64,000 bases of DNA from Gracilariopsis chorda (Eukaryota; Rhodophyta; Florideophyceae; Gracilariales; Gracilariaceae). Below the pieces are notes generated by a model that saw nothing but the letters and a program-made list of their open reading frames with translations, was not told the DNA's origin and searched no databases. Every line of letters starts with the position of its first letter. Positions within the stretch are counted from its first letter, which is position 1. The stretch lies in contig NBIV01000314.1 in assembly GCA_003194525.1 (NCBI GenBank), forward strand, positions 1 to 64,000, given 5' to 3'. Of this stretch, positions 1 through 64,000 are shown one piece after another. The translations under genes were made by a program, and so were the position numbers.

Positions 1-1508
1 CTTCCCAGCGCTTCGCATGCCTCGCACTAGTGTCTCCAATTCTCGGAAATAAAGTACAAGTTACTCTGTTCACGTTCTCAGCTTCTGAAACTCCGGAGTG
101 CCGGAGTTTATTTTGAAAACATATCCCAAATCCTCTTCGATGGCTGTCCAGAATATAACACATGCTCACCAAGTATGCGTCGTTTATCCGCGTCCATATC
201 GCTGTTTGTGTCTGCTGTACACACTGCTCTACATTATGAGTGCTTTGCACTAACATCACAGTCATGGTTAAAAACACTCAACCATATGCGCTGCAACTGA
301 GGGGATCGGAATGCTCCCTTTTTCACGACATAAAGTGATTATGAGGTCAATGTTTATCGTCCTAGTCGAAGACAACAAGACAGATCAGGATGCGTGTGCA
401 GTTCAGTATTACCAAGCCAGGTTGTGTTTAATCGATGGCGTACCTTTTGTTTATTTCCTTGCCACATCTTGTTTCTGCCTAGGGTAGTAGTCGCGCATTT
501 TTACTTCAACATGACATTAAAACAAAACACCACACATAATCCAGCTCTCCCACATCACACTCTCAGAAAAGTTTGCAGCCCAAGGAGTATATCTACCATA
601 CAAACCTGTTCTGCAGTGACCGATTTCTGCAGACTTGACATGATGCCAAGCCCGCTGAGCCGATGAGTATCTGTCAGCGCAAGATCCTCGTATGGTAACC
701 GCAACTAGCTTACCTAACTTTTCTCTGCAACCCGTTGTCGCCGATCTTCTCCAGCCTGAAAATGAATGAGAGGTCAATCTGCGTCTAAATCGTTTCTTAT
801 TCGTTTCAAGATCGATAGCGTGACCGAGTGAGTTACCCTTGGTACGCGCTATTCTAGCCAAATAATTCGATTTGGTGCTGTTCCTTGTCGATGGGTGAGT
901 GCCACGTTTCTTTTCCTATGAGGCCAAGCACTGTCTGCAGATCGTTACTCACTTTGATCACAAAGAAGGAGTCCTCGTAGTCTTGTCCGTACTTCGATCT
1001 TTGCATGGTGTGTCCGTCTTTCGAGAATAATTTCATCTCACCAGAATGTGAATGACTACCTTCAACGCCGTCTATCTGTACTTTACGTTCGATACGCCTC
1101 ATGAGCACACACACACCCGCACAGAAGATAATCGACATTCAAAACTTGGGCTCTCCCTCAAGTTGGAGATTTCGGCCGTGTACCTTTCGAAAGAATCTCG
1201 TCGCCAAAGCTTTATTCATCTTGAATTGTGAGGGCTGGAGCACGTTCATTTGTGGCGAGCTCACCACGGAAACGGTGTGCTCCCACCACGGCAGGCAAGG
1301 AACCTGCAAGGGAACGTTACAACCATTCCACAGATTCACCGTCCCATCACTTCATCCTTCAGATAAGATTTCTATCCCTAATACTTTGGGCAAGATCTTC
1401 TCATGCGCCTGCAAGCGCTCTCAAGTTGAGCGCCGCTTGCAGGCTGATTTGAGATTGGGAACAGAGGTGTAAGCAAGTTCAAGCAGCGAGCTGAAATTCA
1501 TCCTACAA
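1..1508. other. Left-edge region without a confident gene
   Basis: I see no recognisable domain, RNA gene or element terminus here. The best open frame is on the minus strand at 854-1138 (94 codons). It has balanced composition and a run rich in charged residues after its first third, but no motif I know. A second minus-strand frame at 1139-1339 abuts it and could be a neighbouring exon. Neither is called as a gene. Confidence 0.4.
854..1138 (-). CDS. Hypothetical protein, weak
   Basis: This is an open frame of 94 codons starting with ATG, and I do not recognise the product. The middle part is rich in Asp, Lys, Ser and Gly, and the C-terminal part reads like a folded protein, with alternating hydrophobic residues around a TVLGLIGKETW stretch. 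It may be one exon of a larger gene, because the neighbouring minus-strand frame ends next to its start. It could equally be chance: no homologue is evident and the flanks show no promoter. Confidence 0.2.
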   Translation of the reverse strand: MSIIFCAGVCVLMRRIERKVQIDGVEGSHSHSGEMKLFSKDGHTMQRSKYGQDYEDSFFVIKVSNDLQTVLGLIGKETWHSPIDKEQHQIELFG

Positions 1509-1745
1509 ATGAGTGCCATTGAGACGTTCTTCCGCGAGAGACTCGCCATTATGAAGACCATGGCCATACAAGATGAAGGCGACCTTAACACGGAGGCAAA
1601 CGTGAGCTTCAATTCGCTTTTATAAATTCTCCCTGTGTTCAAGAACCTGCTGTTCTTGGTTGGCGCATAACTAGTTTGTAACTAATTTGTATCAATCTTT
1701 CAGTCCGTGATGACGGGCACCTTCTACAGGGCAGCAGAGGACTGA
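1509..1745 (+). CDS. Possible small spliced gene (44 aa, two exons)
   Basis: Exon 1 (1509-1601) reads 31 codons from ATG, beginning MSAIETFFRERLAIMK. It ends at a GTGAGC donor. The intron (1602-1703, 102 bp) ends in a pyrimidine-rich ATCAATCTTTCAG acceptor. Exon 2 (1704-1745) continues in frame for 13 codons, SVMTGTFYRAAED, to TGA. The donor, the acceptor and the kept frame are the evidence; the product is unknown. More exons may lie upstream, since an open frame of unclear status covers 1101-1472 on the same strand. It shows that GT-AG introns of about 100 bp are plausible in this genome. Confidence 0.35.
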
Positions 1746-2492
1746 AGTTGAATGCCAGCCATTTTAGTGATTTCTCACGTCGCTCTCAAATATAGTCGCT
1801 GTGGAAGCGATCCATTTTTACGTCAGCTGCAAAGGCGAGTGATGTTCCATCAACACATCGGCAGTCAGCCAGCCGCACCAATCAGTCAACAAAAGCGTCT
1901 ATTTAGTGTCCTGCAGTTCATCCTTCATTCCAACGGCGTGCATCGTTTGCTAGAGGCGCCAGAATTAAAGTAGAATCGTACACATGGATGAATCGCGCAA
2001 TAGTTTTAAATAGCAGTGAATTATGGTATGCTGATATTATTACAGCTGACAATTGAGTAGGATTGTTCTGGCTAGGTGCAGCATGACCAAGAACTTATAA
2101 AAGCTACCTTGCAACAAGCTCTGTACATGTAGATATTGCCGAAAAGGGGGAATGGTTGAATCGCAGACGGAATTTTATTGGAGCGCACAACGGGAGCAGG
2201 ACATTGATAGAACTGCGGTGAGATCATAACACCTTGATTTAATGATGGTTTCAGTCGGTCAGTACAAATTTGAATCGTGGGTGACAGTAACTTTTGAGCC
2301 GCTGTGCTACTCAACGAATTTGTACATAAGCCTCAAACATGACATACGTATTCGCTGGCTTGAACAGAGCAGAAGGATAGTATTATAGTCTATGGCGTTC
2401 CACGTTTTCGTCTTTTGTTCCCCACCCACCCTCTCCATTCTTTACTTCTAGACTGAATCAAAGTATTTTTTCTACCGCGCTGTAAGGGATGC

Positions 2493-2557
2493 CCGACGAG
2501 CAACTGTCGGTAGCCGACGAGCAACTGTCGGGTAGCCGACGAGCAACTGTCGCGCTG
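2493..2557. repeat. Three-unit tandem repeat, 21-22 bp
   Basis: A unit beginning CCGACGAGCAACTGTCG occurs three times head to tail, at 2493-2513, 2514-2535 and 2536-2557. The spacing changes by one base. The units are nearly identical, so the duplication is recent. It sits just upstream of the open frame at 2569 and could be a regulatory iteron or a minisatellite. Confidence 0.8.
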
Positions 2558-2568
2558 AGAAGAATACA

Positions 2569-2856
2569 ATGCAAAACGATGCGCCCTCGACCGCGAAAGA
2601 ACGCATCTGCTCAGATGCAGATGCTTCCGAAACTGATAACACTTCATCGGTTCTGTTTTGCGCTGTTTGTTCTGGCTGCGAAGGAATAAAATGTATTCAT
2701 ATAACATTGCAAATGCCGGATTCCACGACGTATGCGATCTGGATTCCTGCGCAAGTTCATTGCAATGATATTGCGATGAACTTGGAGAAGAAAACGTTCT
2801 GCACTGCTGACACGATTCAGACCGTACTTAAGGCTTTGATTCCGTGTTTCACATAA
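2569..2856 (+). CDS. Hypothetical protein resembling the frame at 63778-64000
   Basis: This is an open frame of 95 codons with two CxxC pairs near the middle (FCAVCSGCEG) and a C-terminal block containing TIQTVLKALIPCF. The same kind of block, TIQKVLKPFFPRF, occurs in the plus-strand open frame that leaves the right edge of the window. A hydrophobic stretch before it also matches in pattern (ITLQM versus VTFQV). The shared block suggests two members of a local gene family, possibly with earlier exons not found. I do not recognise the family. Confidence 0.3.
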   Translation: MQNDAPSTAKERICSDADASETDNTSSVLFCAVCSGCEGIKCIHITLQMPDSTTYAIWIPAQVHCNDIAMNLEKKTFCTADTIQTVLKALIPCFT

Positions 2857-4381
2857 ACTCTACCCCCCTATATTTCGTTGCCTTTTGTTAGACTTTCTCT
2901 TCTTTCGCTTCAGTTTTTTGCCCCCGCCTTTCAGTTATTTTCAATACAAGCATTCGTCACGCTCGAATTTCGTGACAGATCTAACAGCTATATTGCACTC
3001 CTGCAATGGTTTCCGATAGCTTAATCATTGAACTGCAACCGGGTATGGCTTAAGAACTCCCAAGCAACGGAAAAGCGAAATTAAGACCCCTGAAGATTGG
3101 GAGAACTTCAGAATTTCAAACATCTCAAGGGCGCTCAACGAGTTGTCGTTCGAGACAAGCGCTGTAAGATAGTGAAGATTGGCGTAGACCGGTACTGAAC
3201 ATCTTAACCAGAACCAGGACCGACACACTGTCGATGGCTAAAAAGAAATCCAACGAAAACCTCACACTAGCAGTGAGCTCTCTATTTATACTAAGCGGTC
3301 ATGTACTTGAGTCATCAAGTGAACGCAGTACTAAACGTGTGCTACTCCATTACAAGCGCACCGTCACTCTCTGCAAGGCTTGAAACTTCAAATACAAAGC
3401 ATCGTTCCTGGCGCTTTAAGAGAGAGCGAAAGAACAAGAAGAAACAACCGTGTGCTTGCTAGCTCGTTCACTATGTCTCTTACGGAGGAGCGCAAAGAGT
3501 GAGCTAATTTGTTGTCTCTACATACAACATCAAATCAAAGTTAAACGTGATTACTTTTTTCCTACACCCGAAATCCAGTCGCGTTTTCTTTTTTGTACCT
3601 CCTTATAGACGACTATCACGTTCATAGCTCATTTCTTTGCATGTACCCAGAATGCCACGGGAATGCAGCGAAACCCAGTCCGTGGTTCAATCGCACGCTA
3701 TCTTTTTCAATAGCCCTCATGAGTCCCATGATCGCAATCACATGAAAACATCATCGTTCTCGACGGTTGGAGGCCCACAGCCTGGCATGGAAGAGCGCTT
3801 GCCAGGATAGAAGAAAGCGAATGAATGAGGGGTATCAAAGAACCATTGTTCTCCTCATGCGTTCTAGACAGATAGGGGATGTATCCACCATGGCAGTGAT
3901 GTGGGTATGTTCTTAGGGCAGGTTTCTTCGACTTAAAGATTGCGTCAGATTGGTAACGTTCTTAGTTATGGGTGGATTGCTAATATAAATAGTGTTGGGA
4001 ACGTGGCCCGATGAGCGTGGGAATGAAGTGATCTGCCGGTTGTGGATAGGCGAAGCATCAAAACGAAGCAAGAAGGGTCCCGGAGAGAATGTTCTCTATG
4101 CCGATGCCGGTGGACTCGGTTCTTTGTGCATAATTCCCCTACCTCAGCCTTGTTTCCAACCATTTCAGCAGCCTCCTTCGTGTGTTCTTCTTCTTTCTCA
4201 TCCTTGGTTTCTCCCGTTCTATGCATAGGCAGCGATCTCATCCTGAAGTTCAGATTACGCTTGACAACTTCAGATTCATTGCGCGCACATTCGGAACCCT
4301 TGCCATGACTCTTGCTGCCCCTATTGTCTGCGCCGGAGTCAATGAACTCTACGAGTCACCGTTTTTTCAGCAAAGTGCTGT

Positions 4382-5553
4382 TCACAGAATCATCGATCCC
4401 AGCTTTCTTCGCTGCATTTCCCAATATTCGTTAACTCTAAATTTCGGAGTACGCACGGGCACGATATATCGGGTGCTGCGTTGTTGTCGCATCCGTCGAG
4501 GAGGCGGACTCGGTGACCGTTCTTTCGCGATGTTCTCACTGCACTGCGAAGACGACTCGTAGCGCTCGATACGTGCTGAAATGGCGGATTCTGAAGGAAA
4601 ATCAAATTCGCAAGGTTGAATACCAGCATCGATTCTTGCCTTCTTCCGAGGCCGCTCACGTGGAGCGAGGTTGGCGCGGTCCACGGTTGGCGCACGCGTC
4701 GAGACGTTGGCGACTCGGATAGCGGTGGTGGGCGATGTGTCCTCCACGCTGCCTTCAGTGATAGGCATCGGGAGGGGAGACGGTGGAGGCAGCAGCTGGC
4801 ATTGCTTGGCGGCTCCAATGAAGGTGAGCTCGGGGCTCTAGCGCCTTCCGTTGGGTGTTCGCAGGCCGTTATTCTGTAGGGTGAACAGACCTGCGAACTT
4901 GAAGAAGAGCCAGTGGGTTGACAGTCACTAGGCGACATGTCAAAGGCCACCGGAGCGGGAGCCGGCGACGGCGTCCTGTAGGCGTCAAGACGATACGCCA
5001 TGTATTCGGGACGCGCCGGGGAGCACTGACGAGAACCGGTTGAGCTTGGGGCGGAGTCGCGATACAAACCAGAACTGAGGGGAGCCCTCGCGCGGTTGCT
5101 CATGAATCCTGGGTTTGTTATCGCCCCGAGAAACCCTTCCGGCTTGACCAGACGGGAGGGGCGCATTGGTACCGCTGGTGGTGAGGGAGGGGGGGAGCGA
5201 TAATAGAACATACGCAGAATATCATCTGCGTCCACAGTGCAGGCCGGTGGGGATTTTTCCGGCACGAAAGAGGCGGGCGCATCTGTTGGCGGGATAGAGG
5301 GGAACGAAGACGCCTGTTCGTGGGCATCAAAATCGAGGCGGCGCAGCTTGCGGGAGTTGAAATCGACGGAGGATGCGGCGCGTTCACGCTTGTTGCGGCG
5401 GTTTTCACAAGTCATCTCGAGTTGAACTTGGCTGTTGCTCTGTCTCAAGGTACACGAGGAGGTCGGATTCAAGAAGCGCGACGAGACGAAGGAAGGAGTG
5501 CGATCCAATCGCAGAAGCGCGCTTGAAGTACAGGTGGAGTGACCACGGCGCAT
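4382..5553 (-). CDS. Disordered Ser/Pro-rich protein, probable host gene with a change of frame
   Basis: The minus strand from about 5553 carries a protein rich in Ser, Pro and Arg. The likely start is Met at about 5418 (MTCENRRNKRERAASS). It has a basic N-terminus, a short YYRSPPPSPP motif and many S/T-P sites. Near 4780-4880 the protein-like reading moves to the adjacent frame and continues to a stop at 4382 through a basic segment (RERPRKKARI) that looks like a nuclear localisation signal. The frame change could be a small intron, a sequencing error or a real frameshift. The type resembles a phosphorylated nuclear regulator; no catalytic domain is visible. Confidence 0.4.
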
Positions 5554-5808
5554 ACTGAGCGTACCGTCAGTGCAGCATGCAACGGAGAGAGACGGTTCCA
5601 GTGTGAAGACGGAAACACATCTCGATGCGGCTCGGATTCGTTATGTGGAAGCGCAGTGGCGGCTGTCAGTGATTCGTGCTGCGAGAGCTTACTCGGTTGG
5701 CTGGGGGTACGTTACTTTTCATATGTATCAATTTGCTACCAGTGAATGTACTCATGAGTAATAAGCGGAACACTGAGACTGATATTAGGGGTTTTGTTCG
5801 GCCTTAGG

Positions 5809-6477
5809 TTACAATGTACCATCCTGAACAATCATGTACCTCTCTTTACTGAAAGAAGTACCTCTGTAATACCTCTCTGGAGTGGCAGTCGGAAAAAAGT
5901 CAGGAGTCATCCGCACATCATCAGCATTGACCTGTGAAAGGAAAGAAAAAGAGGTTGCTGAGCATACGTTATACACCAAATACCAGTAGTGGAAGGCGGG
6001 TCTACGATTTCGTTCTCGATCAATAGATAAACAGAAAGCTAGAGGATGGCAGGTTGGGGTGTTGGAATTGCACATGGACGCCGTCGCAGGAGAAGGAGAT
6101 GAACATGTGCCCGTTCTCGAAAGGATGTCGCCAATGGAAAGGCTTGGCGGACTTGATGGTTGCTGTTTAGAAGAAGAGAAGGTATTGAGTGTCAACGTCG
6201 TTGGCCTGCTTGCCGAAATAAAATAACGCGGCCGAGCACAAGGGCTGGAAGACGTCGAATACTCACTCTCTACATCCGAGGCAGGCGGTGAGAAGCGAGG
6301 CGGGGTGGTACATGGCATTGGCTTCGGTCGCGTGTTCAGTAACCAGTTCGATGCCACCGCATCATAGCAAGCCTCCGTCACCGGTACGCGGAAAATCAAG
6401 AGATGCTCAAGACTGGATGATGAGTCAGTTTCACGCCTGTGATTGTAATATAGTATTAGGCTACTCCTTTTAGACAA
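5809..6477 (-). CDS. Ser/Pro-rich hypothetical protein, 5' end cut by a probable LTR
   Basis: This minus-strand open frame of about 222 codons is Ser/Thr/Pro-rich and has a more structured C-terminus (ADDVRMTPDFFPTATPERYY). A pyrimidine tract ending TTTCACAG at about 5932 looks like a 3' splice site just before that C-terminus. A GTATGC donor would leave an unusually short in-frame intron of 36 bp. There is no ATG at the upstream end of the frame. It runs straight to the boundary of the probable LTR at 6479, so the 5' part of the gene may lie beyond that insertion. The style resembles the protein at 4382-5553. Confidence 0.35.
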   Translation of the reverse strand: MSKRSSLILYYNHRRETDSSSSLEHLLIFRVPVTEACYDAVASNWLLNTRPKPMPCTTPPRFSPPASDVESEYSTSSSPCARPRYFISASRPTTLTLNTFSSSKQQPSSPPSLSIGDILSRTGTCSSPSPATASMCNSNTPTCHPLAFCLSIDRERNRRPAFHYWYLVYNVCSATSFSFLSQVNADDVRMTPDFFPTATPERYYRGTSFSKERYMIVQDGTL

Positions 6478-6478
6478 C

Positions 6479-7340
6479 TGTTAATGACGACCGCTTGTTT
6501 CAATTCATATGTTTGAATGTGATTCAAACATATGAACGGTCAGAGACATGCTTACAAAAGGCAAGAATCCTATAGCAAAAGACAGAAGCAGCAAGCTTGA
6601 TTGTTGCAGTGTGTAAACGTGAACTTTAATTGCTATCCCGACACCTCTCTCACATTTGGTAGCATCTAACGATCTCAAAATGGTTTTTGAGAACATAGGC
6701 TCCGTTACGCGCAATCGCAAGGTTGCAAACCTTGAACAAAATGTGGAACCAGCTGAAGTTTGGCAGCTTTAGCAGCAGTTGACGGTACTGGAAACTGCAG
6801 TTCAGCAGCAAGCAAATGTTATTCAGACTCTTCAGACTCAACTGAATGGCGGGCAGAGTATATTTGAAGGCAAGGCTAACGTTGGAGCAAGTGCTTTCAG
6901 GGCGGCACCTGTTCCGATTTTCAAAGGAACTACCACAGATCGAAAGTCCGAACGAGTGAAAAGCTTTTTCTACTCAATTGAAAAGTATGAAACTTTGTGC
7001 AACTACTCAAAAGCTAAAATGATAGCTTTTGCTGAATGTCATTTGCAGAATCGTACAGCGTCATGGATGCTTCGCTAGGTGTGGGCGCCATCACAAAACG
7101 GTGATGCAGGGGTCCCAAACTTAGCAATAAAGTAGGCTAAAAAAAGGTTCCTCGTAGCTGAAAGACCCGTAGAGATGAAAATGATAAACAGAAAGAGCGA
7201 ACAAATCGAAATTCAGGGACAAAAAGGACTCAACCTGCTAAGCAAATACGAAAACAAAAGGGAGAGCAAAATTCTGAATCCCAGAAAACTTCTTCGAAAC
7301 TTCTTGAAAACGCGCGCTACCAAAGACTTACATCAATAAC
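6479..7340 (+). mobile_element. Ty3/Gypsy-like retrotransposon fragment (element D): short LTR, PBS and gag
   Basis: A possible short 5' LTR (6479-6654, TG...CA) is followed after two bases by TGGTAGCATCTAACGATC, a plausible primer-binding site. A Gag-like reading begins close after it. The Gag core at 6779-7078 has the typical retrotransposon Gag pattern, with a coiled-coil N-terminus and then PVPIFKG, FFYSIEKYETLC and ASWML. The reading degrades afterwards, and no pol belonging to this element is visible downstream. It is a broken, 3'-truncated fossil. Confidence 0.5.
6512..6542. repeat. Perfect hairpin within the probable LTR
   Basis: TCATATGTTTGAA is followed by a 5-base loop and then TTCAAACATATGA, a 13-bp perfect stem. 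It lies close to the upstream end of the probable LTR of element D. It could form a cruciform or bind a dimeric protein; I know of no specific role. Confidence 0.7.
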
Positions 7341-8019
7341 CACTAGGAGTCGGACTCCCGGCTTCCGGTCAGACAATCCGGATGTGAAGCGATTTCTGCA
7401 GTGTATCTTTTTCTGCGATAACCAAAAACAGACGCGTACAGTGCTTACAAAACTTCCAAAGAAGGGCTACTAACAGCGGAATATGCTTTTACTTTGTACC
7501 CAATCTGGCCCTTTGCAGGAAAGGTTGCATGCTACGTCGCTTGCTGACAGCTTCCCGTCCAGCACTTCCGTCCAGAAATCACCAGGTCTTTCGACCGACA
7601 CCGTTGTCAGAGCAAAGCTCCGATGGGGCTCACAGACGACAGAAGCATTTTTGGTACCCCGTGCCTTTCTCCTGTCGACGCTTGAAGCGCTTCAAACGGT
7701 CTTAGCGAAGGCAGTTCCCCACCCCAAGTATGCACCTAGTGGCAAACGTCTCACTAGATGCAGATGATGGTTGAATGGTTGATTGAAAGAGTTAGAAAGG
7801 TTGGAGGGTGAGGTATGTGTATTAATTTGAGGTTGAACTGAGTCCAGATCGAAGTCTGGGCCTCAAATTGCCCTTTTCTAGCGTTTAAAAGCACTTAAAA
7901 CAACGCAGGAACGCATTACTACTTTCTACCTACTCATGTGTGCGTCTAGGTTACTCCATTGGCTTCTAGCAGTCTCTGGAGCTGCACACTAACCAATAAA
8001 ACTCCGTGTTTTGGCGCCA
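7341..8019. other. Junction between retrotransposon fragments
   Basis: This stretch lies between the Gag fragment of element D and the 3' part of element B. One plus-strand frame at 7483-7767 has a pattern loosely like a retroviral-type protease region, but no active-site motif is clear. The 3' LTR of element B should lie here. I could not fix its ends. Confidence 0.35.
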
Positions 8020-8739
8020 GCGTCACTTCAATACAGTAGCACGGCTGGGCCGGCGAAGCAAAGAATGCTCTAGGAGCTGCTGAAACACTCTACACGTGTG
8101 TTCCAGCAGTGCCGGAACATTTGACACGTTTCGCGACCAATACAGCCCCCACTTCAACGGTTGGTACGCCACGGCAACCTCCAGTTCTAATTTTGCGATA
8201 GGCGCGCATAGTACCTCTTCAAACGACGGGCATGAATTCCATTGCGAGTGTAGCAGTTGTGCGGGGATACCAAAATGTAACTGGGATGCTTTGCTGTCAC
8301 AACTCGACACGGCCCAAAGTAATTGGAAGAAACCACAGGGCACTTCACTGTGGTATTCAGAGCCTTTCCTCAAGCAACGAGGACCAGATCACGGACTGAA
8401 AACTTCGTTATCTTCTTCATCGATCTATTTTGATGAAGTTTCATCTGAAATCGCTTAGCTCTTGTATTGGATGTTACCAATACCTCCAACTCTCTGAATG
8501 TATGAGGAAAGTCTCCATGACTTGGTACAAGACCATTTTATTTCGAATTCATACGTGTTTTCACGCCGTAAAGCAGCTCAAAGGGCGAAATTCCACTAAC
8601 AAGATGACGGCGGGGGTATCCCTACAGAACTGAAGACAATTGCTCATCCCAAGTCAAGTGGTTGGACAGCACCATTTTTCCTAAAGCTCTTTTCGGAGTG
8701 CCATTCATTCTCTCTGCTATGCCATTTGACATCGGAGCA
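8020..8739 (-). mobile_element. Ty3/Gypsy element B, downstream integrase part
   Basis: The minus strand holds the integrase region that follows the catalytic core, with a motif like APMSNGIAERMNGT next to the junction. It is separated from the rest of element B's integrase by the 24.9-kb insertion of element A. The reading picks up directly on the far side at 33680. Element B is an old, broken element with several breaks in this part. Its motifs are close to those of element C at 46-47.5 kb, so B and C belong to one clade. Confidence 0.65.
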
Positions 8740-8744
8740 TAAGC
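8740..8744. repeat. Target site duplication TAAGC, left copy
   Basis: TAAGC immediately precedes the LTR at 8745, and the same five bases immediately follow the LTR that ends at 33674. This ties the two distant LTRs to one insertion event in the integrase region of element B. Confidence 0.9.
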
Positions 8745-9540
8745 TGTAGTGCAATGCCCGGAAGCGGGAGCGCACCGAAATACGTTCGGGATCTTTCCTC
8801 GTTAGAGGTGAGCCCAGTTGGGTAGAGCCCTCCCTGGAGTGGCACCACTATGTCGGGTTGTAAGGCCGAGACCACCCGTCGCGACTTGCACAGGGAGGTT
8901 GAGGTAAGAATCGGGTATCCGCAGGAGCGGTGTATGGGGTGGTTATCCTCTAGAGAGGTGAGGGTTCCACGTTAGTGGCACGCGCGAACACGAGCCGTGG
9001 GTAGCGGGAAAGCCACCCTGTAAAGGGAAAAACAAGGGGGAGCTGAGTCACGAGTGTCGTGACGAAGACTAACGGCAGTGCCGGTAAACAAACCTTATAT
9101 AAGGCGAACACCAATAAAGCTGGAATAACAGTCCGAATACTCGGGTCCTTTAGATAGGCAAGGGGGTTAGACTTCCCGTACGCGACGGTGCTTCCCTCCA
9201 AAGAGGAGTAGAGAACACACGAAGGCGGTGAGGTCTAGAGCCAATTCCCCAGGTTGGGGTCCCTTGTTCGGGGAAGGTTTACTGGTGCGACGGCAACCCG
9301 CCGGCGCACTAAGTACTAACCATCCCAGAAATGGGTGTAAAAACAATAAATAGAATTAACTAAATTACTCCACTTTGGTGGTTCATGCCCACTACTGTGG
9401 CCAACCGCCAATTGACTCTTCCGTGTCCCACGTGTCAAATCCACCATCAGTGGTCGTAGTTCATGCAATGACTACATTACCGAAACATTCGGGAAATCAA
9501 CCAAGTACCAAGAATCTCTCTCTGAGGGCATTGCACTTCA
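8745..9540 (-). repeat. 3' LTR of element A
   Basis: The LTR is 796 bp, starts TGTAGTGCAATGCCC and ends GGGCATTGCACTTCA on the plus strand. It aligns over its full length with 32871-33674. A purine-rich tract lies directly inside it on the minus strand, as expected for the 3' end of a minus-sense element. Confidence 0.9.
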
Positions 9541-9541
9541 T

Positions 9542-9553
9542 ATCCCCCTCCTT
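9542..9553 (-). other. Polypurine tract of element A
   Basis: On the minus strand AAGGAGGGGGATA directly precedes the LTR start. Such a tract primes plus-strand DNA synthesis in LTR retrotransposons. Its position confirms that the sense strand is minus and that the LTR at 8745-9540 is the 3' one. Confidence 0.75.
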
Positions 9554-9596
9554 AGTCGGGAAAGCAACCGCGAACGCGGGCCAATCCCAGCGGAAA

Positions 9597-10853
9597 ATGA
9601 GTGATAAAAGTCCAAATCTCTCCGCGTCACCCGGTCAAGCCTCTGCCTCAGAGAAACAACCTCCTGCAAAAGCAGCGAACCAGCCTTCCACAAGTGCACG
9701 CTCCTCCTCTTCCTGCTCAACTCAGTCAGATCACGCCCTTTCAAAGGGGAATATGAACAACAACCAGCATCCAAGACCGACTCCAGTCGGGAACTTCACA
9801 ACCGGTTTCCGGTCGGTACCCTTGCCACAAGGGAGGCGAACTCCGGCACAGCCGGCCAACATTGGCGCAGCATCCCAGCATGGGTTCCAACTTCCACCAG
9901 CGGTGGCTCCTTCTGGACTGACCCCTTTGGCGGCTTGGCCTTCTTATAACGCCTTTGTAGGGTTACATCCGATGAATCGGAGTTACGCCTCTCAGTTCCG
10001 GCTTGCGCCGTGGTTCCATCCCATAGCTGCCCTCAACGAGGATTTGGTTACGGCCTACGCGGATGGTTCCGGTACTTTGCCCGGGGATGTACCCAACCTC
10101 GTCACCTCTTCGTGGGACTGGCGGCATCGAATCGCCATCCCGGTGCACCATATCCGAAGAAACTCGGGAGAATCCGCGATTGCGGCTCATGCGGCGCTGG
10201 TGCGGATTTCATATCAACGGCAGAGCCGGGCGCCTTTCGAATTCCCGGTGCCCACCGGCTTTGGCTTTGACGTCAGCCTATTTCGCACGCGCAGCAAAAT
10301 CGGTTACGGCGAACGGCTGGCCAGCCTCGAAACCCTCGCCTGGAGGAACTTCCCCGCTGCGCTGCAAGAAACCCTGTGTTGGGAACGACCGATACTTCGG
10401 GCTGAATTCCGGTACCTTTCCGGGCAGTCCCGGTCCAACTTCCTCCAAAACTTCATCCGTTATGAACGGCGCTGGCGATCCCGATTCGGGTACTTTGTCC
10501 CGTATCAAAACATGGAGATTGAGCGGATTGCTCCGCCTCACCGACACGGTCGGTATGTCGCACTCCCCGAGTGTTGGAGGTTCCTTGAGGCCTGCCGGGG
10601 TTGCTACGTTGAACTCCCGCCAGCACTCGCGTACCTCGGTTCCTTTTTGATTCAGGATCCCCGGTCAGGGCTATGGTCGGTAATCGTAACCGAGTGGGCT
10701 GCCCGCACTGCGGCGTATATCCTCGCTGAGTTTTATGACCAGTATCGACTGTGGTTCATCCAACCGCGTGTGCGGGCCGCTATTCGCAATCTGGACCTCA
10801 GCGTCCCCCTTGGGGTGCCAGTAATGACGAATTACTCCAATTACTTGGTTTGA
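9597..10853 (+). CDS. Antisense accessory ORF 1 in the 3' region of element A
   Basis: This is a long open frame opposite to the sense strand of element A. It extends upstream into the LTR as far as 9375; I prefer the Met at 9597 (MSDKSPNLSASPGQ), giving about 418 residues. The N-terminal third is Ser/Pro/Gln-rich and disordered. The rest reads like a folded protein with many aromatic and Arg residues (for example SSWDWRHRIAIPVHHIRR). I recognise no domain. It would be transcribed from the 3' LTR side toward the pol genes. Accessory antisense ORFs at this position are known in some plant Ty3/Gypsy lineages; whether this one is related is unknown. Confidence 0.6.
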   Translation: MSDKSPNLSASPGQASASEKQPPAKAANQPSTSARSSSSCSTQSDHALSKGNMNNNQHPRPTPVGNFTTGFRSVPLPQGRRTPAQPANIGAASQHGFQLPPAVAPSGLTPLAAWPSYNAFVGLHPMNRSYASQFRLAPWFHPIAALNEDLVTAYADGSGTLPGDVPNLVTSSWDWRHRIAIPVHHIRRNSGESAIAAHAALVRISYQRQSRAPFEFPVPTGFGFDVSLFRTRSKIGYGERLASLETLAWRNFPAALQETLCWERPILRAEFRYLSGQSRSNFLQNFIRYERRWRSRFGYFVPYQNMEIERIAPPHRHGRYVALPECWRFLEACRGCYVELPPALAYLGSFLIQDPRSGLWSVIVTEWAARTAAYILAEFYDQYRLWFIQPRVRAAIRNLDLSVPLGVPVMTNYSNYLV

Positions 10854-11413
10854 TCAACAGTATTGACTGGCGCGAGGTCCCGCTGGAACAGAGCGGTCGG
10901 CTTGACGGCGGCGGTGGCGGTACCGGTGGTCCGGGTCTTGGTACAAACACCGCCCTTGCGGGGGACTTCATCTACTTCGATCCCTGGGAGTTCCGCGAGA
11001 TTTCCTCCGAGGAGGCGAGGGAACTCCGCGACGCACCATGGCATGTGCGGGACGATCACCCGATTGGGTACGTCGATTCCGACGATTACTACCCCGCGTA
11101 TAGCGGGGATGACCCGATGTTCGATAACGAACCCGAAGACCTGAGAGACATGGAACTAGACGTTGCCGACATGGTCGTAGACGAATCCCCCGAGGGGGTG
11201 CCTCCAGTTCCCAGTCCTCCGACGGCGAGCGCCGGGCCCTCACTCCCCAGCGGGGGTACAGTCAATGAAAGCGATATCATTGCTCGCTTCCTCCGCGGAG
11301 CGGGTTTAAGCACTGCCGAGTTTTCGGGTGACGTCACCGCGATGGCGGATGCCTTGGCTTACCGCCTTGCGGGTGGTCACGCCCAGGAGGATGGGGAGGG
11401 GTCGAACTTCTAA
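10751..11413 (+). CDS. Antisense accessory ORF 2 in element A, acidic
   Basis: This overlaps the end of the first antisense ORF in another frame and runs to 11413. Only the part after about 10856 looks protein-like. That part is Gly-rich, then strongly acidic (DDYYPAYSGDDPMFDNEPED), Pro/Ser-rich, and ends in a helical segment. It may be the second half of one antisense product made by splicing or frameshifting, or a separate protein. No known domain is visible. Confidence 0.5.
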   Translation: MVHPTACAGRYSQSGPQRPPWGASNDELLQLLGLINSIDWREVPLEQSGRLDGGGGGTGGPGLGTNTALAGDFIYFDPWEFREISSEEARELRDAPWHVRDDHPIGYVDSDDYYPAYSGDDPMFDNEPEDLRDMELDVADMVVDESPEGVPPVPSPPTASAGPSLPSGGTVNESDIIARFLRGAGLSTAEFSGDVTAMADALAYRLAGGHAQEDGEGSNF

Positions 11414-11600
11414 TCCAGTATCCTGGTCTCTTTCCCTGGCTTAGCCAGTAATGTAGCTTAGCATCATACAGGAGCGCGAGGCTCCTGAGTAAACATTCCC
11501 GTTTAGAACGGCCTTTTCTCTTTCATTCCTGTCCTTCACGGAGTCCATACAAAAGGGGGTGTACTCCTTCTTTCCTACCTTCCCCGGCTTCGCGGCGTTT
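11414..11600. other. Gap between antisense ORFs and the pol end of element A
   Basis: This short non-coding stretch lies where antisense and sense units converge. Short GC-rich inverted repeats such as GGAGCGCGAGGCTCC occur here and could act as a terminator-like hairpin. Confidence 0.35.
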
Positions 11601-12152
11601 TTATCCTACTTGGGCGTTGCACAGCGTAGCTGGATTTGCGGTACCCGCGCTGCGCTGATATTGGACCACCTTCGAACGAGGGAGGTGTTCGATAGGTTCC
11701 ATGGTGTCCCAGCTTGGGTCATATCCGTACAAAGAGACGCGGTATCTTAGAATGCCTTCCTGATTCCAGGTGTGCCCGACGATTCGGTCAATCACAAACT
11801 CTTGTTTGTATACCTGCCGGCCTTGCCGTGTTATGGTGACCTCGCTTGTCAGGGGTTGCCCGATGGACGGGATATTTCCCCTCAGGGGTGCGTCAGGATG
11901 CAACGTGCCGGCTTCGCTCGGAGGATGCGGCACAGAGTGCGGAATAATATCCCTCAAGAGGGTGTCTTCGTGGAATGGTTGCCGCGTACCGCGGTAATTG
12001 GGTCGTACCGCTCGTTTTCGGGGTCCTCCGTCCCATGTTGACGGTAGTCCGGTCGAACCGCAAGCTTGCGGGCATCTTGCCGCTTTGGTGGAGTTGTGGA
12101 GGTCACTCCCTGCCGGGGCTTTCCGCGTCACGCGGTGATTCGTGCGGGGCAC
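11601..12152 (-). CDS. C-terminal chromodomain region of element A pol
   Basis: Toward the C-terminus the minus-strand frame carries a chromodomain-like segment: a start VIDRIVGHTW, then RYRVSLYGYDPSWDTMEP, followed by LPRSKVVQYQ. This matches the chromodomain pattern of aromatic residue, hydrophobic strand, K/Y-x-G-Y/W-x-xx-x-T-x-EP and a final helix. In chromoviruses such domains follow the integrase and are thought to guide insertion to marked chromatin. The upstream half is low-complexity linker. Confidence 0.75.
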   Translation of the reverse strand: MPRTNHRVTRKAPAGSDLHNSTKAARCPQACGSTGLPSTWDGGPRKRAVRPNYRGTRQPFHEDTLLRDIIPHSVPHPPSEAGTLHPDAPLRGNIPSIGQPLTSEVTITRQGRQVYKQEFVIDRIVGHTWNQEGILRYRVSLYGYDPSWDTMEPIEHLPRSKVVQYQRSAGTANPATLCNAQVG

Positions 12153-13783
12153 ACAATCTTCGTGCGTTCACGTGACTCCCACGGCATGTGGCTCTGAACC
12201 GCCTCCTTGCGTTCCGCCTCCCTTGGCTTGGGCCTTACACTGTCCGGCTGAGCCGTGCACTGCTGTGTTGGCACCCGGTATCCGGCGGTTACTTCCGGTG
12301 CTCCGTTGGGTGGCCTCAAACTCCCTGATGGGGGGTTGACAGCTGGCACCGTGGACACCCTGTTCGGGGACTTTGCCTCTAATTGAGGTGTGATGTCTTC
12401 CTCAAGAGGTGCATCATCCGGGACGACCAGTTTAACCCTGGCGACGACGCCGGGTTTTTCCGAGGCGCTCGGTATATCACTGCGATTGCACGGAGACATC
12501 GGCACTTCTATCTACGAAGTTCGGAAAACATTCCCGTTAAGAACGGTTCTCAAGTCCGGGGCTGTAGAGCCAGGGACTTGAGTTGCAAGATTTGAATTCC
12601 TGCCTTCCTCCCTCAAGAGGGTCTTTTCACTTTCCAGCGTTCCTGGTTTTCCAAGGCGTGCGTTGCCTGCTACCAGCGGTGTGGTTGGTGCTGAGGAATC
12701 CGTTTTGGCGGGAAATTCCCTCCACGACGGTTCTGCGACTACATCCTGGTGAGGGGTCTGCGAAACGATATCGCTATCCTGATTCAGAGAATTGGCCTGA
12801 TTCAGGGGTACGGACTGCGATGTCGGTCCACTCTCCCGTATCGTACGGTATAACTGCGTCGTTCCGGAACCCTATGTGGGGGATTGCGAGGCTTCATCGA
12901 CCTTCCCTGTTTCACGGCTCAAATCCCGTTGCGACGGTAATAATTTCCAGCGTGGCGATAGGTCCCCTCCCCCTCCTTAGACGGAGCAAGGGGAGTAATA
13001 GTAAGATATCCCGCATGGCGGGTGTAGATGCGCGCAGAAGGGGCAGTAGTGTTAGGAGTAGAAAAAGGTCCGTTTGGACCTGAACGATCCAGTGGAGCCG
13101 GGGGTTCCGACAAGGTCGGTAAATCTGAGAGGCCCCGAGTAGGGTGTGGTATAGTAGTCCGTCTATTTAGTCCCGGGGTTTCCGGCGTTGCTGAGTCCGT
13201 AGAGACGGGTTTCCCTGTTTCCAAGACGACCTCAGACGAGGGGGGAGGGGCAGGTACCACACGATCGCGGGAAATCCGCTCGTGTGCCTTGCCCATTTCC
13301 ACTACGACAGTGTCGGGGTTAACGGATACCACTTTAAACGGTCCATCCGCCACAGACGAAAGCTTGTGACGCTTCTCCCGTTCCGGGTTATAATATTCCT
13401 TATGTATAAAGACGTAGGTATTAGCCCATATGCGGGCAGCATTATCTCGTAAACGAGCGTCGAAATCCCGCTTGCACGCGGCTTACGCGCGTTCCATAGA
13501 ATTCCGCGCTGCAGGGACTAGTTTAGTAAGCCATTGCTTCCATTCCTGGTGGTAGCCACCCACAGATGGGAAATTATCCAAGGTGGCTTGGGATTCTAAC
13601 GCCACAGGCGGGAGTGAACGAGATAGAACCAATTCGAACGGTGACACTCCGGTAGTCCGGTGAACTTGTGTATTCTATGCAAATGTTAAAGCATCTGCAT
13701 ACAAGTCCCAAGTTTTGGGGTGATCAGCAACGTAGGAACGGAGAGAGCCCAACAAAGTACGGTTGAACCGTTCGACTTGCACA
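12153..13783 (-). mobile_element. Integrase C-terminal linker region of element A
   Basis: The minus strand continues the pol region between the integrase core and the chromodomain. At about 13250-13353 a segment beginning DGPFKVVSVNPDTVVVEM has the form of the beta-strand module that follows Ty3/Gypsy integrase cores. The remainder is rich in Pro, Ser, Thr and Arg. The reading is broken in several places. Confidence 0.55.
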
Positions 13784-14593
13784 TTACACTGGGGGATGGT
13801 AGGTAGTCGTGAACAAGTTCTTCACCTCCAGGATGCGACAAACATCCTGGAAGAACTTGGACGCGAACTGCCGTCCGTTATCGGAGAGCACTTCCATAGG
13901 AGGACCGTAGACAAAAATCCAGTGCGTTAACAGAGCCTGGGCTACCGTGAAAGCGGTTATCCTCCCAAGAGAGACAGTCCGATCAAGCTTTGAAAAGCGA
14001 TCAGTGATCACAAGTAAGAACTTGTTGCCTCTCTTTTTAGTGAGGAGAGGTCCGAGAATATTGATTGCAATAAACTCGAGTTGCGCTTTAGCAGGGAATA
14101 ACTTCATTTTCTTCGCGTTCCTGTGGAGCATCACCCGGTTCTTCGAGCATTCGGTACAAAACCGCATAGTTGCGTAGCAATCAACCACCACGGTGGGCCA
14201 GTAAAAAGCCCTTCGCAGGGTGAGATAGAGCTTCCTCCCACCCACGTGGCCACCGAGCTTCGCATAGTGCGAGAGATGTAACACCCGCGACTGCAGGGAA
14301 TGAGGTACCACAATCTGTGGGCGAGCTTCCACCAACCGAACGAGGTAGCCTTTATCGTTCACCTCGAACGGGAGGTCTTCGCCACCGTTGAAACGGGCAC
14401 GAATCCTCATACAGAAGGGGTTACTGAATTGTTCTCGGATCAATTCCTCCGGTGAAACCGGTACAAAACTTCCCGGTAAGGGATTCTCAGGGGTCTCGCG
14501 GGATGCGAGTAAGTTGTTAAAGGCAGCATCCTCATTCCACTCTTCTGGCCATTCCTCGAACTTCCACTCCGGGTCATCCGGTTCTTCAGCCAT
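13784..14593 (-). CDS. Integrase core of element A
   Basis: The frame contains the zinc-binding H-H-C-C arrangement (LHLSHYAKLGGHVG ... FCTECSKNR) followed by a catalytic core with LLVITDRFSKL and LSDNGRQF, which carry acidic residues of the D,D-35-E triad. It inserts the cDNA into host DNA. It lies directly downstream of the reverse transcriptase frame, as in Ty3/Gypsy rather than Copia order. Confidence 0.85.
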   Translation of the reverse strand: MAEEPDDPEWKFEEWPEEWNEDAAFNNLLASRETPENPLPGSFVPVSPEELIREQFSNPFCMRIRARFNGGEDLPFEVNDKGYLVRLVEARPQIVVPHSLQSRVLHLSHYAKLGGHVGGRKLYLTLRRAFYWPTVVVDCYATMRFCTECSKNRVMLHRNAKKMKLFPAKAQLEFIAINILGPLLTKKRGNKFLLVITDRFSKLDRTVSLGRITAFTVAQALLTHWIFVYGPPMEVLSDNGRQFASKFFQDVCRILEVKNLFTTTYHPPV

Positions 14594-14596
14594 GAA

Positions 14597-16264
14597 TCAT
14601 GGAATGTCGTCATCCTCCATTGGGAGTGCTTCCCCGTTTGTGGGTAAACGCGACAAAGCGTCGGCCTGGGTGTTGAGCGCTCCCTTTCTAATTATGACTT
14701 GGAAGTCATATTCCGCAAGGCGGAGTCTCCAGCGCATAAGGCGGCCCGAGGGATCGGATATGTTCATTAACCACCTCAACGAGGAATGATCCGTGTATAC
14801 GGTAAACTGAACTCCCATAAGATAGGGGGGTAGGGTGGAAAGCGCCCACACGACGGCGAGACACTCTTTCTCCGACACAGAGTAATTCCGCTCGTGGACA
14901 TTGAGCGAGCGTGACCAATAACCAGTTGGCCTTCGGTCCACCTCTGGGGTGGTTTGGAAAAGAGCACAACCAACTTGGTAGTCGCTCGAGTCCGTGTCCA
15001 CGGAGTACGGGAGTCCCAGTTTGGGTAAAGATAAGATAGGTGCTGACGTGACAGCCTCCTTTAAGGAGATAAACGCTTCCAATTGCATGGGCGTTAATTG
15101 TCCCAATTGTGGGGGGTTTCCTTTGTGTAACAACGCGTTCAACGGTGCCGCTATATCCGAAAAGTTCGGGATAAACCGTCTGTAGACGTTGACCAGCCCT
15201 AAAAAGGAGCGGAGTTCCGTTTGAGTGCGGGTTTCCTTAGCCCCAACGAGGGTCTTGACTCGAGCCTTCTCGATCATTAACCGTCCCGGACGGATGATAT
15301 ATCCCAGATACTTGACAGTATCTGTGAGGAACTCGCACTTCCTCAACTTGAAGGTAATTCCCGCATCGCAGAGCACGGTCAGAACGTCCCTGACATGGGC
15401 GAGATGGTCCTCCAAATTATTGGAGAAGATGATAATATCATCCAGGTAGACCAGGCAGCTCCGCCACTTGAAGCGGTTCAATAGAATATCTATTGCACGT
15501 TGAAAGGTAGGGGGAGCGTTGGTCAAACCAAACGGCATCCGTTTGAAGGGGTACGATCCTGCGTGGCAGGTGAACGCGGTCTTATCGCGATCCTTCTGTC
15601 TAACAGGGACCTGCCAATAACCCCAATTGGCGTCCAAAGCCGTGAACACGGTAGCGTCTCCAAGGGAGTCGATGCACTCGTCCATACGAGGGATGGGATA
15701 TGTGTCCCTAACAGTCACGGCATTGAGCCGGCGATAGTCGACACAGAACCTCCAGGTTCCGTCAGCCTTCAAAACCAGTACAACTGGGGATGCCCAGGGT
15801 GCTTGAGCGGGCTCTATCACACCTGCGCGGAGCATTTTGTCCACTTGGGACTGCTCCTCTTCCCAAGCGTTCGGTCCTGCCCTGTAAGGGGGTTGTGCCA
15901 TCGGACGTGCACCCGGTAGCAAATCTATCCGGTGTTCCGTAGCATTAATCTCTCCAAGCGAGCCATCCCACATCGTGGTAAATTCCCGTAGGATTGCACG
16001 GAGTTTGTCGCGGTGTGACTCCGGCACATTGCCGAGGTCTATATCTTCGAGTGCCTTTATGGGGTCTACTCTGTCAGAACGCGCTGTAACATTGTCCTGT
16101 GATACAGGTGGGGCCGTCGGTTCCGAGTTTTTCGGGATGTTCGATGTTAAAAAAAAGGTTTCCTCTCCCTCCTTTGACGCCAGTTCGTCAGCGGTGGGGG
16201 TGGCTTCCTCAGAAGAGGCGGCAGTTCCAAGAACACTGGCGGTCGTCATCTTCGTCGGGAGCAT
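14597..16264 (-). CDS. Reverse transcriptase and RNase H of element A
   Basis: This is a 555-codon open frame. It contains the RT palm motif YLDDIIIFS, the upstream FCVDYRRLNAVTV and MPFGLTNAPPTFQR blocks, and an RNase H segment (SVDTDSSDYQVG, YTDHSSLRWLM). The order RT, RNase H, integrase is that of Ty3/Gypsy. The N-terminal 100 residues are a linker from the protease. The frame is long and intact in appearance, unlike element B. Confidence 0.95.
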   Translation of the reverse strand: MLPTKMTTASVLGTAASSEEATPTADELASKEGEETFFLTSNIPKNSEPTAPPVSQDNVTARSDRVDPIKALEDIDLGNVPESHRDKLRAILREFTTMWDGSLGEINATEHRIDLLPGARPMAQPPYRAGPNAWEEEQSQVDKMLRAGVIEPAQAPWASPVVLVLKADGTWRFCVDYRRLNAVTVRDTYPIPRMDECIDSLGDATVFTALDANWGYWQVPVRQKDRDKTAFTCHAGSYPFKRMPFGLTNAPPTFQRAIDILLNRFKWRSCLVYLDDIIIFSNNLEDHLAHVRDVLTVLCDAGITFKLRKCEFLTDTVKYLGYIIRPGRLMIEKARVKTLVGAKETRTQTELRSFLGLVNVYRRFIPNFSDIAAPLNALLHKGNPPQLGQLTPMQLEAFISLKEAVTSAPILSLPKLGLPYSVDTDSSDYQVGCALFQTTPEVDRRPTGYWSRSLNVHERNYSVSEKECLAVVWALSTLPPYLMGVQFTVYTDHSSLRWLMNISDPSGRLMRWRLRLAEYDFQVIIRKGALNTQADALSRLPTNGEALPMEDDDIP

Positions 16265-16305
16265 CCCAAGGGGCTGTGGAGTGATGTTTCCAATTACTTG
16301 GTTCT

Positions 16306-17163
16306 TTACCAGATACTGGGGGCGTTGGCCAAGATTGGCAACGAGTATCCGGAAAGGAGCATCCGGGGTAACGTGAACAATTCCGTTCGCCAGCGCGAGC
16401 TGGTATTTCTCGTATAACGAGGACAGAGGTTGAATACCCCGAAGACCGTGTTGACGGCAATTGACTTACACCCAGACTTGGGACTCAGGCGGTATAGAAA
16501 CCGAGGTTGCGACTCGAAATTTGATGGGCTCGCGAGACGCGGGCGGTGGTTCCTGCCAGCAGGTAGTGGGACTTGCTTCTGCGAAGCACGCTTCAGCGGG
16601 CGACGGACGATCGGGAATGACGATCCGTCCTCGAGTTCCACACGCCTAAGGCTGGACCTGATTGCGTCGACAAATCTGTCGTAGTAATCACATCCCAGCA
16701 TGACCGGAGCGGCAAATGACCGACAAACAATAAAGTCGAGCTTCACCACGGAGGTGCCCAAGCGCACGACCATTTCGGCAGTACCCACCGTTTTTAACGG
16801 ATTGTTGTTCGCATCTGCGACGTCAGGAACCGTTTCGGAACGGATACGAGACCACACCTGCGGGTGTAGCAATGAATCCACGATGAATATGGGCCCTGCA
16901 CCTGTGCCCAGGACTGTTAGAAATCTCACCATAAAATGGTTATCAAGGCCAAGGTCGGCGTAAACCTTGTAGTTGCGCTTGGCCATGACCAAGACTTTAT
17001 CCGGGATCCGGGGGTTTTTACTCCGTATCCACGGGCGACGCTGCACAGAAAGGTGTGCAGAGTCCGCGTCTGTGGTGTCCTTTCTTGAAAGGATTTTCAC
17101 CGGGGAGCGAGGAAGCGACGCCTCGGGCGTCAACAGCCTCATCTCTGAGGACGCCTCTCCCAA
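16306..17163 (-). CDS. Protease region of element A
   Basis: It sits between the nucleocapsid zinc knuckle and the reverse transcriptase. The segment VLGTGAGPIFIVDSLL and the later APVMLGCDYYDRF have the form of a retropepsin fold (active-site loop, flap, and the ILG-like strand). It would cleave the Gag-Pol precursor. Confidence 0.75.
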   Translation of the reverse strand: MGEASSEMRLLTPEASLPRSPVKILSRKDTTDADSAHLSVQRRPWIRSKNPRIPDKVLVMAKRNYKVYADLGLDNHFMVRFLTVLGTGAGPIFIVDSLLHPQVWSRIRSETVPDVADANNNPLKTVGTAEMVVRLGTSVVKLDFIVCRSFAAPVMLGCDYYDRFVDAIRSSLRRVELEDGSSFPIVRRPLKRASQKQVPLPAGRNHRPRLASPSNFESQPRFLYRLSPKSGCKSIAVNTVFGVFNLCPRYTRNTSSRWRTELFTLPRMLLSGYSLPILANAPSIW

Positions 17164-17312
17164 AGGAGAGACTCCCTCATTTAGTTTTCCTGGAAGGTTC
17201 CCGCCGTCGGCGGTAGTCTAGGATCCTCGACTACGAGAGCTTCGTTCCGGGGGCCGGGGGTTTTATCCGCATAAGCGGTGGTTGCGTCGGACGTTTGCGC
17301 GACCGATTCGGG

Positions 17313-17522
17313 TTAATTGAAGCTAGCTGCGCACGCGGGATATGTTGCAAGGCATGCGACCGTTTTAGCACGGAGGTAGGAAGCCGTCGGAACGGAACGT
17401 TTCTCCTCTGGAATGAGGGCCTCGTAATTTTCCACCACCTTGGCCATATCCTTCAGTGAGCAAAGACACTGAGGGGATTTATGGCCATGGTTGTAGCAAA
17501 GGTGGCAAATTAGAGCCAACAC
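17313..17522 (-). CDS. Nucleocapsid zinc knuckle of element A
   Basis: CHLCYNHGHKSPQC matches the CxxCxxxxHxxxxC zinc knuckle of retrotransposon Gag, which binds genomic RNA. It lies between the Gag capsid-like region and the protease. Confidence 0.8.
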   Translation of the reverse strand: MLALICHLCYNHGHKSPQCLCSLKDMAKVVENYEALIPEEKRSVPTASYLRAKTVACLATYPACAASFN

Positions 17523-17577
17523 GGCGACGCGTCGGTTAGTATCCCGAGCATCGGAGAGGCGTACCGCCGGGCGGGTG

Positions 17578-18967
17578 TCACTCCATCCAGCCCGTTGATC
17601 GGGATTGGCCGTTCATAAACGGGACTAGTGGCGGCTGAACGCGATTGTTCCCCACGGACAATACGGGGTTGTGTTGCGCCGTTTCGAACGTGTCCTTTGT
17701 CTTTGACGTTAAGTCCGTGGTTGGTATAGACACACCATCTCCCTGTGCAAAACGCACGGTGTCGTATCCCTGTTGGGGGGTTCGATCTGCAAAACGCGAG
17801 GGCGATGAGGAGTCACTCTCCAGCACCAATGCCTTGGTGGGCCTAGACCGAGGACTCGGAGTTCTTGCACGAAGTGCTTCCCCTTCCGCTCGAGCGTGTT
17901 GAACAAGCTCGAGGTAGGTGACCCTCCACTTTTCCTCGTGGTAACGAGTGACAAGACTCCGGACTGCCGGGTCAAGGCCATCGATGAACATGGTACAACG
18001 TTCCCCTGCGGGGTATAAATTCCCGCAACGGTGGAAGGCCTTGTTAAGGCGCACCGAGTAATCTGTTTCACTCTCGCCTGAGCGCTGACGAGTATCTCGC
18101 AAAGCGAGCACTGCCCCCTGAATGGCGGTATTGGTGGCATAGAAGCGCAAATATATATTGCATCGCCTCCGGCCAGCCGGTTACTCCTCCCTCTGAGGCA
18201 CGAGATGATCCTCTGACAGAGTTGTACTGGTTCTCTGCCACTCCCCGTAAGAAATACGGTAATGCCAAATAGGCTTGTCCCTCGTTCATTCCGAGGATAT
18301 CGGCTTCCGCTACGAAGCGGGAAAGAAAATCCAACACCATAATTGGGTCTTCTCCAGTAAAATACTGGTTACGCAGTGAGAGATGTATACGTTTTATGTA
18401 CTCTTTCACCTTCCCCCTGCCACGGGGTGTACGTCCTAAAGAGGAACCTTCGAGCCAATAGTACCGGTAGGACAGTAGTTTCCGATACAACGAATTCGTC
18501 GGTCTTAACTCCCTGAGGCCAGGGTGTCTTCTCCCCTTTCTGCTGGTGCTCATTCCACCTTGGGTGGCGGATGACCGCTTAGAGCCGGAAGAACGGCCTC
18601 GTTTCTCGTCCTCCGAATCGGATTCCGAGGAACTAGAACTATCTGACCCGTTCTGGGCTGAATCCGATGATGTCTTAGAATCAGAATCCGAGTGATCTCG
18701 TTTGTATTTCCGCTTATAGCGGCGCTTCTTTCTTCCAGCATCCTGGTCGTGGTGTGACACAGCTGGTGCCGGATCATCCGGGGACGGTTTATCCATGAGG
18801 ATAAACTGCTCTAACGTCTCCAGACGGGCACGAACTCGATCAAATCGAGAGTCCACTCCTTCTATGAAGGTAGCGGGTTGCCCCAAACTCTCTAACATAG
18901 AGTTGACATCGGACCGTAAGATACGGAGATCCTCTGCGACAACCTTTGTAGAGGTGTCCATCACCAC
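17578..18967 (-). CDS. Gag of element A
   Basis: Two overlapping minus-strand frames make up Gag. The N-terminal part starts MVMDTSTKVVAEDL, has a coiled-coil-like segment, a basic KKRRYKRKYKRDHSDSDS tract and a long acidic/serine tract. The capsid-like core follows, with LRNQYFTGEDPIMVLDFLSRF and a second half with SVRLNKAFHRCGNLYP. The pattern fits Ty3/Gypsy Gag. The nested 13.4-kb element begins only about 90 bp upstream of its start, so it lies in the 5' untranslated leader. Confidence 0.8.
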
Positions 18968-19284
18968 CTCACGGAGGGTTTTTAATTCCCCGACAACGGT
19001 GTCGTGGGCGGTTCACAAAGCGTGAGCCTGAGATTACAGGCAATTCCCCTGCGTCGGTGTTCTCGGAATTCTAGATAGAGGTGCTAGATCGCAAGTTTCT
19101 TAGGCAAAAGCTCAAAAATACTACGAAAATGATAGATTCGGCTAGTTTCTGGCGCTTGCCAAGTAAAAAAAAAATTTGGAATTCACACTTCCATATCTTA
19201 CAGAGCCTTGCCTCACCTGCACTGCGCATCGCTAGTTTCAAGTTTGGAGCAAGTTCATGTCCACTAAAAGCTAGATACAGATCT

Positions 19285-19325
19285 CAAAATGGCGCTGGCC
19301 ACGCAGCGGCCAGCACCATTTCGAG
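19285..19325. repeat. Subterminal hairpin of the large element, copy 1
   Basis: AAATGGCGCTGG and its complement CCAGCACCATTT flank a short GC-rich loop about 230 bp inside the element end. Copy 2 has the same hairpin at 44934-44974 with a better-paired stem. Preservation of pairing despite base changes suggests a structural role, for example as a recombinase binding site. Confidence 0.6.
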
Positions 19326-19523
19326 CACCCAACCAAAACTAACATTTCTATTTCCATCTTTTGAGTTTCAAACTTCATACTGCCCTATTTTGACTTCCAA
19401 CTCATCCTCAGGAAATCATCTGGGTAGCTCTCTCCGTTCTCACACACCCGACGCACCGCGCATCAGATTCCAATACCACCCATTCCGTCGTCCTAACAGC
19501 CTCAACGACACTCATAAACAACA

Positions 19524-20210
19524 CTAGCCTTCTTCTCCCTCTTCCCTCTTTCCATGCCTCCTCTTCAACCGACTCTTAACCTCCAATCCTTCTTCTTCCT
19601 TCTCCTCCAACCTCCTTTTCACGCCCCCTCTACCTCCAGGAGTAACCGGAGACCCACTCCCGACAGCACCTCCCACCCCACCTTCCCCTCCACCTCCATA
19701 CATCTTGTTCCACATATCCTCGACTAGATGCACAGCCCTATCCACCAGTAAAAGCCGCTTCTCCAACTCCAAAATCCGCCCTGTCAACTCCTCATTCTCC
19801 TTCCAAAGCCTCCCCAGCTCCTCTCCCACACACGCCACAACCCCATCGACGTGCTGCTCTGCCCATACCCCAGCCTCCCTCACCTTCCAGCGCAACTCAG
19901 CCACAGCACCCATCTGCACTCCTTCCTCCGACGCACTCAGAACCATCCCTCCCAACTCCACGACAACCTCCTCAATACACTCATCCAAACGCTCCTTAAG
20001 CCCTCCCCCAGTCCTCCTCAGTATTTCCTTCACATCGCGGTAGAACCCATCCATTCGTCTCCCTCCACCTCCCCCTACCCCTCCTCCTCGACCACTCTCG
20101 CCCGCCCCTCCCTCCCCACCATCCCCTCTTATCATCGTCCCAACCCCAAGCTTACTGACCGAAAATTGCAAATAGTAGTCATGGTACGTGTGGATGTTCT
20201 CAAATGACAT
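19524..20210 (-). CDS. Gly-rich and coiled-coil protein of the large element
   Basis: This frame of 228 codons has a Gly/Arg-rich segment near residues 28-52, a helical middle with heptad-like LWKENEELTGRILELEKRLL, a second Gly-rich stretch and a basic tail (KSRLKRRHGKREEG). No known domain. The tail could be a nuclear signal. The gene is absent from copy 2, where the deletion removes everything from here to the middle of the ParB-like frame. Confidence 0.5.
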   Translation of the reverse strand: MSFENIHTYHDYYLQFSVSKLGVGTMIRGDGGEGGAGESGRGGGVGGGGGRRMDGFYRDVKEILRRTGGGLKERLDECIEEVVVELGGMVLSASEEGVQMGAVAELRWKVREAGVWAEQHVDGVVACVGEELGRLWKENEELTGRILELEKRLLLVDRAVHLVEDMWNKMYGGGGEGGVGGAVGSGSPVTPGGRGGVKRRLEEKEEEGLEVKSRLKRRHGKREEGEEG

Positions 20211-20876
20211 GAATCTTCAAGAGTCGTGAATAAATGTTCAAGAGTCGTGAGTGAATTTTCAGAAGTCGATAATGAATGTCCCACCTCTTCACTTGAACCA
20301 ACTTTGTCACTGCTTAAATGCATAGCTTATCATTTTCACATTTGCTCACCCCTTGTCCTTCCCAACACACAAAACAATATTTTGAACCTCTACACGATAA
20401 TGCCTTCACCCTCTTCACTCTTCTTCATACATCAAACACGCCACAATGCATTCATGTATGAAAAGAACCAGTACTTTCTATATCAACAGAATGGATAATC
20501 GCGGTATTTGGCTATAAAAACGGGATCCTTCACATCTGCACAATCACCGTCAATTCTCATACATAATCCCGTACTCAATTTTACATCCATTCGTGTTTCA
20601 TATGAGCTGCCCCTTCATTCTTCCCTCCAATACACCTATCCCAAGTTTCTTCTCATACTTGTAGACCTTTTTTTATGGAATATAACAAAGTGAAATCTTT
20701 GTATACATCATCCGTTCATTATTACGAATCTTTCCAATGAAGCCGCATAAAAAGTAATCCCCATCGTAGTAAACCTCTCCCATTCACTATAAACATTCAC
20801 TATAAACATTCATCATAAAGATCAAAACGCAATCATCAGATTTAGCAAACGAATATCACTAGTTTACTTATCATTA
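20211..20876. other. AT-rich stretch within the large element
   Basis: No gene is evident. A short degenerate repeat around 20210-20270 (AAGAGTCGTGAATAAATGTTC-like units) and TATAAACATTCA repeats near 20790-20820 are visible. It separates the Gly-rich gene from the end of the long minus-strand reading. Confidence 0.4.
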
Positions 20877-22502
20877 TCAATCGCTTTCATCGTCCTCACC
20901 TATCAGACCCTCTGCTCCTTTAGGAACCATTTCACCCTCATCGTCATCCTCCTGTTCATAATCTCCATCAGTGTTCATTTCCGCTGGTTTCAGTATATTC
21001 TCATCGTCCCCCTCATCCGACGGGTTCTCACCTTCGGCTTCTTGCATAACTACATCTCTATCCTCAGCTTCATCTCCCCGCTCCTCTTCCCCTCCTCCCA
21101 CCTCACATAAATCGCCACGGTCCTCTTCATCATTAAAAAAGGGAGGGCGAAAACCGCTTTGCCTATGCACCACATCCGGGAGATTGTATCCCTCGGGTAA
21201 AAATTACATATGGTATCGCATGCAATATCCTTTCGCTATTGCATCATTGTACCCAGCCCCAGCATGAAATACATCCCCTCTTCCAATGAACACAGAAAAC
21301 GGTGGAACTCTGAACTTCCGAACCATCATAGAAGCCGAAAGCTCTTTCAAGTTACCCCGTGTCATTGTTAGAGTATGTGACCGTTCACAAACCCAAATAA
21401 TGAACGCATCCGGTCCCGATGCCATTGCAAAATACCCCGGGTTCACATTTCTCATCCTGTCATTCTCCGTCAAACCCCTGAAATCCGTGTGTAGCACCTG
21501 CCTCGGACAATCCTCTCCAGTACAAAGGATACGGCCACCCGTGTGAGGGGCATACATCGTTCCACCTTCAGACAACCCGAGAGCTGCTGCAATCTGACCG
21601 ATCTTTGCATCCACCATGGCTCTCTTTGGAGCAAGAACCGCACCGTTTTCAAAGTCTTCAATTCTGTCCGCAATCCCTCGTTTGGTTGTGATGAAACGCC
21701 CCACCGCCTTGATAGCATTCTTAACATCCTTTACCCCTCCTTCATTGATGATCATATTCCAGAAAACACGATTAGCTTCGTTCGTGATATCCTCTTGCGA
21801 AACAAAGTCGCGTTCGAAGAAGTCCATCAGTTCTCCTATAATATCTTCGTCCATTTGCAGTCCGCTCTCCGAAGCCTCACTCGCCATGCCTTCATCTGTC
21901 CCGAAATTCTCCAGCACACAAAACCCTCTCTCCGAAATCTCCACTCTCTTCTTCGCAAATTAAACACGAGCCAAGTCCTCTCTCTCAAAAGTGGCCATCC
22001 ATAACGCTTCTTCTTCATTCGATGCCGTTCCTGATGACGGCACCTTCACGCCCAGCACTGCACGTGTCGTAGTACCCATCTCTTTGTGCATTTTGTGCGA
22101 CCCACGCCAGTATACAGCATGATGATCCATTCGGAAGTCATCAGGTGATAGGCACTCCGCCCGATGGTGCTTCCTCAGATTTATCCTCTGCATCCATGGA
22201 TGGGAATGCTTCACTGCATTTCTGCTTGCAGGCCACTCACTCGGCAACGAGTAAACCAGGTCCACCCAAGACATGTCCGCTCCCATAGCCAGCTCTCCTG
22301 GCGTACTTAAGCCAGCTGGAAGCTTGTCAGGATTCTTATCGTCAAAGCTGCCTGCGGTTTGCTGCTCCTCTGCCTCGTCTTCCTCATCATCCACAAAGTC
22401 TTCCTGAGCTTCATCCTCGCTTGACTCGAGCACAATGATCTCCTGTGCTGCCAACCACCTCTTCAAATCTCTCCTTTCCATACTACGCAGCACCTCCACC
22501 AC
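20877..22502 (-). pseudogene. 2-oxoglutarate/Fe(II) dioxygenase-like protein with acidic tail
   Basis: One reading frame runs across this stretch, interrupted by two stops. It has an acidic N-terminal linker, then the domain at 21204-21944 and an acidic C-terminal tail. The domain has a His-x-Asp pair (LHTDF, about residues 152-154 of the 246-codon frame), a distal His in GDVFHAGAGYN (about residue 227) and an Arg in KGYCMRYHM (about 243). That is the HxD...H...R signature of the double-stranded beta-helix dioxygenases, which use Fe(II) and 2-oxoglutarate. The sub-family is unclear. Relatives in protists and viruses are mostly uncharacterised; DNA-base oxidation of TET/JBP type is one possibility, suggested only by the company of a DNA methyltransferase. 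Absent from copy 2. Confidence 0.65.
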
Positions 22503-23464
22503 CTCCTGCTAGATACCAAAGCCAGGTCGCTTCACACCAGGTGCAGTCAGCTTACGATTCGATCCTCTCTGCCTCTTCACCGGTGGCTCAAAATCAACTG
22601 ACTCTTCACCTTCATCTTCGTCCAGGACCTCCACTGAGCAGCTTCCTCATTCAGACCAAGCAACTCGATCACGTCCACATCGGCCGCAGAGGGCGCAGCA
22701 GCAGTAGCATCCTGTCCCGGCATGCCCGACAAAGTGCTGGACAACGTCCTACGAACCTCTTTCACCTTATTACTCACTCTGGACTCCAGTGAACTGCGTT
22801 TCCCTTTAGTATAACACTTCCCCAGACGAGATATGATATAGTTTGACACAGTCTGGTCAGAATCGCCGATGGTAACCGTGGTATTCATCACTTCCTGTAC
22901 ATTCTTTTTCTCTTTCATGGAACTCCCCAGCTCACTGCAAATGTCATACGTTCTAGAAGCGCAGTCGAAGAAGTACTTTCGGAAATCCTCAAACGGTCCC
23001 ATCTTCACAGTGGCCGCCGACCTCACTCGAACATGCGCCTGTAGACATTGGAGAGTAAAACGAAACTTATCCCCTGACATTCGAAGCAGAATATCACTAG
23101 ACACATGAGTGATTCCAATTTGAGGCGTCTCATGCCACACCACATCGGAGAACTCTAACAGACCGGGATTACGCGCAAACTTCAGAGCAAGAGCGGAATG
23201 GCAATTGAAATGACGTATCTTCCCTTCTTTCTCTTTCGTCTCACTGCTCCACAACAACCCCATGATTTGGCTTGGTTTAAGCTTCGACAACTCATACCCA
23301 TCCTGCTCCATGCCATTACGAATAAACTAAACAGCAGTGTGAATCTTATCTGCGAAGTACATCACCAGAACATTGGAGCTCAAATCATTCAACGTCTTCC
23401 CCAGCCACAACACCTCATTCAATTTCATTCTCCGGCCGTCGTTCCGTTCCCAAAGCGTGACGTT
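22503..23464 (-). pseudogene. Middle part of the long minus-strand reading of the large element
   Basis: It continues the reading from the ParB-like region: DGRRMKLNEVLWLGKTLNDL, then a 244-codon segment (22577-23311) of mixed alpha/beta character without a known motif, then a basic segment (PPVKRQRGSNRK) in a neighbouring frame. The consistent frame on both sides suggests that 24706 down to 20877 once formed a single large protein of roughly 1270 residues. This copy is broken. Confidence 0.5.
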
Positions 23465-24706
23465 CTAACTAGCATTAATCCGTGCCCATCCCGCACCATC
23501 CTGCTTGAGGTCCAGGAGAACAATCACTCGATGGAAGCCTTCCACCAAAACCACAGGAACAATCAAACGCCCACTCGCATCAATAGCGTCAAGAACCGGC
23601 ACATCCTCCAACAGAGCCATCGCAATCGACCCAAGAGAAAGGAGCCATCCGAATTTCCTCAGTTTGTTCGAAGTATCTCGAAGATGTTTGTCATTCTTCG
23701 AACGAACCATGTTCTTCCGAAATCGAATGTTGTGGATATCGATTACGCAATTGTGCTGGTCATAATCATCGCGATTGATGTCTAAGACCCCCAAACTGTT
23801 ATCCACCTCTTCCGAAGGAACAACATCACCGTCATCATATAAAACCCTCTCCTCCGGATCAAGATCGTTCCTGGAGAGTACAGGCACCTCTATGACGTCA
23901 TCATCGGTGCTTGCTCCGACTTCAGGGCCTCCTCGGGTTCCCGAGCCGCCCGTGAGAGCACTTGATGTTCCTCCACCACTCTGACGGGTTTTCACCGGAA
24001 CCTCTCCACCGCTCTCAAGGCTTTTCACCGGCGCTTTGGTCACCAAAATGCTTGATGGTGTACCAGCAACAGCAGGAAGGCGCGTGACTTGTCTTGCAGT
24101 GGTCCTGGAAGCTGTACTTCTGTGGAAAGTCTTCACATTTGGTCCTGACTGCGGTAGAATCGACTCATTCCCCTCTCCGCCTTCATTTTTAACACTCATC
24201 ATTGCAGTGTCCCATGCATATAAACCCGCTGAAACCATCTCCTTCAAAGTTGCGGGTGGTTCCTCGGGACCCCCAAAAACACAAGGGTACTTCTCATCTT
24301 GGTGTGACGAAATATTTGTCTTAAAGATAACCACCAAGTCCTCTCCAGGTCTCTGCGTAGAGGACAGGGGATGGTTGTGTAGAGAACGACAAAGTCTCGT
24401 CCCCGGTCCCCCAGCAACCCCCACACCGCGCAATTTCGCCTCTCCTACCTTCACCTTCGCATCACTACTCCCAACTCGTACGAACAGATTGACCTCCGCA
24501 TCGCCCTTAAGCACCTGACCCGTATTGCCCCCAATTGATGGCTCAGGGTGGCTGGCAGTTTGGGTGGCGCCCCGACTGTTTGCTCTGCCTCGCGTGGTTG
24601 GCATGTCGATAACACGTCTCTTCGGCGAAACAGGCTTCCTCGGAGTCCGTTTCCGTGATTGTGCGTTTATCTTATTCCCAGTGGAATCCATGGCTGAGTA
24701 CTTCAA
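23465..24706 (-). CDS. Basic N-terminal region and possible ParB-like domain of the large element
   Basis: This 413-codon frame starts with a basic, DNA-binding-like segment (KRTPRKPVSPKRRVIDM), followed by a Ser/Gly-rich linker. The last 110 residues carry NCVIDIHNIRFRKNM, LRKFGWLLSLGSIAM and LVEGFHRVIVLLDL. The arrangement, ending in a (E/D)GxHR-like motif, recalls the ParB/sulfiredoxin fold, often found beside DNA methyltransferases in phages and plasmids. The match is by pattern only. Copy 2 keeps the first three quarters (43718-44745) and loses the ParB-like end to its deletion. Confidence 0.45.
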   Translation of the reverse strand: MKYSAMDSTGNKINAQSRKRTPRKPVSPKRRVIDMPTTRGRANSRGATQTASHPEPSIGGNTGQVLKGDAEVNLFVRVGSSDAKVKVGEAKLRGVGVAGGPGTRLCRSLHNHPLSSTQRPGEDLVVIFKTNISSHQDEKYPCVFGGPEEPPATLKEMVSAGLYAWDTAMMSVKNEGGEGNESILPQSGPNVKTFHRSTASRTTARQVTRLPAVAGTPSSILVTKAPVKSLESGGEVPVKTRQSGGGTSSALTGGSGTRGGPEVGASTDDDVIEVPVLSRNDLDPEERVLYDDGDVVPSEEVDNSLGVLDINRDDYDQHNCVIDIHNIRFRKNMVRSKNDKHLRDTSNKLRKFGWLLSLGSIAMALLEDVPVLDAIDASGRLIVPVVLVEGFHRVIVLLDLKQDGAGWARINAS

Positions 24707-24902
24707 AGGTCGCGCTTGCGTTTTCTTGGCACCCGCTGACCTCGAATGCTCCCGTGATCACGTATTCTTGGTTCCAAAGAGATGGACATAAGCACTATAT
24801 ATTGTTTTCAAGACGTTTCATGACATCCATTGTCGTCAACGTAGCACCCCTGCAATTCCCCTCCCAATTACTTGTAATGCAAAAAGAATTTGATAATTTT
24901 TT

Positions 24903-25050
24903 GGTCGAGGACCATGGTCTGGGGTGTCGTGGTGCTCCATCGCGAACATGATGGAGCGCCAGGACGCGAAATTTTAACTAAAATTCATGCCTGGCGCTCC
25001 ATCGTGTTCGCGATGGAGCACCATGACACCTCGGACCACGGTCCTCGACC
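24903..25050. promoter_or_regulatory. 148-bp nested palindrome between the two divergent gene blocks, copy 1
   Basis: Two arms of about 61 bp (24903-24963 and 24990-25050) flank a 26-bp AT-rich spacer. They are inverted complements with few mismatches, beginning GGTCGAGGACC and ending GGTCCTCGACC. Each arm contains its own hairpin, GCTCCATCGCGAAC and GATGGAGC. It sits between divergent genes (starts near 24706 and 25096). It could be a bidirectional control region, a replication or recombination site, or a protein-binding centre. Copy 2 keeps the structure at 43399-43546. Confidence 0.85.
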
Positions 25051-25095
25051 CAAAACGAAGAGAAACATTATCCCAAGGAAACGGGTTCATTCAAG

Positions 25096-26118
25096 ATGCA
25101 CGGAACCGGAGAAGAGCTTATTGATGCTTATCTCGCAGTGCGTGATGAATACGCAGCAACGAGGCAAAATTTGGATGAGCCGAGAAGTTTGAAGCACACC
25201 GACTTTGTGGAGTTCGCGGTACAAAGTTGCAACGTTCATGACTCTGCCAAGAAAATGTTTCTCACTCTCATCGGACCGGATTACATCTCTTATTCGGACT
25301 CCGAGCTCCGTAACAAGTCTCTCAGAGGCCCTCCACGTCAACTCTATCTTATGGCAAGAGTGGTGGACGTAAAGGACCGTGAAGAAGACAGGCGTGTAAG
25401 GGACTTTTGGAAGTTTTATTGTAAAAAGGAAGGGCTTAAAGGAATTCCCCGTAACGTGTTGCTATCTGCCTTTTGCAATTCCCGTGTTCTGGGAGCAACC
25501 AAGAAATCTTCCGCTTTCCACACGGATCCTTGCACCGACTTTGAAATGGTCATTGGGTTGTCTATGGTGCAACAGATTGCCGTGGATAAGAAAGGAAGTG
25601 GTAGGAAGAGGAAAAGGGGCATGGCAGCTAAGAAGTTCTCAAAAGTGAGATTGTCGGACATGACCCAGAGTCAGAGATTCGGGTATGGTGTGCAGCTTGT
25701 GACCAGGGCTTGGGATTGTTTCGCCCAATTTCTCTGGTTTCCCAACGTTGAGGTTATGATCTTGCCTTACATTCGACTCGACTATATCAGTGTAGTCTTC
25801 ACCGATATCGCACAATGCTCCATGGGCTTCCAACACAAAGATTGTTCCAAACAGTTTGTGGAGGAGAAGAACGTCACAACAGTAGAAGAAAACGTTTCCA
25901 AATGGGCATGGAATCTGCCGGACCCACTGGATACAGCGCTTCGCCTTTGTGCCAAATAATACCTTGGTGAACTTTCTAATGTGGTGGTACAAGAGAAACT
26001 GTTCGACATCTCTGCTCCCAGCAAATTGGATGCCCTCAAAAGGTTCACCATCACGAGAAGGAGACTTTCCCCCCTGCGGTTTGAGAACTTTAGTGAATCT
26101 CTTGTCACTACGGGTTAA
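25096..26118 (+). pseudogene. Conserved 340-residue protein of the large element, unknown function
   Basis: In copy 2 (42331-43353) this frame is open for 340 codons; in copy 1 it is interrupted. It starts MHGTGEELIDAYLAVRD and is mixed alpha/beta with several Trp and Cys residues, a basic GSGRKRKRGMAAKKF tract near residue 160, and a PYIRLDYISVVFTDIAQC segment. I do not recognise a family. The same frame carries on, past shared stops, into the methyltransferase-SET reading, so it could be the N-terminal part of one large protein or an upstream separate gene. Confidence 0.5.
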
Positions 26119-26319
26119 GAGGCCATAAAGCCTCTGAAGCTCATTGCATTGCATGGAAGCAATGTCAAAGTACATCAAGCTGTGAAACCAGAGTCCGCAG
26201 AAGACGTTGACATCATTATGGAGCCGGTAGAAACTGGTACGGCTGGTGGTGGGAACGAACGTGCTGAGCGTGTGGAAGGTGGTGATCAGGGTGAGTTGGA
26301 AGAAGTGGAAGAGATATAG

Positions 26320-28269
26320 ATGGTAGAGGATACGAAACGTGGTACTGTGGAACCTGGTACTGCACCAAAGGCCACTGAAGGACTGCAGACAACAGCTTTG
26401 TCGCAGAACTTATCGTATGATGTCGAAGGCACGGGGATTCGTGCACCACCGTACTCTACGATTTTGGATGATGTCATACCTTACAAGTATTGTGAGAAGG
26501 AGATGTCCCGCAACTTCCGTCTCCACAACTGCAAGTTCGAAAATCTCATCGAAGTTGACGACAACAAGTCTGGCGAAAGCGAGGTATCTATTGAAGGAAG
26601 GGTACAGTTCTTGCTTTCCGATCCGCCATATGGGAGTCGTTCTGAGCGTTGTTTGGAGAACAGCGAACACGATATTCTGACAGAGAAGGGCATGAGCAGG
26701 TCAGCGAGGAGGTCGTCAAAGCTTCTACGTCCTGGTGGACATATTATACAGTTCTGCTCATGGGATCAGGTACCGTTGTGGCGGGATGTGCTACGGAAAG
26801 TTACCTACATGGATGACTCTGATACGATGCTTTACTTCTTTTTCTTCGACGAACAGCCCCTCCATTTCGTACGGTCTTCAGGTAATACGATGGCTAACGT
26901 TGGGAGAAGAAGTTGCCAGTTGCACCAGACGACAGAATACGCCGTACATGCTGTTCGTTCTGGAGTTCCTTATGCACAACAGCACCGGATGGTCAACTAT
27001 GAGAACTTCAATTATGTTGCTTCAAGATACCCAGCGTATCATGCAATCATGGATCAGATGCCGCCGATGTCAAATAGTGAGATGCTCATGTGGTCTGTGA
27101 AAAACCCGGATGATAAGTACACGAGGAAGAGGGTGCGACCGGAACAGAAGTGTAGGGTACTGCTGAAATAGCTGATTTGCAGGTTCAGTCAGCCAGGAGA
27201 CCTCGTGGTCGACATGTTTGCCGGAACGTTCTCGACAGCGATGGCGTGCATAGAACTGCCCAAGCATCGGAAGTTTGTGGGGTGTGAACCGGACAAAGCT
27301 TGCTTTGAACACGCCAGGCATGCCGCTATTGTTCGCTTCGCTTCCATAATACGGGAAGGACACACGGATATTGAGAAGAGCCAGGAGCTTGGAAAGATGG
27401 CCCGTTGTGTTTCCTCTGCATTCCCAATAGGGAGAAGCAGGCACACCGTGTTATGGAGGGCTGTCAACGGATTTCCACCGTACCAAATTCTTCCCCCACA
27501 CCTTGTCGACTTTCTCTCCACTTTGTGGCAAAGTGAAATCCTACGGAAGTTGGGAAGGAAGAAAGCTATGGATGGATGGCCGAGGGAGCTGCAGGGAAGA
27601 ATGAATCTGGAGAACATGAAGTCTCTATTGGCAATGGAGGCTGTGCAATATGGGTTGCGAGTGGGCAAGTCTACTATTCGTCACGAAAAGGCTGGTGTTG
27701 GAGTGTTTGCAACTCGTCGAATTGCTGCAGGCGAGGTAGTGTGCTATTTCTACGGGACGTTGGTTTATCATGACCTTTCGAATCGGAAAGAAGTGCACAA
27801 GACCTACGGGGAGGGAGTCATGGGTGTGAAGAAGGATCGCTTCCGGAAGTATGCGGTGAAGATAGAAGTCTACGGTCAACAGTTCCAATCACTTCCGCAT
27901 CGAAAACAGCTGACGAATTGGCATGGAAAACAAGCAAACCCCATTTTATGGGTGGTTCCTGCCCCTTTTTGTATTGCGGGGTATATCAACTATCCAAAGT
28001 ACGTGGAAGGGGATAAACAGTTAGATGCCATGGTGGATGGCCTCGTGAAAAAAAGGAAGGGTAATGTGCGAATGAAACGGACACCGAAAGTGGGACGAAA
28101 ACCAGGGGGTATAACGGACACCGAAAGTGGGACGAACACCAGGGGGAATAACGGACACCGAAAGTGGGACGAACACCAGGGGGAATAACGGACTACAAAC
28201 TTATTAAGATGGAGGCGACAGCCAACATAGAGCAAGGAAAGGAACTCTTCGCCACATACGGTGATGTTT
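26320..28269 (+). pseudogene. DNA amino-methyltransferase (beta class) joined to a SET domain, copy 1
   Basis: One frame covers both domains. The first has FLLSDPPYG at about residues 98-105 (motif IV, DPPY: catalysis on an exocyclic amino group) and, further on, VVDMFAGTFSTAMAC at about 295-309 (motif I, S-adenosylmethionine binding). Motif IV before motif I marks the beta group of N6-adenine/N4-cytosine methyltransferases. From about residue 445 follows a SET-like domain: GVGVFATRRIAAGEVVCYFYG (about 459 on), later CIAGYINYPKY in the place of the usual INHS, and finally ANIEQGKELFATYG (about 28222-28262), the typical SET end. A 37-bp tandem repeat lies between the last two blocks. It may add a DNA mark and a histone lysine mark from one protein. 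Broken in this copy. Confidence 0.75.
28078..28188. repeat. 37-bp tandem repeat, three units, inside the SET coding region (copy 1)
   Basis: Units at 28078-28114, 28115-28151 and 28152-28188 each begin CGGACACCGAAAGTGGGACG. The second and third are identical and the first has two changes. The repeat lies between the IN motif and the terminal block of the SET domain. Copy 2 has the same three units at 40261-40371, so the array predates the split of the two copies or has been kept equal by conversion. The unit length is not a multiple of three. Confidence 0.9.
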
Positions 28270-28536
28270 AGGACTGGCAAACCCATTTGAATGTGGAGGA
28301 TGGAACGATAGTCATCGATTAGTTTGGTTGTTATAAACCTTTGTCCACAGCTTGGCTAAAGGGCGAAGTTTATTATTTGAACGGATGTGTAGTCCTAAGT
28401 TAGGAGAACATCACTTTTCAGTAAGGATAGAAGATACAAAGCGATATAGATGTGACACAGAAACGTCCATTTTAGGTACCACGGAGGATTGTAATCTCAA
28501 GATTTCACAAAAAACAAAGATTTTTGTGCACATTGG

Positions 28537-31053
28537 GTGGCGAGATTTTCCCGGACAACACACGGCGTGCGCCATCCCAGAGCATCACTAGCAACTTGTG
28601 CAAGAGATTTGACTCCAAGAATGGCGCCGAAGGGAAAGAAGCGAGGCCCGGCAAGGGGTGGTATGGCGAGTGCGCCTAAGACGCGGCGAAAGGCTATTGA
28701 GGAGCGAACCGCGAGTGGAACGAAAGCGAAATCATGTGTTCCCAGGAGCGGATTTTCGGGGAGGAGGTCAAGAGAAGGTGCTTCGAAGAGAAAGGGAAGA
28801 GGTGGGGCAAAGAACCTCGTATCCGAGCGCACGACGAGTGAGAATTTGAAGGCTCATGCCCATGCGCATGTAGCACGCAGGAGAGATTCGGTTCGGGGAC
28901 AGCGATCTGTGCCTGGATCTGGTGGTGGGGTGGAGGGTAAGAAAGAGTGGGTTGCTACGAGAAGAGAAGAGGTACCACATCAGGGAGGGCTGAAAGCAAA
29001 TGCGCGGGTCAAAGACCGAAATAAAGATGAAGAAATGCCGGAAAGGAAACAAATGGAAGAGGCAGTTGCGCTGAAGAGAGGTGGGGCCCCAAGGGGAAAC
29101 CAATATGGAGGAGAGGTAAATGTCCCTTTGGTAGAGAGTGATGGGGACGAAGAGGATCACATTGTGAAGGGGAGATGGACGAGAGAGAGAATAAAGGAAG
29201 TAGTGGGACGCCGCTCTGATTTAAAGGAAACGCGAGGAGTGGAAGAAGTGGTCAGAGCGACGGATGGAGTACAGGAAGCATCGAAAAGCGGAGAACGTAC
29301 GAGCACCCCGGTACGGGCGCGAAAGGTGCAAATGGCTCAAGACTTGGGAAGTGATAAAGGAAGCAGAACGCCGCGGACTCCGGAAGGAATGCGAGAGAGG
29401 AAACGAAGTGTTCATCGGTCGCCAAGTGAGCCTGCTGAGGAGCGACGGCTGCCTGTCAATATTTTGGGAGATGCAGGGAATGACTACATCGGTGTGATGT
29501 CTCGATCTTCGTTAGTTGAGAGGGTCAATATGTTGAAGGCAGAACTCGGGCAGATCAAAGGGGACCACTGCAGCCTAAAGATGTCGCCGAAGCTGACGGA
29601 AGAGGAACTGAAGAGGATGAGACAAGAAATGAGCGAGAAGAATTTGCTGATAGATAGCTTATGGGAAGGGATGAAGGTGAGACGAGGGGAGAGAAAGGGA
29701 TCTGAAGGTGAAAAGGAATTGCGAGGGCGTAGGAAGTATGTGGTTGATGTGCAAGAGGGTTTTATGGGTTTGCAAGGGTACTATATGATAGGTTGTTGTA
29801 CTATGCGAAGGTGGAGGTATCGGAGCTTTGTTTTACTTCGGAGGGTGTCTAAAGGAACTTGACGAATCGATGCGAAGTATTGGGGAAGGGAAAAGAGGGG
29901 AGTGTGTTTGTTGTGGGAGTAAAGAAGATTGTACCTTGATGTCCGTTTGAGATTGCGTCTGAGATGAGGTCGTACACGCCTTCGTCGCGAGGAGGAAGTA
30001 ATGAACTATTGAAGGACTTGGTTGGCGTTGAGATTTAGGGGGAGAGATGGGAGTCGATTCATGAAGCGGGTAGGAAGGATCAATGCGTGGGGGAAGTTGT
30101 TGCGGACAGGTGTTTGAGGCAACGTATGAAGCAGAAGTTGAGTGATGTGATTCGGGTTCGGAAGCTTGCGGCACGGGACAAAATGTTTTCGTTGCTTGTA
30201 TATGAATTGATACCCAGACGTGTGAGACGGCGAGAGGGGACGGAGCTAGACATTGAGTTGAAGAAGCAGTTAGAGGAAGCAAAGACAAAGTTTAAGGGGG
30301 ATGGGGAGGCGAAGAGCGGTAGTTTATGTTCTTGGAGGACGAAAACAATCGAAAATCTTACGTATTCTGGATTTCAGGTTGCTGGGTGGCTAAGAGAGTT
30401 TAGTGAAGGGGACATGTACTTCAAGAACGGGGCTGCGGTGGAAGTATTGGAAGAATTCATGGGATATGAGGTGGGGACGGAAAGGGAGGGAAAGATGGAG
30501 TACATTGATGGGACAGTGATGCATTTGGCTCGTTTGGATGCGTGGATCGGATTTGTTTTGACAGCAATGGACACAGATATGGGGCGTGGAGGAAGAAGGC
30601 AGTTGTTATTTTCTAGTTGTACGGGGAGTATCTTCGGCTTGCGGTGGAGAGAATACTTGGGGTGGCGTGGGAGAGGGTGAGAGGACTACATCATGAAGAA
30701 TTGGAGAATGAACGTTGCGATGACGGTAACCTGCGTTTTATAGCTAGGAATGGGAGTAGAGAAGCGAAGGTAGCGCTGTGGATACCTTCAAAACGGAAGA
30801 TTGCGGAGATGGCGCGCTGAATGAGGGCCATTCTTGTTTTGCGTGGGATGTTGGAGGACGAATGTGGGATGAAGTCTGCGTGTTCCGGGCAGGAAGAGGG
30901 GGAGAAGGAGGTTGGGAGGTATCCGAGGAGGGTGAGGTTTTCGGAGATACATTTTCAGCGGAATGCGTCTCAGAAGTTGAGAAGGGTGATGTGAAGGGGA
31001 TATGAATTGATGCAGGAGCTCTTGAGTGAGGTGGCAGACATATCGGAGTATAA
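28537..31053 (+). pseudogene. Basic coiled-coil protein of the large element, copy 1
   Basis: The first 441 codons (28537-29862) are open. The likely start is MAPKGKKRGPARGG at 28621. The protein is very basic and disordered, then forms a likely coiled coil (LVERVNMLKAELGQIK, KLTEEELKRMRQEMSEKN). The reading continues with breaks through a segment like LGKGKEGSVFGVGGKK, which recalls a kinase glycine-rich loop without other kinase motifs. It then runs through TKTIENLTYSGFQVAGWL to an end at about 31053 (YELMQELLSEVADISEYN). Its stop abuts that of the convergent zinc-finger gene. Function unknown; a nucleic-acid-binding scaffold is plausible. Confidence 0.5.
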
Positions 31054-32052
31054 CTAGACGAGACCGACGAAAGATTCCATACCAGTTGTTTCGGGGGTGT
31101 GCCAGACGATGTCATTGATGTGGCACTGCATGATGGCTTGTTTGAAGGCAGGAACGGCTTTGTTTCCAAAGGCTGCGGCCATAGGATGGGCGAAGGCGGG
31201 GGTGGAAGAGGAGGAAGGGGAAGATTGGGAGACGGGTTGGAAGAAGGTGTTGTTGAAGTGTGCGAGAGCGAGTGGTTGCTTCAGGACGTCTGTGGTGCGT
31301 TTTTGGAAGAGGGTTGCGGAGAAGGAGTTGTGCTCGTCGGTGAATGTGAGAGGGAGGAAGCCAGTGGAGCTGATGCGTTCCTTGAGGAGGTGTTCTTGGA
31401 GTGCGAGGCACTGCTTTGTGGAGGAGATGGATTTCTGGCAGGCTGACTTGGAGATGTCCGGGTGGTTGAGAAGGGAGATGAGTTCGTCGGCTTTGCGTGT
31501 GCTGAAGGAAGAAGCGATGGAGAAGATGCAGAGGACGAATTGCTCGAGATGGGGGTTGTTGAGGAGAGGGGACTGGGATTGGGACGAGGTATAGGAAGGT
31601 GGGTTTGAGGAGGAGACTGAACAGAGGGCGTGACTTGCCATGAGGTGTGCGTCTTGTGTTTGGAGGGAAAGAGAGGCCTGTTGGATTTGATAGGCTTCAT
31701 CTTCGGCGAGGGGGACGTTGTCGGAGGGGCGGTGTGAGAGAGTGGGAGGAGGAATGGTGGAGAGGTTTGGAACGGATTTTCGTCGCTTGGTACTTGGAAG
31801 GAACTGGACGGGAGTGTTGGCGGAGGTGGAAGGGCGTTTGTCGGGGGTGATTCGATGAGGGCATCTGCGTTGGTGACTCTGGAGAGAGAACGCGGTGCGG
31901 TCATAGAAGGTGCAATGGGGATGGCAACAGGGTATCATGGCGGGGGAAGGAGAACGGAGAACGGGATGCTTGGAAACAGAGAAGGGAGGGTGGTGGCGGA
32001 GTGGGATATCGAGGAGCGTAATATTACGGCGCACGTAGATGAGGTGGTGCAC
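31054..32052 (-). CDS. Zinc-finger protein of the large element, copy 1
   Basis: This is a 332-codon frame. The better start is Met-39 at 31938, because MIPCCHPHCTFYDRTAF begins a CxxxxC...HxxxC zinc finger (the tail is LQSHQRRCPHR). A Ser/Pro-rich linker is followed by a helical region (EQFVLCIFSIASSFSTRKAD, ELISLLNHPDISKSACQKS) and an aromatic end. An N-terminal single finger followed by a helical block occurs in transposases of the Kyakuja-Dileera-Zisupton/Plavaka type, so this might be a transposase relic or a DNA-binding partner. No catalytic residues are identifiable. Copy 2 has an almost identical frame at 36397-37395. Confidence 0.55.
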   Translation of the reverse strand: MHHLIYVRRNITLLDIPLRHHPPFSVSKHPVLRSPSPAMIPCCHPHCTFYDRTAFSLQSHQRRCPHRITPDKRPSTSANTPVQFLPSTKRRKSVPNLSTIPPPTLSHRPSDNVPLAEDEAYQIQQASLSLQTQDAHLMASHALCSVSSSNPPSYTSSQSQSPLLNNPHLEQFVLCIFSIASSFSTRKADELISLLNHPDISKSACQKSISSTKQCLALQEHLLKERISSTGFLPLTFTDEHNSFSATLFQKRTTDVLKQPLALAHFNNTFFQPVSQSSPSSSSTPAFAHPMAAAFGNKAVPAFKQAIMQCHINDIVWHTPETTGMESFVGLV

Positions 32053-32469
32053 GTGATGCAGAGCGTCTTTTCGTAGGGCGTGCGGTAGAGTATGCGATGC
32101 AGGGAGCAGTTAGGGCAACGGGTGATAGAAAGCCAAAGCTATTTGGTTATGTAAACGCTATGTATCTATTCTATTTATTCTATCTAATCTATTTTGCTAT
32201 TTGAAGGGGCACTCGCTCAGGACCATTAAGATTTGGAATCCACGTGCACCTGAGAGGGTAGGTATTAGTGGAGTCTGGCGCTAGTTTTACCTCCAAAGAA
32301 ACTGGTAAATGTCTAGTATACTGCTAGTCTTTTGTCCCAAGCAAACTAAATCTGTGCTATGTATGGAATTATTTTGAGAAATTTGATTCATTCAAAATTG
32401 TGTTTGAATAGTCGTTACTCGTTCATTTTAATTCTTTGCCTTTTGAATGCCAAACTAGCATAACGAGAA

Positions 32470-32870
32470 TACCCCAGTGGGGGGTGTTATCGCCCGTCAG
32501 ACGGGGTTCAGATGCGGCGGCGGCCATGGCCAGAGCCGGATGAGCACCATCCACGGCATTCGATAACGGGGTTGACGTGGAGTTCCGGGGTTCCCAGGGT
32601 GGTTTTGGAGTCCTAGACGAGGCACCCCCAGCATGGCTGAATTTAGCCCTAGTCGGGATCCGAGAAATGAACCGAACTTCGGGGTTATCTCCACCATTGT
32701 GGGAGCGACTGCGCGTAGTCGCAGGCTTTGCAGAGGAGGGCTTCCTTGATATGAGGGCCAACCGTTCCGACGGGAAAACAACGCAACTTCCGGAAAACAA
32801 AAAAAAAAGAAACAAAACTTCGAAAGAGGGAACCAAACACTAAAACCGATTCTAAGTCAGGAGACCACTT
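32470..32870 (-). mobile_element. 5' leader of element A between the nested element and the 5' LTR
   Basis: About 400 bp of the untranslated leader of element A lie here. A possible primer-binding site lies at its LTR end. An A-rich run is present near 32800. No gene is seen. Confidence 0.6.
32850..32867 (-). other. Primer-binding site of element A
   Basis: Three bases inside the 5' LTR the minus strand reads TGGTCTCCTGACTTAGAA. TGG complements the CCA end of a tRNA, and the position is right. I cannot tell which tRNA it matches. Confidence 0.6.
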
Positions 32871-33674
32871 TGTAGTGCAATGCCCGGAAGCGAGAGTGCA
32901 TTGAAAGACGTTCGGGATCTCTCCTCGTTAGAGGTGAGCCTAGTTGGGTAGAGCCCTCCCAGGAGTGGCACCACTATGTCGGGTTGTAAAGCCGAGGCCA
33001 CCCGTCGCGACTTGCGCAGGGAGGTTGAGGCAATAATCGGGTATCCGCAAGAGCGGTGTATGGGGGTGGTCGTCCTCTAGAGAGAGGTGAGGTTCCCACG
33101 TTAGTGGCACGCGCGAACACGAGCCGTGGGTAGCGGGAAAGCCACCCTGTAAAGGGAAAAACAAGGGGGAGCTGAGTCACGAGTGTCGTGACGAAGAATA
33201 ACGGCAGTGCCGGTAAATAAACCTTATACAAGGCGAAAACCAAGAAAGTGGGAATAACAGTCCGAATACTCGGGTCCTTTAGATAGGCAAGGGGTTAGAC
33301 TTCCCGTAGGCGACGGTGCTTCCCTCCAAAGAGGAGTAGAGAACACGCCAAGGGGGTGAGGTCTAGAGCCAATTCCCCAGGTTGGGGTCACTTTTTGGGG
33401 AAGGTTTACTGGTGCGACGGCATCCCCCCGGCGCACTAAGTACTAACCATCCCAGAAATGGGTGTAAAAACAATAAATAGAATTAACTAAATTACTCTAC
33501 TTTGGTGGTTCATGCCCACTACTGTGGCCAACCACCAATTGACTCTTCCGTGTCCCACGTGTCAAATCCACCATCAGTGGTCGGCGGTCGTAGTTCATGC
33601 AATGACTACATTACCGAAACGTTCGGGAAATGAACCAAGTACCAAGAATCCCTCTCTGAGGGCATTGCACTTCA
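32871..33674 (-). repeat. 5' LTR of element A
   Basis: This 804-bp LTR aligns with 8745-9540 end to end, with the same TGTAGTGCAATGCCC and GGGCATTGCACTTCA termini. Differences are mostly transitions, estimated by eye at 4-5%. It is followed by the right-hand TAAGC. Confidence 0.9.
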
Positions 33675-33679
33675 TAAGC
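33675..33679. repeat. Target site duplication TAAGC, right copy
   Basis: Matches 8740-8744. It shows that element A landed in the integrase coding region of element B. Confidence 0.9.
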
Positions 33680-35972
33680 TAGGACAGTCTTCCACGTAAT
33701 ATCATTCTCTTTCGTGAATACCACAAGTGACTTAGATGTGAAACACGTCGCATTGCCCGAAACGATAACCCTGGGTAAGCCGAATGGAGAGATGATTCCT
33801 TTCTTCACAAATTCGATGACCACTTTTGGTGTAGAGGTCTTAGTGGGGGCAGCGATTGGCCATCCTGTCAAGTGCTCAACGCAAACCAAAAGAAATCTGT
33901 ATCCCGACCTGCTTGCAGGAAATGGGCCTGTGAAATCGATCGAATATATGTCAATAAGCGAAGACATAGGTGTATGAAGGCTGCTGTAATACGTAGGTAA
34001 TGGTGAAATTCTCTGACATGCATCACAGCTCTTCACATAGTCCCCGATTTTTCGATACACAGACGGCCACCAAAACCGCTCAGTGATAAACGTTCGTGTA
34101 GCTGCAACGTCCCAGTGTCCGATTTCGTCGTGAAAGGAGTTAATGATGTCCAGTCGCCAGGTGATATCCGGAACAACTCGTACATTGTTTGCCATCCTCC
34201 TGAACAGTTTTCCTTCCCAGACCAGAAACCGCTTAGCATTACGTAGGATTGCTTGACGAATATATATGTCACTCTCATCCATTGGGAACCCACAAAGGTA
34301 GCGGGAAATATTCGAATAGTATGGTTCCAGTCCGGAAAAGTGCTCAGCTTCAACTGCAAGTCAAATTAAATCTCCTTCATCTTCATGTGAGTCTACCTTC
34401 TCCCCGTGGTGAATCCTAGAAAGAAATTCTGCAGCACCATTATCCTTGCATGCACGATAAACAATCTCAAAGTCGTACTCGGCTAGGAAGTCAAGCCATC
34501 GGGCTAGGCGTTCATATATGTCCCGCTTCTGGAAATCGTACCTTAAAGCCATATGATGTGTGATACCCTTGAATGAAACCGAAGAAAGAAGGTACACCCT
34601 GAACTTCTTGAGTGCAAAAATGACTACCAGTGCCTCTCGTTCACATGCGGAGTAATCCCTTTCAGCTGAGGTCATAGTATGACCGGTGAACTGCAATGGA
34701 TGAATTCTTCCGTCTTCTTTCTTCTGCGACAACACTGCGCCCAGAGAAACGCTAGAGGCATCGGTCTCTATGAGAAACGGCTTCTCAAAGTCTGGAAATG
34801 ACAACACAGGAGGCTCCATCATTTCTTTTTCAATTCACGAAAAGCATCAATCATATCCTCTGTCCATGTCAAAGTCTTATCTCCTGACGTAGGGCTGTGA
34901 AGTACGGCGGATGTCTCAGCAACGTTTCTGATAAATCGACGATAGTACCCTGCTAGACCTAGAAACGACCTAAGCTCTGTCGTAGTAGTAGGCACAAGAG
35001 CTTTTTGAATCTTGTCAATCTTTGACTGGTCCACAGATACGCCACATGCATCAATGACATGTCCAAGAAGTGATACCCTCGGCTATGCAAAGAAACACTT
35101 CTACAACTTGAGCTTGAGACCATGCTTCCTTATGCGGTTGAATACTGGCCTCAAATGAGAAACATGTTCTTCGAGGCTCCTTCAATATATCACGACGGCG
35201 TCAATGTATACGTGGACAAAAGCAAGTCCCCGGAGCAAATGGTCCATCATACGCTGAAATGTGGAAGGGGCATTCATAAGGCCAAACGGCATGACTTCAA
35301 ACATTAAAGTCCCGTATCTGCAAACAAAGGTGGTCATCTCTTTGCAACCTTCAGACATCTTGGCTTGCCAATACCCTGAGAAAAGATCAAGGGTGGTGAA
35401 AACACAACATCCTCCAAGGTCGTCAAATATTTCTTCCATGCGGGGTAGGGGCCATCTATCAGCTTTCATGGCTCTATTGAGTTCGCGATAGTCAACGCAG
35501 AACCTTGGAATTTCATTTTTTTTGGAAGTAATGACGACTGGAAATGACCATGCAGAAGCGGAAGGGGTAATAATGCCAGCCTTGAGTAACGGATCAATTT
35601 CCTTGCGGATGAACTCATTGTACTTTGTAGACATTCTCCTGGCTCTGTAATATATTGGCTTATCCACGGTTAGCTCAAAAGAGTGAGATATAGAGACTTC
35701 TGCAGGACGCAGGTCCATCAGAGACCAAGCGATCACATTGGACTCTTGCAAACAAGAACTTATCTCTTTCCTTTGTTTTTCAGGAACTTGGGATAGCTTA
35801 GAGAACAACAGCTGTCTTTGTTAACTGTCACCAGATATGTCCACGTGTGGTATCATTTCGCCACGGTCACCTTGACTTTTGTCTGTAGGAGCGACAACCA
35901 GTTCATGTACTTCTTCAGAGGTAATCTCATCATCGAAAGCAGCATCAGAGTACGGTTTAAAGCCATCGCTAT
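33680..35972 (-). mobile_element. Ty3/Gypsy element B: integrase, RNase H and reverse transcriptase
   Basis: On the minus strand the order from 35808 down is reverse transcriptase (FCVDYRELNRAMKADRWPLP, MPFGLMNAPSTFQRMMDHL), RNase H (34361-34822, LIETDASSVSLGAVLSQKK) and integrase (33680-34359, with a zinc-binding segment ending CDACQRISPL and a core VYSIDFTGPFPASRSG-like block). The element is old and broken at several places. The inverted large element (copy 2) sits just upstream of the RT, and element A sits in the integrase. Confidence 0.85.
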
Positions 35973-36396
35973 GTCGGTCTTCTCGTTATGCTAGTTTGGC
36001 ATTCAAAAGGCAAAGAATTAAAATGAACGAGTAACGACTATTCAAACACAATTTTGAATGAATCAAATTTCTCAAAATAATTCCATACATAGCACAGATT
36101 TAGTTTGCTTGGGACAAAAGACTAGCAGTATACTAGACATTTCCCAGTTTCTTTGGAGGTAAAACTAGCGCCAGACTCCACTAATACCTACCCTCTCAGG
36201 TGCACGTGGATTCCAAATCTTACTGGTCCTGAGCGAGTGCCCCTTCAAATAGCAAAATAGATTAGATAGAATAAATAGAATAGATACATAGCGTTTACAT
36301 AACCAAATAGCTTTGGCTTTCTATCACCCGTTGCCCTAACTGCTCCCTGCATCGCATACTCTACCGCACGCCCTACGAAAAGACGCTCTGCATCAC

Positions 36397-37395
36397 GTGC
36401 ACCACCTCATCTACGTGCGCCGTAATATTACGCTCCCCGATATCCCACTCCGCCACCACCCTCCCTTCTCTGTTTCCAAGCATCCCGTTCTCCGTTCTCC
36501 TTCCCCCGCCATGATACCCTGTTGCCATCCCCATTGCACCTTCTATGACCGCACCGCGTTCTCTCTCCAGAGTCACCAACGCAGATACCCTCATCGAATC
36601 ACCCCCGACAAACGCCCTTCCACCTCCGCCAACACTCCCGTCCAGTTCCTTCCAAGTACCAAGCGACGAAAATCCGTTCCAAACCTCTCCACCATTCCTC
36701 CTCCCACTCTCTCACACCGCCCCTCCGAAAACGTCCCCCTCGCCGAAGATGAAGCCTATCAAATCCAACAGGCCTCTCTTTCCCTCCAAACACAAGACGC
36801 ACACCTCATGGCAAGTCACGCCCTCTGTTCAGTCTCCTCCTCAAACCCACCTTCCCATACCTCGTCCCAATCCCAGTCCCCTCTCCTCAACAACCCCCAT
36901 CTCGAGCAATTCGTCCTCTGCATCTTCTCCATCGCTTCTTCCTTCAGCACACGCAAAGCCGACGAACTCATCTCCCTTCTCAACCACCCGGACATCTCCA
37001 AGTCAGCCTGCCAGAAATCTATCTCCTCCGCAAAGCAGTGCCTCGCACTCCAAAAACACCTCCTCAAGGAACGCATCAGCTTTACTGGCTTCCTCCCTCT
37101 CACATTCACCGACGAGCACAACTCCTTCTCCGCAACCCTCTTCCAAAAACGCACCACAGACGTCCTGAAGCAACCACTCGCTCTCGCACACTTCAACAAC
37201 ACCTTCTTCCAACCCGTCTCCCAATCTTCCCCTTCCTCCTCTTCCACCCCCGCCTTCGCCCATCCTATGGCCGCAGCCTTTGGAAAAAAAGCCGTTCCTG
37301 CCTTTAAACAAGCCATCATGCAGTGCCACATCAATGACATCGTCTGGCACACCCCCGAAACAACTGGTATGGAATCTTTCGTCGGTCTCGTCTAG
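36397..37395 (+). CDS. Zinc-finger protein of the large element, copy 2
   Basis: 332 codons, nearly identical to the copy at 31054-32052, with the same N-terminal finger (CCHPHC ... HQRRYPHR, where a late Cys has become Tyr). The preferred start is the Met before IPCCHPHC at 36511. The Ser/Pro-rich linker and the helical block are preserved. Convergent with the basic coiled-coil gene; the two stops abut as in copy 1. Confidence 0.55.
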   Translation: MHHLIYVRRNITLPDIPLRHHPPFSVSKHPVLRSPSPAMIPCCHPHCTFYDRTAFSLQSHQRRYPHRITPDKRPSTSANTPVQFLPSTKRRKSVPNLSTIPPPTLSHRPSENVPLAEDEAYQIQQASLSLQTQDAHLMASHALCSVSSSNPPSHTSSQSQSPLLNNPHLEQFVLCIFSIASSFSTRKADELISLLNHPDISKSACQKSISSAKQCLALQKHLLKERISFTGFLPLTFTDEHNSFSATLFQKRTTDVLKQPLALAHFNNTFFQPVSQSSPSSSSTPAFAHPMAAAFGKKAVPAFKQAIMQCHINDIVWHTPETTGMESFVGLV

Positions 37396-39912
37396 TTATA
37401 CTCCGATATGTCTGCCACCTCACTCAAGAGCTCCTGCATCAATTCATATCCCCTTCACATCACCCTTCTCAACTTCTGAGACGCATTCCGCTGAAAATGT
37501 ATCTCCGAAAACCTCACCCTACTCGGATACCTCCCAACCTCCTTCTCCCCCTCTTCCTGCCCCGAACACGCAGACTTCATCCCACATTCGTCCTCCAACA
37601 TCCCACGCAAAACAAGAATGGCCCTCATTCAGTGCGCCATCTCCGCAATCTTCCGTTTCGAAGGTATCCACAGCGCTACCTTCGCTTCTCTACTCCCATT
37701 CCTAGCTATAAAACGCAGGTTACCGTCATCGCAACGTTCATTCTCCAATTCTTGATGATGTAGTCCTCTCACCCTCTCCCACGCCACCCCAAGTATTCTC
37801 TCCACCGCAAGCCGAAGATACTCCCCGTACAACTAGAAAATAACAACTGCCTTCTTCCTCCACGCCCCATATCTGTGTCCATTGCTGTCAAAACAAATCC
37901 GATCCACGCATCCAAACGAGCCAAATGCATCACTGTCCCATCAATGTACTCCATCTTTCCCTCCCTTTCCGTCCCCACCTCATATCCCATGAATTCTTCC
38001 AATACTTCCACCGCAGCCCCGTTCTTGAAGTACATGTCCCCTTCACTAAACTCTCTTAGCCGCCCAGCAACCTTAAATCCAGAATACGTAAGATTTTCGA
38101 TTGTTTTCATCCTCCAAGAACATAAACTACCGCTCTTCGCCTCCCCATCCCCCTTAAACTTCGTCTTTGCTTCCTCTAACTACTTCTTCAACTCAATGTC
38201 TAGCTCCGTCCCCTCTCGCCGTCTCACACGTCTGGGTATCAATTCATATACAAGCAACGAAAACATTTTGTCCCGTGCCGCAAGCTTCCGAACCCGAATC
38301 ACATCACTCAACTTCTGCTTCATACGTTGCCTCAAACACCTGTCCGCAACAACTTCCCCCACGCATTGATCCTTCCTACCCGCTTCATGAATCGACTCCC
38401 ATCTCTCCCCCTCAATCTCAACGCCAACCAAGTCCTTCAATAGTTCATTACTTCCTCCTCGCGACGAAGGCGTGTACGACCTCATCTCAGACGCAATCTC
38501 AAACGGACATCGAGGTACAATCTTCTTTCCTCCCACACCAAACACACTCCCCTCTTTTCCCTTCCCCAATACTTCGCATCGATTCGTCAAGTTCCTTTAG
38601 ACACCCTCCGAAGTAAAACAAAGCTCCGATACCTCCACCTTCGCATAGTACAACAACCTATCATATAGTACCCTTGCAAACCCATAAAACCCTCTTGCAC
38701 ATCAACCACATACTTCCTACGCCCTCGCAATTCCTTTTCACCTTCAGATCCCTTTCTCTCCCCTCGTCTCACCTTCATCCCTTCCCATAAGCTATCTATC
38801 AGCAAATTCTTCTCGCTCATTTCTTGTCTCATCCTCTTCAGTTCCTCTTCCGTCAGCTTCGGCGACATCTTTAGGCTGCAGTGGTCCCCTTTGATCTGCC
38901 CGAGTTCTGCCTTCAACATATTGACCCTCTCAACTAACGAAGATCGAGACATCACACCGATGTAGTCATTCCCTGCATCTCCCAAAATATTGACAGGCAG
39001 CCGTCGCTCCTCAGCAGGCTCACTTGGCGACCGATGAACACTTCGTTTCCTCTCTCGCATTCCTTCCGGAGTCCGCGGCGTTCTGCTTCCTTTATCACTT
39101 CCCAAGTCTTGAGCCATTTGCACCTTTCGCGCCCGTACCGGGGTGCTCGTACGTTCTCCGCTTTTCGATGCTTCCTGTACTCCATCCGTCGCTCTGACCA
39201 CTTCTTCCACTCCTCGCGTTTCCTTTAAATCAGAGCGGCGTCCCACTACTTCCTTTATTCTCTCTCTCGTCCATCTCCCCTTCACAATGTGATCCTCTTC
39301 GTCCCCATCACTCTCTACCAAAGAGACATTTACCTCTCCTCCATATTGGTTTCCCCTTGGGGCCCCACCTCTCTTCAGCGCAACTGCCTCTTCCATTTGT
39401 TTCCTTTCCGGCATTTCTTCATCTTTATTTCGGTCTTTGACCCGCGCATTTGCTTTCAGCCCTCCCTGATGTGGTACCTCTTCTCTTCTCGTAGCAACCC
39501 ACTCTTTCTTACCCTCCACCCCACCACCAGATCCAGGCACAGATCGCTGTCCCCGAACCGAATCTCTCCTGCGTGCTACATGCGCATGGGCATGAGCCTT
39601 CAAATTCTCACTCGTCGTGCGCTCGGATCCGAGGTTCTTTGCCCCACCTCTTCCCTTTCTCTTCGAAGCACCTTCTCTTGACCTCCTCCCCGAAAATCCG
39701 CTCCTGGGAACACATGATTTCGCTTTCGTTCCACTCGCGGTTCGCTCCTCAATAGCCTTTCGCCGCGTCTTAGGCGCACTCGCCATACCACCCCTTGCCG
39801 GGCCTCGCTTCTTTCCCTTCGGCGCCATTATTGGAGTCAAACCTCTTGCACAAGTTGCTAGTGATGCTCTGGGATGGCGCACGCCGTGTGTTGTCCGGGA
39901 AAATCTCGCCAC
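37396..39912 (-). pseudogene. Basic coiled-coil protein of the large element, copy 2
   Basis: This mirrors 28537-31053. The open part 38587-39912 (441 codons) differs from copy 1 at only about four residues. The downstream part has the segment CEVLGKGKEGSVFGVGGKK (38180-38590) in a longer open stretch than in copy 1. The high identity contrasts with the methyltransferase region, where the copies differ more. Confidence 0.5.
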
Positions 39913-40190
39913 CCAATGTGCACAAAAATCTTTGTTTTTTGTGAAATCTTGAGATTACAATCCTCCGTGGTACCTAAAATGGACGTTTCTGTGTCACATC
40001 TATATCGCTTTGTATCTTCTATCCTTACTGAAAAGTGATGTTCTCCTAACTTAGGACTACACATCCGTTCAAATAATAAACTTCGCCCTTTAGCCAAGCT
40101 GTGGACAAAGGTTTATAACAACCAAACTAATCAATGACTATCGTTCCATCCTCCACATTCAAATGGGTTTGCCAGTCCTAAACATCACCG

Positions 40191-42129
40191 TATGTGGCGA
40201 AGAGTTCCTTTCCTTGCTCTATGTTGGCTGTCGCCTCCATCTTAATAAGTTTGTAGTCCGTTATTCCCCCTGGTGTTCGTCCCACTTTCGGTGTCCGTTA
40301 TTCCCCCTGGTGTTCGTCCCACTTTCGGTGTCCGTTATACCCCCTGGTTTTCGTCCCACTTTCGGTGTCCGTTTCATTCGCACATTACCCTTCCTTTTTT
40401 TCACGAGGCCATCCACCATGGCATCTAACTGTTTATCCCCTTCCACGTACTTTGGATAGTTGATATACCCCGCAATACAAAAAGGGGCAGGAACCACCCA
40501 TAAAATGGGGTTTGCTTGTTTTCCATGCCAATTCGTCAGCTGTTTTCGATGCCGAAGTGATTGGAACTGTTGACCGTAGACTTCTATCACCACCGCATAC
40601 TTCCGGAAGCGATCCTTCGTCACACCCATGACTCCCTCCCCGTAGGTCTTGTGCACTTCTTTCCGATTCGAAAGGTCATGATGAACCAACGTCCCGTAGA
40701 AATAGCACACTACCCCACCTGCAGCAATTTGACGAGTTGCAAACACTCCAACACCAGCCTTTTCGTAACGAATAGTAGACTTGCCCACTCGCAACCCATA
40801 TTGCACAGCCTCCATTGCCAATAGAGACTTCATGTTCTCCAGATTCATTCTTCCCTGCAGCTCCCTCGGCCATCCATCCATAGCTTTCTTCCTTCTCAAC
40901 TTCCCTAGAATTTCACTTTGCTACAAAGTGGAGAGAAAGTCGACAACGTGTGGGGGAAGAATTTGTTACGGTGGAAATCCGTCGAAAGCCCTCCATAACA
41001 CGGTGTGCCTGCTTCTTCCCATTGGGAATGCAGAGGAAACACAATGGGCCATCTTTCCAAGCTCCTGGCTCTTCTCAATATCCGTGTGTCCTTCCCGTAT
41101 TATGGAAGCGAAGCGAACAATAGCGGCATGCCTGGCGTGTTCAAAGCAAGCTTTGTCCGGTTCACACCCCACAAACTTCCGATGCTTGGGCAGTTCCATG
41201 CACGCCATCGCTGTCGAGAACGTTCCGGCAAACATGTCGACCACGAGGTCTCCTGGCTGACTGAACCTGCAAATCAGCTCTTTCAACAGTGCCCTACACT
41301 TCTGTTCCGGTCGCATCCTCTTCCTCGTATACTTCCCATCCGGGTTTTTCACAGACCACATGAGCATCTCACTATTTGACATTGGCGGCACCTGATCCAT
41401 GATTGCATGATACGCTGGGTATCGTGAAGCAACATAATTGAAGTTCTCATAGTTGACCATCCGGTGCTGTTGTGCATAAGGACCTCCAGAACGAACAGCA
41501 TGTACAGCGTCTTCTGTCGTCTGGTGCAACCGGCAACTTCTTCTCCCAACGTTACCCGTCGTATTACCTAAAGACCGTACGAAATGGAGGGGCTGTTCGT
41601 CGAAGACAAAGAAGTAACGCATCGTATCAGAGTCATCCATGTAGGTAACTTTCCGTAGCACATCCCGCCACAACGGCACCTGATCCCATGAGCAGAACTG
41701 TATAATATGTCCAACAGGACGTAGAAGCTTTGACGACCTCCTCGGTGACCTGCTCATGCCCTTCTCGGTCAGAATATCGTGTTCGCTGTTCTCCAAACAA
41801 CGCTCAGAACGATTCCCATATGGCGGATCGGAAAGCAAGAACTGTACCATTCCTTCAATAGATACCTCGCTTTCGCCAGACTTGTTGTCGTCAACTTCGA
41901 TGAGATTTTCGAACTTGCAGTTATGGAGACGGAAGTTGCGGGACATCTCCTTCTCACAATACTTGTAAGCTATCACATCATCCAAAGTCGTAGGGTACGG
42001 TGGTGCACGAATCCCCGTGCCTTCGACATCATACGATAAGTTCTGCGACAAAGCTGTTGTCTGCTGTCCTTCAGTGGCCTTTGGTGCAGTACCACGTTCC
42101 GCAGTACCACGTTTCGCATCTTCTACCAT
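40191..42129 (-). pseudogene. DNA amino-methyltransferase joined to a SET domain, copy 2
   Basis: The methyltransferase part is one continuous frame of 387 codons (40966-42129). It contains FLLSDPPYG (motif IV) and VVDMFAGTFSTAMAC (motif I), so both hallmarks lie in one protein. The same frame resumes with the SET part (40261-40899): GVGVFATRQIAAGGVVCYFYG and CIAGYINYPKY. The terminal ANIEQGKELFATYG block lies beyond the 37-bp repeat. The copy supports the view that methyltransferase and SET belong to one gene. It is also broken. Confidence 0.75.
40261..40371. repeat. 37-bp tandem repeat, three units, copy 2
   Basis: Units at 40261-40297, 40298-40334 and 40335-40371, the inverted counterpart of 28078-28188. 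The unit nearest the methyltransferase carries the same two variant bases as its counterpart in copy 1. Confidence 0.9.
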
Positions 42130-42330
42130 CTATATCTCTTCCACTTCTTCCAGCTCACCCTGATCACCACCTTCCACACGCTCAGCACGTTCGTTCCCAA
42201 CACCAGCCGTACCAGTTTCTACCGGCTCCATAATGATGTCAACGTCTTCTGCGGGCTCTGGTTTCACAGCTTGATGTACTTTGACATTGCTTCCATGCAA
42301 TGCAATGGGCTTCAGAGGCTTTATGGCCTC

Positions 42331-43353
42331 TTAACCCGTAGTGACAAGAGATTTTCTAAAGTTCTCAAACCACAGAGCGAAAAGTCTCGTTCTCGTGATA
42401 ATGAACCTTTTGAGGGCATCCCATTTGCTGAGAGCAGAGATGTCGAACAGTTTCTCTTGAACCACCACACTAGAAAGGTCACCAAGGTATTCTTTGGCAC
42501 AAAGGCGAAGCGCTGTATCCAGTGGGTCCGGCAGATTCCATGCCCATTTGGAAACGTTTTCTTCTACTGTGGTGACGTTCTTCTCCTCCACAAACTGTTT
42601 GGAACAATCTTTGTGTTGGAAGCCCATGGAGCATTGTGCGATATCGGTGAAGACTACACTGATATAGTCGAGTCGAATGTAAGGCAAGATCATAACCTCA
42701 ACGTTGGGAAACCCGAGGAATTGGGCGAAACAATCCCAAGCCCTGGTCACAAGCTGCACACCATACCCGACTCTCTGACTCTGGGTCATGTCCGACAAAC
42801 TCACTTTTGAGAACTTCTTAGCTGCCATGCCCATTTTCCTCTTCCTACCACTTCCTTTCTTATCCACGGCAATCTGTTGCACCATAGACAACCTAATGAC
42901 CATTTCAAAGTCGGTGCAAGGATCAGTGTGGAAAGCGGAAGTTTTCTTGGTTGCTCCCAGAACACGGGACTTGCAAAAGACAGATAGAAACACGTTACGG
43001 GGAATTCCTTTAAGCCCTTCCCTTTTACAATAAACCTTCCAAAAGTCCCTTACACGCCTGTCTTCTTCACGGTCCTTTACGTCCACCACTCTTGCCATAA
43101 GATAGAGTTGACGTGTAGGGCCTCTGAGAGACATGTTACGGAGCTTGGAGTCCGAATACGAGATGTAATCCGGTCCGATGAGAGTGAGAAACATTTTCTT
43201 GGCAGAGTCATGAACGTTGCGAACTTGTACCGCGAACTCCACAAAGTCGGTGTGCTTCAAACTTCTTGGCTCATCCACATTTTGCCTCGTCGCTGCGTAG
43301 TCATCTCGAACTGCAAGATAAGCATCAATAAGCTCTTCTCCGGTTCCGTGCAT
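42331..43353 (-). CDS. Conserved 340-residue protein of the large element, copy 2
   Basis: This open frame runs from MHGTGEELIDAYLAVRD to a stop, without the interruption seen in copy 1. It ends FALWFENFRKSLVTTG. About 95% of residues agree with copy 1 by eye. Composition is that of a globular protein with a basic loop (GSGRKRKMGMAAKKF). No family is recognised. It starts about 45 bp from the palindrome at 43399-43546 and is probably driven from there. Confidence 0.55.
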   Translation of the reverse strand: MHGTGEELIDAYLAVRDDYAATRQNVDEPRSLKHTDFVEFAVQVRNVHDSAKKMFLTLIGPDYISYSDSKLRNMSLRGPTRQLYLMARVVDVKDREEDRRVRDFWKVYCKREGLKGIPRNVFLSVFCKSRVLGATKKTSAFHTDPCTDFEMVIRLSMVQQIAVDKKGSGRKRKMGMAAKKFSKVSLSDMTQSQRVGYGVQLVTRAWDCFAQFLGFPNVEVMILPYIRLDYISVVFTDIAQCSMGFQHKDCSKQFVEEKNVTTVEENVSKWAWNLPDPLDTALRLCAKEYLGDLSSVVVQEKLFDISALSKWDALKRFIITRTRLFALWFENFRKSLVTTG

Positions 43354-43398
43354 CTTGAATGAAGCCGTTTCCTTCGGATTATGTTTCTCTTCGTTTTG

Positions 43399-43546
43399 GG
43401 TCGAGGTCCGTGGTCCGAGGTGTCATGGTGCTCCATCGCGAACACGATGGAGCGCCAGGCATGAATTTTAGTTAAAATTTCGCGTCCTGCCGCTCCATCG
43501 TGTTCGCGATGGAGCACCACGACACCTCGGACCATGGTCTTCGACC
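43399..43546. promoter_or_regulatory. 148-bp nested palindrome, copy 2
   Basis: The same structure as at 24903-25050, in inverted orientation: long arms with an internal GCTCCATCGCGAAC hairpin and an AT-rich centre. Total length is conserved. The base changes between copies leave the arms mostly paired. Confidence 0.85.
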
Positions 43547-43717
43547 AAAACATTATCAAATTCTTTTTTAAAAGCAAGTAAATGGGAGGGGAACTGCAGG
43601 GATGCTACGTTGACGACAATGGATGTCATGAAAACGATATATAGTGCTTACGTCCATCTCTTTGGAACCAAGCATACGTGATCACGGGAGCATTCGACGT
43701 CAGCGGGTGCCAAGAAA

Positions 43718-44745
43718 ATGCAAGCGCGACCTTTGAAGTACTCAGCCATGGATTCCACTGGGATTAAGATAAACGCACCATCACGGAAACGGACTCCGAA
43801 GAAGCCTGTTTCGCTGAAGAGACGTGTTATCGACATGCCGATGACGCGAGGAAAATCGAAGAGCCGGGGCGCCACCCGAACTGCCAGCCACCCTGAGCCA
43901 TCAATTGGGGGCAATACGGGTCAGGTGCTTAAGGACGATGCGGAGGTCAATCTGTTCGTACGACTTGGGAGTAGTGATGCGAAGGTGAAGGTAGGAGAAG
44001 CGAAATTGCGCGGTGTGGGGGTTGCTGGGGGGCCGGCGACGAGACTCTGTCGTTCACTACACAACCATCCCCTGTACTCTACGCAAAGACCTAGAGAGGA
44101 CTTGGTGGTTATCTTTAAGACAAATATTTCGTTACACTAAGATGAGAAGTACCCTTATGTTTTTGGGGGTCCCGAGGAACCGCCGGCAACTTTGAGGGGG
44201 AGGTTTCAGCAGGTTTATATGCATGGGACACTGCGATGATGAGTGTCAAAATTGAAGGCGGAGAGGGGAATGAGCCGGTTCCACCACAGTCAGGAGCAAA
44301 TGTGAAGACTGTCCACAGAAGTACAGCTTCCAGGACCACTACAAAACAAGTCAAGCGCCTTCCCGCTGTTGTTGGTACACCATCAAGCATTTTGGTGACC
44401 AAAGCGCCGGTGAAGAGCCTTGAGAGCGGTGGAGAGGCTTCGGTGAAAACCCGTCAGAGCGGTGGAGGAACATCAGGTGCTCTCACGGGCGGCTCTGGAA
44501 ACCGAGGAGGCCCTGAAGTCGGAGCAAGCTCCGATGATGACGTCATTGAGGTGCCTGTACTCTCCAGGAACGATCTTGATCCGGAGGGGAGGGTTTTATA
44601 TGATGACGGTGATGCTGTTCCTTCGGAAGAGGTGGATAACAGTTTGGGGGTCTTAGACATCAATCGAGATGATTATCACCAGCACAATTGCGTAATCGAT
44701 ATCTACAACATTCGATATCCGAAGAACATGGTTCGTGATGTTTAG
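43718..44745 (+). pseudogene. Truncated ParB-like-region protein, copy 2
   Basis: This corresponds to the start of the frame at 23465-24706, with the same basic N-terminus (KRTPKKPVSLKRRVIDM) and Ser/Gly-rich linker. It stops where the 4.2-kb internal deletion begins, just after NCVIDIYNIRYPKNMV, so the possible ParB-like end is missing. Confidence 0.6.
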
Positions 44746-44933
44746 CAGTGCCGTTGAGGCTGTTAGGACGACAGAATGGGTGGTATTGGAATCTGATGCG
44801 CGGTGCATCGGGTTTGTGAGAACGGAGAGAGCTGCCCAGATGAGTTCCTGAGGATGAGTTGGAAGTCAAGCTAGGGCATTATGAAGTTTGAAATTCAAAG
44901 ATGGAAATAAAAATGTTAGTTTTCGTTGGGTGC

Positions 44934-44974
44934 TCGAAATGGCGCTGGCTGCCCAGTGGCCAGCGCCATTTCGA
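44934..44974. repeat. Subterminal hairpin of the large element, copy 2
   Basis: TCGAAATGGCGCTGG and its exact complement CCAGCGCCATTTCGA flank an 11-base loop. It is the counterpart of 19285-19325 in copy 1 and pairs more perfectly. Confidence 0.7.
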
Positions 44975-45209
44975 GATCTGTATCTAGCTTTTAGTGGAGA
45001 ATGAACTTGCTCCAAACTTGAAACTAGCGATGCGCAGTGCAGGTGAGGCAAGGCTCCGTAAGATATGGAAGTGTGAATTCCAAAAAAAAAATTTTTAACT
45101 TGGCAAGCGCCAGACACTAGCAGAATCTATCATTTTCGTAGTATTTTTGAGCTTTTGCCTAAGAAACTTGCGATCTAGCACCTCTATCTAGCATTCCGAG
45201 AACACCGAC

Positions 45210-46140
45210 GTATCTGTGTGAACTTTTTCTTCGTCCGGAACATCAGCACGAGCGTAATCGAAGCCAAGTATGACTCTCTTCCAGGCAATTTTCATCTTCA
45301 CCTGCTGATTGCCGAGGTCAAGACAAGCCTGAAGGGTCTCAAGAGTGGAAAAATCGACTATAAAATCAAACGGAGGACCATCGATAACGAGAAGGTCTAA
45401 CGTTATAGACATTCCTCCAAACGAGATAGGCATATCATGAAGTATACCCTTGCATACGGCACTCTGTCCGTTAGCTACAGTTAACTTCTTCGACGTATCC
45501 TTCGATTCCAATGACAACTATTCACAAAGCTTGGTAGAAATGAGATTGGGCACTGCTCCAGAATCTAGTAATGCTTCGGTTTCAGTTCCATATATCGTCA
45601 CAGACACTGCCTTTAGACGTCTAGTCTGCTTCCCAACTAGACCTACAAATGAACGTTGGACGGTACTTCGACGACTAATAAGCTTACGAATCTCCTTCTT
45701 AGCATCATCAGCGTCTCCGCAAATCAGTTATCCAAATAATACTCCGGATGATGCATTTGCCAGCTCTGCCAGGACGTTGCACTTGCTTGCATGATCCTAT
45801 ATACTCGTTTTCTTAGCCCTTCTTGGTTTTTGTTTCCGTGGTTTATGCTCATGAACCTTCGCTTGACGGATTCTTCTTTCTGGACGGGATGGGTTAAGCA
45901 AAAGTGGGATGGGCGCTCTGCCATCCGAACGGGGTTGCTTAGGAAGAGCTTCACATTCTGCATTTCTCTTAGCCGTAGCAACTACCTCCGTATTCTCAAA
46001 GTTCTCGGTCACGATCGATACATGGTCAGATCTTTTCTGAGCACCGGATGAAGGTTCTTTTTCCTCTTCTTTGGTTGGCCACACTTTTCTAGTATCCTCC
46101 GGCCTGATTCGTCTCCAGCAGGTGATCTCAGAGTGTCCGA
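45210..46140 (-). mobile_element. Ty3/Gypsy element B: protease and Gag tail
   Basis: On the minus strand a protease region carries ALLDSGAVPNLIST, the retropepsin active-site form, followed by a flap-like segment (45188-45517 part). Upstream lies a Gag tail with KIGHSEITCWRR, the second half of a zinc knuckle, near 46120. The reading is cut at about 46140, where element C begins head to head. Copy 2 of the large element separates this from the RT at 35808. Old and broken. Confidence 0.7.
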
Positions 46141-47557
46141 TCTTTCCATCATACTCATTACTGATCATGAGGCCTTGCAGTACGCATTTAGAAAACGGGA
46201 TATCCACGGAAGACCTGCAAGATGGTTGAATTTTCTTTGGGATTATGATTTTGAGATAAAGTACAGGCCAGGAGCAAATAATCGTGTTGCAGAATACTTG
46301 TCGCGCATAGAAGTAGCTGCTGATCAAAACACAGATGAAACTGCACTGGCAGTGTGTTCGGAAGAACCGATACTTGAAGACTTAGAACAGTTTACTCTTG
46401 ATACAGGGAACTACATCTTGGTATTGACAATGACAGCCAAAGATCCTTGTGCACGTTGCAAGATCAAGAGGAACGCTAAGAATTATATGGTATCGAACGA
46501 AAGACTATTTCGAAGGACAAAGAACGGGCTCTTGGTGATATCTGGGATAGGAAAGCGACTGCCGATCGTCAGGAGTTTTCATGATGATATTGGACACTGG
46601 GACTTTGATAGTACCAAAAATTTTGTTTTAGAAAGGTACTGGTGTCCGGGAGTATATAAAAATGCTGCGGAGTATGTGAACAGTTGTGATGGGTGCCAGT
46701 CTGCAAAGAATGTTCCAATGTATCGAACTACGCTCCGATACCCCTTGACGGGCTTATTTCATACGTTTTCTATTGATATTGCGAGGCCTCTGCCCACGGC
46801 AGTCCGGAAGAATCGATTCACGTTGGTGGGAGTAGAACATGTAACAGTTTGGCAGATTGCGGAAGCCACACCGACATCCACTGCCAAGGATGTGGTTGAA
46901 TTTCTTAAGGAAGAGATCGTGGCCCCATTCGGCCCACCTCGCGTTGTGATCTATGATACTGGTACTACTTTTACTGCAAATGCTCTGTTAGAATTAAACA
47001 AACGCCACGGCATCACTTGGAAGACGGTGATGGCATATGCACCAATGCCGAATGGCAGAGCCGAACGAATGATTGGCATTCTAAAGAAGTCTATGACGAA
47101 GAACATCTTAGAATGCCCGGAGCCTTGGGACGAAGTTCTACAGAAAGTACTGTATGGATACAGGCGCTGTCATCTGAGGAATGGACCTTCTCCATTTGAA
47201 TTTCCGTATGGTGTTCCCCCACGTATGTCGCAAGATGACCCGTCTGCTCTCGTCATCCACGGTGGTGACTTACATCGTGGGATGGAACTAGAATCTGGCT
47301 TACGTCAAAGAGCCGCACGAGCATGGATACACACGAGACCTCAACGAACTACTGAAGATAATGAGTTTCAAGTGGGGAATGTAGTGCTAGTGGCTCGAGG
47401 AGTAAGTATGAACAAAGCAAAGAAATGGCCCCCGTTTACGTCCAAATTCTATGGTCTTTGCACGATCATTAGGGCTAAGCATCCGGCATATGTTCTTACT
47501 TCAAAGCATGGAAGAGTAAGCAGGAATCCTATTCATGCCAGACGCCTCGTGCTCTAA
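46141..47557 (+). mobile_element. Ty3/Gypsy element C fragment: RNase H end and integrase
   Basis: This open frame of 474 codons has an RNase H end (ITDHEALQYAFRKRDIHGR, RVAEYLSRI), an integrase zinc region (HDDIGHW, VNSCDGCQSAK) and a core with TFSIDIARPLP, IYDTGTTFTANALLE and APMPNGRAERMIG. A C-terminal GPY/F-like strand module follows (VGNVVLVARGVS). It lacks all upstream parts and any LTR that I can find. It is the same clade as element B. Confidence 0.85.
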
Positions 47558-47700
47558 AATTCCAGAATATCATGTACAAGGGATTAAACCTTAGATTAGC
47601 AAATTATTGTTTGTATATTCAGAAACCAAAAATATGCTTTTAGGCAGTTTATGCGAGGTGATGCATAATGAGAGAACAGTAAGACCTAACGGTGGAAAGT
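47558..47700. other. Short gap after element C
   Basis: 143 bp without gene, LTR or repeat that I can identify. Confidence 0.5.
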
Positions 47701-48654
47701 CTAGTCAATAACGATGAAGTACGTCTCATCCGCCCTAGCATGACGCTTAAGACGCTTAGTGTGGTTATCCTTACGATGACGTAGACGTTCAGAGGAACCA
47801 TGGGGAGTCAAGACCAGTTGCCAGATCTCGGTCACTTCAAGGAACTCAGAACCACTACCAACGCATCTCTGCAGGTAATGCGGGCAAAGTACCAATCTGT
47901 ATGGCTCCATACAGTCAAGTATATGACCATGATCAGTATCGATTACAAAAGTGTGGTAGACGCCTCCAGTTCCATGCATGGTAAGACGATAGACACCAGG
48001 AGGGAGGTAAACAACATCTGTGAGACGAATCGAGTGACCATGTCCATGAACTCTTTGAAGGTTTGCATCACTCTGAGAAACATGTTTTTGTAGATCAAGG
48101 AGATCTCGAATCAGGGGTGCAGGGATACTATACTGCTCAACAGCATTCTGATAGCCTCGGAAACGTTCCCAGTAGTCATGGTAAATAGAAGCGGGTAGAG
48201 TATGCAGCCCATTGCATAACGCTACAGGGAGACATAAGCAAGTCTCGTCCCGGATGCGAGTGGGCTGGACGTGAGGTAGCTCGTAATCCCTAAGGCTGGG
48301 ATTGGGTTCTCGAGAACGGCCAGTAGATATTCGTAGATAGAGTTCTGGGTTCTTGAATCACCACTCATCCACCTCGGAAATTGCCATGATTCGATTATGC
48401 ATGCCAAACCTAAACTTTCCAGATTCGGTCACGGAATGGAACATCGATGTGTTGGAAGGGGTACCGAATATGTGAAGGGTATACAGATCAATGGCATGTT
48501 CGCGCTGAGTAGCTTCGTCCAAGCCATAGTAGTATCCATGTTTGAATGCTATTTTCTCAATTACCCAAGAGTACCCCTCAAGCGTGCCGTAATCGACGTT
48601 GTCCTTCAAGGGGGGTGTCAGCCCCAAATGGTAAAGATCATTGAAAGAAAGTTC
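47701..48654 (-). pseudogene. C-terminal part of a hAT-split gene; possible papain-like fold
   Basis: The frame runs from the hAT insertion at 48662 down to a TAG at 47701, with one TGA at 48360-48358. The last 150 residues hold ETCLCLPVALCNGL, then GVYHTFVIDTDHGHILDCMEP. A Cys in a helix-start context, then a His in a strand and an Asp after it, is the order of papain-like cysteine peptidase folds. The match is by pattern, and both the catalytic reading and the family are uncertain. The N-terminal part of the same gene lies at 52206-52488, on the far side of the hAT element. Confidence 0.5.
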
Positions 48655-48662
48655 CTCCCATG
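48655..48662. repeat. hAT target site duplication CTCCCATG, left
   Basis: CTCCCATG directly precedes the element and is repeated at 52198-52205. Eight bases is the usual hAT target duplication length. Confidence 0.95.
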
Positions 48663-48921
48663 TATAGAAACATTTAAAACGTTCGAAACTTTGTTCCAAC
48701 GTTTCAAACGATTTAAAAATGTTTAAAACGTTTCGTACTCGTTTTCAAAACGTTCAATACACAAACTCGATTTGAATTTGAAGGTCAAAGCGATCAGAGC
48801 AAATGCATCTCTGTGTGTGGCACAGTAGTCCGCAGTTTCTTTGTTCTAGTCTCAATAAGACGTTGTAAGGAAATATTTCCCATCCCAATATTGGCTGCTC
48901 TGATACACTGTTCATCATATC

Positions 48922-50989
48922 ATGGGACGTCCTAAAGGTAATCGCTGGGCGTTTTTTGACAAATTCCATGCCCAAAATGGAATGAAAACAGCACCAGCAA
49001 AATTCAATCACTGTCACAAGAGCCTTCCGGCATCTTCCATTAGCATGGACACTCACATAAGAAATTGCTCGGATATCAAAAGATCCATTGGTGCACTTAT
49101 AGATCACGACGAAGTTACCCTGCCCAATTCTTTAACCACTGCCATTCGTGGTCCAAGCCCAATTCTTTAACCACTGCCAATCGTGGTCCAAGTTGTCAGT
49201 CTTCAAATTTATCATTGCAATTTATGGTACAAAATGTGCTCTCTTCAACAAGAAGGGCACATGTAGATCTGCTTTTTGCAAAAGCTCTTCATGAAACTGG
49301 CACATCGTTTCGAACATTTGAGCATCAGTCTTGGTTTAATTTTTTTCAGTCACTAGCTCCACATTGAAAACTTCCTTCTCCCGTAAGAATAAGTGAAGAA
49401 CTTTTAGAAAAAGTATACAAGGAAACAATGGATCTATGTATTGATCGCATTCGAAACTCTGGTGGTGGTGTTCTGGGGATTGATGGCGCTACAAACAGGC
49501 TTTCTAAATCAACCAGCAATGTTATAATTCATTTAACGTAGCCAATATTCATCGAGTACATGAAAAGTGATTTGAAAAATGAATGTGCAATCGTTCTCAC
49601 AGAAAGGGTAAAGAATTGTGTTTTAAGAATGGACAAATTGGTAGGCTCTCCGTCTTGCTTTTCATTCATATCCGACTCTTGCAATGCGATGAGGTTATTG
49701 AGAAAAACTCTAGTGAAGCAAAAGATCGTCCAGTGGAAATACGGGTGTGCTACGCATTGTTTGGACAACTTTAGTATGGACATTGGAAAGATGGGGGTCA
49801 TTTCCAAAACTGTCAAAGAAACTTTGTATGTGTCGAAGACTGTTAAAAGTTTTGGGCTTGCAAGAAAGGATTTCGACTCGATCTGCTTGGAAAAACTACA
49901 TCGTACTCATTCCATGCTCCTATTCTCTCCAACGAGGTGGAATCCTATCAATATCATGTTGGCTCGTCTACTTAAGGTACAGTCGGTGTTGACCTACATT
50001 CCTTTCGTTCTTGTGAATGAACGAACAGCACGCATTGATCCTTAGTTTGAACTGCCTTCTGCTCTGACATCCTTGATATCCATCCCAGCCTTCTGGACTC
50101 GTGTAAGGGAAGTGCACGATGTTCTCCATCCCATTGCGACGTTTATTGGTCTCTTAGAAAGCGATTCCGCAACCATGGCTGATGCTTATGCGTCCTTCGT
50201 GGCTACGTTATTGACAATGCGTGCATCTTCTTTCCTCAACGCTGCGCAAGAACAGATGCTGAAACCTCCACTCTATTGCCGTTGGGATTGCGTGTACAAA
50301 CCTGTTCACGCGTTAGCATTTCATTGTGATCCATACTACAATGATTTTCGAACACATATATCCCTCCACTTTGGCACATCATCGTTAGAGCTCAACAAAA
50401 GAGCAGTTACTGAGCAATGTCATTCTGCTTTAGAAACATTGACGAAGGATGAATGTCATTTCCAGTCCCCCCGGGCGAATATCTTGAGCTTAGCGTGAAT
50501 CCCTGTGCGCTTCTGAATCATTTGAAATAGTTCCAACCACGCTACATTTGGGGTCAAATTCGGGAGAAGCTTCCGCACTTGGCTGCGGCTTTGGAGAAAG
50601 TCTATCGGTCCCCGGCGTCAACTGCTGCTGTAGAACGCAATCACAAAACTGGGAAGCGAGTGCTCTCAGCACAGCGGTGTTGAATGGCGGACCTCTCGTT
50701 GGAACGCCAAGTTGCAGTAGCCTACAATTCAACAGTGCTACGCCGTACTTTGACCCATAAGCGAAGTGAAGCATTTAAAAAACTCATGGCGCCAGTACTT
50801 GAACTCAATAGGGAAAAAGTGGAGGCAATTAGTGACGAAGCTGAAACTGTTGCAGTCGAAGAAGATGGATGGGATGACGAACAAGTCCTCATGGAAATCT
50901 ATTTGTCACAGATTGGAACACTAGATGTGATAGCTAATAGCGTCGTTTTGATAGTTCTGAATAGGTTCTCTTTAAATGCTGCAAAGTAA
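48922..50989 (+). pseudogene. hAT transposase, decayed
   Basis: N-terminal BED-type finger: KGNRWAFFDKF, then AKFNHCHKSL and MDTHIRNC, with Phe where the first Cys is expected. The core has GGGVLGIDGATNRL (first catalytic Asp), SFISDSCNAMRLL (second), the C-x-x-H segment CATHCLDNF and the TRWNPINIMLARLLK block. The C-terminal dimerisation domain is at 50540-50740 (WGQIREKLPHLAAALEKVY). The reading changes frame and carries stops, for example after 49168 and at 50043-50045, about five breaks in all. A 35-bp duplication at 49123-49192 is one of them. Confidence 0.85.
49123..49192. repeat. 35-bp tandem duplication in the hAT transposase
   Basis: CCCAATTCTTTAACCACTGC begins both units, 49123-49157 and 49158-49192, with one base different. 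It adds 35 bp to the N-terminal region of the transposase and so shifts the frame. A later replication-slippage event within the element. Confidence 0.9.
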
Positions 50990-51049
50990 CAGCCTAATCT
51001 AACGCAAGTCTCGTGACTGACATAGTCGCAGCATCTATAAGATGTTCTA

Positions 51050-52060
51050 CTCTGCGGCTCGCTGCGATAAACGCACCACCGCGCAGTGCGAAGCGCACGC
51101 AGGACGCGTTAGAAGACGGGTCTTCTAACTTGGCATGCCAGCAAACGATAACCAACTCGAAAACGACGGACGTGGCTCAAGGGGGGATTTCTGAGGCGCC
51201 GACGGGCACTAACGTGGCGGAGGCGGCACGCACAAGCTCGGCAGTGGTGGAAAGGCAGACACGGTGGCGGAGAAATGCAACTTGGTGAGTATTCGTGCCT
51301 GCGCAGTGCGTGCAGGAGCCGCGACCCGCTCGCGGGGCGTCCAAAGGCAGAATTGAACGCGTGCATGCAGAATGAGAGCAGAAACGGTAGCACGAAGGAC
51401 CGGCGACCTATCGTCGGCTGGCGCAGACGCAGCGGCGGCACACGCAGGCGCTACGGCGGAGGAGCGGACAAGACTGCAGCTGTCGCAGGCGCGACGACGA
51501 CATAAGCAAACGTGGCGGCCGCAGGCGTGTCGGCTACAGAATCAGATAAAATGGCGGCGTGTGCAAGCGCGGCAGTGGCAGAATCAGATGCGACAGCGAC
51601 GGCAACAGGTGCCTTGGCGGCAAAGGCAGATGCAGAAACCGCGAGGGCAAGCGCAGCAGGTGATGGCGTGCCGACTGTAGGCGCAGGCTCAGCGGCGGTA
51701 GCGAGAACAAACCCGGCGTTGGTTGCATGTGAAGATGCAGCGGCGTGCGGTAGGGTGCGGAAGAAGAGCTTTGGCGGCGACCACAGGTGCAGCGACCGTT
51801 GGCAACGTCTGCATGCGTGGCAAAAAGCGCCAGCAAACGTTACAATGGCAGCGACGGTGGCGGGGAGGCGTTGCGACCCGCCGCCGGCGCGCAAGCGCGA
51901 AGGTGCGGATTGCCGCCAGCGCGCGCAGACGCGGCGCTGGCGGTTACGTGTAGATGCTGCGATGGCAATGGCGGTGGCGGCGGCGCGCAAGAGTATCGCT
52001 TCGTTTTTGCTGGCGTTGCGGCACAAGATACCTTGTAGCCATGTTTTGGTGGTTCGCACT
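51050..52060. other. GC-rich segment inside the hAT element
   Basis: About 1 kb of GC-rich sequence built from GCGGC, GGCGG and GCAGGCG words lies between the transposase end and the right terminus. Several frames are open on both strands and give Ala/Arg-rich products, which is what such composition yields by chance. It contrasts sharply with the AT-rich hAT flanks. It may be captured host DNA, an expanded GCN repeat or a separate insertion. I saw no termini. Confidence 0.55.
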
Positions 52061-52197
52061 GATTTGAGATAGCCTTACAGTTCAACATCTGAACTGTAAT
52101 TTTGGAACTTGTTTTGAACTCCTTCTCGTTTCGAATACGTTTAAAGTTTGTTGTAAACGTTCTATTTTATTCAAAACATTTTTCGAATGTTTCTATA

Positions 52198-52205
52198 CTC
52201 CCATG
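52198..52205. repeat. hAT target site duplication CTCCCATG, right
   Basis: Identical to 48655-48662. Confidence 0.95.
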
Positions 52206-52488
52206 GGCAGTCCTCCAGGAACATAAAAATATGCAGACCTAGAAGTTGCCAGAACTCTTCTCTCGTGAACTGACCTTCATCGCCGCTGGAACAACGTATA
52301 ACAAAATGAAGCAGCCCTACCCGCCCGTCCAGGATCCTAACCTTCTCCACATCACAACGTCGAGAGAATTTCAAGAGAAGATTATGTCTGGGATTGAATG
52401 GAATAATTTTTATAAATTTCGTTCCAATTTAATGATGTGGAGGGGCTTCGCATACCATTTTCTTAGCGGTGCGCTTCGTACGAGCCAT
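52206..52488 (-). pseudogene. N-terminal part of a hAT-split gene, with a histone-H3-tail-like start
   Basis: The ATG at 52488 begins MARTKRTAKKMVCEAPPHH, followed by a TAA at 52431-52429. The same frame then continues (GTKFIKIIPFN ... LKFSRRCDVEKVRILDGRVG, QFTREEFWQLLGLHIFMFL) into the duplicated site and resumes beyond the hAT element at 48654. The first ten residues match the histone H3 tail (MARTKQTARK) at eight positions, and T22 and K23 also agree without gaps. Nothing after that resembles the histone fold. Two stops (TAA here, TGA at 48360) and the hAT insertion have disabled the gene. The piggyBac element begins about 150 bp upstream, where the promoter would lie. Confidence 0.55.
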
Positions 52489-52636
52489 TTTGGTTCTCTT
52501 GGTTACTTTACTACTTCAAGCCAGCTTGTATTAAGAGTATACTAAGGGACTTAAACCCAACTTTAGTACGTCTCAATTACTGCAAATGTGAGTTACAGTG
52601 GGCTTACAGTAACCTTGATTTACAAAGATAAGCTAA

Positions 52637-52682
52637 CCCTTTTGAACCTAAAACTTCTTATCGGTACTATAGTAGCGATAAG
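52637..52682. repeat. piggyBac left terminal inverted repeat
   Basis: Starts CCCTTTTGAACCTAAAACTT and pairs with 56362-56407, roughly 75-80% identical by eye. Confidence 0.85.
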
Positions 52683-53040
52683 AAGATGGCCAATTAATAG
52701 CAAACACTTGTAACTTCTCTTCTCAATCATGTTTCACGTGCACATCATGCACCAAAGACATATTCTTGGGCATACTATCATACGGAGAGCTTTTGGTGCT
52801 CGAAAAGCAAACCCCCAGGACGCCGAGATCTTGGAGCATTTCCAGTCCTTCGCTAGTTTGCCACTGTCGTCATAGCCATTGTTTGCTACCTAAGCGATTT
52901 GAATCCTCCGCACCGCCATTCCATGCACTAACACAAAGAGCGCAATCCTGTACCGCAAAGAATTAAAACTTCCGCCGATCATTGGCTTTTTTTGCCTCAT
53001 TTACACCACCAAGCAATTCAATTGACGCCAAAACCGAACT

Positions 53041-54036
53041 ATGGCCGCGTGCAAAGCAAACAATGTCAAAGAACAGCACATAAATGAACACCTCCAGCCC
53101 AAAGTAACAGAAAAGAAATGCAAGACAGAGATGACGATTTACTCTCCGGGGCATTCTCCGTCCACCTCGTCACACGCAGAAGAAAATAGGTCACTCCTAA
53201 GAGAGCACACCTGTCCAATACCGCCACCGTTTGTCAGTAACTCGCTACAGCTACATCATCAGAACATCAGTCCTTTGTATTCAACGTGTCTTCCACCGCC
53301 TGCCACCTTTCACGCTACAAATTATACCTCTGGAAATATATCAGACGCTTTCATCTTCGATGAGATTGAAGAATCGTTCGACAGCAATACCCAGGCGCAA
53401 GAGGTAAAGCTCATTATGTTCAAATGTGGCAACTCCAGACCTTCAAACGCTTCGTTGGTACCGCCATACGACCCGTCTTCGGCCCCACTGAATAGGACTA
53501 CATATGCTTTGGGCACAAGCGTTGTGGCGTTGGAGTCCAGATCTCCCCATCTCCTGCCCGACCCCGCTTCAGATCATGGAAATGCACCTGCATGTGGTAC
53601 TGCTGTAATTATCCAAATTCATGAAGAACCTGCTGCAGAAATAGAGCACATAGACTGCATTAGGAAAGAGCAGTTACAGAACCACAAGTCAGCAGAGCAA
53701 AATGTTATGAATTCGTCACGGATATCTTCCTTCATTCCGGAGATCACCGAACACAATGAGGATGTGGCATGCAGAAAATGCGGAGGTACACCATGCCATT
53801 GGATGCAGGTTGGCCCTAGTGTGGTGGAATCAGTAGCTGTTCGGTACCCTGCATTGGTTGTGATCACGCCTCATAACAACGAAGCATGGAAAACAGCGTA
53901 CAGGATCTTTACTTATGAAATGTACGGGTATCTCGGGAAAAGAAACCGAGTACAACTACCTCGTTGTGCACTGGAAGGGATTCGATCGATTTGGCCGGAC
54001 AGTTCTGGTGCTTACATGGGGTTCAGAAAGCAGTAG
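53041..54036 (+). CDS. Accessory protein of the piggyBac element
   Basis: 331 codons, open. The first 240 residues are Ser/Pro/Asn-rich. The C-terminal 90 residues are well structured: CRKCGGTPCHWMQVGPSVVE, which could bind zinc, then NNEAWKTAYRIFTYEMYGYLG and a basic end. The gene is convergent with the transposase and lies wholly inside the inverted repeats, so it travels with the element. It may be a DNA-binding or regulatory partner of the transposase. An upstream small frame at 52729-52878 may be another exon. I cannot name the family. Confidence 0.65.
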   Translation: MAACKANNVKEQHINEHLQPKVTEKKCKTEMTIYSPGHSPSTSSHAEENRSLLREHTCPIPPPFVSNSLQLHHQNISPLYSTCLPPPATFHATNYTSGNISDAFIFDEIEESFDSNTQAQEVKLIMFKCGNSRPSNASLVPPYDPSSAPLNRTTYALGTSVVALESRSPHLLPDPASDHGNAPACGTAVIIQIHEEPAAEIEHIDCIRKEQLQNHKSAEQNVMNSSRISSFIPEITEHNEDVACRKCGGTPCHWMQVGPSVVESVAVRYPALVVITPHNNEAWKTAYRIFTYEMYGYLGKRNRVQLPRCALEGIRSIWPDSSGAYMGFRKQ

Positions 54037-54038
54037 AT

Positions 54039-56054
54039 TTACGTCTCCTTGTGGATCAATTTCGCGGTCTTCAAGGATGTTGTGACTTGGTTCTTTCTGT
54101 TTCGACGGGCCTTGGATTCTGACACTTTCTTTGCTGTTTGCACTGCTTCAAATATGCCGGGGCGGAAAGAATCAAATGCTTCTTGGTGATGGAAAAAGGA
54201 AAAGCAGTTAACTTGAAACCCGCGTCTGCATTCTGTACATGAATAGATTGTGTATACCGAACTTTTGTTCTTTCCTAGGCATCTGCACATCATACAACTT
54301 ACACTACGTTTCCCTTCAGTCTGCAAGAGCAAGTGAGATTTAGGTACTTCAGAGTGTTCAACGCTCTCCGTGGCTGAAACGCGGCGTAGTGATGCTCCCT
54401 GTTGTTGATTGAGGACGTAATCTGCTACAAGTCGTCTGATTATTCTCTGCTTCATGATAGTAATATCGATGATTTTCTTCCCTGGTTCGCTGATTGCGCT
54501 GAGTAAGGCATGCGCGTTGATGATACATGCGTCCAAGATAAACGTAAGAAGACTCATTGAAACTCGGCGTTCTTTTCGAAGTGTAGCGCAGGTAGAGCGA
54601 TATTGATCAAATCGATCCACAGCATTCATGAATAAATTGTATGCCACTACAATCGCTGGTACTTTCAAAGTCTTGCGTCGCATCGATTCATTACCTAACC
54701 AGCGGTGCAGAGGTGCTAGCCCATTTACACACATAACAGAGTGTTCGTCTGGATAATGGATGCGCTGTGACGGTGTAGCCGCCAAGTCGTTTGTATAAAA
54801 GGAGACAACGGAGCGGTCTTTGAAAACAACAAAACCTGCCTTCTTCGCAACCACAAAAGGTGCTTTTTGGGTGCCTTCTCGCTGATACACCTGTAATAGA
54901 CGCCAATCTCCTCGGGGTGCATGACGTATGCTCTCGATCGCTTCTTGAAGCGCTGGGCGGTTGCGAACGTCAATGTTATTGTATCTAATGGTGCCAAGTA
55001 CATTGCATTCGCCGTCACTCAACTTCCACAATTGTCGCGCCAACAAATGGCGTGTGTACAAGTTATCCATTACCATCAACCGTCCTTCTGCAGGTGTCAG
55101 TTGCATTTGGGTCTGATGTGCCATCTGGGTGCACCACAATGCAGTAGGCGTAGATTTCGCAACTAATGACCCATCGACTTTGCTTTCCATCGGACCACGC
55201 AGGTTTCTGAACAGACATGTGTAGCGCTGCACCAGAGCTTGGCCTGACTTACTACCCGAGCCATTATCTTGTATACTATGCTGATAGGGATGGGACCATC
55301 CCACAACCGGGTAGAATCGTATCCCAAACTTCACGGGTTTCGATTTCATATATGATCGAGCTGTTGTACGACCTTTACAGCGCATATTATTCTCGTCAAG
55401 AGAACTAACTCCCACAAAAACGGCTAAAGTTGCCGCATTTCTTGAGAAGTGGTCAAGAAGATTTCTACTGTGCCAAAGGAGATCTATCACGGCCATATCA
55501 GCATCATAAGAATGATACAAACGTAAAACGGCTCTGATGGCCAAGAACTTGTCTCGACACATTATCTTTCGAAAAAACGGTATCTCTAGGATCTCTGGTG
55601 TAGCCCAGTAGTCCCACAGATGATTCAATCGATGAACAGATAAAGCTAGCTCTAGTCATAAATATACCAATAATTAGTCCATTCCTAGTGCCTTCCTGCC
55701 ACCACGCTTCACCATTTTACGCGAAGTCCAGTCCCGGACACATTTCAGGAAAGACCCATTCAGCGAAAGCTGGAACAGTCCAAGTTCCTGCTGGTGTGCG
55801 AAAGCTCGACGGATGAATTCTGGTTTGGCCAAATGAAGGCTGCTGTTGTTCTTCCATTGTGCACAGTAGGGAACGTTCTCATATAATACTTTTTGTTCGA
55901 AGCTTCCCAAAGCTGTGATTACAAATTCTTCGTTGCCATCTTCTTCTAAAGCAATTTCTGCTGCCTGTGTGTATTGTTCTTCTAGTGTGATGGGTGGAGA
56001 ACTTTGAATTTCATTTGAGGGATCAAAGTCTTTTTTGTCGTTATTTTTGCTCAT
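54039..56054 (-). pseudogene. piggyBac transposase, interrupted by two stops
   Basis: The reading runs 56054 to 54039, about 670 codons, with a TAA at 55676-55674 and a TGA at 55658-55656 in one frame. The core has VSSLDENNMRCKGRTTARSY (first Asp, with the KGR motif), KPVKFGIRFYPVVG, VMDNLYTRHLLARQL (second Asp) and NLFMNAVDRFDQYRSTCATL (third). The C-terminus has a Cys-rich finger, CMMCRCLG ... YSCTECRRGFQVNC, as in other piggyBac transposases. The piece from 55628 down is open for 529 codons. The decay is light, so the element may be recent. Confidence 0.85.
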
Positions 56055-56361
56055 TTTGAAGACTTTCGCTACGTTAAGGGCAAGCCAGAATTCTTGTCCA
56101 CGGATTTTCGCGGTTTATGTCTTATTTCCTTGAGCATTGTAGCTCTCGTATTGCAAAGGAATGATGATGCGGTGAGGAAGAGATGCAAACTATGGTTTCG
56201 CCCTTTTGTTTCAAGCACTTCAAACGGCCAAGAAGCTATCACGAATCAAGATTGCGCCAATAACTGTACTCGACTTAACGTTAGTATTCTAGCTTTAAGC
56301 CGAGTATCCACATGGCAGAGTGACTACCAATCATTTTTGGTCTTGTCCAATGAAACCTGCA

Positions 56362-56407
56362 ATTTCTCGCTATTATAGTAACGATAAGCAAATTAAGTCC
56401 AAAAGGG
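56362..56407. repeat. piggyBac right terminal inverted repeat
   Basis: Its complement reads CCCTTTTGGACTTAATTTGC and matches the left end. It is followed directly by TTAA. Confidence 0.85.
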
Positions 56408-56411
56408 TTAA

Positions 56412-56881
56412 CCACTAGACGGAGTAGCCGTTTCTAAAGCCTTTTTCATGGAGATCTGTGCGCTAACCCCAAAGCAGTACTGGAGAGTGGCAGCGCTGGG
56501 GCGCAAGGCGGAGACGGAGGCATTGCTGGTGAGTGGCAGCGCTGGGGCGCTAGGCAGAAGCAGAAACAGTGCTGTAGAGTGGCAGCTTTGGGATAGAAGG
56601 CAAAGCGTATGGATGTAGGGATGTGGTGAGGATGAGAAGAGTGGAAGGAAGTAGGTTGCACTAATACAGTACAGTCGCCCATGGCGACGGCTTGGGAGGC
56701 GGATTGTCATGCGAATCCCACGTGTAGATTTCGCACTGGCGTGCTTGGCACGCTAATTATTACTACTGTTGTGATTGGCCCTCCGGCAATCTTGCCGGAG
56801 TGCCCATATCAATAAAAGGTTAGTCTTCACCCCTTCACGCTGAGAGAAAAGGAAGGCAAGCAACTTTGTTGCTTTCAACCA
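56412..56881. other. Gap between two DNA transposons
   Basis: No gene. GAGTGGCAGCGCTGGGGCGC occurs at 56485-56504 and again at 56531-56550, with a partial third unit near 56572. The end has an AATAAAAGG TATA-like box and pyrimidine-rich sequence, and could be a short promoter or LTR remnant (about 56708-56880). I could not find matching flanks. Confidence 0.5.
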
Positions 56882-57050
56882 CCATGACACTACGGTGAGG
56901 AAATTCCCTCACCGATTTATTAGGATGAGGGTCTGTGAGGTCGTCCCAACTCACCGACTTGACGTCCCAACGTTCTGTCTTTCGGTGAATCTCACCGAGC
57001 ATTGGTCAGGTCACCGATCTATTCACAGAGCGGGACGTAGATCTTCACCT
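56882..57050. repeat. Left inverted repeat with CGGTGAG iterons
   Basis: Starts CCATGACACTACGGTGAGG. GGTGAG or CTCACC words occur at least six times within 150 bp, several as close inverted pairs (GGTGAGGAAATTCCCTCACC at 56895). Such clusters fit transposase binding sites. Confidence 0.8.
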
Positions 57051-57095
57051 TGTCTTGGTGCTTGTAAGCTTGATTTTCGTCGCAAGCCTGGTACA

Positions 57096-59669
57096 ATGTC
57101 TGCACCTTTCGGTGATAAACGTCTCACAACCGATGTGCACTATGATGAGCATCATGATTTCAGCCCCGACCACAGTTATTTCGGTGCTTACAGCGATCTT
57201 GAGAGTAAAACAAATAGTCCACATCTACAAACTCCGCAATCGTCGAAAGAACACAGTGGAAAAGCAAAAATGCCACAAAACCTAAACTTTGAGGATAAAC
57301 CATTGCCGTAGCCCGCGAACTTGAACTTATCTCTTGAGTTGGAATCCCATCCTACTCAGAACCTTGATCAATATCTCAACGCCGTTCTGCCAGATGCTTT
57401 GCAATCTGAATAGAGTGACGAAGATTCCAGCTTTCGAGGTTCCGACTGCCAAGACAAAGACACCAATTGCACCGCTTCATCTCTAGAAGGAAAACAAATT
57501 TACGCAGACGAACATGTCATTTCTGATAACGAAGTATGTACACTTCATGAAGATTTGAAAGCTGCATCCGTGCAAAATAGTTTTGAACAAGTCACTTTGA
57601 ACCCAAATAGTAGAAGGAGAGGATGTCTGGTCTTCGTTGTTAAGCAGTGAAATGGATTCTAAATTCGAAAACAGTCAAGACTATCATGATGTGTCAACGA
57701 CAGTGGCAGTTGATAGTGATTCAGAGAGGGGAAATTTGGGCGAAGGCCTAAAGGAATGGACGTACTGTTCTCCGTTCAACGGAATTGAGCTCGATATCGA
57801 TGGGATCAACACAGTGTTGGGCAAAAGTTTTGTAGAGGAGGCCAATAAGGTTCTTTAAAATGTTACAAATGAGATTCGAGATTTGTCACCAAAGAACAGT
57901 ACTTCTGGAGATTCTAATCTCTCTCTGCTTGCAACTTTTGAGGTGTTCCTATCCAATTATGTGCTATCCAAGGTTGCCACCAATGTTAATCGGGTGCTCA
58001 AAGCCCGCCGTCAACCACCCACAAATGCTTTTGAAATGGAGGGTATCATTATTCTTCATGTTATTGCAGCGCCCTACTCGACGACAGTGAGCACAATGAC
58101 ATAAAAAAAGAATGCGGAATTCTTCTTTCAGATAGGAATTTCTGGGAAGCGGTATCATGAGGTCTGGTCCGCGTTGAGTTGCACCATTCAGCGAAGACAA
58201 AGGGTAGAAGAGTGTGGATATGGGGGGTCCAATTTGCCACGAAGCGCTAACTCTTTGGTAACAGAGCTCGAAGACGAGCTTGCAGCAATCAACAGTTTGT
58301 TTTTGTTCATACCCGGGCAAACAATTTTTAGGTTAGATGATGATCATCAACGTTTACAATCCCGAGCAATGGCACAACGTACACTAATGAGTCATGTGAA
58401 TAACCCAAAGAAAGCGTTGGGCTCTGTCAGTAACGCCATCTGCTCTGCCCTTAACCCCATTTTCTTGGCCAGTGCCTACACCAGACTTGGAGAGAAGTCA
58501 ATCGATGTGTGGGAGAGATTGATTCGGTTACTCCAGTGTGGGTCTACTGCTGGCCCTATCAGAGCCATGACTGAGTACCTTTTTGTCGCCGATCGAGGGT
58601 GCAGTCACCAGGAGGCCATCAATTTCCTCAACAAGCTCGAATCAAGATGTTGGGCACCCATAAACGCTCACTGGATTATCCGTTCAGCTTCGGTGATGGA
58701 CCAATTTCCAGGCGCCATAAAGGTGTTGAGGTAAAAGAGAAGGGGTGTCGTGCGATATATTCAGCTCTTCGAAAGCCAAAAACAGCTGCAGGTCGCCCTA
58801 TTGAAACCATTGTGTATAGGGAAAGCTACAGCGGATGGGTGGCTTCTGTTTATCATAATAACGATGAATTATTCAAGGTCTCAAAGTTTACATTGGTACC
58901 AAAGCCAGGATACAATCTAATCGCATCTCGTGATGATCTTGAGGAGTTCCACCGTGTTTTTGAAAAGCATAACGCTGCAAGTGCACTCCATTTGTCATGA
59001 TCGAGAGTTGGACAAGTTCTCTTGGACGTTGTTGAAGTGACTGTGCTTCAATCAGAAGACCCTGGCCGGTTCTTAGCCAGAGCCTTCCAGTTCACCTCTC
59101 AAACGACATGTAATTTTGTTCGTGCGCTGGCTGAGAATTTCAAGTCTCATGTTCATGCTTTGGCCGATATTGTATGCGGTAAAGACACTGCGTATAGTGG
59201 TGTTCAGTTTTCTGATACGACAGTTCAGACCTACACACGATTGGAACTCCGGTTGAAGAATTTGTGTCATGTCCTGAACGTGTCGCTTTCATCCGTCCCA
59301 TTGCAAAGTGAGTTTCAAAATGCAAAAGAGTTTCTGGTATCGGCAACAACAATGGCTCTGAAGGTAAAAATAAAAGCGGAGCTAATGCCCATGATGAGTC
59401 GAGTGGAACACTCACTCTCGATCGCACTCAGAAAAGCTCAAGTTGTCGACAAAATTTCGCAGCTTCAAACAGATGTGCAAACTGGAGCAATTCTTTGAGA
59501 GGACAACGAATAAGAGGTTCTTTCACCTGCGCAGCAGCTCATAGCTGACAAAGAGAAGCTTTTAGACGTGTTTTAAATGAGATCGTTAGACTCCTGGGTT
59601 ATGAAACATTTGGTCAGCACTGCCGGAATGAAAGAAGGATCTTTCAACAAGGAACAGGTGTTGAAAGCA
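57096..59669 (+). pseudogene. DDE transposase, N-terminal and first catalytic part
   Basis: From ATG 57096 (MSAPFGDKRLTTDVHYDE) an acidic N-terminus leads into a helical part (NSTSGDSNLSLLATFEVFL) and then FFFQIGISGKRYHEVWSAL. The catalytic region has TIFRLDDDHQRLQSRAM (first Asp) near 58330 and YLFVADRGCSHQEAINFLN (second) near 58580. Stops end the reading at 57856-57858, 58102-58104, 58998-59000 and 59496-59498, and the frame changes near 57400 and 58700. The type fits a piggyBac-related DDE transposase. It is broken at five or more points. Confidence 0.65.
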
Positions 59670-59958
59670 TGTTGATGGAGCGAGCAATCCCCCGAATTGG
59701 AAACAGGTGTTTCCTGATAAGGAAGAACAATTCCATTTGAATCACTCTGAATTGCGCGGCAGGTAGCGCAGCGCACACGCAACCCAGATGGAACGGTGCG
59801 CAGTAGAAATAAAGTATAAAAGCCGACTCTCAGAGGAAGAACTCTGGGAGAAGGAGGCAACCTCAGTAGGACTTCTGAGGTCTTCGTGCCTGTTTATTTT
59901 TCCTTGCGAGAATACCACACACAGTCGATATTCGCCTGCGTAGCGTACCCGAGCAACA
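59670..59958. mobile_element. Probable solo LTR, 289 bp, inside the transposase
   Basis: The segment starts TGTTGATGG and ends GAGCAACA (TGTTG...CAACA). It has a TATAAAAG box at about 59815 and interrupts the transposase reading, which picks up on the far side. The flanks AAGCA and GGGCA agree only in their last three bases, so the target duplication is imperfect or the boundaries are slightly off. It would be a remnant left by LTR-LTR recombination. Confidence 0.55.
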
Positions 59959-61370
59959 GGGCACTGCCGAGGTTTTTTGATTCACATTGTGTTCCAAATT
60001 GGCTATCTACTAGTACGATGTGCGGAAGCAATAAGTACACCATGGATTACATTTGGAAGGTTGGATTGATCTCCTCAAGCTCAGGCAATATGTTTTCTGA
60101 CAGTCCCGACGCGATCATGGCGTATACTGACCAGGAAGACAATCGTCATGTTCGTGCGGCAGAGACCAAAACTATGACTGCTGTACGAACAATTGAAGAT
60201 GCAGATGTGTCAGGAAAGTTCGACTCATGTCCTTTTGTTTCCAAGATCGGCAGAAGTGAGGACGTTTTGAAAGTTTTTCACAAATGGGTACCGTCGACTG
60301 ACTATCGTTTTCAGTGTCTTCACCACGCAATGTGCTTGAATACAAGCACTGTCTGTTTTGTTGTCACAAAGGGTGGTGGCTGCGGAGTGGGAGAAATTAT
60401 TTATGCTGGCCTCATTCAGTTTGATGACCTGATACTCTCTCAGTATTGTTATATTCTGGCCTCGATCCGGGTAGGAGCATTTGGCTGGGTTGGAAAATAT
60501 GCAAGACACATTCCAGAGGAATATGAAAACATGCTGCAGTCATCACATGCGACTGATCTACACTCGTATGCAACTTACTACGATCGAAGTAAGGCATATA
60601 GATCATTTGTTGCTCGAACTGGAACGCTGCCACTGGCTCGAATGATACAGCCTACCGTTCTTGTCTACTGGAATAGTTTGAAAGGGGGAGTGGACGAATT
60701 TAGCAGGGCATTGACTTCACTCTGTTTCACAAACTCTTCCGAAACTCCGATCGTTGGTATCAATGGTAGGCTTCTTTGCACACAGGTGAACAATGCAGCG
60801 GTTGCTCATAGACTCTCTCGAGCAAAAAACAGTGGGGAATGGCCAGATTCAAGGGGCAAAGTGAAAAATAACAACGGATACCGCGAGCTTTGTCACAATG
60901 TCTCTCGTGCTGCTTATTTTGCGGCTTATGCTCGGCAATTAGCAAAGGAGTACAGAACTTTATTACAAACTGAGAAATCAGGTGAAGGCACGTGCGTGAG
61001 CAGAAATTTTGCACCCACTTTAGAGGAGCACACATATGAACATGTTGGAATAACCCCATTGTTCAAAAGAGACGTGGTTCAAAAGTACAACAGGCCAGAC
61101 GACACAAAAAGACGATTGTTGGAAACGTCTTTGCACAGAAAAGTGAAAGCGAAACACTCGTATTGCTCTTTGTGCTCGTACAGTCACAGCATACGAAAGA
61201 ACGGAAAAGAGTATCGCAAAAGAGGAGGTTCCCGCCAACGGCAGTGGTGTTGTCTCTGCAGAAAAGCAATATTTTCCAGTTATTGGGATCCATGGCACAC
61301 GGAGAGGGTGTTGGTTCGAGCAATTATTCCACCAGCAGAGCTAGAGCAGCTCAGGAATCGTACGAGCTAG
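59959..61370 (+). pseudogene. DDE transposase, C-terminal part with zinc ribbon
   Basis: An open frame covers this region up to the stop at 61370. It has VLVYWNSLKGGVDEFSRALT (third catalytic Asp, GGVD) near 60660. The C-terminal zinc module has CSLCSYSHS, QWCCLCRKAIF and WDPWH near 61160-61295. Position and motif order continue those of 57096-59669. The Met at 59886 lies inside the LTR-like segment and is not the natural start. Confidence 0.7.
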
Positions 61371-62139
61371 AACTTATTTTGCTCTGTCAAGTCGTTGAGG
61401 AAGTTTGCAAAGCAAAAGAAATGGAAAGAGATGGAAAAAGGAGGCGAGAAATGGATGGTATCAGTAGAAAGTGAATAAAGAACCTTTGGTTCTAGTACAA
61501 CGCCGTAGCGAAGAAAATAATTGAACTAAAGAATAACAAGTCGGTTTCTCTTTTACACAGGCTCTTATTTTCCTAGCCTCCTTGGTATTTCTCATTTAGT
61601 TGCAAACGCTAACAATTAGGTCACGCATTCATAATGATGGCATATGGTACGACAATGTTGCACAAAAACAACCAGCAACTGAAGGAATTCAATTCGTGTA
61701 TTGCGCTTGTGCAACTTCAAAAGTCAATAAAGTCATGCACAGTGTAGTACTGTTCTGTCTTGTCCAGTGTTTCAATCAACACCGACATTACAAGAGCACG
61801 AAGAAGAATCTCACTGCAGTAGATTGGAAGATCAGTAGAGCCCAGTAGTTTAAAACTTTTATCTTATTCGCAAACGTCCAGTCAAAAGCCTATGAGAATA
61901 ACTTCACAATATACAGACAGAGATAGAAGCTACGAACAATACAAAAGTCCCTAGTCTCTCAAAAGTAAATCCCTTGCTTCATATTTTGCATATACCGAAG
62001 TCATGCTGCAACTTTTGACGACGGTTTATACTGTTCGACAACGCCATCGTCGACAAAATCTGCCTTTCTCTATGTTAACGCGCTCCAATGAAAGTAACGC
62101 GGTACTTAGCAGCCGGAAAGTCTCGTAGGCGTTCGTCCC
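61371..62139. other. Non-coding 3' part of the 5.4-kb transposon
   Basis: No gene that I can support. A small plus-strand frame at 61600-61848 lacks any known motif. The stretch is AT-rich and ends in the right inverted repeat. Confidence 0.5.
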
Positions 62140-62312
62140 ATCTTGAAAAAAGATCGGTGAGATCGTCCCGTCAAATAGGTGAGCTCACCGAAGTTCGTTG
62201 AGGGTCACCGAGAGGCGGGACGGCGGGACGTGAATTCAGTGAGTTGGGAGGACCTCACCGACCCTCACCGTAAAAAATCGGTGAGGAAATTTCCTCACCT
62301 AAGTGTCATGGG
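62140..62312. repeat. Right inverted repeat with CGGTGAG iterons
   Basis: Its complement begins CCATGACACTTAGGTGAGG and matches the left repeat. It includes several GGTGAG and CTCACC words, and GGGACGG runs not seen on the left. Confidence 0.8.
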
Positions 62313-63777
62313 GCTATCGAGATTCAGCACTGTCGTAAATTAAAAACTGTCCTGGAGCTCCATATTCAGGCGGGACTCACAGTACATGGACCTACTAAAA
62401 GTGACGGACGGTTTGGAGATCAGGTTGGGGCGCCGTGAGTGATGGATAGAGCACAGGGATTCTCTTTGGAGGGCTGGTCCGAGGAGCTGTTGGCGAAGTG
62501 TTCAACGCCACTAGCAAACTGATGTTCGGGATCATCACGCAACCAAGAAAAAGCCTCGTCGGCCTTGACGGCGAACAGCAATATGTGGGAATGACGATCC
62601 TCGAGCTTAAGCCGAATACTAGGATATTTCACAGTGGCTCGCACAGCTCGACGGGGAATCTGTGGCATACTCATCGATGGTGAGTTGCCGGAGCCGAGGT
62701 GCGGGAAGGTGGTGCGATCCACATAGGGACGTTGGGCAAGCGTCGGACCATCATCATCGGTACCGGTACATCATTAGCCGATCTACAGGCCAGTATCGTG
62801 TGCAACGCCGGAGCCTGCGGACTTGATAACGAATCGGGAACCGTTTGTCTGTCCCTTGCTATGCCACAATTTGCCGTCGCAGGTACTGAGGCTGGCGTCG
62901 TGCATGGATGCGGCGAAAAAACCGGTAACTGTGACGTGTGGAGGCATTGAGAAGCATCTGGGACGAGAAAGCAAGGTAGGCAGGACTACGGATACCCTCA
63001 TCGGCCGCATCCACCTTTTTGCGGCAGCTGGGAGGACAATGCGGCGCTTCTCGAGGAAGTTTGCGATGCCCGAATAGAGGGGGATGAGAGCCGTAGATTG
63101 TCTTTGGACATGTTGACTCGTGGCCGCTTGCGACCCAGCAGTGTGACAGAGGGGATGGAGCAGATGTTCGTAGAACCTTCTTCAAGATTCATCTCCAGTT
63201 TTAGCAGGCGGCCTGGTGTCAAATTGAAGCAACGGGATGGGATTGTATAGCGAGATGGTGGAAGGAGAAAAACGAACTGGCGATGAGGAGGATGCACTTG
63301 AAATAGAACTGGAGGTGACCACGGCGCGTGTGGATGCGCGTTGATAGAGAAGGGCTTCCACGACGACAAAAGATGCGCAGCTGGCGGCGTTCTGTGCCCC
63401 TGAATCGGGAACGGAGAGGCCTCCGTCACCTAAGAAAGGTGCACTTCAGCTCTCGATTGGTTGCATCCCGCAACCTTCTTCATTCATCAACCCGTCTGGT
63501 GCATTATCATGAGAAGAGTAATCAAATGAGGCAACGCTATCATCGAACGCACCACGTGTATCGATGAAAAGCCATACGCCGTTCGACACCTTATCTTCTT
63601 CGTTCAAGACGTGCAATTTGTTGCGGGAATGCCTCGAATCGAATTCACTGTGAACGTGGATGAGAATGCTTTGTAGATTGGTGAATTGATGGGTTCGAAA
63701 TGTATGCTAGCTGGAACTGCTTTCCCCGCGTGTAAATCGCAGTGTTCCGGCGTTTTGAATCATGAAAGAGGGATTGA
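62313..63777. other. Host-like stretch without a confident gene
   Basis: The minus strand has two Ser/Pro-rich frames (62420-62722 and 62998-63429) in the style of the disordered proteins at 4.4-6.4 kb. The plus strand has frames of similar size over the same bases. I cannot choose between them. No element ends are seen. Confidence 0.4.
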
Positions 63778-64000
63778 AACCAACAACATGTTCCTCCCGA
63801 AGAGGAATACGTGAGTACAGACGTTGCTGAAAACGGGAGAGTTACATTTCAAGTGCATAGCTTCAAGGTGTTTACTCTAGAACGCCAATATTTGGATTGG
63901 GAGAGGGCTCGTTTTGAGCGTCGTGGGACAATTCAGAAAGTACTTAAGCCTTTCTTTCCCAGGTTCCCTTGCCGATGTCTCACAATCTCCTTCTCCACAC
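63778..64000 (+). CDS. Partial hypothetical protein running off the right edge
   Basis: This open frame from about 63778 continues to the window end. It reads VPPEEEYVSTDVAENG, then VTFQVHSFKVFTLERQYLDW and TIQKVLKPFFPRF. The last block resembles the end of the frame at 2569-2856 (TIQTVLKALIPCF). There is no ATG at its upstream limit, so it is probably an internal exon. No family recognised. Confidence 0.35.

Follow-up and report, generated by a model that had tools for sequence, protein, structure and literature searches.

Transposons that carry chromatin-modifying enzymes are already known, with fungal TET+ elements and SET-bearing Harbinger and MuDR elements as examples. Passages of Kojima (2025; PMC12730594) describe fungal Plavaka transposons with or without a TET/JBP gene, and Phytophthora HarbingerS and MuDR transposons that carry a SET gene. 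The giant Plavaka repeats of Amoebidium are presented in sections of PMC11244446 as large, intron-poor gene clusters beside a Plavaka transposase, some of whose genes match red algae. For autonomous Plavaka elements, a passage of PMC8290104 gives the PF18759 domain as the criterion. The locus described here adds to these a transposon from the red alga Gracilariopsis chorda.

The window, by which we mean the whole stretch of 64,000 nucleotides that was analysed (contig NBIV01000314.1, positions 1 to 64,000), holds two copies of this element. Copy 1 (W1; 19052..32477, + strand) is an internally deleted Plavaka-type transposon of 13,426 bp. Copy 2 (W2; 35972..45210, - strand) is inverted and 9,239 bp long, having in common with W1 a deletion of 2,380 bp and, in its left half, a further one of 4.3 kb. 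The extents of both were set from terminal inverted repeats (TIRs), target site duplications (TSDs) and empty sites. The left TIR of W1 lies at 19052..19074 (+) and the right at 32455..32477 (-), where the outer 8 nt are degenerate. The TSDs are TG for W1 (19050..19051 on the left and 32478..32479 on the right) and TA for W2 (35970..35971 on the low side and 45211..45212 on the high side). For the empty-site test, the flanks were joined with one TSD copy kept and then matched against the genome, which revealed paralogous, uninterrupted sites for both copies. Of 602 candidates for W1, 40 were scored; every one of the 40 loci runs across the joint, and 32 match along the full 182 nt. The W2 joint is crossed by 12 of 14 matches, the remaining two being the window's own halves. 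It is confirmed that one DNA transposon inserted here twice, independently and in opposite orientations, as W1 and W2. The two inverted copies with common ends and different flanks reported in the initial annotation are therefore real, with their ends refined to the coordinates above, and its view that the element is mobile and has termini of its own is upheld by the differing TSDs, the empty sites and the dispersed copies with the same ends.

That annotation had also suggested a genome search for further copies with the same ends and for empty sites, and both were found in the 91.3-Mb genome. The left 3 kb of W1 gave at least 42 matches of ∼800 nt or more (40 of 189 candidates scored), 26 of which cover nearly the whole query, and 14 additional matches of ∼43 nt; the right 1 kb gave at least 40, including two from the window itself (40 of 143 candidates scored). 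The family ends are CGTCGGTG...CACCGACG with 2-bp TSDs, which were present in 9 of 12 copies of family 1, to which the window copies belong, and in all 12 fetched end pairs of a young sister subfamily (at least 17 pairs among the matches listed). In the version of the sister subfamily, the left terminus occurs 187 times in the genome when at most two mismatches are allowed, against once for a reversed-pattern control. Its right ends are 99–100% identical in 40/40 scored and have the same terminus in 20/20 read, and the subfamily appears to have been recently active.

Copies without large deletions are ∼16 kb long and carry four intronless genes in a fixed order: B (-) is divergent from C (+) and D (+), and C and D converge on E (-). 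B encodes a ParB-like/2OG-like protein, C an N-terminal domain, a methyltransferase (MTase) and a SET domain, D a coiled-coil-like protein and E the transposase. The genes look intronless because homologs P0002 and P0003 read through the stop near 27170 of the window; an intron at this position was rejected in favour of a nonsense stop.

Of gene E, W1 retains the N-terminal, zinc-finger-like part of a Plavaka transposase (30801..31938, - strand, from alignment with other copies), the remainder having been removed by the 2,380-bp deletion, which lies near 30796-30801. It is because both window copies have this deletion that the transposase is missing from the window. PF18759 (Plavaka transposase) was found over the cut-off in other copies, both in family 1 (C1, E 2.8e-19; C7a, E 1.1e-17) and in sister copy C550 (E 2.3e-21). 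The Plavaka transposase has 114 matches in the G. chorda genome and none in 14 control genomes. The absence of a recognisable transposase, noted initially, is thus correct for both window copies and wrong for the family, and the element, which had been left unclassified, can be assigned to Plavaka by the PF18759 matches elsewhere. The open reading frame first called a zinc-finger protein is the N-terminus of this transposase; its zinc-binding pattern is visible by eye and has no Pfam match. Plavaka transposases are further defined by a DDE triad with C(2)C and H(3-4)H, and in the G. chorda transposase a CPRC motif and H-H pairs were seen by eye. Plavaka elements, of the CMCT clade, have TIRs with a 2-bp (or 3-bp) TSD, and the TSD here is 2 bp. 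The published termini, TGT..ACA (PlavakaA) or CATCA..TGATG (PlavakaB), with CA..TG in most of CMCT, are absent. Judged by its ends, the family is excluded from PlavakaA and PlavakaB, which are fungal sublineages, and not from Plavaka as a whole. As part of a best explanation that we consider probable overall, each window copy would be non-autonomous and dead, having inserted as a Plavaka-type cut-and-paste transposon of G. chorda.

W1 was aligned with 11 other copies. It differs from W2 by 2.8%, and either differs from ten other copies by 5.6–7.3%. The junction of the 2,380-bp deletion is common to 5 of the 12 family-1 copies compared, and these five form a clade (support 1.000), so that, for the copies compared, the clade is shown to have multiplied without a transposase of its own. 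All five keep C and most of D, and three keep full-length B. No family-1 copy among those examined has all four genes open; the counts of stops and frameshifts are upper estimates used solely for this statement (copy C1, with four stops counted in B, yet has a 1,062-aa open frame there). Short derivatives of the sister subfamily keep the MTase; from their length, gene B is judged to be lost. Singleton C-to-T changes, counted without copy 2 and without alignment columns of fewer than eight letters, affect 2.2% of CpG and 1.19% of other C, a 1.9-fold excess consistent with, though no proof of, weak methylation of cytosine in old copies.

The gene C remnant of W1 (25096..28322, + strand, start and end set by comparison with relatives) comprises the N-terminal domain, N6_N4_Mtase and SET. 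It has several in-frame stops, for example at 25957-25959 and 27169-27171, and a 37-bp tandem expansion near the C-terminus of SET (28076-28193); the fetched sister copy carries a single frameshift in this gene. The beta-class DNA amino-methyltransferase named in the initial annotation is supported by PF01555 (N6_N4_Mtase), which matches L019:7019-9244 with E 9.5e-14 and three homologs with E 1.5e-17 to 3.5e-17, and by the motif order in A1, where DPPY stands ahead of FxG (FAGTFST). Both N6_N4_Mtase and SET are over the Pfam cut-offs in homologs P0003, P0004 and P0008, SET with E 5.2e-7 to 2.6e-6. In the algal copies scanned the SET profile stays under the cut-off (E 0.0025–0.0028), and those frames end before the SET end. 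The SET domain is present as first described, not as a separate protein, MTase and SET being one protein in relatives. The closest profiles are DpnA (6.6e-14), CcrM (6.5e-9) and MboIIA (1.1e-8) for the MTase and KMT2C (6.6e-5) for SET. Because DpnA, CcrM and MboIIA are nearest, the predicted target base is probably adenine N6; an N4-cytosine methyltransferase also gives a weak profile hit (E 0.0099), which points to a second candidate base.

Gene B of W1 (20877..24757, - strand, from open reading frames and alignment), a remnant with ParB-like, helical and 2OG-Fe(II)-like parts, is open in pieces only, of 430, 249, 182, 251 and 108 aa; in the sister subfamily it has a 1,417-aa open frame (L050:2453-6703, -). 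The motif VLVDGYHR and its neighbours resemble ParB/Srx by eye. Pfam and profile searches gave no match for this part, and a ParB reference set from phage records matched weakly in 3 of 15 cases, none over the cut-off. Nor did the 2OG-Fe(II) dioxygenase part match any profile, or any TET/JBP family in Pfam. Its HxD..H..R pattern is conserved between subfamilies, being present in C550, and most of the 11 copies in which this region is present keep it too; two have another residue at the first H, one has D changed, and in one a stop replaces R. Both assignments, which had been made on sight, are plausible from these motifs and find no counterpart among the profiles. A match to the LegAS4 profile (E 0.013) is taken as chance, and two word-limited database searches (7,998 and 7,999 candidates) returned no homolog of B. 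Between the divergent genes B and C lies a long hairpin (24898..25055) with 66-nt arms that are 91% complementary; a 191-nt stretch folds with −138 kcal/mol.

Gene D (28621..30800, + strand), the remnant of a basic coiled-coil-like protein whose C-terminal end is cut by the deletion, has a relative with an 821-aa open frame in L051:711-3173 and no family match in profile searches. A short open reading frame at the left end was rejected as a gene, the corresponding C550 frame having a net dN/dS of 1.04.

The MTase-SET gene is linked to the transposase well beyond the window. Of 53 MTase-SET loci, 24 have a Plavaka match no more than 12 kb away, compared with 1.6 expected under random placement, and the match is downstream and convergent in 24/24; as 17 of the 24 are near-identical sister-subfamily rows, these are not 24 independent events. 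The more distant loci C249 and C1065 are likewise linked to Plavaka. At the other 29 loci no Plavaka match lies in that range, and six of them are copies known to have no transposase part or a shortened one (C314, C151, C7, C34 and, twice, C32).

Our preferred reading, which we regard as probable, is that the element is a variant of Plavaka and marks its own chromatin; the idea in the initial annotation of an element that writes chromatin marks is still the best account of its function. Transposase E would cut and paste at the short TIRs. Protein C would methylate DNA on the element's own copy, probably at adenine N6, and the SET domain on the same polypeptide would methylate a lysine of a nearby chromatin protein. 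Such marks might keep the element expressed, or label it as a target for excision or as protected from it. Should the resemblance to ParB and to an oxygenase hold for protein B, its role would be to bind the element and to take off a competing mark set by the host. Taken together, the cargo would be a self-serving chromatin-marking kit in which a DNA writer is fused to a histone writer.

It is possible, if unlikely, that the MTase-SET protein instead regulates transposition, amino-methylation of the termini being a cutting switch, and has no part in chromatin silencing. Dam methylation acts in this way for bacterial IS10. Bacterial adenine methylases are the closest profiles to the MTase, which adjoins the transposase and is retained in the short sister derivatives that, going by length, lack B, all of which would suit a switch; the fused SET domain is left unexplained by it.

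Whether the cargo does anything for the element can be judged from selection. Between the two subfamilies, net dN/dS is 0.17 for B, 0.15/0.14 for C, 0.24 for D and 0.23 for E, whereas the same comparison gives 1.05–1.12 for three wrong-strand frames and 1.04 for an unrelated open reading frame. Since the genes lie at 0.14–0.24 and the control frames at 1.05–1.12, all four genes are shown by this sequence comparison to be under purifying selection and not to be passengers. They cannot be ranked by constraint, because net dS is near saturation for B, C and D (about 0.93–1.17; E 0.54) and E has a smaller net dN (0.12) than B (0.20). Within family 1 the values are 0.69–0.86, which shows little, as control frames there give 0.76–1.03. 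That the cargo consists of host or bacterial genes taken up by a Plavaka transposon and of no use to it would agree with these within-family values, near those of the control frames, and with the lack of a family-1 copy with all genes open. The constraint between subfamilies, about as strong on the cargo as on the transposase, together with the same layout in every linked locus, leaves this reading largely refuted and, in our estimate, very improbable. A more specific form of the self-marking reading, in which DNA amino-methylation and SET histone methylation make a two-layer writer, B erases marks, and the kit is kept about as strictly as the transposase with self-marking itself selected, we put forward tentatively, as the less probable side of the question.

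An integrated virus, or a virus-like element using a Plavaka transposase, would be in keeping with the size of ∼16 kb, the several intronless genes and the lack of homologs for B, and one capsid profile, PF17236, did match below threshold (E 0.047), which we take as chance. We give a viral origin hardly any credence and reject it: no capsid, packaging or polymerase family was over the cut-off in the open reading frames scanned; viral contigs matched the methylase part of A1 alone (21 loci, query residues 248-542); and they yielded no match to P0003 and no relative of B or E with six short peptide patterns each. Duplication and inversion of a host DNA segment, which the nearness and closer similarity of the two inverted copies might suggest, is refuted, with next to no probability remaining, because empty sites exist for both W1 and W2, their TSDs and flanks differ, and many dispersed copies have the same ends.

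The sister subfamily, with its very young, near-identical copies and open frames, offers a tractable natural system in which to ask whether a selfish element writes and maintains its own DNA and histone marks. A fusion of a DNA amino-methyltransferase with SET inside a transposon was not found in the literature searched, and a cargo-carrying Plavaka family is now placed in a red alga; 'red alga' and 'Rhodophyta' are absent from the main text of a 2025 study that surveyed eukaryotes for adenine methylation (PMC12695648). Some caution is also due with protein annotation, as genes of such elements are listed as ordinary host proteins (P0002).

Set beside the fungal Plavaka transposons as described in passages of PMC12730594, the element is alike in its PF18759-type transposase, TIRs, 2-bp TSD and cargo that could edit DNA marks, and unlike in its red algal host and in its ends, CGTCGGTG..CACCGACG in place of TGT..ACA or CATCA..TGATG. 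Where the fungal TET/JBP Plavaka elements of those passages have their TET/JBP gene, it has an amino-MTase-SET fusion and a ParB-like/2OG-like protein with no TET/JBP profile match. The genes named for the Amoebidium giant repeats in passages of PMC11244446 are tyrosine recombinases, and those passages do not mention MTase-SET. The Phytophthora HarbingerS and MuDR elements are, like ours, DNA transposons with a SET histone methyltransferase; they belong to other transposase superfamilies, and the passage on them in PMC12730594 mentions no fused DNA amino-MTase. In bdelloid rotifers, also eukaryotes, N4CMT as portrayed in parts of PMC8885841 likewise combines a beta-class amino-MTase of bacterial type with a chromatin module. 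That gene belongs to the host, however, and its module is a chromodomain reader with a proposed role in transposon silencing, whereas the G. chorda MTase lies inside a transposon and is joined to a predicted histone writer.

Two insertions of the element lie in the window, copy W1 (19052-32477, forward strand) and copy W2 (35972-45210, in the opposite orientation), each delimited by its ends and by a 2-bp target duplication (TG for W1, TA for W2). The host genome, that of the red alga Gracilariopsis chorda (Rhodophyta, Florideophyceae), is eukaryotic and comprises 91.3 Mb in 1081 contigs, and both empty sites were found elsewhere in it. The joined W1 flanks, with one duplication kept, matched unbroken sequence at 40 of 40 loci (the best 40 of 602 candidates), over the full 182 bases at 32 of them; for W2, 12 of 14 matches bridged the joined flanks, the remaining two being the window's own halves. 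W1 and W2 are two separate transposition events, which bears out the initial annotation of inverted copies with shared ends and different flanks. They diverge from each other by 2.8%, and from the ten other copies in the comparison by 5.6-7.3%.

W1 probably lies within a Gypsy-type LTR retrotransposon on the minus strand, whose would-be LTRs are a pair of direct repeats (8952-9456 and 33081-33583) and whose reverse transcriptase reads on the minus strand at 14597-16264. Gypsy-type pol fragments also border W2, at 46133-47557 (within 45213-47557) by Pfam and at 33611-35820 by eye, and the repeat hosting W2 has 12 other bridging places in the genome. A further transposase ORF at 54039-55628 (DDE_Tnp_1_7, Pfam E 1.3e-21) is presumably of piggyBac type.

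All copies compared come from one genome, and the match counts are lower bounds. The left 3 kb of the element gave at least 42 matches of ∼800 nt or longer, at least 26 of which span almost the entire query, and at least 14 short ones of ∼43 nt (among the best 40 of 189 candidates); the right 1 kb gave at least 40, the window's two included (best 40 of 143). Ten further copies of this family (family 1), picked because both ends scored, made up with W1 and W2 a set of 12. The ten are 11.8-16.4 kb long (six at 15.8-16.4 kb) and terminate in CGTCGGTG...CACCGACG or near variants, and an identical 2-bp duplication is kept in 9 of the 12. The genome thus holds dispersed copies with the same type of ends, as well as empty sites, as anticipated for a mobile element.

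A sister subfamily (contig C550 and others) shares 72-80% nucleotide identity with family 1 in BLAST segments, and has moved very recently. Its right ends are 99-100% identical at 40 of 40 places (the best 40 of 141 candidates), the terminus is identical in all 20 loci read, two of which have a common flank, and a variable, perfect 2-bp duplication accompanies 12 of 12 end pairs fetched from at least 17 readable ones. Short sister derivatives, with ends 6.7-8 kb apart, occur on contigs C12, C37, C64, C144, C34 and C32, among others. By their length they lack gene B; they keep a 608-aa methyltransferase frame that is truncated at the SET end and is open in every row but one. Truncated transposase frames of ∼911 aa recur at 97-98% identity, so the derivatives were themselves amplified.

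The absence of a recognisable transposase, noted initially, holds for W1 and W2 but not for the family. Five of the 12 copies, W1 and W2 included, have lost the same 2,380 bp, with identical junctions, and form one clade (support 1.000). The segment is still present in the other seven, where it holds the body of a minus-strand gene (E), identified by Pfam as a Plavaka transposase in a 488-aa piece from copy C1 (E 2.8e-19), a 955-aa frame in copy C7a (1.1e-17) and a 1138-aa frame in C550 (2.3e-21). The zinc-finger-like ORF is present as described, but is the N-terminus of this transposase rather than a separate protein. All five deleted copies retain gene C and most of gene D; gene B is full length in W1, C7b and C90 and partly deleted in W2 and C151. 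Since this lineage multiplied, it presumably moved in trans.

Gene C encodes, in order, an N-terminal domain, an N6_N4_Mtase domain and a SET domain; the element's genes look intronless. Its frame is open over 1,065 aa in several sister copies, with one frameshift in C550. The predicted beta-class DNA amino-methyltransferase and SET domain were both supported by profile searches: PF01555 matched copy C7b at E 9.5e-14, and PF00856, below cut-off in C7b (E 0.0025), where the frame ends before the SET end, was above it in the database homologs P0003, P0004 and P0008. Against solved structures, the gene C profile matched DpnA (6.6e-14), CcrM and MboIIA, more weakly an N4-cytosine methylase (0.0099), and, for the SET part, KMT2C (6.6e-5). 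The best match to the methyltransferase gene outside the window is the G. chorda hypothetical protein BWQ96_08558 (P0002), from the copy on contig C199; a further 15 proteins (P0003-P0017) are 26-38% identical. P0002 is a fragment of the transposon gene catalogued publicly as a G. chorda protein, and the alga's DNA methyltransferase count may therefore be inflated by transposon genes.

The methyltransferase-SET gene often lies near a Plavaka match in the genome. With a distance limit of 12 kb and at least 114 Plavaka matches, 24 of 53 methyltransferase-SET loci (the best 53 of 380 candidates) had a Plavaka match, where 1.6 would be expected at random, and in all 24 it lay downstream and convergent. 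These are not independent events, since 17 of them belong to the young sister subfamily and are almost identical to one another. The same convergent layout was found at two distant loci, on C249 and C1065 (36% identity to the query P0003). Six of the 29 unlinked loci are known copies with the transposase part missing or reduced (on C314, C151, C7, C34 and, twice, C32).

To estimate selection, C550 was aligned with 12 family-1 copies. The subfamilies were compared by net dN/dS, which was 0.17 for B, 0.15 and 0.14 for two parts of C, 0.24 for D and 0.23 for E, against 1.05-1.12 for three wrong-strand control frames, and the contrast with the controls is robust. A short left-end ORF was rejected as a gene, its ratio (1.04) being at the level of the controls. 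Judged from these sequences, selection acted on the cargo genes during the divergence of the lineages, about as strictly as on the transposase; constraint among B-E is left unranked, because B, C and D have a net dS near saturation (0.93-1.17, against 0.54 for E) and E has the lowest net dN. Within family 1 the genes had ratios of 0.69-0.86 and the controls 0.76-1.03, a pattern to be expected of copies decaying after insertion, and none of the copies examined has all four genes open.

Gene B has a 1,417-aa frame in C550. By eye, one stretch resembles ParB/Srx (VLVDGYHR and NEVLWLGKTLN) and another carries HxD..H..R, a pattern as in 2OG-Fe(II) oxygenases; the motif residues are identical between C550 and most family-1 copies. 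The suggested ParB-like and 2OG-like domains are candidates by motif, but drew no match in profile, database or structure searches. Gene D (821 aa in C550) likewise had no match in profile and structure-database searches. The intergenic stretch from which B and C diverge contains a highly stable hairpin with 66-nt arms (24898-25055). Among the best 40 of 108 candidate genome places, its copies are 92-97% alike, with arms 83-88% complementary; three stand in tandem on contig C263, 488 bp apart, and C550 showed none. The hairpin might give rise to hairpin RNA, or act as an array of promoters.

The simplest reading of the transposon nature, gene content and selection demonstrated here is that a cut-and-paste Plavaka transposon carries its own chromatin writer, the writer and binder activities being the predicted, biochemical half of the mechanism. 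Protein C would methylate DNA, probably at adenine, and also a lysine on a nearby chromatin protein, and its marks might keep the element expressible or make it excision-competent; protein B, in turn, would bind to the element and might strip an opposing mark. Singleton C-to-T changes at CpG are in 1.9-fold excess, which weakly fits host cytosine methylation of old copies; a review reports cytosine methylation in Gracilariopsis and Gracilaria (PMC9861306).

Kojima 2025 (PMC12730594) assigns Plavaka to the CMCT clade, with duplications of 2 or 3 bp, describes fungal Plavaka elements that encode TET/JBP oxygenases, and notes that other transposons, in Phytophthora, have SET genes. As described there, published Plavaka elements have the transposase domain and duplication length in common with the G. 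chorda family, but differ in termini, host and cargo. No report of a Plavaka or other transposon with an amino-methyltransferase-SET cargo was found in the parts of the open literature consulted, subscription papers and Repbase reports lying outside this scope. The nearest functional idea to the element's amino-methyltransferase and chromatin module is the rotifer N4CMT, presented in PMC8885841 as a bacterial amino-methyltransferase joined to a chromatin reader. On that account, however, N4CMT is a host gene thought to oppose transposons, whereas the methyltransferase-SET fusion of G. chorda belongs to a transposon itself.
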